Shown: piece by piece, positions 1 to 64,000 of the stretch
How positions within the stretch are numbered: position 1 is the stretch's first letter
Layout of the letters: each line of letters starts with the position of its first letter
Assembly: GCA_037043015.1 (NCBI GenBank)
Contig: CM073322.1
Location: 7,327,601-7,391,600 of the forward strand
Direction of reading: 5' to 3'
Length of the DNA stretch: 64,000 nt
From: Bryum argenteum
Taxonomy: Eukaryota > Streptophyta > Bryopsida > Bryales > Bryaceae
Notes under the pieces: model-generated
Told to the model about the DNA's origin: nothing
The model's input: the letters and a program-made list of their open reading frames with translations, nothing else
Databases searched by the model: none
Translations under genes and position numbers: made by a program

Positions 1-3000
1 AGCTATTGCCCCGGCAAACGACCAAAGTAGCAACCATACAACACGACGACATTGTAAGTTTCAAAAACCTTTCCTTTTTGTAAGTTGAAGATTTCTAACA
101 CAAGTTATTCAATTGATTGATTGGTATGAATGGTCAACAATGTGGTGCCTAGATTTTGGTGTGGTTGTATCTACCTAGTTTTTATTGAAGTTTCATGAGT
201 CAAATTTTCGTCCACATGATCTTTAACAAGTCTATTACAAGTTTGTACAATTCAAATCTAAATAGCTTGTATTCATTTGGATCTATGACAATTTTTATGA
301 AAATGATTTTTTGGCTTGAAATACCCAAGAGTCGTTAAACGGTTGATAATGTGTTTGACAATATTGTAATTAGCACATGATCAATTGTATTAGAGTAAAT
401 TAGAAACACCATAAAACTATGAAAATAAGTTGATAATGCACTTCAAAAGCACATCTTGAAGAAAAAGTTACATTCCTCCATTTTGCAAGAAAAGACTTGA
501 AGAGTGGTGGTACTTCTATGGTTTTATTTGCAATTACTAACTTCATATCAAGTTTCAAAAAGAAGAAGTAACTTCATTCACTTTACTTGTCCTCATAACT
601 CTTTCTAAGAAACATAATATAGCACAAAATATAGATATGGGAGCATTTACGAATAGAAACCATTTGCTACATGCAATCCAGCACCCAAGTCCTTTTGCTT
701 TGTTTAGAGCAACTTGCGGTGTGACAAATTTCTAAATATTCATACAATTTGACATACCATCCAACTTACCTTTCAATGAAAGTATGTAACAAAGAATTTT
801 ACTTGCATATCCATTAGTGTTTATCATTGTCACTTCTATCTATACATTATCCCAAATAGAAATGATTTTCTATCGTGACACTTTGAGTATTTCAAATGGT
901 AAGATTTGTTAGTAGTTGGTTGTGAGCCAAAAAACCACCATGGAGGTCGCCTTTGGTCACAAGGAGATTGACAAGAACAACACATGAAGAGAGGAACAAG
1001 GGAGAAGAGAAGACGAGAAGAAATGAAGAAGAAACAAGGGGAAGTGAAGAAGAAAACCCCCGCCGGCCTCCTTTTAACCCTCTTCCGGTTTTTGGCTCGC
1101 CATTGCTTCATCTTAGCTCTGATTTGGGGGTGCCATAGCTTTTTGGAAAGTTAAGTCAACTTCGCACTCACTCCCAAAATCTCAGAAGCATAGGATCAAA
1201 ACCCGAGGACTGATGGCCAAAATACTGAGGCCTGCTTCTTTTAACCGCCGGCGGGAAAACCCTTCAACACCCCCAACTTTGGAGGGGTGTTTCTCCCTCT
1301 CTAAAGATCGGATCGGGACATACAATATACCTCTGGAAAGCTCTTTTGGAGATCTATCTATCCTAGAAATCTCAATAGCATAGGGAAAAAACTCCGTGAC
1401 TGATTGCTGTTTGAACACAACTGATTTGTTCACTGCCAGGGGGAAACCGTTTTCGACACCCCGACTTTGGGAGCAAATTTCTCCCTCTCTACAACTCGGA
1501 TTTTAGCATGCTTACTACCGTTGGAAAGCTCTACTTACAAGCTACCTACCACAAAAATCTCAATTAATTTGAAGAAGAATTGAGCGACTGATGGGAGAAA
1601 GACCAGGAGACATTTGATGGGGATCGAGAGAATTGAGTGAAAGGGGCCCACAGCCTCCTTCTACCAACAACTAAGCAATTCAAGAAGAAATCAAAAGAAA
1701 CAAAATTGAGAGGGAGGTTCACCTGCGTCCCTACTCCTACTCTAACTAAGCATTACAAAGAAGAAGAGGTAGACAAACAAGATATGAGACAAACAAGATG
1801 GAAGAGAAGGAGGCCCATGGCCTTCCTTCTCCTACTCTAACTAGATTGAGTGGGTGATGATAGCTTGGAAACAAGCTATTAAGTACAAAATGAGAGCCGC
1901 AAAAAATGCGGCTCACTCTAAAACCTAACTAAGGCCTAAGCCCTAACTAAGCCTCCATGGATGAATAACCGCCACTTCACGCGCTCCGTCCTTGAAGCCT
2001 CCATTCCACCAACCACTTCATCAATGAATGTAGCCTCACATGCTACCACAAGGTTAGATGGATGAGACTTACAACAATCAAATTTCAAACACAACATGGA
2101 CATCAAAGACTAGTTGTACAAAGCCCATGGTAAAACACTCAATTCTAATTTAAGCAACTAACCCTATTTCTAATTTAGGATTCACCAGGGGGAATCTTTC
2201 CTCCTCTAGTTCTTCTCCATCATCAATTGGATCCACTAGGGGGAATTTTTCCTCCTCTATTCCTTTTACACCCTAAAGTTTAAATTAGTCTTAAATGTCC
2301 CATGAAAGGCCTTGCAACAAGTAACCCCTAATATACAAATTGCATTCAAAACTAAATCATTGTATATTAATCAATTTACCTCAAGATGTCATGGTTTGCA
2401 AACACTTCATTAATAAAAGTCATTATTAACAACATTTAAACAAGAGAGCGCTCTCACGCTCTCACATTGGTAAAAACATATCAATCATCCTTTAACATGA
2501 TTAATCTCTAAAGCCAATTAAGACTTGACTTAAGACATTTGGGGTTTGCTTAGCCTTGAATTTATGATCAACTTTAGTGAAGTTGAAACTTTTTGAAGAT
2601 TGTAGAAATTTTCCATACTTTTCCAAAGAATCATTTCACGCTTCAAACTTCCTTATACTTTGACAGATAATTCAAAGCATGAAAATATTATTTGAATTAT
2701 CTCTAGAAATGCAGTATATGCTTAATTATTCTCAACATCTGCTGAAGATCAATTAGATCTCAGCAACTTCAAAAATTGACCAAAAATTAGAATTTTTGTT
2801 TTTTACAAGATTTGTTTTTGTACATGTAAGTAAAGTTTTAAGGCATGATGTAACCACTTTGATTTTCAATCCAATTATTTTTCCAACTTTATTGTCAAAT
2901 TAACGCCTTTGTATTTAAATTTTAGCATACTGTTGCGGACTACAACTCAAAGACAAGAGCAATAACAAGATTAAGGGAGACCGAGATGGACTAGAAGTGA

Positions 3001-4208
3001 AGGGATTCCTCGCAGAAGACTCAAAGGACACTCAAAATAAAAGAACATTTAACTGAAAGAGATAACAAAAGAGTAAGTAGAAGTGGTGTTGAAAAGAGTG
3101 AAGAACAACGACCTTCAACTCTTTATATATACTAGGCTAGTAAAAGCTTCTAAGGTTAAATCTTGGAAAAGCCATAGGACCTTCGGAAAAGCCACAGGAC
3201 CTTGCAGAATGTATGATGGTAAGGTTGAAGTTTTCTGAATTTAGAAAGGAGAAGTGAAAGCTTCCAGAAACTAAACAATCTACATGGGAGCTTTGAAATC
3301 TTCTAAAATCTAGTAGATATTTTTAGAAACTAGTGAAAGGTTTTAAAACTTTTTAGAAACTTAAACACACAAAATATACTTAATATACAAACTTTGAAAG
3401 TTCTTGAGTAACAGGATTGATCAGAGTAAACTCATGAGTGCGGATGACAGCTAATATGGCACGTGTATAAAACATACCTCTCTGTCAAAAATTAAACATT
3501 TATTTAGGTTTTAGGGTCTTGAGATTCTATAGGTCTTATAAGGGTAAAAATTGCATGGACATAATTATAACTCACCTAGAATAAGAATTTGAAAATCCTC
3601 ATATGAAATTTTGTATCAAGAATGGTTTTCTTAGCTTTCAAAAAACTAGATATCCTTTTTACAATTAGCAAAAAATAAAAATAAATAAATAAATAAATAA
3701 ATCTCCAACTTTGAATATTATGACCTCACAATCAAGATGAAACTTAAATTTTAGGGTTTCATATACATATATTCAATTTGATTTCTTACACAAAGCTAGG
3801 CAAGGGCTCAGTTTTAGTTATTGTAAAGCTCAGGCCGGAGGTTCATCGTGTAGTTTGCAAGTGCAATGTTACACATGTAATCAGGTTGGGCGATTGTAAT
3901 CCGGCCGAGCACGCGTAACTTGGCTCAGTTGAACGGACAACAAGTAGAAATTTTTTATTGTGATCCATTTGAGCGGACAACACCAAGGAAGTTTGCCCCG
4001 AGTGCTTTACAACAGATAAAGCGCACACGCTCGGGTATTATGAGTTCTAAGAAATGTGCACACCTTCGTGGTGAGGGAGAGCGCTCTCCTCATGGGCAGG
4101 GCTCCTTAAAACCGATAATGCCCTTGTGGGTGTACTTTACCCTATATGTCAACATCACCGGGCAAATAATTGCCTAAAATGTCAACGACGTTAGTAGATT
4201 CGCGTTCC
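1..4208. other. AT-rich flank without a recognisable gene
   Basis: I see no convincing coding region here. Open frames are short, low-complexity and lack family motifs. The stretch holds an imperfect tandem repeat at about 1165-1620, a pair of similar blocks near 2185-2215 and 2230-2265 (each containing a GGGGGAAT-TTTCCTCCTCTA pattern), an AAAT microsatellite at about 3670-3702, and a possible promoter-like TATATATA near 3124-3132. The interval from 2931 (TGTTGCGG) to about 3470 has the look of a solo LTR and is bounded by two CATAC words, but it does not end in CA, so I do not call it. The segment is the left flank of CACTA element A. Confidence 0.5.
1165..1620. repeat. imperfect tandem repeat, unit about 190 bp
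   Basis: Two full units and a partial third can be read by eye. Each unit contains, in order, an AATCTCA word, a GACTGAT word, an ACCCC-AACTTTGG or ACCCCGACTTTGG word, TTCTCCCTCTCTA, and TGGAAAGCTC. Copies start near 1175, 1365 and 1555. The TTCTCCCTCTCTA and GTTGGAAAGCTC words resemble non-coding regions of plant LTR retrotransposons, but that link is only an impression. No reading frame runs through the units. Confidence 0.5.
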
Positions 4209-4211
4209 AAA

Positions 4212-5520
4212 CACTATAAAGAAACCTGCGTTTTTAATGATGTTGTAAATGATGTCTAACAAGACATCGTAGACATTAATTCGGATGTCTTATAGACGAT
4301 AAGACATCCTAGACAGCTCAAATGTCTAAGCAGACGTCCAAAAAGACACGAAAATGTCTTAAGATCGAAGATGTCTTAAGGTAATTTTGGAATGGTAAAA
4401 AATGTGCCACGTAGGTGCCACGTAGATGACACATTAGCTTGAATTCAACGGGCAGTGCCACGTGGGGATGAAATTCATCATGATGTGGAATTTTACATGG
4501 TCCCACGAAAGATGACATGGCGGCGCCAGAATCCTACGTGGACCCTTTGAAAATCCAAAGTGGCACGCCGGAAAATCCGACGTGGCACGCCGGAAAAGTT
4601 GACGTGGACCCGGGAAAATGATGTGGCATGCCACGTCAGCATATTTCGGGGGGTTTCATGCTCCTCTCATGATAGTATTAGACATGACTTAAGATGACTT
4701 AAATGTCTTCGAAGACAACTTAGATGTCGTACAAGCTGGCTTGCAAGACGTATGCAATGTCTTACAAGATATCTTAGAATACATGTTTTATGTCTTATAA
4801 GATGTCGTACAAGGTGTTTGAGATGTCTTCGAAATGGTTTTTCAAAATGTGATAGACTGCCGCAGAATCCGACGTGGAACCCGAGAGAAATTATGTGGCA
4901 TGCCACGTCAGCATTTCTTGAGGGTTTTATGCTTCAGTCAAGTCGATTTTGGACATCACGGAATACATCTTTGATGTCATACAATACATCTTATATGTCT
5001 TAAATGATGTTTGAGTAAACATTGTATATGACTTTCTACATGTCTCAGAAGACATCCTTTATGGCTAAAAAGATGTCTTGGAACGCATCATAGATGTCTT
5101 CTAGGATGTTCAAGAAGACATTGTAGACGTCTTCTAAGATTGTTTTGAAGACATCTTGTATGTCTTTGAAGATGTCGCGCAAGACATTTTAGATGTATTA
5201 TAAGATGTTGTACACGACATTCCAGATGTTTCTCAAGATTTCTTAGAACACATCTTTTATGTCTTCCAAGATATCTTCGAAGTTGTCTTTAATGACATAA
5301 ATTAGTATTCCAAAATGTCTGAGGTGATGTTTAAAGATGTTTATAATCGTCTGCCGGAACATCCTTTCAGACATGCAAGTCCTCGCATTTTGTTTCGATA
5401 GTTGTTTTAAACCATGAAAACTTCCATACGTGGTGTTTATAAATTTACACATAGCCTCTTCCATTTCAGAGGTTTCACAAACACATACGTATGTCAGATC
5501 ACACACAATTCCAAATGTCA
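4212..5520 (+). repeat. terminal and subterminal repeats of CACTA element A
   Basis: The CACTA terminus at 4212 is followed by dozens of GATGTCT or AGACATC words in both orientations, spaced mostly 15-40 bp apart. They are interrupted at 4380-4660 by a GC-richer block with repeated CACGTGG/CACGTAGG/CCACGTC words. Arrays of short subterminal motifs are the known binding sites for the second CACTA protein (TNPA type). Here the motif can only be called that by position and density. The three bases before the terminus are AAA; no partner duplication was found because the right end is missing. Confidence 0.75.
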
Positions 5521-7149
5521 TATACACTTAAAACTGCACGTCCAAAATCTGTAGTGAAATATTAAAAACAGTACATATGATCACATCACAATTTACATAG
5601 CATAAGTGTAATTGTTTGTGACCTAAAAAAACCAAAAATATGCAATTCAATAACATCTTCTATGCAAAACACCATAGTAGTGACCTCCAAACCTTTCTTT
5701 GTGGACAATATCTTCATTTCTTCTTTCACGACTCGATCTTGTTCCTGCGCCCTCTTTTTAGTTTTAGATGCTTCATTCCCCTTTGATGTGTCGGCCTTTG
5801 CTGCGGTTTGGACAATCCTGCAGACTTTGGCACTGTGGACGGTTTTGTCGATTTGTTTCCGGACTTAAAGTGGCGCCTGACATATTCCAGAGGTGGAGCG
5901 GGTGTTTGAAAAACGTCCTGATCATAAAATAATTTGATAATGAAGCAACATCACAATATAAAACATTCAAAAGATATATAATATGATTCCACCATAAAAC
6001 AAGGTCAATTATCTCGCTCGAAGAAGATATCTTATACTAACAAAATATACTTGTATTGTTAAATACTTAACATCGCGTTCACCTATCATAGATACTCACA
6101 ATATATCTACTTCTAGTGTTCTGCATCGCTCGAGAGAAAGACGGGATGAAGGCGACCTTCGCTGCAGATTAATCGGAGTTATGGCATCCTGAAACTCTTG
6201 CATTACTTGGTAATTTCATGTGATGAGTGCCACTCCATTTCCCTCTCCGCAGCCCCCTCCTTTTGTCTCGCTGACCGGCATGCCTCCTTCCTTAGGCTTC
6301 ATAGCGCATATGTTGACATTGTCTCTATCGCTATGATTGGACACGCTAGATGCTCCATGGTTTGGAGATGGTGGCCTAGTGTTCTCCGTGGTACCTGTCG
6401 GTGTTGGATTGACCTGCAATAACACGGGTATTGTAGGAACCGACATATCCATCACCTGCTGCACAGTCGAGTCAGTCTGTGAGGCCTTCACAAAATTTAT
6501 CACCGTCGAAACATCGCCTCCAACCGCTGGTTTGAGTCATCAATCTTGGACTCCAGACGTGTGTTGGATGCTTCGATCTTCTCCTCCAAACGCTCATCTA
6601 CAGTGAGAGGCTTCTTCACACCGATAGAATGGGAACTTTTGAACGGTCGGTTTTCCGTTCTCTGCGATTTGGGGCGTTGCACCGAACCTCGAATCTCTAA
6701 CGCCGTCGTGAGTCGTCATCTGTGTGTTCATCGTCATTTTTCTCATCGTCCTCTTTCATCTTCTCGTTGTTTCATTTACTCGGTTTGAACAAAAAATCAT
6801 TGTCTCGATGTCGTTAGAAAGAAAAATCATTGTCTTAGTAAATGTTATAGAGGACTAAATGTTTTACTTACCGAGAGTCTTGCACCTCCTTGATGCACTT
6901 ACTGGAGGTAGGTTGCACAACTTGTAGCTTTGCTTTACCTTTAGTGTATGTCGATGCCTTCAAGTCTTGGCGATCCTTGGACCTACGCTCTTGAATTTGC
7001 CAACGAGATGCATCATCTCCGTCGCTGCTCTGCTCAGCCCTGCGGGGCGACTGTTTGCGCTTAGGTGCACTCTTCTTTATCATCCTGAGACGCCGTGCTA
7101 GCCACACCACAAAAGCCTCCAAGTTCTTACCCTGAAACCACACACATTC

Positions 7150-9085
7150 ATTAAGACATAAACTTATACATATCTAATGACATCGTAGACATCATATTAG
7201 ATATCTCTGATGACATCTTAGACAAGGTTTTTAGACATCTGTGATTACATTTAAGACATTCTTTTAGACATCTCTGATGACATCTTAGACAATTTTTTTA
7301 GACATCTGTGATGACATTTTAGACATTCTTTTAGACATCTTTGATGACATCTTAGACAAGGTTTTTAGACATCTGTGATGACATCTAAGACATTGTTTTA
7401 GACATCTAAGACATTCTTTTAGACATCTCTGATGACATCTTAGACAATGTTTTTAGACGTCTGTGATGACATCTTAGACATTCTTTTAGACATCTCTGAT
7501 GACATCTTAGACAATTGTTTTAGACATCTGTGATGACATCTAAGACATTTTTTTAGACATCTCTGATGACATCGTAAACAATGTTTTTAGACGGCTGTGA
7601 TGACATCTAAGACATTCTTTTAGACATCTTTGATGACATCTTAGACAAGGTTTTTAGACATCTGTTATGACATCTTAGACATTCTTTTAGACATCTCTAA
7701 TGACATCTTAGACAGCCTTTTAGATATTCGTGATTACACATCATAAAACACATTTTAGACAAACTTGTAGACATGCTTTCAAACATCTAGAAAGTAAACA
7801 AAGTACTTGTATCAAACATCTAAATAATGAGCTACAAATATAGATAGCAATCAATCAAATAACTTTAACAATATTACAAATTGCAACACACTAAAAAATC
7901 ATCACATACCTCAAAATTACATTCAACTCATTTAAAAAAAACCAACATCAGTAAACACCTTAGAAGCTGTACTTTCTCTAAAAATGAACACTAGACAATT
8001 TTTAGACATCTCTGATGACATCTTAAAGATCCTTTTCAAAATCATTTAAGTCATTTTGACATGATTGTACACATCCTTTCAAACATATAGAAAGTGAACA
8101 ACGTACTTGAACCACACATCTAAATAACGAGCAACAAATATAGATAGCATTTAAGCAAATAACTTGAACAAAATTACAAACTTGAAGAAAACTAAAAAGT
8201 GCAATACACTTTTACAAATTGCAAGACAATGAAAAGCATAACGTACCTCATTCGTACATTGGACTCAATTAAACAAAACCTACATCAGTAACCCTTAAAT
8301 TTTTGTTGTTGCAAAACGGTCTAAGTCACAAATTTTGACCTTCCAAGCTCAAAAAATCTGAATCTAAGCATTATTTAAGGATTCAAACGTAAGATCTCAA
8401 ACTTCACTTGACATTATTCTCACATACCAAATGTGAACCGTTTATTTGTTCCTCGTTTGTGAAATTATAATGTTCAAAGTTGGCTGAGTTTTTCCTATAC
8501 TCAAACCTCCAAAACCCGTTTTGAATTTTCAGGAAATTTTGGGGTTAACCAGCTCAGCAGCCGTACTTTATCTAAAAACTTAAAATTAGACATTCTTTTA
8601 GACATCTCTGATGACATCTTAGACATCCCTTTTAGACATCATTTAAGTCATTTTAGACATTATTTCAAACAATTATAAAGTAGACTTCTAGACTTCTAGA
8701 CTTCTAGACATTCTAAACATTCTTTCAAACAATTAGAAAGTAAATAAAGTACTTGTATCAAACATCTAAATAATGAGTTACAAATATAGCTAGCAATCAA
8801 GCAAATAAATTGAATAAAATTACAAATTGCAACAAAGTATCAGAAATGGCAACACACTTAAAAGCATCACCTACCTATGAATTACATTCAAGTCATTTAA
8901 TCAAAATCGACATCATTAAACAGCGGAGAAGCCGTAATGTATCTAAAGAATGAAAATTATACAATTTTTTAGACATCTCTGATGACATCTTAGACATCAT
9001 TTTGAACATCATTTAAGTCATTTTAGACCAACTAGTAGACATGCTTTCAAACATCTAGAAAGTAAACAAAGTACTTGAATCAAAC
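7150..9085 (+). repeat. AGACATC minisatellite in an intron of element A
   Basis: About 7165-7720 is a near-regular array alternating AGACATCTCTGATGACATC and AGACATCTGTGATGACATC with TTAGACA spacers, giving a period of roughly 50-55 bp and about ten units. Sparser copies continue at 7985-8060, 8590-8720 and 8960-9030, separated by related AT-rich text (AAATAACTTGAA, AACATCTAGAAAGTAAACAAAG), which itself recurs three times at about 7790, 8090 and 9055. The array lies upstream of the exon at 7143-6868, hence inside an intron of A's second gene, with GATGTCT in the sense orientation of that gene. Confidence 0.85.
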
Positions 9086-9862
9086 ATCTACGTAATGAGC
9101 AACAATTCTGATAGCCACAATTTTGATAGCAATTAAGCAAATAACTTGAAAAAAATTACAAACTTGAAGCAAATTACAAATTGTATCACACTATTACAAA
9201 TTGCAAGACAATATTACAAATTGCAACACACTATTACAAATTCTAAAAAATATTGCAATACACTATTACAAATTACAAATAAAAAATTGCAACACACAGG
9301 GCAGCAAGAGGGGAAACATTACAGCAGCAGGAGGGTGAGGCGTCAGCACCGCAGCAGGAGGGAGGAAGGCAGCAGAACGGTGAGGCGGAAGAAATGCAAC
9401 AGGAGGGAGGACGGCAGCACGAGCGACCAAGGACACCAGCACTTCGACAACATGTTCACGAGGGGGAGGACCGCAGCTTCAGGAGGGGAAGGACGACCGC
9501 ACCAGCGCTGGACAGCACGAGCTTCGAAGGCGGCAGCACTAATGCCAGCAGCAGGAGCTGCAATGGGGAGGGGGACCCCATTAGCAACCCCGCAAGGGCC
9601 AAGGCCGCCCGCCCGGCGCATTGCTGCCCCCGCTGTCAGGCTGACAGGAGCTGGCCGCCCGCCCGCCGCACGAGCTGCGGTGCCAGGGGCTGCAATGGGG
9701 AGGCGGACGCCATTAAAAGCACCCACGGCGGGCCGCCCGCCCCCATCAATGCCCCATGCCAGAGCATTTTCCGAACTAGCAGTAACATCGTGCATGAGCA
9801 GCTTCGGCGGTTTAGGGTGTTGACGGCCGTTAGCAGCTTCGGCCGTGAGCAACTTCGGCAGT
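9086..9862. other. element A intron, GC-rich segment before the B insertion
   Basis: The first part (9170-9295) repeats ATTACAAATTGCAA-type words. The rest is GC-rich with CAGCAGGAGGG and CCGCCCGCC words. Open frames exist on both strands, but they are compositional and show no family motif. The matching GC-rich text on the far side of element B (24013-24460) continues the same intron, with similar GCTGCTTCGG and GACACCGCC words. I see no separate gene here. Confidence 0.5.
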
Positions 9863-9899
9863 ACTCACTATAAGAAAACCCTGTTTTTTCTGATGTCTA
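9863..9899 (+). repeat. left terminal inverted repeat of B with ACT duplication
   Basis: ACT at 9863-9865 is the target duplication. The repeat proper is 9866-9899, identical to the reverse complement of 23976-24009. It is followed at once by GATGTCT/AGACATC subterminal motifs to about 10090. Confidence 0.95.
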
Positions 9900-10099
9900 G
9901 GTAGACATCCAAAATGTCTGAGGATGTCCGCGTTGATACTTTGATGTCTAAGAGGACATCGCGATTCGTTGGATGTCTAATATGATGTCTTAGAGATTTA
10001 GAGGACGTTGAGATGGGGATGTCTGGGGATGTTGGTCGAAACGTCTAAGTTTTTTAGATGTCTGACTAGACATCGCCGAAGACATCAAAGTGCCACGGT

Positions 10100-10603
10100 G
10101 GCAAGGGATTTCGGACCAGCAGGGTAAAAACGTCAAAAAGTTACTGGTGGACGGGGTAAAAAGCAATTCCAATTTTAAAAAAGTTGCTAAATGGGCAGCA
10201 CTTTCTTAAGTGAAAAAAAAGACATCCTACTTTTTTTTTTTAAAAAAAAAAATAAATAAATTATGTGACGTGGCAATATTAAAAAAACTAATTTTAGAGT
10301 TTTTTAATTTTTTTTATTGGTCCATTTGTTTAATAATATTAAAATATAAACTTATATTCTACAAAAATATGTTATGTAAATTTTTATTATATTCAAATAA
10401 ATTATAATATTATATTGCTATATTTAAATTAAAATATTAGTTATGATGAAGAAAAAAATATTTGAATAATTAAATAATATTATATAAAAAATTATAATAT
10501 CAGTAAAAGAGTGATGGTGCCAAAATATAGAATTTTAAAATATAACTAATTTCATGGATATTTAATCTTGCAAAAACACGTGGACATAGATTAAAAAAGT
10601 TAT
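10100..10603. other. AT-rich spacer between B left end and its transposase
   Basis: This stretch runs from the subterminal repeats to the transposase stop. It is dominated by poly-T/poly-A and TTATATT-like text with no supported gene. It may contain the transposase 3-prime untranslated region. Confidence 0.5.
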
Positions 10604-13600
10604 TTACAGCTCTTTATCTACATGGCAACAAAAACTCCACGTCTCCATTTCACCATCGGTGTCTGAAATTGTTGCAGCTGTAACATAGGACCCTCCTGTT
10701 GGCGCCGGTCTCTGATTAGGCTCTGTCTCCAAGACCTGCGGTTGTAAGCCCTCGAAGTTTACGTCATCACCGATTGCGATTCCATTTGCAACAGGTTGTC
10801 GATGCTCTAATGCTGTACGCCGACCTCGGACGTTTGTTCGGCATATAATCTTCCATCCGTATCTTGTCGGGTCATCGGAGAAAAAAACTTGTTGACAATG
10901 CAAGGGGAATGCAAATGAATCCGGATGCACTCTATTGTCCATGTGGCTGAAGTTTGCCATGTTGAATCCGTACTTGTCTCGCTCAATACTGGGCACCCTC
11001 AAATCCGCTGAGGGTCTTACCCATTCGCATAGCAAAACCGTCGTGCAGTGGTTACGGTAATCCAGCTCTAGTATCTCCTGTATATACCCCACATGCTCAG
11101 CTGTATGCTCAATGGGCCTTCCATTGCAAATCCCCCAACGTAATTGCTGTGTAAAAGTGGCCACTACACATGAGTCTCGAGTAACAAGGCCCCCCTCCGC
11201 CGTTCGCACCCGCAAATGCATCCCGAATGCGTGCATTTGCCGATGGGAAGTTGCAAACCTCTCCGGAGGACAGAGTATCAGATGACGTCGTCGTCGAGAC
11301 GATCACCAGCCGCTTCTGCCTGCATCACTTGTGCCTTTAGCCAATCTACAAAGCATGGCAAATCCCTCAGCCCAATAGGGTACGTCACAACTCTAGAAGG
11401 TCGTTGACGTCTTGACTGTACTCGAAATGCTTCTCGCTCTTCCCATCGGCGTCCCTTCGCAATGATGTATTCCCCGCACACCACTCCCACCCTCGTTGTT
11501 AGAATATTTAATTCCATTTTGAACACACACAACACATGTATCTACTGCTCAAATGTCCTCGACTATGTCTTCATAGACATCGTACGGTCCGTGCAGACGA
11601 TGCCTACGACATCTACATTGACATCTGTTTAGACATTATAGTGGACTCTTGAATGTTCAAAGAGATGTCTTGGTGGATATCTTTGGTGACATCCACGTCT
11701 GTCAAACTCTGTTTCCATCATTCATGTTACCAAGACCCGGTTCCACAACTGCGAACTGTAGGGATGGTGTGATATGCCCAAGTATTGGTACAAGGACTCA
11801 CTCTCGCCACGGTTCCAAGCACGCTGCGTTGTCGATGATGAATGCATGTGCGTAGTTGCGCACCTCGTCAGACAATCGGCGCTTTGTTGTTTCATTACGC
11901 CCCAAGATCTCATCATTCATGGTAGCATCTTCGTTTGCATCCCATACCCGGTAAGTTGTTGCTCTATAGCGTTTTATGTACTCTGTACAGAATCCAAGAG
12001 TTTCGTCCAAACGATACCCTTCTGCTATGCTCCCTTCTGGATGTGCGTATGTCCGTACGTAATCTTTGAGTGTCTTCATGTATCTCTCGATTGGATACAT
12101 CCATCTACAATGGACTGGTCCGCATATAAAGAGTTGTTCCACAAGATGTATAGGAAGATGCGCCATGACGTTTAAAAACGTTGGAGGGAACTCTTTCTCC
12201 AACACGCATGTTGCTATAACCACATCGTGCATGAGAGTATCGCGGGAGTCTTCTCGTACCTCCTTCTCGCATATACGCTGAAAAACCCTGCACATCTTGA
12301 TGATCGCTACACGCACCTCTTCGTGTAAGACGTTCCGAATGGCGACAGGAAGTATCTGCAATTCCCCACACAATCATCATGTGCAAGTAAGAAACTAATG
12401 ATCGCCCCCACATTGAGACGTGCACATGTGCCTGTAATATCTGATTTCCAGTTCCATCTACCTCAATAGAGGGTTACAAAAACATCAACCGTGTGTGCAA
12501 GGACATCAGGATGTCCTTTTGGACAGCCCTGTAGACACGTGGACGTTTGAAATGATGTCCTTCTAGACATCCTCCTAGACATGCGGATGTTTGAATGGAT
12601 GTCCTTCTGGACATCCTTCTAAACACGTTGATGTTTGAAATGATGTCTCAAACTCATGCGGATTCTTACTATGTTCACCTCTTTCTATTACCTCAACTCC
12701 TCTATGTACCTTAGTTTTCTCATAACTCCATGTGGGGTGATGGTCTGGTTGGGGTACCCAAAAAGGTTGTCCCATGAACAATTGCACTCTATGCTGATGT
12801 GACAAACATATCCATTTTAAAACTGTAATACAATAAGACTTCATTAGATGTAGTTTTAGTTGTCTATACTTATAATGTATCAAGAAAAAAAATTAAAAAT
12901 TAAAAAAAATGTTTTGAAGTAATTTTATTTGATTTTTTAGTTGAAAAAGTAAGTCATGTCCCAATAACCTAAAATCCATAGAATCAAGCAAATGGAATAT
13001 CAACCATTTTTATTTTAATATAATTTTTGAATATGACCTACATCTTCTTGTATAGAATACAAAATAATTTATTTAATAATAAAAAAAATAATTCATTGTG
13101 CACTATAATGCCTGCAAATCCCCAAATTCAACACTTTTTCCCTCATCTATGAATGGATCCAAAAAAAATAAAAAATCTAAAAGAAAATCTATAGGCATAT
13201 ATACTTTGATTTCAGTGAGGTGCATGATATTTTATTTTCTATTTTAGGGTCTTTTTACTTGATTAAAATGACTAAATTAGACAAACTTTGGAGGCTTTCA
13301 ATAAAAATAACCTAATTAGTGTGTCCAAAAAGTGATACCCCAAGCTTACCATTGCCCTGTGAGAATTAAAGTTTGTACCTGCTGCATAAGCACATGGTAA
13401 TCGTGCGTCTTCATATATTGTAGTTTCCCATCCTGCAACCGCTTGTGAATAGCCCCCACGTACTTAGTTGGAGTTCGCATACTTGAAACTATGTGAACAA
13501 ACTCTTGTTTCTCGATTCATTCCAAACAAAGTCTTGAGAATGTTCTCGCAGAGATTTTTCTCACAGTGCATGACATCCAAGATGTGTTGAATCTTCAGAT

Positions 13601-15623
13601 GCTGTTACATAGTAACCATTCAGGTGATTAGATCCATATACAGTGTGGTCACACATTTTGCATTCATTTAGCGATTCACTGCCGTCTACGTCTAGCTGTT
13701 CTAATTGATGTCTACTTGGACGTCTATAAAGACATCTGTCAAGCCTCTGAAGACATCCTTGCAGATTATTGTATCAATTATATGCTTGTAAAGTGCAAAA
13801 CACGGGTGCTACAATAGCCAATTAATTACTTTTTTACCTGCCAGTACGGTAGCTCGAAGAAGGCACTCAGACGCTTGACTCCCGTGCTATGAACAGGGTC
13901 ACCGGGAGCCCCTTCCCGCCCACCAAGATCCAAGTATGATTGCCGCCATGCAGCATACCGGATGATGTCTAACCCTGAGACCGTTGTTGGGGCCGTTCGA
14001 GTCTCACGCAGGCCGTTAAACCTAGTGTACCTCCGATATGGATGGTGACGATTGAGATATCGACGTATTCCGCCATACACTATCTTCGAGCCTTTTGCCG
14101 CCGTGCGATTAGCGCGAAGATCCCGATCTTTTGCCATTCGAGCATCCGTCGTCAGGGGCCATAGCAAGGACAACCTTTATAACCTTTACATGCAAGACCC
14201 GTAAATCAAGGCGTACGCCGAAATCCGAAATAGTCCACATCAACAACCCGCGTAGGTTGAAGCCTCGAGATCCCACGGGTTGGCTAAAATCTGTCTTTGG
14301 TACACCTCGCCAAAGTTGTTGTAGCTCCTTCAAGAATGGGCGGATGTATACATCAATGTTCGTTGTCGTGGGTGACCGCTTTCCGAGATCAATATGCACA
14401 ATGATATGAAAAACTTCTTTGTAACAAACCACGGCTCCAAGTTATAAATCAATACCAAAGATCGCCACGCCGACCGATTTGTGTTGCTTAACTTGAACGG
14501 ATTAACACCGTCAAGTGCTAAAGCAAGTCTCGTGTTTCGGTCCTCGGTTCCAAGATGTCAAATGCAAATATCTGTGTTGATGTGCTTTCAGCAGGATCAC
14601 AACCACGGATCGCATAATTCCATCCTCACTAACATGTTTCTTGTAACCGGTCAACATGCTAGCAATCTCGGAGATCTCCACAATCGTTGCGGTAGTGGAA
14701 TGAGAGGAAAGTGTCTCGATCACCTTTGCTAGGATTGAACTTGTGCCCTCCAACCATCCGGACTTGAACATCGTGGGCATGTCTCGCAACTCGCATACTC
14801 ATCCTCGTACAATACACACCCATCGTGACAAGCATGGATGTTGTTATAGTCCAATCCCAAACTCCGAATTGTCTTAGCGGCGGCATAATGACCATTAGGC
14901 GACTTTGTTGCCCTTCGGTAGTAAATCCTCTGCCAAGTACCTAAACAATTCCGTTCAGAAATTGTTGCTGACCCCAAACACAACACACATGTTCATCAGA
15001 ACGATTGTAGCAGACACAACACTTGTTTTTGCTCCTGTATATACTGGTATCGTGGCTTCCTTGTACAAGTTCTCGAGTTCATCAACTGTGTGGTTGTCAA
15101 ACTCATCATTGTCTAGCACATTGGGTTCGCCTCCTGCGTCCCTGTGTAGTGCATCACCACGATCCAAAGCATCCATAACCTGGCGCTGCACGTCGTGAAA
15201 CTCATCGAGAGGTATGGCGTCTCTGTTTACATCATCCCCTCTGCGGACATCTTCAACAACGTCTTCTGGGACATCATCATGGTCATCCGTTCCAACATCA
15301 TGTACAACATCGTCATCGTATGGAACATCCTCCACCCATATACCGTCAGCTGGATACCCGTGAGGTGGGTCACCCCCGATGATGGACTTAGTCAGAAATG
15401 GGTCTCTGCCATTGGCCAAGAGGTGGTCTCGGATGACGGCGATTCTCTGGCGTCAACCTCCATGACAAGTCCGGCAAGGGCAGAAGAAAGATGATATGTT
15501 TAGCATCGTTGCCACTCGCAGCTCTGTCTGGAGGATAAGGTCCTCAACCGGGATGTGACGCATTGTACGCCCATTAGCATCTGTTCGAATCGTTGCGCCC
15601 TGACGGCGCCGCTCTGTACTCAT
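10604..15623 (-). pseudogene. element B TNP2-type (En/Spm) transposase, mutated
   Basis: The start is ATG at 15623 (MSTERRRQG). Exon 1 runs to 13838, then come exons 13601-13379, 12355-11802 and a region to 10604. Exon 1 has a CPC-x2-CHGG zinc-like motif, a long acidic segment, and the transposase core with TRFNG, YAAWRQSYLDLGGREGA and FFELPYWQ. Exon 2 has HILDVMHCEKNLCENIL. The 12355 exon is a DUF4218 region (HLPIHLVEQL, WMYPIERYMKTLKDYVR). The 11236-10604 part is a DUF4216 region (FSHMDNRVH, VFFSDDPTRYGWKI). Breaks are TGA at 15455-15453 where A has CGA, TGA at 14957-14955, a frameshift near 14910, a missing base near 14670, and about 125 bp missing from exon 2 relative to A. The protein would have acted at the element ends in the nucleus; this copy should not make full-length transposase. 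Confidence 0.88.
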
Positions 15624-16678
15624 CGCCCCAACTTTGCTGCAAAGTTTAGAAAATACATTTATACCATATAAGAAAACATGTTGATCGTAAGGAACACACA
15701 CCAACTAACATGCCCATGACTGCACAATCATAGAGCCATTCTTCGTAGTTGTACTCTTAAGTATCAAATGGAAAACATTCATCATAGAACCCTACATAGA
15801 ACTTTGCGAAGATCGTGTCTTCATCGGGAATGATGTCTATGAAAACATCCATACTGACATCACAGCAAACGTTCTCAAAGAACGAACCTTGAACAAATTT
15901 TGTTGCCCTTTAACGTTGAGACATGGGTAATGAAAATGACGGCGTCTACAAATCATTGCAAATATTCACATCATGAATTTTGAATATGTAAATTGACATT
16001 ATATTACATGATACTATGAATGAAATTATGTATTCTAGTGAAATTGAAGATGCAAATATAGGAATAAGTACATTGCATGGATTTGTACTTATATTTGAAC
16101 TATTATCCACTTGTACTCCTTAATTCTATATGTAGAGAAAGTGAATTTAGTTTCCAATGTACTTCACCGTACACTGCATTTCATAACATCAATGTGCATG
16201 GAGTGCAAAAATACATCACAACATTCTAGTCTCTCTCATACTCCTTATGTTCAAATAGTACTTATTCATAAAATGAAAAAAAATACATTCCTACTTCACT
16301 CTAAACTCCAAACTTGGTTCTTCTATATGAGTTGTAACAATCTTCTGCTTACTTCCTATGATGCTTAACTAAGTTCCACCCGTACTAAGTAAGAACTTTT
16401 TCAAATGGGCGGATGTCAACACGATGTCAACGCAGATGTCTAGAGTGATGTCCACAAATGATGTCTACGCTGATGTCTAAAAAGATGTCTAAGTGGCAAA
16501 AATGACAAAATAAATATATAACAAGGAACCCTAATCCACGTGTCCGTGGCTACATAGTATCGGCAGAGCATACACGCCCAACCGCTAAGGCAAGTGCAAT
16601 AAGCTAAGCCACCCACTTTTGAGGCAAAAGGGTGCTCTCAAAACCCTATTTTAGTGCGAAACATAGTTTTGTGAAATC
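15624..16678. promoter_or_regulatory. divergent promoter region of element B
   Basis: About 1.05 kb separates the start codons of the leftward transposase and the rightward second gene, so both promoters must lie here. It is AT-rich. A cluster of GATGTCA/GATGTCT motifs lies at about 16410-16490, just upstream of the second gene, where an element-encoded binding protein could act on its own promoter. I see no supported open frame. Confidence 0.5.
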
Positions 16679-19600
16679 ATGGATGGAACAAGAGGCTTTC
16701 ATGTGCGTTATAGACATGGTGGACGTGGAAACACCGTACCCGTGATGCAAGGAGAGCCCGTGGTTACAAACGCAGCTCTCGACGTGTTCAACAACTTTGT
16801 CGATACCCTTGCAAGAGTCACACCACCTACAACAACAATGAAAGAGCAATCTCAAATTTCTCAAACGGAAGTGCGGCGGAGCACAAGATTCAAGGAAGCA
16901 ATGGAAGCAAATCGGCGAGCGCAAGTACCTCCTCCTCCGATGCTCGCCGTACGCACTACTCCAACAACGACGGATCGGAAGGTATGAAGCAATTTCTAAC
17001 CCTAAACTCCACCTAAAATTTCCTCACTCTTTCTACATGCAATGTGTATCTCGACGTCGCTCTTGGGATGGAGGTGGCACGAGCAGATTCGTAGTTGCAA
17101 AAGGGGCGGAAATCAGCGAAGAAAATTGGAAAACTTGATGTACGCCCTCCTCGCAGCGCCGGCGAGAGCTGTTGTCGAAGAAGCTCTGGACCTTGCACGG
17201 CCATGGGCCTCCTCGAACGGCCATAGGCTCCGCACGGCCATAGGCCTCGGCACAGCCTTAGGCTCCTCGGCACGGCCTCAGGCTTGGCCATCGCTGCCTC
17301 TGCCACGGGAGCCGTCTGCCACGAGAGCCGGCACCGCATTGAAAGCATCGCCGTCGTCTCTGCCTTCCCTCCTCCGAAGACCTCCGCCAAGACATCAAAG
17401 TTTCTCATCTTCTAGCCTCGAAGCTCGCCGCTCTTCATGACCAGTAAATTTGAGCTCTTGAGATTCTGTGTTGAGCGTTCTTCGTGACCACCTCTGCGAC
17501 CTCTTGAGCTCTTGAGATTCTCATGAGTTCTTGCCTTCACAAGATCTGGGACCTCTAGAGTCAAACCTCGCAGCGTTGTTAGGTGCCGAAGCCCGCATTC
17601 GAGTAGTATGCTGGTACCGCTCTCGCAGACCTCCACTTAGTTCGGACCTCCACTTAGTTTCACCGCTGTCGCTATCTGATCGAAGAGACAAGCTTGTCGA
17701 CGTTGCAATCTCCGAAGCCTGTTGGGGACAACCCTCGCAGCGTTGTGGTCAACCTCGTGGTCAACATCGGCTCGTGGTGAAGTAAGTGCTCAATCTCAAC
17801 CTCGTGCTCATCTACCGGCCAACATCGCAGCCTCGAGCTCATCTGCCGGTATGCTTCGATTGCCTCGCGCTCATCTGCTTCGCATGTGCCACATCTGCAA
17901 CATCGCAGCCTCGCGATCATCTAGCGGTCGTGGCGCTTTTCGGGGCTCAACATCGAAGCGCGCTTCGTGAAGATCATGCGCTTTTGTCTAGTTGACTTCG
18001 CATACTTCCCATTCGCATTCAATCGGGCGGCATCGCAGACTTTGGACTGGTCGGCTTCTTTTCTACAGATTTTGTGCTTGGAGATGGAGATGTCGTGAAG
18101 GACATCAAACCTAGCAGCTCTGTTATGACCTCTGAACCTGACAGCCTTAGAACGGTCTGTTGAACATGTAGTCGCCGTCCTGTTCATTGTCCACGCATCG
18201 TAATCCATCCTCGAAGCCTTCTGATCGAAGGTGTCAGCCCTGCTCATTGAAGATGCAAGCTCGAACGGATCGTTGCGTCAACTCTTGAGATTCTGTGTAG
18301 ACGTGGTCGTCACTCGTCACCTTCGACAGCCTTAGAACTTGTTCATCGAAGCAGGGCTGACTTGCTCCGTCAACTCCTGAGATTCTATGCGGGTGTTTTT
18401 TTTGCTTTACTATTCTTGTATTGCATTTGGCGTGTGATTGTTTCATGATATGCTGAAAAGTAATTTGAGCATCCTTGCATTAGACTATACATTCCATCGA
18501 TCAGATAATTGAGCACTTCCTGATTATTACATTGTTCGTTTATTTCGAAATTATGAACCCTTTTTCTTGTTTATGAAAAGGGGACACTTCCTCTGGGCGA
18601 GGAGGAACAACATTGCCATGCTAGATTGATAGATTTCTTCACTCGTCATGATCTTGTAATACCTGCAGTGAATAATGAAATCCTCCACTCTCACTTCGGA
18701 CTTTGACATATTGGTTACCGTATCGTAGAAGCCCAGAGAGTAACTAGGTTGTCTACCAGTTTCATTGCAATTGTACTTCAGTGAGTCCCTTTCTACTTCT
18801 TGTAATTGCAAATAAAGTATTGCAAGTGATGTGGGAACCTTACATTTTCTTGATAAAATGCATGAAGAAAATGATAGAATTGTCATGCATTTTATCTCAA
18901 CCTCGGATTCATTTACGTGTTCATGTTATGATGTAGTAATGTTGATTGTGTTGGACAATTAGGCTTTTCTATGGTTTCTAACTTGCTGCCTAACTTCATG
19001 CATAACTTGGTGTCAAACTTGATGTACAATTTTATGTCTAATTTGATGTCTAATGTGATGTCTCAATCTTATGTCTCAATTTGAGGTCTACGATGCTAAG
19101 TTGATAAGTTGCTAAGTTGCTAAGTTACTAAGTTACTAAGTTGGTAAGATGTTAAGATGCTAAGTTGCTAAGATGTCTAATTTTATGTCTCAATTTGATC
19201 TCTAAGATGCTAAGTTGCTAAGTTGTTAAGATGCAAAGATGTTAAGATGCTAAGTTGCTAAGTTGCTAAGATATTAAGATGTGAAGTTGCTAAGTTGCTA
19301 AGATGTCTAATTTGATGTCTAATTTGATGTTTCAATCTTATGTCTGAATTTGATGTTTAAGTTGCTAAGTTGCTAAGTTGCTAAGTTGCTAAGTTGCTAA
19401 GATATTAAGATGCTAAGTTGCTAAGTTGCTAAGATGTTAAGATGCTAAGTTGCGAAGTTGCTAAGATGTCTAATTTGATGTCCAGTTTGATGTCTATTTT
19501 GATGTCTAGTTTGATGTCTAGTTTGATGTCTAGTTTGATGTCTATTTTGATGTCTAGTTTGATGTCTAGTTTGATGTCTATCTTGATGTCTAGTTTGATG

Positions 19601-22600
19601 TTTGAGTTGATGCTTTGCCTTATGTTGTAATATGCAAGGGGAATTTCTTGTTTCTGGTTATATTCACTAACAATTGTGTTTCTTGTTTTTACTGTTATGG
19701 TGCAAAGTACGAGGCATTTGTGGAGTGGCAACGAGGCGCATCATGATGACGAAGAAGGCGGACAAGAAGCGGAAGGTATCGTTCGACAAAGAGGACACCA
19801 ACATTGGAGAGTTGCGGACCAAGAACAAGGAAGACTTCAGGGTTGGACCTAGCAACAAGCAAAACCACATTGTGCCAAGTGAGGCAAAAAACCGCACTAA
19901 GCGGTTGAGAGAAGTACAAGTCCAAGAAGATTTCCGGTGAGTACATTCTAAATTTGAACTTATGTGCTTTGCAATTATGTGATTTGAACTTGTATGAGTT
20001 TCACATTACTTTGTTTAACTAAGACGGGTTTTTGCTATATAGTCGGGAGTTTGAGGACCCCAAAGTTGAGGAGGACCCGGATGCCACACAAGATGAGGAG
20101 ACAGAGGATGATGACATTGTTGAAGTTCCAAAGACTGAGGAGGCCCGTGTGCAACAAGGGTCAAGACGACATCAAAAGAGAAAGGAGCCCGAGAAGAGGG
20201 TTTTGACCATAGACGTGAAGGGAAATCCGTACGGGAGCAATGTGAAAGCATACGAAGAAGATATCCGTTTGATGGCGAAGGAGCTAGACCCAAACTATAA
20301 CTACAAGGAGCAACTTGAGGTGATCAAGACCAGATTCTTGAATCGCATGGCAGCAGGTAAGAGACTCGGGCTTTTATTCGCATGTTTTGTGGTTTTTTAA
20401 CAAAAATAATGTCTTACATGATGTTTTAAATGATGTCTAAACAAGGGTCTAAACAGATGTCAATATGGATGATTGGATTTCTAAACAGATGTCAATATTG
20501 ATGTCTAAATAAATGTGTAAACATATGTCTAAATAAATGTCTAAGCAGATGTCTAAGTAGATGTTTGAATCGATGTCTTAACTGACGTCTGAAGAGATGT
20601 CTAACTGTGTTAATGGAACTTTTCTTGTAGGGTGGGATGTGAGGGGGGACGGTGTGCACAATACGGTGGATACAACGTGGCTCTCTACGAAGGTGAACAA
20701 GGCCTTAACTAACCGACGGTATGCACTGAACCAGCTCATTGATAAGAAACAACCGAAACCACCAGAAGTGACAGATCAGGCATGGAACAAGCTTGCGAAG
20801 AAAAGGGCCACCGTTACGGCAAAGTTGACATCTGAGAGAATGGCTGGTGTCTCCAAGGCTTCGAAGGGCACGAATCGACCAAATTCTGGGGCAATGAGGG
20901 AGGAAGCGATCATGAGGCTGGTAAGATGTTCTTAGATGTCTCTGCAAATGTTTTGTTTGATGTTCATGATGATATCTAAGTTGATGTTTAAATGGATGTT
21001 TAATGTGATGTCTAAGTAGATGTTTAAATTGATGTCCACGTAGATGTTTAAGTTGATGTTTAATTCAATGTCTAAGTTGATGTCTAATTCGATGTTTATT
21101 TTGATGTCTAAACGGATGTTTAAGTTGTTGTTTTTATGGCTGCTGTCCTACAGTGTTGCAGGCTTCACCGCCACCCCTACGAAACAGAGATAAACGAGGA
21201 GATAGCCTCCTTGTATGATGAAATGGAGGAGCGTGGGGACATTGATGGTGATGAAGAGGACGTTGAGCATGTCCAAAACAAACTGCAGGAGTTGGAGGAG
21301 AAGATGGAGCAGAAAATAGAGGCATCAAACTCCCGTTTGGAGGGGAGGATTGAAGCCTCTAGCACGCGGTTAGAGAGCAGGATGGAGGACTCCCACCAGA
21401 GGTTGGAAGCAATGATCCGCCAGCTTCTAGGTTCCCAGAGTGCCTTAACCCCGCAAACTGACAAGGAGCTTCTATTACCTGCAACACCTGTCTCCCTGCA
21501 GGTTACTCTTGAATAGTTGTTGTGTTTGTCTTGAACAATATATGTATAGAAAAAATGCAATTTTAACAGTTACATAATCTATTTTCTATTACTAATTGGT
21601 TTATGATAAGATTAGATTCAAAATGTCTTCAGTGATGTCTGCTTAGATGTCTGAGTAGATGTCTAAGTTAATGTTTGTCAAGATATCAAAAGTGATGTCC
21701 AACATGATATCTAAAACTATATCCGCTAGGCTAACTTGCAAGAGATGGCATAAATACAAAGTTACTCCTACAAAGACCACCACCACGAGATGCAGACAGG
21801 GGCAACATCTCCAAATCGTGGCACATCGGGCGTGTCTCGAGCACATGGTTGAGGAGGAAGCAAACATGGGAGCTGCGAAGGACAACAACAATGACACATC
21901 CATGGAGGTTGCGAGAAGGAGGGGGCTCGAAAGAAGGAGACACAAATCTATGGTAGCCGAGCTGTGGAGGATGTTGAGGAGCCTATTACACCGCGCTGCA
22001 GAGAGACTGTAGAAACCGAGCGGATTGCAAAGGTAAACTTAGAGTAGAGAATTATGACCCATGATTGGAACTGTGCATGTTAGCGAGGTTTAGACATCTC
22101 AACATCTCAGAGACATCGATGTAGACATCTTTTTAAACATGGTTATGTTTAATGCACATCTTTGAATGTAGTGGTGGAAAGCCAGAGTACAGGCTTGTAA
22201 GTGTTTTATGGTAGCTTCATGTTCATGTGGCACATTTTGCTTATTTGTGCATAATATTTCATGTTGGAAACAGGAGGCAGTAGCAAAACGACATGAGTCC
22301 TCTGCATGTTTTGTAAGACGCAATGCAAAGCCAAGTACCGAAACAAAGGCTCCAGTGAAGTCACCCAAGCCTGCAGGATTGTCAAAACCGGTGAAGTCCG
22401 TCACACCAAAGGCAACGGCACAAACTCAACCAAAGAAGGCAAGCGAAGAGAAGCAAGGAAGCCAGTCAAAACCTAAGAAGGTGATTGAGAAGGTAGAGAA
22501 GAAATGACTAATATGTCATGTCTGGACTTCTTTACTTGCATGTATGCACAATGGTTTTTAAAAAGTACCAGTATGGTGGTAAAGAAAGCTTAGAAAACAC

Positions 22601-22731
22601 TTGAACATTTAACAAGTATGTCCCACTCTGTGCTGCATAGTGAAATTGCTTATACAGAGTAAGCGACTTCTTGTTTTTTCACAATTGCAGAGAGGCAGCG
22701 AAACACGATCTGAGGCCGCGAAGAAAAAATG
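16679..22731 (+). CDS. element B second gene (TNPA/Transposase_24-like)
   Basis: Exons I can support are 16679-16981, about 19714-19936, 20043-20356, 20631-20920, 21154-21501, about 21796-22032, 22275 to about 22493, and 22691-22731. The three joins between 20043 and 21501 keep phase exactly. The protein has a Thr/Pro-rich start with RRSTRFKEA, a basic KKADKKRK segment, an acidic EEDPD/EDDDIVE stretch, a core with VHNTVDTTWLSTKVNK and NRRYALNQLI, a coiled coil (KIEASNSRLEG), and a Lys/Pro-rich tail (SKPVKSVTPKA). The VDTTWLS core and coiled coil resemble plant En/Spm second-gene proteins that bind subterminal motifs; this is inferred. Element A's copy shares the first exon, coiled coil and tail. 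A stop at 21850-21852 in the frame shared with A suggests one frameshift. At least one exon between 16982 and 19714 may be missing from this model. Confidence 0.6.
16982..18900. other. long intron region of element B second gene
   Basis: After the donor at 16982 comes a moderately GC-rich block (17000-18400) with many short open frames on both strands, none with a family motif or good splice partners. Words such as CTTGAGATTCT, AGCCTCG and CATCTGC recur, which suggests local duplication. An undetected exon could be hidden here because the phase between the first exon and the exon near 19714 does not close. Confidence 0.4.
18990..19625 (+). repeat. GCTAAGTT and TTGATGTCTAG tandem repeats
   Basis: Two simple arrays alternate. 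At about 19090-19460 the 8-bp word GCTAAGTT (with ATGCTAAG and ATGTTAAG variants) is repeated tens of times. At about 19465-19610 TTGATGTCTAGT-type units repeat with a period of about 12 bp. The second array contains the same GATGTCT word found at the element ends. Both lie in an intron of B's second gene; the open frames over them (LMSS or LDIK runs) are artefacts of the repeat. Confidence 0.9.
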
Positions 22732-22739
22732 AAGCGACA

Positions 22740-23975
22740 TGCGTGCTTGTAGGTGAGTGGAATGGATGTCCGCATAGATGTCTATAACGTCGTTTTTAAT
22801 GATGTCCGAAAGGATGTCCGAACAAATGTCTAAGCGGATGTCCTGCAGAATGTCTAATCGTGTCGATATCTTGAGGTTAGGAAGTAAACCATCTCAACCT
22901 AGATAGTGCAATTAAATGGAATTAAATCAGAAATTTTTACCTTTACAAACCCTTTTTAAATGCGATTGATATTGGCTTATTAAACATGTGCAAAGGGGAC
23001 ATGCACAGGACCATAAGGGTATCGACAGCAAGCGATGGTAGTGGAGGGGCTTCCAGAGTTCAGATTGTGGGTGCGTAGTATATCGTAGTTGTTGACAGGC
23101 GTATTACTAAATACTCTAGTTTTGTGTTATCTGAGATTCTAATGACCTAAGCAATATATGTTTGATTGACACTTTTTGATGTAACAATGTTTACTGTTGA
23201 TGTTGTGTGAGACGTTTGTGGATTACGGTTCTGATGACTATATAAACATCTAAAAATGTCATCCTAGATGTCCTTTCATATGCCAAGAAAACATCAATAG
23301 TAACATTGTTGCAAACATCATGTCTAATACAAAACGTTTACATCGATGTCCTGCGGGATGTCGCTACAAACATCCGAGCAAACATCACAAATTTAAGAAG
23401 GACATCAACCTAAACATCATTCTATGCACTAGAGACATTAGTCTTGACATCGTCCTAGGCACTGGAGACATCAATCTTGACATCGTCCTAGCCACTAGGG
23501 ACATCAAGCAGGAGACGTTGATGTCTAACGTGATGTCTAACGTGATGTCTAACAGCAACGTCATTTGACCCTAAAACCCCCAAAAGTTGCTGACGTGGCA
23601 TGCCACGTCGATTTCCGCCCACGTCGGATTTCCCGGGTGCCACGTCAGATTTCCCGGGTGCCACATCAGATTTTCCCGGGTCCACGTAGGATTTTGGCGC
23701 CGCCACCTCAGATTCCACGGGAGCACCAAAAAGTCCACATCATTATGAAATTCATTGCCATGTGGCACTGCCCGTCCACATGGCGCTGATGTGTCACCTA
23801 CGTGGCACATGTTTTACCCTCCCAAAGTTACCGTCTAACCCTGATGTCTTTAGATAATTTTAGATGTCTAACTTGATGTCTTTGATGTCTAACTTGATGT
23901 CTTGGATGTTAAAATGTCCCGCATCCACTTGCTAGACATCAACACGTTAGATTTAGACATCACAGACAATAAATT
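22740..23975 (+). repeat. right subterminal region of element B
   Basis: GATGTCT/GATGTCC and AGACATC/GGACATC words are frequent at 22760-22860, 23235-23550 and 23845-23975. The block 23570-23830 has repeated GTGCCACGTC/CCACGTAGG words and TTTCCCGGGTGCCAC units, and is homologous (inverted) to 4380-4660 of element A. I see no gene between the end of the second gene and the terminal repeat. Confidence 0.8.
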
Positions 23976-24012
23976 TAGACATCAGAAAAAACAGGGTTTT
24001 CTTATAGTGACT
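23976..24012 (-). repeat. right terminal inverted repeat of B with ACT duplication
   Basis: 23976-24009 is the exact reverse complement of 9866-9899, ending TAGTG. ACT follows at 24010-24012 and matches 9863-9865. Confidence 0.95.
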
Positions 24013-24777
24013 GACACCGCCTAGCCTGAATAGCGTGCATGAGTGAACAGGTGCATGAGCTGCTTCGGAGTACTGACACCGCCTCGCCTTAACAGGTCGT
24101 GACCGTCGCTCGATGGTGGATGTTCAATCAGCTTCCGAAGGAAGTGCTGACACCGCCTGGCCCAAGGCCGGCCGCCCACCCCCACTGCTATTCCGGCTAC
24201 GGCTGACAGGGCCGAGAATTAACTACCTGCCAGTTGTAGCGGCCGCTGGTTCGAGCTGCTTCGCCTGTCTTGGAGCCTGCCGGGCACGTACTGCAGGCCG
24301 TCCCCTCGCGACCCCTTTGCCGCGCGCTTGCCCGCCCCATGCCCGCCGCCCGCCCCATTCCCGCCCGCGCGCCCGCTCCATTCCCGTGCGGCGGACCCCA
24401 TTACCGCCCGCTTGCAGAATGCTGCGGATTACACAAAATTTGAAGTTTACGCGAAATGTGGTGTTCCAGATGCATACCTTCTGAGCATTTCCTGTAGTAG
24501 CAAGAGTTGTCGAGAATGTGAGGGAAGGTACTTGAGTTTCGTAAAGTGCCTCCACCTGTTGCAAAAACCTAGAGCTGCGTCGCAATTGGGTAGTGCAACT
24601 TGCACTTTTCTTCTTCATTGTTGGTGGAGGAGGAGTGACTCTTGATATTTGATCAACAAAGTTTGTGAAAACGTGGAGAGCTGCGTGCGTAACCTCGGCT
24701 CCTCGCACTATCTCTGGTACACAATCTCTACAAACTATACCTCTATGATGATCAAAGAATTGTGTAGTGCCTCCCAT

Positions 24778-26454
24778 GTTTCAATGTAATGAAGTGCACT
24801 AGTTTAGGGTTTCATACTACCCTAAGAAGAAAGTAGGGGCCTAACGTACAGAAAAAATATCTATCTACAGTGGTAGAGTGTGACCTAAAAATTTTGAGCC
24901 ACGTCGACTACGAGTTTGTGTAACTTAACATCAGAACATATAGTTCATAGACATTTATGCAGACATCTACTAAGACATTATCTTATACATTTTTTAGACA
25001 TCTTCGAAGACATTTGTTTAGACATCCTGGTTACAGTAGAGGTGACGAATGGTAACAACAAGATGTTGTTACTGAAATGTACGAATATTCAGTAAAGGGC
25101 AGGTAAACCCCTATAGTCGAGTACCCTGAGAATTTCTGAGAAGTTCGAAAGTATGAAAATATGGACCATTACATTCTTTGATTTTAAGGATCACCTTCAA
25201 AAAATAAAATATTATGGTGTTCAATCCGATTAAAAATTTGAAGTGTAGGAATTAATATATTATGTTTTAATGGCTTAGAATTTGATTGAAGAGCAAGGCC
25301 ATGTTGACAATCGATTTTAGTATTCACATTGAAAATCTTGTAAAAAATAATCCCATACTAATTTACTTTTGTTTTGAGATATTTACTTATGTGTTGTGTG
25401 TACATGGCCTCTTAGTCGTGACTCTTACATGTACATGGCGTTATACGGGGAAGCATGGTCAGATTCGGAATCCGTGGGAGAGTGTGATCATCCATATGAG
25501 CCGTATCCATTCGAAGAGTATGAGGTACAACACGCAAATTACTTGGAGTGCCTCGTGTTCAAACATCTTGAAAATATGTATTTATTTGAACGTGGTCTGT
25601 TGAACACTGAAGCTTTTATTCCAGATCCTGAAGATGATTTTTACCACAGGAACATGTACACTATCTCATGGTTCTATGACGGATGTTATCCGTTTGAGAA
25701 TTGGGAGGACAACTATGAGCAGTTCCTATATGAGAGAGTATGTATTGCAATGGCAGAGGAATAGTATTAAGTTTCAGCTTACAAGAGTACTATGTGTTAT
25801 ACAATACAATAAATAAAATTACTGAGAGCTTGTGCTTATAGATTTCTATGTACGAACAATATGTATGAAGGATGATTATGTCCATTGGCCAATTGAACAT
25901 GTATATGTGTGTATGTTAGAAATTGTTGATACTTGAGTTGTCCTTATTAGTGGAGAGGTTTTCTTAATATTTGATTGTACGCATTTACATGTACACGCTT
26001 AATAAATGTATGGGGTGTCTTGTAGTGTTACGGAATGCATAAGTTAAATAGTGTTTACGTATTTTCGGCAGAGACAACTACATTTAGCGCTGGGGTTCTG
26101 ATCATTATTTTTGTAGAATGTTTCAGAGATTTTAAGGAGAAAAATTTGCTGATTACGGAGAAACTGTATTCATCCAACTGCATTGCTATCGACGGCTGTA
26201 CAGAACAAGACAATTCATAGTGGTAAGTGACCTACACATGCAAATGAGGATATATGTCTGTAGAGATGTCATAAACGATGTCTGTAGAAACATTTGTGCG
26301 TCCGCATGGATATAGTCATCGACATTTAAAAAAGGCATGAAGAAATTTTACATTTTTCAATCATGTGAACATAATCCTTGTGGTATTTCATTAAGATGAG
26401 AATTGCTCAAGTTCTGAGTTCCATTTGCCAATTTCTGTCAGCGAACTTGTTTCA
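24778..26454. promoter_or_regulatory. divergent promoter region of element A
   Basis: About 1.7 kb lies between the start codons of the leftward second gene (24777) and the rightward transposase (26455). It contains GATGTCT/AGACATC motifs at 24945-25040 and 26250-26310, and an open frame at 25396-25764 that I list separately. The layout is the mirror of B's 15624-16678 region but about 0.6 kb longer. Confidence 0.5.
25396..25764 (+). CDS. small acidic, aromatic-rich hypothetical protein
   Basis: I do not recognise this protein. The frame is open for 122 codons from ATG 25396, with later in-frame starts at 25429 and 25435; starting at 25435 gives about 109 residues. It is rich in Glu, Asp, Tyr, Phe and Trp (for example YEPYPFEEYE, FIPDPEDDFYHR, WFYDGCYPFENWEDNYEQF), very unlike the surrounding AT-rich text. 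It has no signal peptide, no clear membrane helix and a few unpaired cysteines. It lies between the two divergent genes of CACTA element A, and I see no counterpart in the equivalent region of B. It may be a captured or element-specific gene, or an exon of an unrecognised transcript. It has no intron evidence of its own. Confidence 0.45.
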   Translation: MCTWPLSRDSYMYMALYGEAWSDSESVGECDHPYEPYPFEEYEVQHANYLECLVFKHLENMYLFERGLLNTEAFIPDPEDDFYHRNMYTISWFYDGCYPFENWEDNYEQFLYERVCIAMAEE

Positions 26455-29400
26455 ATGAGTACTCTTCGGATTCGCAATGGCGCAAGACTCCGAATCGATG
26501 CTGATGGACGAACTATGCGTCACATACCACTTGGTGACCTTATCCTCTAGACAGAGCTACGTGTGGCTACAACGAAGAACATTACATCATACTACTGTCC
26601 ATGCCGCAATTGTCATGGAGGTCGACGACAACGAATTGCAGTAATTCGAGAGCATCACGCGTCTGTTGGCAGGGACCCATATCTCACGAAATCAATCATA
26701 GGAGGCGATCCACCTGACGGATATGCACCGGACGGTATTTGGGTGGAGGATATTGTATACGACAACGACGTAGTAGATGATGCTCATGAGCTTCCCGCTG
26801 GTGATGTCCATGAAGACGTCCGTGAAGACATCCCAAGTCATGAAGATGTCAGTGAAGACGCAGCTCCACTAGATGAGTTTCACGACGTCCAACGCCAGGT
26901 CATGGAAGCTTTTGATCGTGCTGATGCACTCCACATGGATGCAGCAGGGCAACCGATTGTGCTTGAGAACGATGAGGTGGACAACGATACAGTGGATGCC
27001 ATGCGGCGCTTGTATGCGGAAGCCACAACACCGTTGTATCCGGGATCAAAAACTAGCGTTGTATCAGCTACAATCGTTCTAATGAACATGTGCATTGTCT
27101 TTGGAGTGAGCAACAATTTCAGAAGTGAACTGTTGCATTACTTGGCTGAAGACTTACTACCGGAGGGCAACAAGTTGCCAAGAAGTCATTATGCTGCTGC
27201 AAAGAGCATCCGACAATTGGGGTTGGAGTACAACAACATACATGCATGTCTTGATGGATGTGTATTGTACAACGATGATCATGCGGAGTTGCAGAGTTGC
27301 CCGAAGTGTTCGAAGTCCCGATGGTTGGACGGCACGAATTCCATTCCAGCAAAGGTGATACGTCACTTTCCTCTAATTCCGCGCCTAAAACGTGTGGAGA
27401 TCGCCTGAAATTACCAGCATGTTGACGGGTCACACTAATCATATCAGTGAGGACGTCATCATGCGATCAGTGATTGATAGTCCAGCATGGAAGCACATCA
27501 ACACAGACGCTGCGTTTGACAGCTTCGGACGTGAGGACCGAAACATGCGGTTGGCTTTAGCACTGGACGGAGTGAATCCCTTCAAGTTGAGCAACACGAA
27601 TTGGTCGACATGGCCAGTGCTGGTATTGATATACAATTTGGAGAACTGGTTTGTCACAAAGAAGTTTTATATTTCATTGTCCATATTGATATTAGGGAAG
27701 AAGTCGCCCACTGCAACAAACATTGATGTATATCTGCGTCCACTCATGAACGAGCTACATCAACTTTGGCGAGGTGTACCAGCACAAGATTTTAGCCAAC
27801 CAGTGGGGTCTCGAGGATTCTTACTACGCGGATTGCTCATGTGGACTATTTCAGATTATCCAGCATATGGCCTAATCTCTGGCCTCTCATGTAAGGGATA
27901 TAAAGGTTGTCCATGTTGTGGTCCTGAGACGGATGCTCGTATGGCAAAGACCGGGGATTTGCGTGCGGACCGTACGACGAGGGGTTCGAAGATTGTGTAT
28001 GGTGGAGTACGTCGATATCTCGGTCGTCAACATTCATATCGGAGATATACTCGGTTTAATGGCAAGCGTGAGACTTGGACGACGCCTGCAACTGTCTCTG
28101 GACTAGACATTATCCGTTACGCTGCGTGGCGGCAATCGTACCTAGACCTTGGTGGCCGTGAAGGGGCTGCAGGTGGCCCTGTCCACAGCACGGGGGTGAA
28201 GCGTTTGAGTGTTTTCTTCGAACTACCGTATTGGCAGGTAGAAATGTGATTTATATGATGTTTTCACAGTTGTCTTATGCACTATGAAGGCGTCTTTGAA
28301 GACATGCAGATAATTACAATTCAAGCTTTGGATGTCTTTTTAGGCATGGAAAATGTCTTTGAAGACGTTCCTGTAGACATAAATGCAAACATATAAAATT
28401 TACTATTACGAAATGAAATTTTTTTGCCATATTGACCATTCATTATTTCATACAGCAAGTCTAATATTTTTGAGTGGTATGTTGTACCAGCATCTGAAGG
28501 TTCGACACGTCTTGGACGTCATGCACTGCGAGAAAAATCTATGCGAAAACATTCTAAAGACTTTGTTTGGAATGAACGACAGCCCAGGAAGTCGTCAAGA
28601 TGTGTAGGACTTGAACATACGGCAGGAGCTCTGGTTGCAGCCCGCATGGCGCCGAGGTGACGAATACTACATGCCGCAGGCTCCATACATTTTGAAGCCT
28701 GAGGAGAAACAAGAGTTTGTTCGCATAATTTCCAGTATACGCACTCCAACTAAGTATGTGGGGGCAATTCACAAGCGGCTGCAAGACGGGAAATTGCAAT
28801 ACATGAAGACGCACGACTACCATGTCTTCATGCAGCAGGTACGCATTAGATGCAGCGATGCACTGTGATTTAGAAGAAGTCCTTTCAAGACTTGTTTTTG
28901 ATAATTCAAACTGAATGTCTTGCATGGAAGAACTTCGATGTCTACAAAGACATCTTCATGTGAACTCAGACATGATAGATGTCTTTGTAGACACCTAAAG
29001 ACAGAAATTAAAATGGTCATTTTATTTTCCAGTTCTCCTATTTTCAATGTCATAAGTTTCTCAATTTTAAAATTGAAATTCGTGATTGTATTTTCTGCTC
29101 TAGATACTCCCGGTCGCCATCAGGAACGTGCTCGACGAAGAAGTGCGGGCTGCGATCATTAAAATGTGCAGAGTTTTCCAGCGTATATGTGCTAAGGACG
29201 TACGAGAAGACACCCGTGAATGTCTTATGCGGGACGTGGTGATGGCAACATGTGTGCTGGAGAAGGAGTTTCCACCAACGTTCTTGAACGTGATGACGCA
29301 CCTCCCGGTGCATCTTGTGGAGCAACTTTTCATATGTGGACCAGTCCACTGTAGATGGATGTATCCGATCGAAAGGTACATGAAGACGTTGAAAGATTAC

Positions 29401-29657
29401 GTACGCACATACGCACATCCTAAAGGGAGCATAGCGGAAGGGTATCGCCTGGATGAAATGCTTGGGTTCTGTACTGAGTACATGAAACGACATAGGTCAA
29501 CAACATACCGTGTATGGGATGCGAACGAAGATGCCACCATGAATGACGAGATCTTGGGGCACAATGACTTGAGTAAGCGCAAGATGTCCGATGAGCTACG
29601 AGGCTACGCACATGCATTCGTCCTCGACAATGCACCATGCTTGGAACCATGGCGAGA
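26455..29657 (+). pseudogene. element A TNP2-type (En/Spm) transposase, mutated and 3-prime truncated
   Basis: The start is ATG 26455 (MSTLRIRNGARL), matching B's start. Exons are 26455-28237, 28491-28838 and 29104-29657; the introns fall at the same codons as in B. Motifs include CPC-x2-CHGG, an acidic segment, FGVSNNF, SQPVGSRGFLLRGLLMW, YAAWRQSYLDLGGREG, FELPYWQ, HVLDVMHCEKNLCENIL, and the DUF4218 block with HLPVHLVEQLFICGP and WMYPIERYMKTLKDYV. Breaks are TAG at 26548-26550 where B has CAG, a frameshift near 27392 before the WRSPEI motif, and TAG at 28605-28607. The DUF4216 exon that B has is absent; only a splice donor and intron-like text follow. Full-length transposase is therefore not expected. 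Confidence 0.88.
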
Positions 29658-30302
29658 GTGAGTTTCTATACATTATTTTGGATTGTGAGGCTGCCATTTT
29701 AATTATCACCTGTAATAGCGGGCATTGCCGCATTGTAAATATGAATGATTCATTAAAACTTGGCGACAACAGCAAATAATATTAGATGTCCTTAAAGACA
29801 TCTCTTTAAACATTCAAAAATTTCCGTAGATGTCTTCGTGACGTAATTGCAGATGTCTTACACATTGTCCAAATGGACAGTATAACAGGATTGCAGTTAT
29901 GCGAGCAGTGAGCCGTGAGCAGTGAGCGATGAGCAGATTTTCAACCAGCGGTGAGCAAATTTTTTGAAAAATTTCGGACACTTAGAAGTGTGCAAAGTAC
30001 TCTCTATCAATCCTAAATTTGGAAAAAAGGGTGAACATGTGGTGTGTAAAACCATGAAAAAATCCTATAACCGTGTGGGGGATGGTAACTAAATCTCAAG
30101 GATATGGGGTTTAGGCTATAATATTTGTGGAGTATTTATGGATATGGGGTTTAGGCTATAATATTTGTGGAGTACTACGATCATACACTATTACTAGGAG
30201 TAACTAAATTAGGGCTGACGTCATCATTCTATTATTTAATAGTAGGGCGTCTGATACGGCACGCCGCAGAAAGTGCTAGCGGAGGAATTTAGGGTTTAGG
30301 GC
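29658..30302. other. broken right end of element A and junction text
   Basis: GATGTCT motifs end near 29880. Next comes a GTGAGCA-type short repeat (about 29905-29960), then two copies of a 36-bp sequence at 30100-30135 and 30140-30175 (GGATATGGGGTTTAGG start, 40-bp period). A single TTTAGGGTTTAGGG word lies near 30290. I find no CACTA terminus, so the boundary between A and the following DNA is unresolved. No gene is supported. Confidence 0.5.
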
Positions 30303-30511
30303 GCAGAGAGGCCCGAGTTTGAGCGCCGCCAGTGTTACTTCATTATGTGCCGGCGGACGTTATCACTTTGCCGCCGGGATGGGATCCGCCGGCACCTGAT
30401 GGGGTGAGTCGATATGTGTAGTGTCAATATTGTTGTTGCTAATCGCTCGAGGATGTTTGGCAATCGTTTATTTATACGCTTCTCCATTCGAATTACTGCT
30501 GACCCCTGCAG

Positions 30512-30986
30512 ATGATGATTATGGCGAACAAGGCACTGATCTGCACCGCTTGCGGAGAGACTATACCAAGCTTGGAGGAGGTCGATTATCATCCAGAGTT
30601 GAATGTTATAATGTGTGTGGGATGTGTGGCTTTCTTGCAGCACCGAATAGTGCGCCACACTCATGGACAGAAGCAAGTAAGAAAGTAGTGACATTCGTGT
30701 ATAGAAGTTGTGAAGCTATAGGTTATTTAATCTACCATAGTCGGTGTTGAGTAGGTGGTACTCTGTGTAGGCGGTGGAAATGGCTACATGCTCTTGGTGT
30801 GGACAGACTGAAGATCTCACCGAGTGTAGCTGCTGCGAATTAAGCTGGTGTGCGGCCTGCATCATTCGGAACTATGGTGACGACCGCATAGAAGGAGACA
30901 TGGTGGACGACATGTACTGGGCTTGCTTCCTTTGCAACCCGAAGCATATATCAGGGCTATTACTAGAAGCGGAATACAACAACTAA
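30512..30986 (+). CDS. stand-alone ADD (ATRX-DNMT3-DNMT3L type) zinc-finger protein
   Basis: Two exons, 30512-30675 and 30773-30986, join in frame (donor GTAAGA, acceptor TGTAG), giving about 125 residues. The first exon has a GATA-like half: CTACGE, YHPELNVIMC and CVGC give two C-x2-C pairs. The second has a PHD-like half: CSWCG, then C-x2-C, WCAAC, and WACFLCNP. Twelve cysteines in this order, with the YHP, IIRN and W-x-C-x2-C signatures, match the ADD domain that reads histone H3 tails (unmethylated K4, trimethylated K9) in ATRX and DNMT3. No helicase or methyltransferase region follows in the same frame. A 5-prime exon ending at 30403 (reading VITLPPGWDPPAPDG) may precede it, since a GTGAGT donor and a CTGCAG acceptor flank the gap. 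It lies tail-to-tail with the methyltransferase gene. Confidence 0.75.
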
Positions 30987-31581
30987 TACTAAAAGTGTAA
31001 TTGTGGGATTAGGGGCGAGGGCGGTGAGTGCTTCGACTGTGATTGCGGCTTAGTTTTCGCACTAGCCAAACGTGGCCTGCTCGGCAACTTTCCAACGTGA
31101 GTGGCGACTCGCAATTACGCATCAAGATGAAAGACATGAGGATCGGAACAATGGGAGCACCAGGACTAAGGAGATGGTGAGTGCCATCGTATCGCGAATG
31201 CAAATCTAGACGCGATGTTTTGCTTGCGAACTAGTAAGTGAGGACTACCATATTGTTTTAGCATTGAAGGTTTCATTACATTAAAAAAGTATGCGTTCGA
31301 AACCATGGGTCTCTAATCGTTTTCTAAATCACATCAGTAGCTGCATCTAATGCAAGTGATGAAATAATCCGATTTATCACATCCAGTGAATGGATATGAA
31401 CTTGATTGTGTAGTGCCTTTCTCCTAGATATGGACAACTTTGAACTTCGTCGCAACGGTTGCGGTATCATCACATGAAAGAGTGAGTTCATGAGTTAAAT
31501 TAACGCATGATTACAAGAGAATGAATATCAAAAATAGATATAGATATATATAATAATCAAAATACTCAAAACAAACTGTGC
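30987..31581. other. spacer between ADD and methyltransferase genes
   Basis: The two genes converge here, so this stretch should hold both 3-prime ends. No supported open frame, repeat array or RNA gene is visible. Composition is AT-rich near 31490-31570. Confidence 0.5.
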
Positions 31582-34500
31582 TCAGGAATCAGATTCTGAT
31601 GCACTCAAGTCTAAATAGCGCTTCACTCCAGGATCATATCTAGGAATCCTAACAATATCAGGTGAAGAGTCTGATGAAATAGTTGTATAAGCTTCTGCTA
31701 AGCCTTCCGCATATGTGGGAAGTGTGAACGATAACGGAGGGCTAATTTGAAGCTTGGAAAGTGTGTCAAATACACTCACTAAACTGCACAAGCAACCACA
31801 TAGCATTATAAGTAAATAATCAAAGTATGAATATGAAGAACTTCAATTATAGGTAGTGCGACTCACAGAATCCATCACGTTGTGCGGCTTGGATTGGTGA
31901 CTCGTCGCCGGTAGGCCCTGTGGTTGGCACAGATGGTGTGTCCAGGGATGGCACTGCTGGAATAGTAAGTGGCAGAAGCACCTCCTGGAAAATCTCACGG
32001 TCGCCCTCAAGTGCCAGAATGTTGCGGTGGAGGGAGAGCGCAGCCCGAACTGATGTACCTGCAAGTAAGAAACGAATGAAGTCAATCATGTAAATGTTGG
32101 AATAAAAAGCACATGTCATTGACTTAGGAACAACCTGTTGCTGTACCGAAGTCCATGACGAGTCCCTTCTCTGGACACATCCCATATATGAGTGGCTTGA
32201 AAAACAACTCCGTGCGCTGCTTTAGACCCCTCCATGGTTTCCTATCCGAGGTCTTGCGAAGAAGACTATGATCGTCGATTGCGTTGAATAGCATGTCCTC
32301 CTTATTGAGGTCAACACCGGGTGTAAACGGGTTGAGCTTAACAACGAGAGGAGTTGGTTGTCGTCGAGCACTAGGTGGAAGGGCCCTCACCATAACGATG
32401 GCCTTGGAGATGTATGTCTGCAAAAACAAACAAAAGTCTAGTAAGATAACACTATGCTATGCAGGCACCAACAATTAGTCCGCCAAGAAGAAGCGTCTCA
32501 GCACGAAGAAGCGTCTGCCGGCACCATCAGATGCACCAAGGCACCAGTGCGGCCAACAAGCTAGCACTGGTGAATAGAACGTCAGGCCAGCAGGCAGCCC
32601 CGGTCTGCCGGCCGAAAGTACGCTCTGCGGCAACGAAGTCGGGCCTGCCGGCGCCAACAACGTTCAGCCGAGACGATGAGGAGTCTGCCGGGACGATGGG
32701 GGGTCTGCCGGCACCGGCAGTGTGGGGGGTCTGCCGGCACCGGTATGCCAAAATACGAAGGCACTAGCAGCGGCACCATGAGGTCAACGCGGCAATAGCC
32801 ATGGATTGACAATTATCCAGGTACAAATACAAAGCCTTGAGAGAACATTATCATCGATTGCAAAGAACTTGAGTATCCAACAAACAAAATACAGAAAAAC
32901 ACAAATAACCATTGATCTTACCGATCGTGAAGGATCCGATGGGCTGCAAAGTGGAAGTGAGTTGAGAATTTTCCATTCCAGCGCAATCTTCAGGTTGAAA
33001 TTTGCAGTAAATGTCTCAATCTTCTTTCGCACGACATAAGAGTCCGGATAGAAGATCACAATTGCGCCGTCGTCGTGCAGGTACCTGAAGGCGAATTCAG
33101 CAATCGTCTTCAAAAACGTTGGTTGAAGAGAATTCCAGCGAGGAATCTGGTGCTCGGGATCGGACACTCCTGGAACTCGCATTCCATCTGGATAGTCTGC
33201 TAGCATCAAATCGACACCTGCTCGTCCTACTTCGAGTATACCTTCGAAATATAGGCGACGACCTATCGAAACCTGTAATTGAAATGATACAAGCCATTGT
33301 GAAAACTCAAGCAAGATACGCCTCAAAATAAAACATGGTTGGAATTGAACATGGTTCAAGGAGTACCTCGGTTAGGAACGACTTTGCATCATCGTACTCT
33401 TGAGGAAAAGGCTCCCCGACTGACTTCACGTCCCACCAGCGAATGAGGGTGTCGTTGATGATCTTGACTCGAGCGCCGCTGGAGTTTATTACGGGATGTA
33501 TGTCGAGCATCATTCCTCGAAGAGCAGGTGGGAGCATTGAATCAGATGCATTCGTGCTATCAATGTTGAATGGCGAAGATTTGACTCGAGGTAGAACTCG
33601 TTGTCTCTTGGCAAGCGGCATGGACCTTGTGGTCTCGTCGATGGTGTCTCCGAACAGGTCGATTGGAGAAGCTACGGGCAATGCATCTTCTTCATCTCCT
33701 TCCTGCAGATCGATCACATCTTTCAGTTGTGGCCGAGGATCGGTAGTCACTGGAACATCAGTCGGCGGCGTAACAATGGCGGGTGCAGCCTTCCGCTTGC
33801 GACGACTCCTCGAGTTCTCTGGCTGAGAGTCTGTTGGGACAATGGCTTTCTTGAGCTTCAAAAGCTCCGGCTCGATCCTTCCAAGCATTTCTTCTTCAAA
33901 CTCGGGGCATTGGCCCTTCTCCATGTCCATATACCATCCACATGCAGCATAGTGCTGCTTCTTAAAGTCCTTCAGCTGACTTGCGGTGTACATACACTTC
34001 TCATCGCTTGTGTTGGTGTAATTCACAAAGGATGTCGGTGTCTTCAAAATCGCCTTTTGTGGAAGTAACACGTGCTTCACGTAGCTGTAGAGAACCCGAG
34101 AAGTTGCCTTCTCAAAGTTTGGCTGCTTCTCGGGGGGGTTGTTTTTGTGCACACCTTTGCCTCCTCCTTCCTTGTCTTTAATGGAGAATTCTCTGTAGAA
34201 TGCAGTATCCGAGAGTGCGATACGCATCCGCTCGACATATTCTGTGACAGTGTCGATGGGCTCTTCAGCACCTGACGGATTGTAATTAACAACTTGTTTT
34301 GCCATGTCCATCTCGACATGAAACTCCTTGGCAACAGCAATTGAGAGCTGAACATCATAGAAATCAAATGTTAGTTGATATTTTCCTAACGGCGCATCCC
34401 TGAAATGCTTCAAGATCTCAACTACGCCATGAACACATCAACACTTGCCAGAGACTTGACAACTATGCCATCAATACATGAACACTTGTCAGAAACTTTT

Positions 34501-37500
34501 TGATTCAATTGTACGTACCTGCAACCACTAAGTCGCCTTGTTAAGGAAGCTAAGATATGCCTGCTCAGTGAACCCAACTTTTGGAAATCGTTGATTCTCA
34601 CGAAACTTGAACGACTTGTTCCACCGTTCCAACCACAGAAGCTTCGAGTCGATGTCCATGGCACTGGTTGCAAAATACCACAACTTTTCCTGCGACATCT
34701 CCACCTCACGAAATGTTTCGTAATGTTCCTTTACAAGCTCGAGGAACCTATTAGTGTTGTCCGGGTGGCAAATCGGTAATTGTTTCCGCAACTCGCTCAA
34801 AGTCGTGGATTTCTTCTCTTGAACTGCCTTGTTGACCGCATCATGAATTGTTGCCGCGGTAAACTTCCCTAAACCGGAATCACGCCTGAAATCAGTGGCA
34901 GCCTTCGCTGCAGCTTGAGCAAACTCAGTCTGTAAAAAAAACAACTATTAGGAAGAGCATGAATGTTGTCAACCAGATATATAAAAATACGAATCTCACC
35001 TGATACAGGACATTGCACAAAGCATTGATCGTGAGCTTATACCAAGTCGATTTGGTCATGTTCTTGAGATTGGAGGCAGATTCTTCCTCCGGGGTGATAA
35101 TTCCTTTGAAATATGAAACGTCCTGCCGCCCAATCCTTTGCACTCGGTAAAGCTTGTGCACCAAGTTAACCCTTAAGCGGGCCGAATGTCGAAAAACGAC
35201 ATTTTGGATGACAGAAACTTTGGAGAGCCATAACTTCTTCATCCGGACTCCGTTTTGGACGAAATCGCTTGGGTTGGGTCCCAAATCAAGTCTAGTTTAT
35301 GTCATAAAAATCTTAGACCCATACAATGAAGTATGAATTAATGGCATGCATTTTAGTGACAGCAGCCTAGTTTTAGACATTTTTTCCTTTGTAAAATTTA
35401 GGGCAGTTTTCACCAAAGGGGGCCATTATTTGCACAAAGAAATTTTTCTCATGGTTTTTTTTTGTTCAAGGATGCTACTGAGATGAAGGTGAACAACATT
35501 CTAATTGGTGACTTTTTCATTGCAATAAGTCTAACGGTAGCATTTTCACTTCAAAGTGAAAATGATGAAATTATGTGATCATTTTTGAGTATTAATACAT
35601 TATGATCTCGCAATCTATGAAGCCTCATGACTCAAAATTTGACCCACATGATGTTCAATATGTCTACGACAAGATTGTACGGTTGAGATTTGGATAACAC
35701 ACTTTTGCCTCCACCTATGACAATGTTTTTGAGGATGTGTTCATTTTACTACAAATGAGTCAAACCATTTAGGGGTTAAGTTGCACGTGGGAGTTTTCAT
35801 TTCTCCTGTGGGTAGTTCAAGTATAGCATCTCAGTTGACATATATTGACATGATGTCCTACATCAAGCAACCGATACAAGATTCAATTGCAAACGAAATG
35901 GAGCAATAGACCTTGAGGACTTGAGCTTACCAATTAATCTCGTGAAGGGCAGTCAATGCTGCCATGTTATCACCTTTTAACTCCAACAAAATGCAGTCGA
36001 CTTTGAAGTGCCACGCAAGATCGTTAGATTTCTCGGCATTGATGAATGGATACCAGACTTGCAGCCGGTGGTTTCCATCCCAAACATGAAACATCTTGTT
36101 GCTAAATTTCTGAAGGTCAGGGTCAGATTGTAAGAATTTCTCAAAATCATTGTTGACCTTCACCCAATTCTCGCTCCACGATGCAATGGTCTCGGGTAAC
36201 ACATCAACCGTCTTGACTCCATCCTTGACATCGTTCTCAACGGAGACATAAAACACACCTTGGCCTTCAACATAGCCAACGTCACGAAAATGGTCCTGGA
36301 GCCGCGCGATGTCAGACTTCATTGCCGGTCTCACAACTGGAAGGCCCACCAACCGACAAAGAGGAATGCACATGCGGGATTTGTGAACCGGTTGAAAGCG
36401 CAGCTGCTGAATCTTTGAGACGCTCACCGCAGCTTCTTGTGTGACAAGCTTGTTAACCTCCTTGGCAATATCTGCTTCTGACAAGACGTCACCTGCAGTA
36501 TCACCTTCTCCACGTTCTTCGTCAGGCTCTTCGAGAGCCGGAAACTCGACTTGCGCAACGGATGAATCATGCAGTTTTGAGGCATCATTAGTCACATGCT
36601 GCTCTCCACCTGCAAAATAGTTTAAAATCAAATCAGTTCATGCTAATATTTCCATGCTAATGGCACAATCAACCTTCTGAGGATCCTAGCAATAACAATC
36701 CACAGTTGATCGCTCCAAACTCATTTGATCCCCTCGAGTCGTCCTTGAGTGCCAGGGACAGGGCTTTCGATTCCATTAGCACGACCGGCACCACTGAGAA
36801 TGTGCCGGCACCATCAAGGTCAAGTTCCGCCGGCACCACACCATCAAGGTCAAGCTTGCACCGGGACAAGCTCCGCCGGCAACACACTTGCTCGGTGGTA
36901 CGCCGCCACACTTGCTCAAGGAGTACGCCGCAACACTAGCTCGGTGGGTACGCCGCCACATTTGCACTGGGAATACGTGTTCAGTTGCCACCAGAGAAGC
37001 ATCCGCCGGCGAAGATCATGGTCTGCCGGCACCATACATGCTCGGGGGGTACGCCGCTACACTTGTTCGGGGGTACGCCGCCACACTTGCTCGGATGAGT
37101 ACGCCTCCACACTCGGTCGGGGAGAATTCCGCCACTCCTGCTCGAAGGGTGCGCCGGCACCAGTACGTGATCAGCTACCTCCATCGAAGCATCCGCCGGC
37201 GACGAGCATGGTCTGCCGGCACCACACATGCTCGGGAGGTACGCCGCTACACTTGCTCGCGGGTACGCCGCCACACTTGCTCGGGTGAGTACGCCTCCAC
37301 ACTCGGTCGGGGAGAATTCCGCCACACCTGCTCGAAGGGTACGCCGGCACCGGTACGTGATCAGCTACCTCCATCGAAGCATCCGCCGGCGACGAGCATG
37401 GTCTGACGGCACCACATTTGCCCGGGGGGTACGTGTTCAGCTGCCTCCAGAGAAGCATCCGCCGGCGACGAGCATGGTCTGACGGCACCACACTTGCTCG

Positions 37501-40500
37501 AGGGGGTACGGAGCCACACTTGTTCGGCGTGTAAGCCGCAACACCTTCTCGGTGGGGTAAGCCTGTATTCAGCTGCGCAGAAGATGATCCGCCGCGACGA
37601 GGCCGTGGTCCTTTGGACGAGAATGAGATCCACCGGCACGGCAACGACTGATTGAAAGGGCGCTCGCTGGCACCAGGGCTTGTGGTGCCGGCACCACATC
37701 TTCCTCCAGGGAGGTACGCCGGCAATGTATCACGTTTTGCCGCCTCCACCAGGGGGGTCACCGGCATTGTGACTGGTGCACCCGAGTCAAGGTAAGCATC
37801 CGCCGGCACCGGAGCATGGTATGCCGGGGGTTGAAAGAGGTTCAGCCTAGGCAACATGAGCATCCGCCGGTTTGGGAGATTGGTATGACGGCACCGGAGA
37901 GGGCACTGCCGGCACCGGAGGAGCTACTGCCGGCACCGGTGGAGGGACTGCTGGCACCGGAGGGGGTACTGCCGGATCCGGAGGGGGTACTGCCGGCACC
38001 TAAGGAGGTACTGCCGGCACCGGAGAGGGCACTGCCGGCACCGCAGGAGGTACTGCCGGCACCGGTGGAGGGACTGCCGGCACCGGAGGGGGTACTGCCG
38101 GCTCCGGAGGGGGTACTGCCGGCACCTAAGGAGATACTGCCGGCACCGGAGGGGTTACTGCCGGCACCGGAGGGGGTACTGCCGGAACCGGAGGGGTACT
38201 GCCGGCACAGGAGGAGGAACTGCCGGCTCCGGGCCATGGTCTGCCGGCACCGGGCAGTACTTCAATACAAAGATTCGCCGACACAGTGATCGTGTATGCC
38301 GGCACCAGAAGGTGATCTGGGTCGAGAAAGTCATACTCCATTTTGACGCAGCCGCCAGTACATGTCGTTGAAATCCTCACCCCAGCGGAGTTCGAGTGTT
38401 GTCGTCTACCCCTGCCGGCCCCAAACGTGGATTCTGGAGCGAGACACTTACATCTTTGCTCAAGAAAAGTGTCTAGCTTACATTAGACTATGCTGCTGCT
38501 CGCTTGGATGGGGTGCCGAATACCTGCTTCTCCTAAGATTTCTCCTGCACCTAGTAGCTGAAGATGTGCGAGCATCTCACCCAGCCGGTCCCAGCATGAC
38601 TATAAAATTCACAAGAGATGATTGCACATTCTCACCCAGCCGGTCCCAGAAGAGAGAATAGAAACCGTGCTGCGGCTACATTGTGACCTCGCACCAAGAG
38701 AGAGGGACCTGATCGCACCATCCGGTATCACCCGCATTTGTCTGCCGGCACCAGATGGTAACGAGGCAGAAGCCTTAAAACTTGTCATCACTGCATTCCA
38801 GAAAAAAATCCACACCTCCAAATATTAGCAGTGACTCACTTAGATCAGAATGTCCTAGAAAATCTATGATCCTTGTCCGCACATGACGCCAAAATCATGC
38901 TTTCTTACGAATGTGCAAACAAATAAAAAAAACTCACATTGTCCTCACCTTATGAAGCCAATCCAAATGCCGCCAATATGTCGTTGAAATCTTCACCCCA
39001 GCGGAGTATGAGTGTTGGCTTCAGCCCCTGCCGGCCCCGAACGTGGATTCATGAGCTTGACACTCACTTTCTTCCTCAAGAAAAGTGTCTTGCTTCCGTT
39101 TGATTCTGCTGCTGCTCCCTTGGATGGGGTGCCGAATACCTCCTTCTCCTCAGCGAGCATCTACCCAGCCGGTCCAAGCCCGACCTAGAAGAGTGAATTG
39201 TAATCTTCACCCAGCGGAGTTTGAGTGCTGGCTTCAGCCCCTGCCGGCCCCGAACGTGGAATCATGAGCATGACACTCACTTTCTTCGTCAAGAAAAGTG
39301 TCTTGCTTCCGTTTGATTCCTCTGCTGCTCGCTTGCATGGGGTGCCGAATACCTCCTTCTCCTCAGCGAGCATCTACCCAGCCGGTCCAAGCCCGACCTT
39401 GAAGAGTGAACTGTAAAGCTGCCAATCTCGTTGACACTCCAACACAACTCAAGCGCATTATTAATGCTCATGGAGCGGCTCTCGAAGTTGGTTTCGTCAT
39501 GCTGCCCTCGTCGAATCACGAGCCCATCCCGAACAGACTCCAGCAGTGGAATTCGAAACATTCATATTACTTCACTGAAATGGTATTACATTCAACATTT
39601 GCAAAGCTGTGAAGTGGTATTACCTGTGCTTGTCGTTGCCGTGTCCGTGCGTGGCGTTCCCGTAGTAGCATTGGGATAAACCTCAATGCAAGCCTCGTCT
39701 CCGGATAGGTTGGGCGATTCGGGCGATGAATTTCCACCCGCAGAATTCTCTGACAGCGGAGGATCTTCATTTGCCAGTGATCTCTGAGTCATGGCTGCAC
39801 CTACAAAGACATCAACAGTATCGCAAGTAAATCGCGATTCCAAGGTGCAATATCAACTGTCAGATAGTCCACTCCAGATCACCATTCCCGGCCATGGCCA
39901 TAGCATCCAAATTCCAAATCCTGAGCAAGGCAATGAATCGAATGCAAGTAAAAGATCGCTGCGATGGCGGCATCAGCGGCAGCCTGAAGCTTCAAAGCAT
40001 TTGCCAGGTGCCGAATCAGAGCGACCAGAATGTGATAACTTCAGATTGACCGTTCTCAGACAAGCTATGGCCTTCGTTCTCGTCGCTATGGCCTTCGTCG
40101 ATTGATCGGTTGAAGATCTCAATTTCCATCACACGAATCGGTTCAAATTGAAATTCTAAGTATCTGGGCAAGAATCCCGACCGAAGTCGGTGGCGGCAGA
40201 GCAGGATCAGCGAGCATCCCGACCGAGGTCGGTGGCGGCGTAGCAGGTGGAGCAAGCATCACAACCGAAGTCGGTGGCGGTGAACAAGAATGAGCAAGCA
40301 TCCCGACCGAAGTCGGTGGCGGCGTACCAGGATGAGCGTCTTGCGCAGTCTGTGCAGATTGAATCGTTCAACTAGGGACCTCGATGCGCAGTGACAAAGC
40401 ACCAGCTTCAATGAGCGGCGAAGGTGCTGGCGTGAAGATCCGGCGGAGCAGCGGAGGTGCTAGCGTGATGATCCGGCGGAGGTGCGGGACGGCGGAGGTG

Positions 40501-41577
40501 ATGGAATGATGGCGCAGGACAGTGGCTCGGTGCGGGACGGCGGCTAAGGGAAGCAGGATGCTTCTCGACAAAACGTGGATAGGGTTGAGCTGCAACTGAG
40601 CGGTGGCATCGCGGTGACTGAGCGGTGTCTGAGCGGTGGCTGAGCGGTGACACACTTGTGCCGCAATATCAGGTGATCGGTGACTCAGTTGTGCCGCAGG
40701 AACGGGTCATCGGTGACTCAGTTCAGCTGTGACTCAGTTGTGCCGCAGTTAAAAGGTTCAGGTCGCTCTTCGCCGTTGGCTCAATTGTGCCGCAACAGTA
40801 ACAATGGCGCGACAAAATCTAGAGGTACTATCGATGGAGCGAAAATGAAAAAAAAAAAGGGCACAATACCATTGACATCAGATGGACAGGCTACATGGAA
40901 GTGCGTTAGGGCTTCGAAGAAAGATACGGCGTAAGGCTTCGGAGATCGATGGACACTCCAAATAGCGACAAGTAGGGGACACGCAATTACCTACCACTAC
41001 CACATTGACATTGCCTAAAGCTTTGAATTGCTTCACGAAAATACTTAGACCTTTGCATTCATAGCATTGACATCAACCATTTCTTGTAGTTGAATCAATT
41101 AACATACTGCATATCAATCACCAATTAAGTCTCACCTTGATCATCTTCGTCGTCGCTGTCATCGCTTATGTCTTTTTGGTTCTCCGAGTTGAGGTCGTCC
41201 TCAACCAGTTCTTCATTTTCCTACATATCGAAAAGAAAATGAGCTTACGGATTCCAACACAATTCCTCAAGACTACCAAAAAGGGAACAACTTGCCTGAT
41301 TCTTGCGCCTGGTGTACGTGGTATGAGCGCGCCCCATAGAGACCTTCCTTGCCTCTGCAATTTGTGAATCACATCCAACGTTCTCTAATATTGGGAATAA
41401 TGCTTTTGCTGTATCGCCGATATCGCTGGATCGCTTGCGACTACCTCTCTCCTTCATCTGCGTGGCACTAGACTTTTTTTTAGAGAAATACAAACGACCT
41501 CCTGCTATCCTTTTCTTTCGTCTCTTACTTCTAGCACTTCTGCTATTTTGATTGTGCTCAGCTCGACTTTGCGGCAT
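31582..41577 (-). CDS. ParB-like plus beta-class DNA methyltransferase-like protein
   Basis: The eleven-exon model is 41577-41296, 41220-41136, 39800-39624, 36609-35931, 35135-35000, 34929-34519, 34416-33367, 33272-32922, 32417-32135, 32058-31867 and 31778-31582. All joins keep phase and give 3843 nt, about 1280 codons. One in-frame TAG (34530-34528, codon 587) interrupts it. The first intron uses a GC donor (CAG|GCAAGT). The N-terminal part is basic then acidic. A ParB-like motif DGNHR lies near residue 359. Around residues 960-970 is VDLMLADYPDG, in the place of the methyltransferase DPPY motif. Further on are KPLIYGMCPEKG, VMDFGTATGTS (SAM-binding motif I) and NILALEGDREIF. Catalytic motif before SAM motif is the beta-class order. 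The predicted role is DNA adenine-N6 or cytosine-N4 methylation, but DYPD instead of DPPY makes activity uncertain. Confidence 0.72.
32455..32790. repeat. intronic GCCGGCACC-type repeats (intron 8)
   Basis: The intron between exons ending at 32922 and starting at 32417 holds about ten GTCTGCCGGCACC or CTGCCGGCGCC words at irregular spacing. The open frames on both strands here are repeat artefacts. Confidence 0.8.
36770..38260. repeat. 190-bp and 21-bp GCCGGC minisatellites in intron 3
   Basis: At 36996-37185 and 37186-37375 two units of exactly 190 bp repeat (start GAAGCATCCGCCGGCG), followed by a shorter copy at 37376-37451 and another at 37452. Then about 37900-38230 is a 21-bp array (GGTACTGCCGGCACCGGAGG) of around 15 copies with variants. 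Both lie in the 3-kb intron between exons ending 39624 and starting 36609. Long open frames here (runs of Gly-Ala-Gly-Ser or Pro-Ala-Pro) simply read the repeat. Confidence 0.9.
38377..39415. repeat. about 213-bp repeat units in intron 3
   Basis: Units starting CTTCACCCCAGCGGAGT at about 38993 and CTTCACCCAGCGGAGT at about 39206 are near-identical over 200 bp (CCTGCCGGCCCCGAACGTGG, AAGAAAAGTGTCTTGC, GGGGTGCCGAATACC). A diverged third unit starts at about 38377. They do not overlap the mapped exons. Confidence 0.85.
40165..40340. repeat. about 43-bp tandem repeat in intron 2
   Basis: Four units carry CCGACCGAAGTCGGTGGCGG (or near variants) at about 40170, 40215, 40258 and 40298. CGACCGAAGTCGG contains a short palindrome. 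A further run of GAGCGGTG and TGACTCAGTTGTGCCGCA words follows at 40600-40760. No gene is supported in this intron. Confidence 0.8.
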
Positions 41578-42009
41578 CACTGGGACATACCTTGGAGACC
41601 TAGAATGCCACAAGAAATTGCGATCTATGTTTAGATTACCAACACCTTACCCTGAGAAAGCTGACAGTGCTTAATCAAGAGGCATAGTACCATGCACGTT
41701 TGTCATAGATAACGACGCAGTAACATCCATTACTGACCACTCTGTCCTCTGCCTATACCGTCGGCTCTGACAGCATCCACTAACCATCACTAATTACATC
41801 TTTTAAGTGGCCACCCTTTCTTAATTATCGTCATTTTTGGAGTATTGCTTCTGGCGGCTTTTTTTGCTTAAATGTCTGTGTCAACTAAGAACGTAATTTA
41901 AATGTGACGGATACTCTGAATTTTGAATTCTAAGCGTTGTTTTCTACATCGAAAGCAACTAACTTGTCTTCATATTTGGCTTCATCTGGTTATGAAAGCC
42001 TTTTCTCTG
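41578..42009. promoter_or_regulatory. divergent promoter region of putative element C
   Basis: About 430 bp separate the methyltransferase start (41577, minus) and the first plausible start of the SWIM transposase gene (42010, plus), so this must hold both promoters. No clear TATA box or operator-like repeat was recognised by eye. Confidence 0.45.
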
Positions 42010-43474
42010 ATGGCAACTATCCGAGTGGATGCTGGGGGAGCCCCTTTGTGTGTGCTACCTCAATCTGATGGTCGAATCGTCGTGAGTGCTAGAATGTTGT
42101 CTTCAAAGTTTAAATTGGGTTTAGATTCGCTCTTTCTAGAGGAAGAAGTCATGGATGATGACGGGAATCTCTCATACACTGTGCACATTGAGCCATCCGT
42201 GGGTGAGGATGTAGTGTGGATACTATAGTCTTTGCAGTATCGTGTTCTCGGCGTTGTCAAACCTTCACAACCGGCAGTAGCGACCTCAGCGTCCGAGTGC
42301 GAGATTCTTCCATCTAGTGCAAAATTGAATCCACTCACGAAATGCGATGAGAGTGATGTACAGTCCGGTAGGGAGACCAATGCGCCTGCTTCCCACAATT
42401 CTGTGTTACCTCCAAATCCTCAGTCAACCTCATTAGCTCCGTCTCTCTCGAGGTCCGAGAGTTTTAATAGGAAGCCTCCGCTTCCACCATCCAATGGTGA
42501 CCCCGTTAGCGCTGTCACATGCATCCGCAAACTGCAGTACAGAAAAGGCGCGAAGAGTGAACTTAGCAAGATAGAGTTGAATACGTTTCAGTACTCCTTC
42601 GTCCAGTATTTGCCGGCCCTGTATGATGGCAACCAACTTTTTGAGTTTCCACCGCCTGCTCATGATACCAAGATGGGCTCTGCCAAAAAACTGTCGGGTA
42701 TGGCAAAACATCACGATGGTCATATATGGTGCAATCTGCACACTCGTAACATTCAGAATGATCATGGATTAATCTTTCGCACGGCTTATTGTGCTGGTCA
42801 TTTACGTTGTGAGAATGCAGAGTGTGGATATCTTCAAAGAGAGAGTTGAGAGGATGCGGTCAATGAAAAGCTTTGGGATGGCTTTGTCAAGAAGCCGTTT
42901 CTTGGAAAATGCCCTCAGTCCGAGTCAACCCTCATGTGCGCGATTTGCAAGGAACCAGCGACTTGTATTCAAACATGCTCTGCATTGATGTACTACGTCA
43001 CGGGAGATACTAATACGACCAGAGCTTGTATTCACGCCGGACACCATAATCACCCAGTGGGCCGTGGTACATGTAGTGAGTCTCTAGATCTCCGCGATCA
43101 CTTATTACAGGGAGCACTTGAGAGAACACCGAAGGCGTCTCCATCTGCGATTGCATTGTCTGCAAGTTCTGAGTTCCTTGGAGATTACCTTTTAAAGAAG
43201 AATGGGGAGACACAATCCGTCTTAACGGATACGGAATTGCAGGAAGTCATGTTCAAGTTTGAGAGTTTCACGAGTCCCACAATTCGGCACAGCGTTTCGC
43301 ATTTTAGAAGGATGGGAAAAAAGGGCATAATTGACGGAGTCTGCGAGTTGAGAGGCACTTCACGGTGGCCCTATGTGCAGGAGAACAGATTTCCCGGCCA
43401 AGGAAGTAAAACAGACAAGGTGTTCGTGTTCAAAATGTCTGAGCTTGGACCTGGATCGGGCGTTGATCTCGTCA

Positions 43475-43493
43475 GACGAATGCAGGGATGTCA
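43475..43493 (+). repeat. hAT left target duplication and inverted repeat
   Basis: GACGAATG (43475-43482) is followed by CAGGGATGTCA (43483-43493). A CCGGACGTC/GGACGTCCGTCCGG palindromic cluster follows at 43496-43541. Confidence 0.92.
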
Positions 43494-43634
43494 ATCCGGA
43501 CGTCTTTTGGGTTTTTTTGGTCGGACGGACGTCCGTCCGGGGGGTAAATCGGAATTACTATGCATGTAGTAAATTTTTTAACCGTCAGATCGTATTGAAA
43601 ATCGCATCGTAGATGTTCAAATAGTGTTGTGAGG

Positions 43635-44060
43635 GTAGGTGATTACCGTTGGATTGAATCGGGCGGCCCTGGACCGTCCGATTGGCCTTGCCGACCGACC
43701 GGTCGACGCCGTCGGATCGGTCGCTTGATCGACCGCCGGCCGTCCCGACGGTCAGCGGGTTGGTCGGCCGTCGGATGGGCCCGGTCGGTGTCGGCCGTCC
43801 GACGGTCGCTGATCGGCGTCGGCCGACCGATCGGTCGCGCTCTCCGTTGGCGGTCGATCGGCGATCGGCCGACCGACGGCGGTCGGCAGGGGTCCGTCGA
43901 CGGCTCGGTCGCGTCGTTGTTGATCGCTGCGCCGGTCGGCGCCGGCCGTCCGACGGCTCGGCCGACGGTCGATCGGCCATGGTTGTTTGGGTCGGGCGAT
44001 CGGCCATCGGCCGTCCGATTTAGGTCGCCGGTCGGCCATGAGACCGCGGCCTATATAAGG
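43635..44060 (+). promoter_or_regulatory. GC-rich block and TATA box upstream of the kinase-like gene
   Basis: About 400 bp is built almost wholly of CCGACCG, CGGTCGG and GGCCGTC words. It ends in CTATATAAGG (TATA-like, 44051-44060), about 160 bp before the ATG at 44221. The same block type precedes the other element genes. Confidence 0.6.
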
Positions 44061-44220
44061 CCGACCGGCCTCCACTCTCCCACTTCTTTCCTTCGTTATC
44101 GAGTGCGGAGTAGTTTGTAGGTTGGAAATTTTTAATTTTCATCCACTGGCTCCTTATCCTGCGGAGGAAAGAAGTCTTTTCATTTGTAAGGGGGGAGATT
44201 TTGCTTTTTTTTTCACAAAG

Positions 44221-45719
44221 ATGCCCAAACATGGGGCTGGCGGTAGTGGGGGGAATCGAGGCCGGAGACCAAGGGTTCATAGACATTTGGAGAAGTGGGA
44301 GCACCCATCCAATAAGTGCAAGAACTTTCTTCGGGAGAATGTAATCGTGCGATTTTATGAGGCTAACAGTCTTCCACGTTTGTTTAGCAAATACGTGAGA
44401 TACAAAGAGGAAGTCAGGGCCAAATTCAAGGACGACATGATGGACCTCATGATGGAAGCGCTCCAAGATCCAAAGTGTGGAGAACGGAGACCGATAAGCG
44501 TGGTTTTACGGACCGGATGGAGGATAGATTAATTGATGCTATCCGGAATCTTTGTCGCCATATTGAAGAGGTATGAGAGAACCACTCGAGCGGGTGATGA
44601 GGAGTTCAGGGATGTGGTATTGAGGGCGGAGGCTTTTCAAGAAACGATGAGGCCATATTCCAATAATGCAAACCGGGTTGGTTCCATAGGATGGTGGCGC
44701 ACGGAACAAGGAAGGTTAATGGAGCTGGTTCGTCACGAATAATTTGGTAGTAATTCCTATGACGGCCCGTATCATCGAGCTTGAGAAGAGGACTCTAAGG
44801 GGAGGATACGGCACAATTTCCAAAGTTCACATAAGAGGGTTGCGGGTATTGAAGAGTTTTGGGAATTTCTTTGCGCAAAGACTCCCATCCATGCTTTGTG
44901 ACACGACCGGACTTGGCTAAGGTGGAGCATCGAGAATGGCGCTTCTTTGTGAGGATACAACATCCCGGTGTTATTCGTTTTATAGCCATTCATGCAAATA
45001 AATTCCAAGGCTATACGTATTGGTGGAATGGCGGCACGATTCGATCGATGTTGGCTCTTGATGCAAGATATGGAGATGATGTTCATGGAGAGATCGGACT
45101 CTCACCTCATTCTGATGATGAGCTTATTCGAGCTTGGCAGTTGGTCCGGTTCCGCAAAAAACGAACAGAGCTTGCTTGGGCTTTAGTGCATATCATGTGT
45201 GAAGTCCACCGGTTGAACTACCTCCACAACGATGTGTCTCCAGAGAACATACTTCTTCACTTCCCTCAAGATGAATCACGCGTGTATATTGGAGTATGTG
45301 ATTGGGGGCTAAGTACGAGCATGGATGATAAAATGAGGTCCCTGTATACGTTTACAAAACCTCAAGAGCGAATTGATACTCTACAAGCACGATATTGGGT
45401 AGATCCTCGGGTGGCGTACTTGTACAAACGGAGTGATGACATTCACATTATTCCCGTTCTTGATTGCGCTTCGGAGGAGTTTGCTACGGCACGAATAACA
45501 CAACGCATCCTCAAGAAGAGCATGTCGAAGGCCTACGAGAATTGCCAAAGTACAACGGGGCCTGACTGGTGGTGCAATCAAGACTTGGCAAATGCTTTTG
45601 ACCAATACTTGGAGATGGTGGCTGATGCAAAGTATACGTTGACCCACGTTGTCAACCGCTTCATGGAATCATTCCATTGGCCGGTGCCAAATGATCATTA
45701 TCGCACCAAGTATGATTAG
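44221..45719 (+). pseudogene. protein kinase-like gene carried by the hAT element
   Basis: The start ATG is 44221 (MPKHGAGGSGGNRGRR). The upstream part (44221-44850) is readable only with several frame changes. It includes a coiled, basic region (FKDDMMDLMMEALQDP), RYERTTRAGDEEFRDVV, and a glycine-rich loop-like GGYGTISKVHIRGL. From 44859 a clean 286-codon frame covers the rest of a kinase fold: WRFFVRIQHPGVIRF, CEVHRLNYLHNDVSPENILL, and VCDWGLS. HND-V-S-P-E-N replaces the usual HRD-x-K-P-E-N and DWG replaces DFG; the catalytic Asp and Asn are kept, the loop Lys is Ser. Kinases with an HxDxSPxN loop are known. Activity of this copy is doubtful because the N-lobe frame is broken. It is not expected in a minimal hAT element. 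Confidence 0.6.
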
Positions 45720-46516
45720 CAAATTAGTTATGCGCATTTCTTTTAGTTCTTCCGGCTTTATTAGAGTTTTAGATTCTTCATTGAAGTTCTGATGTAGATG
45801 TAGGCAAATTTTTTGTAGTAAAGTGTATTACATGCCTTCTATGTGTATCGGCTTCAAGTACATTCTTATTTATATATACCTTGCACCAATGACTTCTTCT
45901 CCATTGTTTGTTATTTTATTTTATTACTTCTTACCTTCAATAGAAATATCTCCAAATCTTCATGAACAATATTTGAGAATGTATAATGAATTGTGGAACT
46001 TCTTCATTACATCAACCTTGCGTAGTTGCGATATTAATGGTTTGTCCGAAGTCAGCTCAAGCATAATATGACTTTTCTTACATATGCTTTTTTTTTGAAT
46101 GAATTGATGAACATATTATATGTTAGGTGAGAGTGTGAGACTGTGAAAAAAGGCTTAAAGCCAAACAGAAGAAATTATTACCACCAAGTGAACTTATAGT
46201 ATAAAATACAAAGACATTGCCATAAAATCCTTGAAATAACAAATTACATAGTATATTAATATAGAACGATATAGTCCGATATTGGATAATCCATTCATAA
46301 ACAAAATATGGATTTCTGTATCCTCAAAATTGGCCCCTAGCAAGGCGAGAATGGTGTAGACATTATCCGCTGCCAAAAACTACATAACCTTCACTACAAT
46401 GACACTATGTATGATGATTTGTCATTCTTAATCCGATTCTTCATCATCGTCTTTACGACTTGGCGCAGTAATAAGAAGGTGGTCCTCGAGAAGATTCTCC
46501 AAACAAGTACGTTTGC
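45720..46516. other. spacer between convergent hAT genes
   Basis: AT-rich text that should hold the 3-prime ends of the kinase-like gene (+) and the next gene (-). No supported open frame or repeat array is visible. Confidence 0.5.
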
Positions 46517-47641
46517 CTAAAGTTTCTTTCGGCCTCGAGTACATTCAATGTATTCCTGCTGACTTAGAAGTGTGGCTTGTTGCAGATCTTGTTGGTACCT
46601 CGCCTCTTCGTCCTCCGGAGATAGATAAGGTGCTGAAGGCATGTCGTTACTTCCGTATGCATTCTGACCATATCCATAATTTGTGTAGCCAACAATGTCT
46701 GATCTTCTATCATATTGACCTCCATACTCGTATGTTTCCTTCGGGTGTGATGGCCTACGGTACTCGGGACTTCCGAATGTTGTACCGTATTGGTTCCCAC
46801 GATTGTATGGGTTTATAGGATGAGTTGGGCTTGAGTTGCATTGAGCATTGGATCCGCTACCCCCTTTCACCTCCTAAACCATGTGTACCTCCTGTATACA
46901 TTGGAGATGGGTAGTTTGAACTAGATCCACCTCTACCGTACTCGCGTTCGGCTCCATACGTGTTTTGCTGATGAGGTGGCATATAACTCACCGGAGTACT
47001 GAATTGGTGGTTTCCATGGTAATACCCCTCACTTCCCGCCAAAGGATACTTTGGTGCTTGACGATCGTCATGGTTTGAGTCTTCTTTGAGTGCCCCCATA
47101 TGCCCTTGGAGTTCCATGTTGTTGAAGTTGGGCATCCATATCACCGAACGTTCAATACGTAGTATAACAATCGCTTGGTCCCATCCAATTTGTGGGAATG
47201 AATCGGTTCTTTGCGATCCAATAAATGCACGTTCAAACCTATCACAAAATGTCCAATCAATGTCCTTGTGCAGACTATTTCACCACACCATGGCCATGGT
47301 AGAATACAACATCAATTCGGCCTTGTGTTCTTGATTCCAATCGCAATTGTGACTTCGTGATATCTCATGCGCAAAATGGTCGCTCTTGCAACTCTTCACC
47401 GGGCCTTTACGACGAGGATCATATTTCTCTCGCTTCGTGCGCGGCATAACTTCATGATGTGGTACATCTTCACGTACTTCTTGCACATGGTGCAATTCCA
47501 AATGTCCGCCCTCTCCTCTCGCCAACCCGGCTCTGCAACACAGTTTGGGTCACTCCATGCTTCCCAATCCATTTTTGGAGGGTCGCCCTTTGGTCGTGGA
47601 GACTTGGCTTCGCCCCTCGAACGTGAAAACTTCGGCGCCAT
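46517..47641 (-). pseudogene. CKKYVKMYHI-family gene of the hAT element
   Basis: The start is ATG 47641 (MAPKFSRSRGEAKSPRPKG). The N-terminal half has WNCTMCKKYVKMYHIMKL and then CKSDHFAHEI, a Cys/His arrangement that looks zinc-binding. The C-terminal half is Tyr/Gly/Ser/Gln-rich (YGYGQNAYGSND, YQQDLQQATLLSQQEY) and probably disordered. The N-terminal half is homologous to the gene starting at 53097. Breaks are a one-base frameshift near 47470 (before MPRTKREKYDP), an in-frame TGA at 47282-47280, and a frameshift in a G-run near 46860. I do not recognise the family; a DNA-binding accessory role is possible by analogy with BED-like fingers but unproven. Confidence 0.5.
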
Positions 47642-47779
47642 TTCCAGCAGCGACAAGTATGCGCGGTGTGGGCGTGGGTGACCCACGCGGACTCGAGAGT
47701 AACGCGATCGATGCGGCTTTAAAAAAAGCCGCAACGCACAGCTCGTTCACCAGAGTGAGGGACAATGAGCCCCTCCCCT

Positions 47780-48110
47780 TCTATTTATGCCGACCGGGAT
47801 CGGACGCCATTGGCCAACTGGCCTTGGCCGTCCGATCTCGGCCGGCAGCCGTCAAATGGGCGATCCGGCGGCCGGCGATCGCGGCGGCCGACCGATCGGG
47901 TCGCCGCGTCCGATCGGTCGATCGGGGCCGTCCGATGGCGCGGCCAATCGGTCGATCGGGGCCGCCGATCCCGGCCGACCGGCCTGGCGACCGGTCGGTC
48001 GACCGGCATCCGGCCACTCGACCGGGTCGGCGACCGGGCCGGCGACCGACGACCGGGTCGGCGACCGGGCCGGCGACCGACCCGTCCCCGGCGGCCGGCT
48101 CGGTCGATCC
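47780..48110 (-). promoter_or_regulatory. GC-rich block and TATA box upstream of the CKKYVKMYHI gene
   Basis: A CCGACCGG/CGGCCGG-rich block is followed, in the minus direction, by GCATAAATAG (about 47781-47790) some 140 bp before the ATG at 47641. On its plus side the block leads into text repeated at 50700. Confidence 0.6.
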
Positions 48111-49824
48111 TTCCGCGTCTCCCCTTCCCCCTCCTCCTCTTCCCTCACCCAAAAACTCCCTGTTTGCACAACTTCGAACACTTCCTCGCCTTGCATACCT
48201 GCATTTTCAAAATTTCTATATTTAGCCTCTTTGGTCCACGTGGCGTCTAAATAAGGACAGGGAATGTTCTGACAAGGGAATGTCGGGAATGTCTTTTCGT
48301 CATAAATGGGAATGTTTTATGACAAAGATACTATCGGCTTTAAATAAACCTATTATAAGGGACTCTTTGCAAGAGGAGGGAAGGCCAACAAATCTCCAAG
48401 CCAATTCACGCACTTTTTGAGTTATGTTGTCCAATTAGCTTTAATTGAACAATACATTTAACAACCAATTTAGTGGGGCCAATTTTCCGAGTCATGAAGT
48501 CCTTTGGAGTTGAAGCCCATGTCTAGAAGGAGAGCCAAGGCCATGGGGCCAATTCTTATTATTAACTAAAGTCCATGTTCTTTTTTGGTACACATTTATT
48601 TTTTATTTTTTGTTTTTTGGAATTATTCTTCCCTAACATCTTTACAATCATGGCCACCATTTCGTCTTTTATCGTCACGGCCAAAAAATGTTTCATATTC
48701 AATTTCAAATGTAATGATCTCGCATGTAGTGATGATCCAACGGTTGAAGATTTCACACTACTACATATGGTAGTTTACTCAAGATCCTATGGTTGAAATT
48801 ATAAAGTATATCCAAAAATATTGGACATAGCCCCTTTGTAGTGAAACCACCTATTCTCGTACACTTAAGGAAAATTGAGGGAATCTATATACTTGGTGTG
48901 AGAAAGGAGTGGGTTACTATTTTTCACGGATAGGAAATAGAAAAATTTATCCATTCTCACTAGGAGATTTTGTCATGTCTTGGCCCCCATTCATGACTTG
49001 CCCCGTACTGTGTACCCTTGAGGTGGCCCTAAATCCCCTCTAATTACATTCCCCAAAAATTTACCTAGTCCTTGGTGAGAATATATTGATGTCTCACATT
49101 GGAGAGATCCAAGTATATATGAAATGTAGGTGATCATGTGTGAGCATTTACTTTTCATAACTTTGGTCTTACTGAGTTTGTCAATATTTAGACTTTCTAT
49201 TTGGGCCTTAACATTTCCACATTGTATGGTCTATATTAATTGATGGGTATTTGGAAATTACTCCGTCGTTGTGTATTCTAATTAGTAATACTTATTATAA
49301 AAAATATGGTGCATAAACAATTAATTCTATTATTCGCTATTTTTTGTTTGACAACCTTCAACTAACCTAGGAGAATATATATAATCTAGTACATATGATT
49401 AATTGTAGCATTATTCTTATTGTATGGATTTGAATAGTTACTTATTTCCCTCTTACCAAGGTAATTGAAATAAGTTTTCATTGTTATTATTTTTGCAATC
49501 ATAAAATAAGAGAAATAAATAGGGGGACAAATAAATTTTAAAAAATATCCCACCCTCTAAGTGTTTAACATATGGCAATAATGGCATCAACTTCTAAATT
49601 TTTAAGCATATTTGATATTGTACAAGTATAGTACATTAGTACTAGGATTAGATGTTATATCAAATTGATTATTCGTATACTATGATTGATTGATTTGGGA
49701 ATAGAATATTTTGAAGAGCCACCACTTCTTCATTTACTGTATGTAATGGATACATTCTCTTGAGGATAAACTTTAAGTTCTTGGTTAAAGATGTATGAAT
49801 TACTATGTAGGCCTCTAGGGTATA

Positions 49825-49851
49825 GGATTTAGGGTTTAGGGTTTAGGGTTT
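49825..49851 (+). repeat. short interstitial TTTAGGG array
   Basis: Three to four TTTAGGG units in tandem, the plant-type telomere repeat. It is too short to mark a chromosome end. Confidence 0.85.
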
Positions 49852-50574
49852 CTGGTCTTGAGGATTTGGGGTACATTTCATTTTAATCCTAGTTTTTGTG
49901 TTGCAAAGCTTTGCAAACACAATTGTGTGTGGATGTAAAATAATGGATTACTGTATGTATGGTGTAGTTCTCAATTATATTTTACATGGATACAAGTTGC
50001 ACTTCTCTACATCGCATAGTTAATGTGTGCAAAAAAATCTATTTTTTATTTATCATTTTTGATTGAAGATGTTATTGACATGGAATAAATCACAAATTTA
50101 TTGCAAAGAATATATAGGTACTATATAAAACATCAACATACGAATTATGATTCCAGAGTCTTCAATTTCATAGCCTATTTTAAACCAATATTGGAATAGA
50201 GTTACTATTGTAGGTCATGTGGCTCAGAGTTTAATTCATAGAGCCTCATAGATCATAACGTATGAGTACTGAAGTAGTGTTTGTACGAAACATTTTTGAA
50301 TTCGTGAAGATCTATACTTTTATGGAGTTCACTCGAAATGGTTATGAACTTAAAATTTAAAGTTCAAATGTATTCGTGAAAAAAGAATACTTAGCATTTC
50401 GGAAATCAACATAGGATTCCTTTCTCATTGTGTAGTAATTACTGAAAATCGAGTAACAGAAATCTTTGAGAAATAAAAAAAGGATCCTATGCAATTTTAT
50501 CTTTTTTTAGTTATATATTTAAGGAAATGTTTTTTTTTAAAAAATAAAATAAAAAAATAAAATAAAAACTGTAC

Positions 50575-50740
50575 TTTGGCCCCCATTTCAGTTGGCCGCC
50601 ATCGGGCGGGCGTGCGACCGGCCCGGCGACCGGCGACCGTCCCGGCGTCCGGCGACTGGCCCGGCGACCGGCCCGACGACCGCCGACCGGCGTGGGGACC
50701 GACCACGTCCCCCGGGCGACCGGTCGGTCGGTCCTTCCGC
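50575..50740. promoter_or_regulatory. orphan GC-rich block inside the duplication
   Basis: A CCGGCGACCGGCC-type block like those next to the element genes, but with no gene reading away from it on either side. It looks like a duplicate of the 47780-48110 block. Confidence 0.5.
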
Positions 50741-52456
50741 GTCCCCCCTTCCCCCTCCTCCTCTTGCCTCTCCCCAAACTCCCCGTTTGCACAACTTCGA
50801 TCGCTTCTTCGCCTTGCATACCTGCATTTTCAAAAGTACTATATTTAGTCTTTATGCTCCACGTGGCGTCTAAATATGGACAGGGAATTTTCTGACAAGA
50901 GAATGTCGGGAATATCTTTTTGTCCCACGCGAGAATGTTTTATGACAAAGATACTCTTGGCTTTAAATATATCCATAGTAATGGACTTTCTTCAAGGGGA
51001 GTTAAGGCGAGCAAATCTCCACGCCAATACACTCACTTTTTGAGTTGTTGTGCCCAATTGGCTCGAATCGAAGTAAACATTTAACAATCAATATAGTGTG
51101 GTCAATTTTCTCATTTGTGAAGGCATTGAGAGTTCATGCCCTTGTTTTTAAGGAAAGCAAAGGCAAAGGGGCCAATTCTTATTATTAGTTAAAGACCATG
51201 CTTTTGATTGTACACCTTAATTTATTTTTGTTAAAATATTCCTTCTTAACCCCTAAAGATCCATTGACACCAAAGTGGAGGTTTCCTATTTCGGGCAGCT
51301 TATATGAAGAGGTCAAAAGTAATAATTTTTATTAAATTTTGTCTAGGTGGTCCTTACACCGCAAAGTGCATGTGCTAAAATTTGCATATCCAAATTCCAA
51401 ATTTACAACCTACATCTATAATATTTACGTTTGAAGTCCATTAAGGCGCTTAAATTTAGTCTTTGTTTGAAATTCTTTTTTGGAAATATGTTCATGAACA
51501 ATTTACTACTTGATTCAAAGTGACCCAAGTCAAAATGTTTGTCTATTTCACAAGGGTGCTGTTGAAAGATTACAAAAATAATCTTCACAATTTCTAGTAA
51601 TTTCCGATATAAGTCATATAACTCTTTCTTCGATTGATTGTTTTGAAAATATAAAATTTTAAATAGGCATCTCTTCTTCATTTAGAGTATCTAGTGGATA
51701 AAATCACTCGTGGATAGGATTTGTGGTTTATGGTTTAGGATGTATGAATAACTCTTTAGGATGAGTTCCAAAATAAGTGTCCTACATTAAGATTAGGATA
51801 CTCCAATTGACATTCTCAACCATGCAATATTGGAATAGAGTTCTTTGTTGTAGGTCATGTGGTTAAAAGTTTGATTCATGAAGCCAATGGTCAATTAAAT
51901 TACAAAAGGAAAATAGAGAAGAAAGATATTGATTCGAAACCAAATGAATGCCTTATGTTTGAAACATCTATTAATTTGTGAAGATTTACACTTTAAAGAG
52001 TCCACTCAAAATGGTTATGAACTTAAAATTTAGAGTTAACCCCTAAACGACCACGGCCACCGATTCGGCGTTTACGATGAAGGAAAAAATAATTTACAAA
52101 TCAACTTTAAACGTTATGATCTCACATCTAGTGATGATCCAACGGTTAAAAATATTCACAATACTACCAATGGTAGTCTACTTCAAGATCCTACGGATGA
52201 AATTATCAATAATTTCCAAAAATATTGACGTACCCCCAATAGTACATAGTGGTCTCATCTTTGGGATTTCAGGCTCCAAAACATTGTGGATTTTTAGGGG
52301 TTAAGATGTATCCGTGAGAAATAATATATTGCATTTCAGAAATCAACATAGGATTCCTTATTTCACTTTGTGTAATAATCACTTTGAGAATCAAATAACA
52401 AAAAACTTTGCGAAATAAAAAAAAATCTGTCCTGCTATGTAAGATCTCTCGAATTT

Positions 52457-52460
<4 letters not shown>

Positions 52461-52549
<89 letters not shown>
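52461..52549. repeat. (TA)n microsatellite
   Basis: An uninterrupted TA run of about 89 bp. Confidence 0.97.
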
Positions 52550-52551
<2 letters not shown>

Positions 52552-52599
52552 CCTAATTTTTATTTTAAAAAAATTGAAAAAAATTTTAAAAAAAAACGG

Positions 52600-52905
52600 C
52601 GCCGCCACATCGGCCGGCGTTGGTCGACCGGCATCGGTCGGCCGGCATCAGCGACGCGGCCACGATCGGCCGGCGACATCGGTCAGCGGCGCCACCGTCG
52701 GGCCGACGACCGCCACGACGGCCGCCCCGATCGGTCGACCGGATCGATCGCGACGATCGGTCGGCCGGGCCGCCGCCGCCAAGACGGCCGCGCCGTGATT
52801 GGCCGGCGCGACCGGCCGGCCAAGACATCGGTCGCGGCCGTGATTGATTGGCGACCGTCCGGGCGGCGGCGGTCTCTAGGGTTGGGAGGGAGGGGGATAA
52901 AGGCC
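52600..52905 (+). promoter_or_regulatory. GC-rich block and TATA-like box upstream of the RING-containing gene
   Basis: CGGCCGGC/GATCGGTC-rich text is followed by GGGGATAAAGG (52893-52903), about 195 bp before the ATG at 53097. Confidence 0.55.
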
Positions 52906-53096
52906 TTTGGGGCCTCATTTCCCCTCACTTCTCCTTGTATTCATCCATCTCAACCGAGCCGCAACCGTGGGCATTAGCTTCTCGTGTCTTTGCATTTGTG
53001 GTGGCGGGGAAGTCGGCGTGATACTTGCGGGCGTCACGATCGAATTTTTGCATACTTGGGATATCTTCGGGGTATTTTAAATACTCCCTATTCTTC

Positions 53097-56000
53097 ATGG
53101 CGACGGATATTGATAACACGAACATGGAGGCTGGTTCTGAACAGACCTTGAGGTCACCTGCGAAAGAAACCACAAACGCAGGATTGGTGGGGACTGAGTT
53201 GGTTTTACATGAGACACCGTCAAAGAGAGTGAAACCAAAAGGAGCGAGACATGAGTTGCACTATGATATCTTGGATAATGAGGCCATCAAAGCTGAGAGC
53301 GGTTGGGCCAATGAACCAGAGGAATACTGGAGAATGGCGACGTGCAAGAAATATGTGAAGATGTATCACATTGGGAAACTTTGGCCTCGAGAATGTCACA
53401 AAGTTAATACCAATAATTTTACTTGCAACCCTCAAACATGCAAGGATGATCACTTCCTTCATCGTGCTGAAGAAGTTAGGGTGGCATTGTTTTGAACTCG
53501 TCCCAAGAGCAAGGGTTATTTTTCATATACGCTCTTGAGCATGGTGTATGCTGAGCTCATATTGAAGCGCAAGGTGAACTGGAGCACATTCACGGCGAGT
53601 AGTGCATATCCTCTTCGAATCGGGAGAAATCAAAAGGATATCCCTGATAGGTTTGATCCAGAATCAAACTCTACAAAGGCCTTATTGCAGTACTTGAGGA
53701 GGAAAACTCATGAGACGGCGGAGAAGGAATCTCCTCCAACAACCACGACACATCAGGAGGATGGAAGGAATATGGTTGCTACGGATGCACCAATCGTAGA
53801 ACCAACTATAACTGATAGGCTCGAAGGTGCAAATGTAGTTGAAGAACCTCGTGAAACCCCGGTACCAACATCAGAGGAGGCAGGGCCAAGTGAACCACGG
53901 GAAACCAGAGCACCAACTTCTCCCATGGATGACATGGATCCCGATTGGGGTGCGGCGCCAATGTTCGAGAGGTATATGCGTTATCAAGTAGCGGATAACA
54001 CATTGGATGAGTGGATGAAAAAAGCAAAAAGTTTGGCAGATTGGTGCAATGAGGTAGATAAAGAGGCCGGTTTGCCAGGGAATCATTGGGGAGATGCTTC
54101 GGTTGAAATGGTAACTTGTCTAGGGTTCAACTTGAAGATGGGGTCAGAAATACTTGCGGATATGGCTCCTCGTTTTGTGGAGATGGCTCACACTTTTGCA
54201 GGTATCACGCCCAACGTTCTACGAGCTGCCATAAATTTTGAGGCACTCGTAGATAAGTTTGATCCTCTAATAAAGGACCGAGTGAAGACTCGAGAAATTC
54301 ATTTTGAAACCGGAGAAACAACAAAGAAATTACGCAACGTCTCCTTGACGAGTTCTACAGGGAATTGCGGTTGTTTGGCCAAGGTTCTGCTAGCAAGTAT
54401 GAGGCAAAGTACCAAGAAGCAATGCGCCAAAAGGATGCGGTAGAAGACTTAGAAGATGACCGATTCGCCTATGTTCAATCACAGAATGACACTCAGGGGG
54501 CTTCATGTAGTCATGTTGTTCCAGAATGTGATGCGGGTGGTAAAGACGATGGTAAAGAGGATGGTGAAAAGGATGGTAATAAAGATAAGGGGAAGACTAT
54601 TATCGGGACTTCTGATAGTCTTTTTCTTTCACAAATTGATGGGGGTGGTAAAGAGGATGGTGAAGAAGAGAAGAGAAAGACGTATATCAGGGATTTATCT
54701 CCTCTCAAAGAGGTTAGTGAAGAGGATGGTAAAGAAGATAAGGGAAAAACCATTATCGAAATAGACGATGATGACGATGATGAAATTCGGGGGGAATTGA
54801 AGTTAATATCACAAAAGGAGATAGATGATGCACAGATTGAGCGACAACGAGCATGGGCGATGGAGTTCGCAAGACTCAAGAAGGAGAGAGATGTTACGAT
54901 TGCGAAAATTGGAGGAGGAAGCAAAAGCATGCTCAATGAAGTTGGAGGCTACAAGTAAAGAGAGAGATGAGGCGATCGGCTGAATTGGAGGCATTACGGA
55001 AAACCTTCAAAACGGTAGATTCTACGAGGCGGCAAATCCACCTTCACCTATGCATACTACCATGGTTGGGATGGGTTCATCGACTTCAAGATAAGAGGAG
55101 CTTGGTTTCGAGAGCAAAAGAAGATCTGAAATCGATTGCATCTACATCAAAGGAATCACGTGAAGTTGTAGATGCTTCATTGGAGAAGTTCGTTAAGAAC
55201 GGATCGAAAAAACGATATGACCCCATAGAGGTCACTTTTTGGGGGGATATTGAAGAGATGATGGAGCGTACAAACTACTCTAAGATGGGACGAAACAATG
55301 ATGTTGATTGGACTATGGAGATAGAGGAAGGATGGGCGCCGTATAGTAGATTCTCATCGCACCTCCAAGAGTCAGCTCGCATAGTAATCAACACATGCGA
55401 CCCTCCTCCCGCAATACTTAAAGACAAATGTGCGGTGTGCCTACATAATTTTGGTCCGGAGGGCGCATACACGTTAGGCCAATGTGGCCATAACTTTCAT
55501 GTTACTTGCATATGCCGATATGCGATGACAAAATCGGTATGTCCAGTATGTTGCTCTCCATTTAGCACGAGATTCTACGAGATGATGGGCATTCGAGATC
55601 TTATGCCACCAGGGCACGAGTTCAACCGATGGAATCTTCCATTGGATCAATACCCGAAGAAATTTCTAAACTACTCTGATTGGGGAAATGCTCTTACCGA
55701 GTACATCCGAATCAAAACACCAACTAGCCATTCAATTTGGTGGGGATCATGATCAGTTATTTTGGATGACACGAGATTACGAAATAGAGATCAGGGCGAG
55801 GAATATTGAAGGTGATGAGCAACGAGAGTTGTTTTGTCGTAATTTCGGAGGGCATTGGAGCGTCGAACACAACCGTTTCTTTTGATTTCCTCCAAAGAAA
55901 GTGGAAAAGGGAGAAGATGGTTCGTGGCACGAAATAACCGATTCAACAGGCTTTGGTGAGGAGTACAATAAGTACGATCATACTCCAATTGGAAGAGCTC

Positions 56001-56413
56001 ACGGTACTCGAAAATTGGAGGAGGCCGCAATATACCGGATTTCGATACCGGAAAATTCTTTTGAAGATGTGGAGGTCTCTTATTGGGATGCGGTGAAGAA
56101 GTTTGATACGCGTATCGATGACGCCATTACATTTTGGAGAGAATGTCTTTTAAACCCAAAAGACACACAACTTCTATTATTGGATGAGTTTGAAGGTGTT
56201 GTACAGGTGTCATTGCAAAGATCGAGAAGGCCATGGAAATCTTACGTAACAAACAAGTGGATCCGAGCAAAAAGCGGAAGAGGCAATCGGGCGACGATGG
56301 GGAGGATAGTTGGCGGCGGTATGAGAGGCGAAATCGCGGCGGTGGATCGAGAGTATGAAGAGGGCGGTCGAATTGCCCGTCCAAGTCAAAGACCGCGTAC
56401 TCGCAGCCAGTAG
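53097..56413 (+). pseudogene. RING-H2 finger gene of the hAT element, frame-shifted
   Basis: The start is ATG 53097 (MATDIDNTNMEAGSEQ). The N-terminal part has CKKYVKMYHIGKLWPRE and CKDDHFLHRAEE, homologous to the 47641 gene. Then come a Pro/Glu/Thr-rich segment, an acidic Lys/Asp/Gly region (54520-54790), a coiled coil (RLKKERD onward), and a RING-H2 finger at about 55429-55557: CAVC, CGHNFHVTC, CPVC. A C-terminal region with WHEITDSTGFGEEYN and FWRECLLNPKD follows. The whole would be about 1100 residues. Frame changes are needed near 53490, 54325, 54950, 55000-55080, 55745 and 56210, and an in-frame TGA lies at 55883-55885. RING-H2 fingers are typical of E3 ubiquitin ligases; that role is inferred. 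The many single-base shifts could partly be consensus errors. Confidence 0.55.
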
Positions 56414-56476
56414 CTCGAGTTGGCCAATCGGATGGATCTTGATTTGAAGTTAGAACGGATGTTGGACCTTAAGTTC

Positions 56477-56609
<133 letters not shown>

Positions 56610-56937
56610 TTTTTAGATTGTATGGTTGTTGTTTTAAAAATGATACAAATGCCACCATTGATCCATGGGGCCTTATTTTTGAAGTAAAGGGTTACAATCT
56701 TTTTGATTTAATGTGCATTTCTTTTGTATGCTTGAGACAATTGAGAGTGAAGACTATCGTACGACAAGTATGTAAAAATATATGTAATATTTTTCAAAAC
56801 ATTAAATGCAGTCATGTAGACAATAGAATCTCCAAATGCATTTGGAGTATAACAATAAAGTACTACAGTTTACTATAACTACAATTTCTATAATAAGTAT
56901 AAGTCCTATGAACCTATACTACATAAAGATGCCAAAT

Positions 56938-59530
56938 TCAACTACTCATCGCACCGGAGGATTGCTCATAATCGCTATCTCCCTTCACTTCAGCTCCACT
57001 GGATCCCATAGGATCATATTCATAATCGCTTGGAACCTCCTCTTTGATCTTGGGTTTATTCTCTGGACATTGTATATTCCCATACTTATGCCAAGTATCA
57101 AATTCGGGGAGATTAACAGGGATCTTCGTTTTTTTAGGCGGAACAATTGGAATCACATTGCGATTTCCGTTTATGCGACTTGGAAGTGCCAAGCATGTGC
57201 TGTAACCCCGTGGCAGTACGAAGAACATTGGCATTCTTTAAATACCTGCCCAACGGTACATCAGAGTCACTAGAGATGCTCCCATATTTGGCTCTTGAAA
57301 GGGATACTAAACCCTTAGACGATTTCTCCAAGGTTGTCGTAACCCTTGTAGTAGAGGGTTGAAATAAAGCGCGGGGAGTAGCACATTGATCAGATACTTG
57401 ATCCTTACTACCGGATGCAATATTCTCCGCGACCGGATCAGAGCTCATAGTGCCCGCAGTTGTGTTGCACGCAGTGGTCTTCGCATCTATCGCCTCCTTT
57501 TCCAACCGTAAACCAGTAGCGATAACAGGTAGGACGTTATTTGATTTGTCCATGCCGCCTTGTGTCATTAACCGGCTAACGGTCTCATCATCTAGATCAT
57601 CCATTTGAAAGACCATGAGCGATAAAATCACCATTACCATCATGAACATTTGGAGCATCTTCATCATTTGAAGCGGGAAGAAAGTCATATCATTATCTTC
57701 ATCGCCAAATTCAAAAACATCATTGTCATCGACTCGATTCGTCCTCGATGACTTCCTCATCATTCTCATGTACTTGGTCTTCCTCTAAATCCAAGTTCTC
57801 TCTATACCACCCCCATCATCACTCAACTTATCATTCGCGAGCAATTTCGAGTTGGAATATATGTAGACCAAGTCATCAGCTCTGCCCGGTAGTAACCGAT
57901 TCCGTTTCTTGTTGTGAACATAAGAGTAGCTACTCCAGTTGCGTTCGCAAGCTGACGAGGACACGGTCTGTGCTAGTATTCGCTTTGCAATTGGAGAGAG
58001 GAGCTTAGCACAAGCACCTTCAAACTCCCACCATGCATGTGGAGCTAGTTTTTGAGTATTAGGCTCCAACATGTCATGGAATGGTGGACCCCTTACTCGA
58101 AACGCAAGAAATTCACTCACCACGTCTGCATAATCCTCCGCGGGACATAATTTTTGTAAAACACGCTTGGAAGCGATTGTAAGATCGGGATCGTCAGCTA
58201 ACTCTTGGTCGTGTAGTAAATAAGGATTTAAAAGTGCAGCCGCGCCATGTAAATCCGTTGTCATGAGCCGTTTCCGATGGTAAAACTCCTCTTTTGCGGT
58301 GGCCACCTCAAGTGGTTCCAATGAGATGGGCGGTGCGTGCAAAGTATGGACATGTCTCTCAAGATCACACATAATATGCCATGCCTTGCCCGTACTAGGA
58401 GCCTTGCCGTCGAATTCTCTCAGAGCGTACACCACGGGGGCAACCATATCCCGTAGTCTTTTGCATTGCTTCCAAAACTCATCGCTCAACACCACCTTCT
58501 TGACCTTACGTGAGAATTTAAGCTTATCTCTAGCAGATACCGTCTTCTTCGAGGCATAGGCTGTGAACATAGGGTCGACAACAACTTGCTCCAATGATTC
58601 CTTGACCTCCAACAAGGGATCTATCATTATGAATTGACTAGCAAATCTTGTTTTCCCGGGCATCAGGAGGCTGAATTTCGCCTCGTGTTTACGAACCACA
58701 GCTAGGGGCATTTGTCGCCTCTTGATAAACTTGACCATTTTCTTCGCCATGACCAAAGTATTCGCCATCCATCCAGCCTTTCACCCTTGCATGAAAATGT
58801 GCGGATATTTCTCAAGGACTATTCTTGAGGCATTGAGCATTACAGAAGCATTATCTGTGCATACTTGAACAATGTTCTCTGGTCCAACTTCTTCTATGTA
58901 CTTCAACATGAGAGTTGACATGTACACCGCTGTTTTTTCTTGGCCAGTAGTATCAACAGCACCAAGAAAAAGCTCTCCGGCTTGAGTCACGAGCATCACA
59001 TACACCAAAGGGCGACTAGTCACAGATAACCATCCATCCATAGTCAAAGTTCCTCCAAACTTCCGAAGGCTCTCAGAGAGTCTACTATCTAGTTTCTTTT
59101 GTAACTCCGTCTTTACTTCTCCTAACAACCTTGTCCGAATGTGTAGGATGGTGGAGCATAGGATTTTCAAATCCCTTGATCTTCATCACTAGACTTTGAA
59201 CGCATCATTGCGGGCTCATGAGAATGGTATATTTGCTTCGTAAAAAATTTCGCCCGAGTTTATCCAACTCCCGCCTATCCGCTTCGCAAAAGTAGCTTCA
59301 ATTGAAGATTGCTTCGTTTGCTTCATAGATCCAAACATCGGGCGAGTATCCCTTATTCCCCTCATATGCATGGAAGAAGCGAGGTTGACCCTACCAAAAG
59401 ATTTGTTGAATTCATGGGGGTGCCTAGCGAGGACCCTACACAAGAGTCACTCCTAGGGGTTTCGGGAATGTCATGTTTTGAAGCACTGAACGTCCGTGGA
59501 TGGAGTGAGAGAACATTCACCGAGAAATAG
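56938..59530 (-). pseudogene. hAT transposase with DUF659 and hATC regions, mutated
   Basis: Reading leftward, 59443-59216 has KQSSIEATFAKRIGGSW. 59170-58781 is a DUF659 region with MDGW and CTDNASVM, in the positions of the first two catalytic Asp of hAT RNase-H folds. 58768-57785 continues with the helical core and the hATC dimerisation region (SSSACERNWSSYSYVHNKKRNRL, split here at the Glu of ACERNWS). A C-terminal extension (57769-56938) is acidic and Ser/Thr-rich. An in-frame TGA lies at 58783-58781. The AHxL-type motif expected just there seems missing, suggesting a small deletion. Frame changes lie near 57780 and 57150. The N-terminal zinc finger is not readable. A TATATAAG box lies at about 59988-59995 and the GC-rich block at 60065-60300. 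The protein would cut and join hAT ends; this copy is unlikely to. Confidence 0.82.
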
Positions 59531-59987
59531 TTCCAATTCTCCGTTATATGGAGGGAACTCCCACCACATCTTAAAAATAACTCGCCTAATTTCCCTAGGC
59601 GACTTTGGGCAAAGGGCGAACTCGAATCCCTATGTCCAGAATCTTCTCGTACCCATAATGACTCAAATTCCGACTCTTCTTCTTGAAACAATTACACGAC
59701 ATAGTGAGCACTTTGTAGGAAGGACCCAGACGCTTTGCCTTCCTTCTCGATGTCTCTAAACCAAGGCTCATGTGGAGCAGGGCCCATTTTGATAAATAGG
59801 ACGCTTCAAATTCTTAAATAATGGTGGGACCGTGACGGGGAAAAAATTGGCAAGAGTTCCTTACGGAAATCCTCACTTCCGAACTCAATACCTACCAAGC
59901 AATGTACACATAAAATGAATTATGTGGCTCATAGCTCTTGGAAAGTGTTCAAAATTCGGAAGTGAAATGAGACTCAATGTGTCTTCT

Positions 59988-60300
59988 CTTATATACCATC
60001 CAACTCCGAATATGACCGTTGCAATTTGAAGTTGAAATGCTCCTAAACCGTTGGATGCTCAAAAGGCCATCCGCCGCGTTGGCGGGATGTAGGATGCGAG
60101 GGCGGTCGCGATGGCCGACGGCGGTCGCCGGACCGACGGCGGGTCGCCGAGGCCGACGGCGGTCGCCGGGCCGACGGCGGACCTGGCCGAAGGCCGGTCA
60201 CCATGGCGACGACGCCGCCGGCCGCCGCCAGCGGACCGGCCGGTCGGGCCGACGGAGAGGTCGGGGACCGGTCGACGGGGTGGTTCGACCAATGAACGCA
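59988..60300 (-). promoter_or_regulatory. GC-rich block and TATA box upstream of the hAT transposase
   Basis: On the minus strand CGGCGGCCGG/CGACGGCGG-rich text (60300-60065) is followed by TATATAAGAGAAGAC (about 59995-59981). The order and spacing match the blocks at the other element genes. Confidence 0.6.
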
Positions 60301-60405
60301 CCCCGTTGGTCATTTACCCTTGGTAAAACGACCAGATTTTCTAAGTCACGGACGGTCCCTGACCCCTGCCGGACGTCCGCCGGACGTCCAGACGTCTGGA
60401 CGCTG

Positions 60406-60424
60406 TGACATCCCTAGACGAATG
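60406..60424 (-). repeat. hAT right inverted repeat and target duplication
   Basis: TGACATCCCTA (60406-60416) is followed by GACGAATG (60417-60424). GGACGTCC/CAGACGTCTGG palindromic words lie just inside, mirroring the left end. Confidence 0.92.
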
Positions 60425-62519
60425 CAACCTGGAGGGAAGTTGCAAAATGCCTGGGTGATGTTTGATCACGTCAAGCGCATCAAACGCTACACAACGTTTG
60501 CATGCCACGTGTACGAGCCGAAGTACCGCAAAGTGATGACGATTGCAATCTGCGACATGATGTCCGAAACTCAAGATGCACAGTCTTACCTTTCGAGAGG
60601 AATCAATGCTGTCATGGCTGAGCATGGGGTTCACAACGTCAACTTTGCCGGCTTTATGGCAGACAGTGCGCAAGCTAACTGGAATGCTGTTCGGGAAATC
60701 TACGGTTCAGGTGATAAATCCGTACCAATGCCAAATAAGGAGCGTTCCTGTCTCCTACATTGGACTACTTGTATGCAGAGAGCAACAAACTGTTATATTA
60801 AGCCTGAACTCCGAGACGAGCACAAGCGAATGTGCACTCAGTGGAAGGATGCGCGTACAGCTGATGAAGCCGAATCGCAATGCATGGCGATTCGTTCATG
60901 GTGGTCTACAAGCGGAGCAGCCAGCGACTCGGACATCCACGCACTCGACAACTGGTTAGCGTGGTGTCACTTTCGATATTGGCAATGGGGCGGATACATG
61001 GACATGGTATTTGCCATACGCATTTCTTTTTCTCGTATTCCTGTTGTATTTATTCCGTAATCAAAGCCCCATGCGAATTCTGTTTGAGTGCTTCTACTGA
61101 AACTATTGATCTTCATGTTCAGGAGCTCACAGAGGACCAAAGAGCAGAGATGCCTATGTGCAATCTGTCAGAGACTGTCCATGCATCATGGAGCAAGCAG
61201 TCCGGTAAACTCTGTGATAATATTTTTGAGGCTACCATCGAAGACTACTGTCGTGCATTCGTTCAATGCACCAGGTACAATGCATTCGATAAAGGTCGTG
61301 GATCGGGTACTGGTCCAACTCTCGAAGAATTGCGCTTCCGTGCTGCTACCCGCTCTGCTTCGAAGAGCGGAAATTTAAAATCAGTTTACCGCGCAATGGA
61401 TCTTGTACCTGGGGCGGATGAATTTCTCGTTGGCAGGGCATCGTATGCAGGGGAAGAAGTGTTCGGATCCGCAAAACGAAGGCTTGATTCCGAACCAGGT
61501 GGCGAAAACGACTCTCACAGGTTTGACAAGGTGAACTTCTCGCAGCCAAAGACCATGAGGACACAGCAGCAAGGATCTCCCTCCACACCGATTCATCTGG
61601 ATGCTAACGAAGACGACAATGACGACGTCCAAGTTGTGATGGAGACAAGTCCGGTTCATGCTCGCGAGGGTGTGCAGCACGTCACAAAGGTTTTGGAGCT
61701 TGAATGCTCACCAAAGATGTGGCACATTCGCCGAATGCCTTCAGTGGGAACGAGGATATGTACAGCCATGATCCCGGACTCGAACAAGAAGTGCAATCAC
61801 GGGCTTCGAAATGGAGAACCTGCTCCAGCCTACCACGGCGTGAAGCACGTTCGCGCCAAGAACAAAAACTATGCGCAGTTCTTTTATTTCTGTGCAGACA
61901 ATGCTGTAGGGTGCGTAGCAGGAAAAAGACGTCGATGGTTCCCTGATTCGCCAAAGGTGCCACAAATTTGGCCAGTGCAAAAGGGAACTAACCTCACGAC
62001 GCGGGAGATCTTGACCTTAGAAGAAGCAGGATTTCAGTTGCAACAAAAACCACCTACGCCGACCGAGAGGCAGTTTGGAAATGATCTCGCCATCGCAGCC
62101 AGTATTGCGAACATTCCTGCACCGGAAAAACCCGACAAATTCCTCAATATAAGAAGCTCTCGCCCTTGTCGTCGCAACGTTACAAAGAAGGTCGCCGCTG
62201 AGCAGTTGAACAAGTGGGAATCTGCAATGTTACTCGACGTCGTCTTAACTCGCATTATGTTGGTGCCAAGCCCCGGACTCGGGGCTGTGATTGATATTAT
62301 ATCCAAGAAGGGTCCTGAGAAGGATGCTCAAAAGTACAAGGTGAGCATTGGTACATTTCCAGAGTGCACTTGCCCCAGCTTTAAGAGCATGTATATTCAG
62401 TTCAAATCGCGTAAATCGTACGGAAACTGCAAGCACATTTACTACATCTATCGTGTGGTTGTGGTCTCGACCGAGAGAGAGATCGGTTTGTACACGCCCC
62501 GACATTGAGCTTCAACGAG

Positions 62520-62574
62520 ATCAAGCGACTTCTCCTCAACGGAATTATCCAGCGCATTCCAAACACCTAGGAAT
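62520..62574 (+). other. possible terminal exon of the SWIM gene, first copy
   Basis: In the third frame the sequence reads LSFNEIKRLLLNGIIQRIP and then a stop at 62569-62571. A diverged copy with the same pattern occurs at about 63859-63926. The main frame ends at 62508, one frame away, so this would need splicing or a frame change. Confidence 0.4.
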
Positions 62575-63000
62575 TACGACGTCTATAGTCTGCTTTATGT
62601 AGTCTGCATTATGCTCCTAGACATTGAAGTACAAGCCATTTCTGCATGAGACATAATATGTAGTCTTAGATCTATGATCTGGTCAGCTTGAATGCGTACC
62701 TTCACCTGCTAAACTATTTCTCAACCTTACCAGAGGTGACATCACATATTTATATTTATACATGCGTTTTTGTTCCGTGATACATACATGTGAATTTAGT
62801 TCCAAACAACTTCCACACACCGTAGAACAAAGATCTCTCTTGCATGATGCTAGTGTTGCTGAGTTTAGACCCTTTGACATCGGGAGTGCGATGAAGCCAC
62901 CAGTAAGTGTGACGGCGTACCCACTTCTTTTGTGCCGGTCCTACTATAGGGCTTGTGAACGATATCCAGGGGTGCGCCGGCGCCGGCAGCCCCCTTCGGG
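62575..63000. other. spacer after the SWIM gene
   Basis: AT-rich text without a supported gene. A short open frame from 62762 has no recognisable motif and runs into the following minisatellite. Confidence 0.45.
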
Positions 63001-63640
63001 TGCCGGCGGACGTTTTGCTAGGGCCAGCTGATGCCCTTCTAGTGCTGGCGGAACTCTGCCTCTAGCGTACCGTTGCTCTCACCAGTGAACCTCTGCTGGT
63101 GCCGGTGGACCTCTGCTGGTGCCGGCATACCCCATATTGTGTCGGCGCACACTTTTTGCTCGCCGCCCGAACCTTTCTTTTGGTGCGCGCGAGCGTTTTC
63201 GCTCGTGCCGGCATACCACATCCGGAGGCGGTGCCGGCGGCGGCCACTTGCCTCTAGCATATCATTGCTGGCGCCGGCCAACCCATGCAGGTGCCGGCGG
63301 ACCTCCCGTGGTGCCGGCATACTCCCTCTGGAGGGGGTCTGCCGGCACACCTGCCCCTACCGTATCGTTGCCGGCGCCGGCGAACCCCTGCAGTGCCGGC
63401 AGACCTGAGGAGGTGCCGGCAGACCTGAGGAGGTGCCGGCAGACCTGAGGAGGTGCCGGCAGACCTGAGGAGGTGCCGGCAGACCTGAAGAGGTGCCGGC
63501 AGACCTGAGAAGATGCCGGCAGATCTAAGGAGGTGCCAACAGACCTGAGGTGTGCTGCCCACGGACACTTCACTTTTGCGTACCATTGCTCACGCCGGCG
63601 AACCCCTTCTGGTACCGGCGGACCCCTACCTCTAGATGCC
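62970..63640. repeat. GCCGGC minisatellites near the right edge
   Basis: From 62970 GTGCCGGCGGAC words occur irregularly. At about 63395-63560 there is a regular 20-bp array (GGTGCCGGCAGACCTGAGGA) of about eight copies. The words match those in the introns of the methyltransferase gene. Confidence 0.9.
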
Positions 63641-63858
63641 CATGCTCGTGCAGAAGGACCCCTGGTGGTTCCGGCGTAACTGTCATTGTTCTCGCGGGCG
63701 CTCCGTGATGCTAGCAGGTCCCTCCTTGCACTTGGTGTTTGTGGGCTTGGAGCCTTGTTGTGCCGGCGGAAGCCTTCTTGCTGCACGCAGACCCCTCGTA
63801 GTATGGAACTCCCTGAACTATAGGATGCTACCGCTGACGTGCTGAACCGCGTAACGAC

Positions 63859-63926
63859 TCTTAGCTTCAACGCGATCAAGCGACTTCTACTAGGTGGATT
63901 TATCTACCGTGTTCCGCGCGCTTGAT
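63859..63926 (+). other. possible terminal exon of the SWIM gene, second copy
   Basis: The frame LSFNAIKRLLLGGFIYRVPRA is preceded by an AG acceptor-like ACTCTTAG and ends in TGA at 63924-63926. It parallels 62520-62574 and suggests duplication of the last exon or of the element end. Confidence 0.4.
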
Positions 63927-64000
63927 GCTCTTCTAGACATTTCATACGACACCGTAACGAGTTTTAAGTCGATAAAAGGTTGAAACAACATTACACATTA

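Follow-up and report, generated by a model that had tools for sequence, protein, structure and literature searches.

ParB-methyltransferase genes are already known from algal transposons. Sola1-1_Ec32 of Ectocarpus carries one as an accessory gene (1104 aa) opposite to its transposase, and in the sections of the source drawn on here the protein is proposed to attach to, and to modify, the transposon encoding it (PMC12477816); the same sections cite further examples from DNA transposons of green and red algae. VANC21, the accessory protein of an Arabidopsis VANDAL element, which is a Mutator-like element (MULE), is described in the relevant part of PMC5735166 as binding arrays of short, uniformly oriented motifs that lie in introns and further noncoding regions of the element encoding it. 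In fungal DNA transposons, TET/JBP genes likewise place a DNA-modification enzyme beside the transposase, although these are dioxygenases acting on 5mC and belong to other transposase groups, as far as the excerpt of PMC12730594 extends. The bdelloid rotifer protein N4CMT contains a bacterial-type N6_N4 methyltransferase domain, deposits 4mC at transposons and requires its SPPY motif for catalysis, according to the sections used of PMC8885841. In prokaryotes, the combination of a ParB-CTPase fold with PF01555 is enriched in phages, as stated in the excerpted part of PMC12704722.

The locus described here lies in a window of 64,000 nucleotides of the Bryum argenteum genome and extends the ParB-methyltransferase genes of transposons from Sola-1 to a Mutator-like element. 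As in Sola1-1_Ec32, the gene opposite the transposase combines ParB-like and N4C/N6A-type methyltransferase parts (about 1,260 aa here), a likeness drawn from the partial description of that element and not from its sequence. Sola1-1_Ec32 is described there as a Sola-1 element of 21.5 kb from a brown alga, whereas here the transposase is IS256/MULE-like, the target-site duplications measure 9-10 bp and the genome is of plant type. Beyond the Ectocarpus case, each gene has at least 150 matches in this genome, the selection signal is quantified and an oriented palindromic repeat is confined to the family. With VANDAL/VANC the locus shares the MULE type and an accessory protein; the oriented family-confined repeat occupies introns and the 3' arm, and its binding is putative. 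VANC, however, is an anti-silencing factor leading to methylation loss, and the consulted part of PMC5735166 names no methyltransferase domain for it. N4CMT is encoded by the host and has a chromodomain and SPPY, whereas the present gene belongs to a transposon, has an altered motif IV and, in the pieces that were scanned, matched no chromodomain. The phage fusions, as excerpted, are prokaryotic with a recognised ParB fold, in contrast to a multi-exon eukaryotic gene with ParB resemblance at motif level only. Among the entries listed, no ParB-methyltransferase in a Mutator-like element was found in the literature searched, which was open-access only and hence gives no proof of absence.

The stretch contains a damaged member of an abundant group of large DNA transposons with two genes and of the Mutator (MULE/IS256-like) type, an anatomy that we consider nearly certain by our own estimate. 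The whole copy comprises 38,276 bp including a hAT insert, and its right end lies 4.2 kb beyond the window; the limits of 30303 and 63925 proposed in an earlier note on this DNA have to be replaced by those in Table 1. The termini are CAGGATTGCAG on the left and CACCGTAATCACATTG on the right, and 67 of 87 aligned bases of the terminal inverted repeats are identical between the two ends (alignment score 38 versus a shuffled maximum of 10). Imperfect repeats of about 90 bp were found in all five copies analyzed, with scores of 33-38 versus shuffled maxima of 10-15. The left break occurs at the identical base in four copies. Target-site duplications of 10, 10, 10 and 9 bp were detected in four of the five copies with both ends examined and none in the fifth, c1. 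According to the section used of PMC6446971, MULEs generate duplications of 8-11 bp; the duplications observed here fall within this range, and the terminal inverted repeats are also those of a MULE. None of 4227 Rfam families reached its gathering score within the window.

Table 1. Positions of the element, its two genes, the hAT insert and the minisatellite in window coordinates
Feature	Position	Strand	Remarks
Mutator-like element, window part	29886..64000		whole copy 29886-68161 = C2:7357486-7395761
Target-site duplication GACAGTATAA, left copy	29876..29885		perfect 10 bp; right copy directly after 68161
Left terminal inverted repeat with GTGAGC subterminal repeats	29886..29975	+	from alignment to right end
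Methyltransferase-like gene	31847..41577	-	10 proposed exons, predicted by means of splice sites and homology
Proposed exons 1-5	41577-41296, 41220-41136, 39800-39624, 36609-35931, 35267-35000	-	
Proposed exons 6-10	34929-34519, 34407-33367, 33272-32922, 32417-32135, 32058-31847	-	
Exon with ParB-like region, motif VWDGNHRLQ	35931..36609	-	motif level only
Motif IV exon, LADYPDG instead of canonical DPPY	32922..33272	-	from alignment
Motif I exons, DFGTATGTS	31847..32417	-	PF01555 match region
Intron with oriented minisatellite	36610..39623	-	33 of the element's 66 GCCGGC sites
Intron with minisatellite	32418..32921	-	5 GCCGGC sites
Region between divergent start codons	41578..42009		432 bp; starts at 41577 (-) and 42010 (+)
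N-terminal transposase half (former 'ADD' gene)	42010..43482	+	contains a Cys/His zinc cluster and two in-frame stops
hAT target-site duplication GACGAATG, left copy	43475..43482		8 bp; right copy 60417-60424
Unrelated hAT transposon inside transposase gene	43483..60416		16,934 bp; ends CAGGGATGTCA / TGACATCCCTA
hAT transposase pieces	57785..59182	-	Dimer_Tnp_hAT (2e-12), DUF659 (3.4e-25)
C-terminal part of same transposase gene (former 'SWIM transposase')	60417..62508	+	rest of DDE core, then SWIM motif
Minisatellite array downstream of transposase	62900..63900	+	13 GTGCCGGC sites in 500-bp bin from 63000

In the intact design, one arm of the element encodes a transposase of about 1,200 aa with a zinc cluster, an RNase-H core and a SWIM motif, and two other copies harbor the uninterrupted frame (1193 and 1222 aa). 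In the window copy, a hAT element later inserted into this gene and divided it. As is the rule for hAT elements, the insert is flanked by an 8-bp target-site duplication; it also carries short terminal inverted repeats and a hAT dimerisation domain. Of 40 scored full matches to its left end (the window's own included), 35 start at base 1, and the insert is absent from all six other element copies compared. The element thus holds two divergent genes, not the three of the earlier note, whose first and third genes are the halves of one transposase gene around the hAT insert. The region of about 430 bp that the note had placed between two divergent genes was confirmed. The first of its genes had been read as an ADD protein, giving the element its own chromatin reader, and the dense, conserved Cys/His cluster in the N-terminal half does resemble a zinc reader at a glance. 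However, Pfam scans, run with E limits of 1 for window pieces, 10 for a 931-aa piece of copy c10 and 0.5 for 36 relatives, revealed no ADD match; the cluster forms the N-terminus of the transposase in uninterrupted copies, and the hAT boundaries are exact. A three-gene element with an ADD reader therefore has practically no probability.

The SWIM-type C-x-C...C-x-H motif reported for the third gene is present from position 62362 onward, scoring 13.6 bits in Pfam, below the cut-off of 19.6, while its status as a separate gene was lost; the 931-aa piece of c10 gave no Pfam SWIM match. As neither this piece (E up to 10) nor 36 relatives in set A1 (E up to 0.5) matched any Pfam family, MULE included, the MULE assignment rests on structure, target-site duplication, terminal inverted repeats and the SWIM motif. 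The DDE core is related to IS256, as in MULEs, and resembles the ISCth4 transposase, with low global TM-scores (0.13/0.27). The ISCth4-like core, the duplication length and the SWIM motif together point to a Mutator-like element. The search of a 5.8-billion sequence set recovered 77 transposase relatives, and a scan of viral_contigs with set A1 gave 132 pattern matches, none of which was confirmed. Sequence searches of the PDB yielded no relative. The SWIM domain had first suggested a KDZ/Zisupton transposase, an identity set aside on the basis of profile searches: no KDZ profile matched, and the IS256-like core and the 9-10-bp duplications suit Mutator better.

The opposite arm encodes the methyltransferase-like protein of about 1,260 aa, as judged from an exon model in which two of the splice sites are weak or deviate from the standard (a GC donor in exon 1 and a GTTGTT donor in exon 9). 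The sixth exon contains one in-frame stop, so this gene copy is probably broken. A bacterial-style methyltransferase-like gene with a ParB-like part, as claimed earlier, is borne out by a GNHR motif and by the order of the methyltransferase motifs. The ParB/sulfiredoxin fold is marked by a GxHR-type motif, and GNHR is invariant in all seven aligned rows. The domain is called ParB-like solely from this motif: profiles of Pfam, PHROG and NCBIfam gave no ParB match and PDB sequences none either, and a low-confidence structure model (pLDDT 44.6) had no structural match at E 0.001, with sulfiredoxin appearing at E 4-6 among unrelated rows. Motif IV precedes motif I, as is characteristic of beta-class amino-methyltransferases. 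The canonical catalytic motif IV is (D/N/S)PP(Y/F). In its place all nine copies aligned at this motif, as well as P0078, a metagenomic relative, have D-[YLI]-P-[DE]; the protein is therefore named methyltransferase-like and not a member of the N6_N4 DNA methyltransferases. All five spliced domains that include motif I match PF01555 (E 8.5e-6 to 7.8e-4; 19.9-26.3 bits, all under the cut-off of 26.7), while single exons alone and P0078, in which the motif I part is absent, gave no match. An NCBIfam search of the protein returned nothing. At E 0.01, the spliced protein had no relatives in the 5.8-billion set, which may reflect a length filter, and a query with the fused exon 7-8 frame had two.

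Both genes occur repeatedly in the genome, and the gene match lists hold the best 150 of 748, 1078 and 898 candidates. Among the matches listed, 149 methyltransferase matches (of 150, one at a contig start being left out) form 46 divergent pairs with the transposase, compared with a null mean of 2.1 and a maximum of 9, some contig extents being taken from the last match. Counted from the transposase, 66 of the first 110 of the best 150 matches show the divergent layout, versus 1.8 by chance and a maximum of 7, with an assumed extent for C9. For 95 of the 149 methyltransferase matches no transposase match was listed within 30 kb, and eight more are paired in another orientation. Two separate adjacent transposons, one Mutator-like and one methyltransferase-bearing, might be considered from copy c3b, a mosaic with arms of different affinity: across five exon sets its methyltransferase gene differs little from that of c10 (dS 0.31-0.86), while its transposase is close to that of the window copy (dS 0.39-0.46, versus 1.17-1.32 to c10). 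This indicates that arms are exchangeable between copies. Separate transposons are refuted for the window copy, c2b, c3a and c3b, where one pair of ends and one target duplication enclose both genes, and with pairing far above chance this explanation is hardly credible. The exact ends and duplications, the repeated divergent pairs and the selection on both genes bear out the claim of one mobile element with a transposase and a DNA-methyltransferase-like gene.

Bounded transposase copies excluding the methyltransferase, which the earlier note had named as counter-evidence, were absent. Among the matches listed (52 methyltransferase and 46 transposase matches used), none of 17 copies bounded by both ends holds the transposase alone; seven hold both genes, one the methyltransferase only and nine neither. 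For this count, 5 of 41 left-end and 10 of 42 right-end rows were left out as short of the terminus or as fragments of listed rows; the full match tables, read by eye, add no further match in copies scored without a gene. The nine empty copies would also suit a methyltransferase-like gene captured from host or bacteria as cargo without a role, and additional ORFs are described as common in MULEs in the part used of PMC6446971. Cargo is nevertheless very improbable given the shared divergent layout, the retention of the gene in copies whose methyltransferase identities span 32-100% and whose divergence is correlated, and strong purifying selection comparable with that acting on the transposase. 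The dN/dS analysis covered 9 of 21 copy pairs, with dS saturated or zero in 12 of 63 rows; the close pair of window copy and c4 gave 0.23-0.48. Judged from these sequence comparisons, the gene is very probably a selected accessory gene kept across diverged subfamilies.

Whether it encodes an active N-methyltransferase is rather doubtful from the motifs, as the altered motif IV suggests that catalysis may be lost. The protein could instead be a non-methylating, DNA-binding pseudo-enzyme whose SAM-like fold and ParB-like part support the transposase structurally, for instance during the pairing of ends or during integration. The aromatic residue and the first proline of DPPY are gone in all nine aligned copies and P0078, the motif IV exon is still under high constraint (dN/dS 0.02-0.06 where dS is computable and >0.25), and mudrB is described in the section used of PMC6446971 as a second protein apparently needed for integration. 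On the other hand, the D-x-x-[AT]-A-T-G core of motif I is kept in L044 and near copies, and PF01555 matches mainly there, as would be expected of a SAM-binding enzyme. The pseudo-enzyme is a tentative alternative to which we give somewhat less than even weight.

The single minisatellite family said to link the region was found on both sides of the gene pair. This oriented repeat with the palindromic core TGCCGGCA marks the element family: 93 of 100 places listed (out of 111) lie in the family, versus 1.3 by chance and a maximum of 5. The right arm holds 24 GCCGGC sites, part of them in the downstream array. In c10 GCCGGC is enriched 4.6-fold only, the palindromes enriched in L043-L047 do not include it, and no array was seen within 5.5 kb at L044. 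The minisatellite may be passenger DNA. A GGCACGCCGGGGCTC array of c10 was rejected as a subfamily marker since all 27 occurrences lie at that one locus.

The best overall explanation, which we regard as probable, is a damaged two-gene Mutator-like copy whose accessory methyltransferase-like gene has been retained and would act on the element's own DNA. For this last action alone, the chances appear evenly balanced. Most likely the oriented repeat of the introns and 3' arm would be bound by the N-terminal domain, with the C-terminal domain modifying, or at least contacting, the repeat-bearing DNA. The element might thereby be kept active or recognised as own, by analogy with VANC proteins in VANDAL MULEs. 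An unlikely extension is a self-addressing epigenetic transposon, in which the ParB-like methyltransferase would recognise the family's oriented TGCCGGCA arrays, load and mark or shield the element, so that host silencing is avoided or the transposase guided. Protein and repeat would then diverge together from one subfamily to the next, in the manner of VANC and its motifs, and motif IV in its altered form would reflect modified or non-methylating chemistry.

Transposons with their own DNA-modifying or DNA-reading proteins provide a direct route to studying how mobile DNA escapes silencing. For this family, a single genome supplies at least 150 matches per gene, a selected accessory gene, a candidate recognition sequence that is family-confined in the places listed, and the naturally recombined copy c3b. 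The methyltransferase-like gene of the family may serve to mark the DNA of the element itself or to protect it.

The locus, in a window at C2:7327601-7391600, is a single copy of a large DNA transposon, with a second, unrelated transposon nested inside it. Pairwise alignment of the window to six other copies and inspection of the break points placed the left end at 29886, and the right end lies at 68161, 4.2 kb beyond the window. The two termini form imperfect inverted repeats some 90 bp long, identical at 67 of 87 aligned positions, and their alignment score of 38 compares with a maximum of 10 for shuffled sequences. The window copy is flanked by the perfect 10-bp duplication GACAGTATAA. Duplications of 10 bp (copies c2b and c3a) and 9 bp (c3b) were found elsewhere in the family; none was detected at c1 despite the presence of both ends, and no left end was found for c4 or c10. 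Remnants of CACTA/En-Spm-type transposase genes lie to the left of the element, with matches to Transposase_21 (4e-57), DUF4218 (1.6e-34 and 5.8e-35) and, below the cut-off, DUF4216 (1.3e-5).

The supposed ADD and SWIM genes, which an earlier note had treated as separate, are the two halves of one transposase gene that was split by a hAT insert. The supposed ADD gene stops at 43482 and the supposed SWIM gene restarts at 60417. The intervening segment contains pieces of a hAT transposase, and its left end is repeated across the genome: of the 40 full matches scored, one of them the window's own, 35 begin at base 1. The reading frame runs on when the flanks are joined at a single copy of GACGAATG; the insert is absent from six other copies, all of which align across the site. 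A single open frame covers both halves in c10 (1193 aa) and c1 (1222 aa). The window transposase carries two in-frame stops, and some of the aligned copies are open throughout the transposase parts. The proposal of a separate chromatin reader is withdrawn. The insert also contains a kinase-like ORF (Pkinase 1.4e-5, below the cut-off) and a RING-H2 ORF (zf-RING_2 2.1e-7), possibly hAT cargo or nested pieces.

The union of transposase and methyltransferase-like gene in one mobile element, also part of that proposal, is borne out by divergent pairing in excess of chance and by bounded copies containing both genes. Across the 258.8 Mb searched (25 contigs), 46 of the 149 methyltransferase matches listed form divergent pairs within 30 kb (null mean 2.1, maximum 9). 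When the ParB-like exon is used, divergent pairing is seen for 66 of the first 110 listed transposase matches (null mean 1.8, maximum 7). Pairing is still seen at identities of 32-37% for the methyltransferase and 53-56% for the transposase, and the two identities are correlated (Spearman 0.91, n=46 pairs). Among the matches listed, the 17 copies with both ends harbor both genes (7), the methyltransferase alone (1) or neither (9), and a bounded copy with the transposase alone was sought and not found. One element measures 50.9 kb across. Another 8 methyltransferase matches are paired in a different orientation, and 95 of the 149 have no listed transposase match within 30 kb, which may be explained in part by partners beyond the matches listed, by decay of copies and by insertions nested within them. 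The family appears to be concentrated on contig C1 (44.1 of 258.8 Mb), on which 81 of the 150 ParB-like exon matches listed fall. In a compact subfamily of 14 copies (transposase identity 63-69%), the ParB-like exon lies 2.7-2.9 kb from the transposase, and no methyltransferase part was found among the matches listed. Another group, six copies of 11.4-13.0 kb, has the same two ends without either gene among the matches listed and is probably a non-autonomous derivative.

Coordinates of features in the window and of related copies elsewhere in the genome
Feature	Location	Details
hAT insert	window, between 43482 and 60417	16,934 bp; ends CAGGGATGTCA / TGACATCCCTA; 8-bp flanking repeat GACGAATG
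Kinase-like ORF	window 44853-45719	
RING-H2 ORF	window 54940-55752	
CACTA/En-Spm-type remnants	window 26902-29661, 10604-12295	
GACATCTTAGACATT-type arrays	window 7164-7738, 8586-8715, 12510-12647, 18977-21131	
Compact subfamily, examples	C1:17877830/17880702, C1:3297407/3300274, C2:34348370/34351302	
Short copies without either gene	C7:4995744-5007143, C1:7870079-7881962, C2:13189272-13201360, C4:16424401-16436768, C5:2218700-2231446, C1:43849200-43862169	
GC-rich array of c10	C10:4225285-4231440	several kb

The methyltransferase-like gene, on the minus strand, is modelled with ten exons and has one in-frame stop in the window copy; the exon layout is repeated in other copies as far as they are covered. 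The ParB label was given because of a GNHR motif in exon 4, invariant in 7/7 aligned sequences; profiles, PDB and fold comparison (from a low-confidence model, pLDDT 44.6) gave no support for it. In all five spliced copies that contain motif I, the last exons matched PF01555 below the curated cut-off, with E values of 8.5e-6 to 7.8e-4. Neither single exons alone nor the metagenomic relative P0078, which is without the motif I part, matched this profile. A weak match (0.0016) was obtained to PHROG DNA methyltransferases. Motif IV precedes motif I, the order of beta-class enzymes. It reads AD[YLI]P[DE] in all nine copies aligned there and in P0078, and therefore differs from the SPPY motif, catalytic in the rotifer N4CMT (PMC8885841), in having no tyrosine. 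With its altered motif IV, the protein is thus a putative enzyme that may or may not be catalytically active.

In copy pairs with computable dS above 0.25, dN/dS ranged over 0.02-0.06 in the motif IV exon, 0.01-0.14 in exons 4, 6 and 7, and 0.14-0.35 in exons 9-10; the transposase gave 0.07-0.16. Several distant pairs had saturated dS. The very close pair of window copy and c4 gave 0.23-0.48, which might reflect post-insertion decay of the copies or small counts. Copy c3b is a mosaic, its methyltransferase gene being of the c10 type and its transposase of the window type; thus the arms have recombined.

The minisatellite family noted earlier is real and, among the places listed, restricted to the element family. 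A genome-wide count gave 111 occurrences of GGTGCCGGCAGACC and none of its reversed control. Of 100 places listed, 93 lie less than 12 kb from a family gene match (null mean 1.3, maximum 5); one of the remaining seven is inside a bounded copy (C5:22012303-22034868) and six are 5-9 kb from family ends. The strand agrees with the nearest gene at 83 of the 93, and the other 10 flank a transposase match on the side where the methyltransferase gene lies, with the strand that this gene would predict. GCCGGC is the top over-represented palindromic hexamer in the window copy, c2b and c3b, with 66 sites in the window element versus 4.3 expected; enrichment is 4.6-fold in c10, and the hexamer is not among the enriched palindromes of the loci L043-L047. 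Among 8-mers, the palindrome TGCCGGCA is the most frequent, accounting for 141 of 307 sites across five copies. In the window element, 62 of the 66 GCCGGC sites fall within two methyltransferase-gene introns or downstream of the transposase; coding exons and the left arm have two each. Intronic or upstream arrays of different sequence occur in the diverged subfamilies L043, L045 and L040, and no array was seen in the part of L044 examined. A 15-mer of the GC-rich tandem array in c10 (L038-L040) is restricted to one locus genome-wide (27/27). The left half of the window contains recurring arrays of GACATCTTAGACATT or GATGTCTAAxTT-like units, mostly of 12 or 33 bp, which are unlike the TGCCGGCA repeat.

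VANC21 of the MULE VANDAL21 is described in PMC5735166 as binding, within its own element, arrays of short, same-orientation motifs that lie in introns and elsewhere outside the coding sequence. The oriented repeat found here likewise occupies introns and the 3' arm, and is a candidate binding site. By analogy, and as an argument rather than a proof, this likeness would favor a self-addressing protein. A ParB-methyltransferase gene in a DNA transposon is of a kind already known, as PMC12477816 indicates. Within the open-access literature searched, and as far as these searches show, the Mutator-type carrier, the plant-type host, the selection signal, the exchange of arms and the family-confined, oriented palindromic repeat are new.
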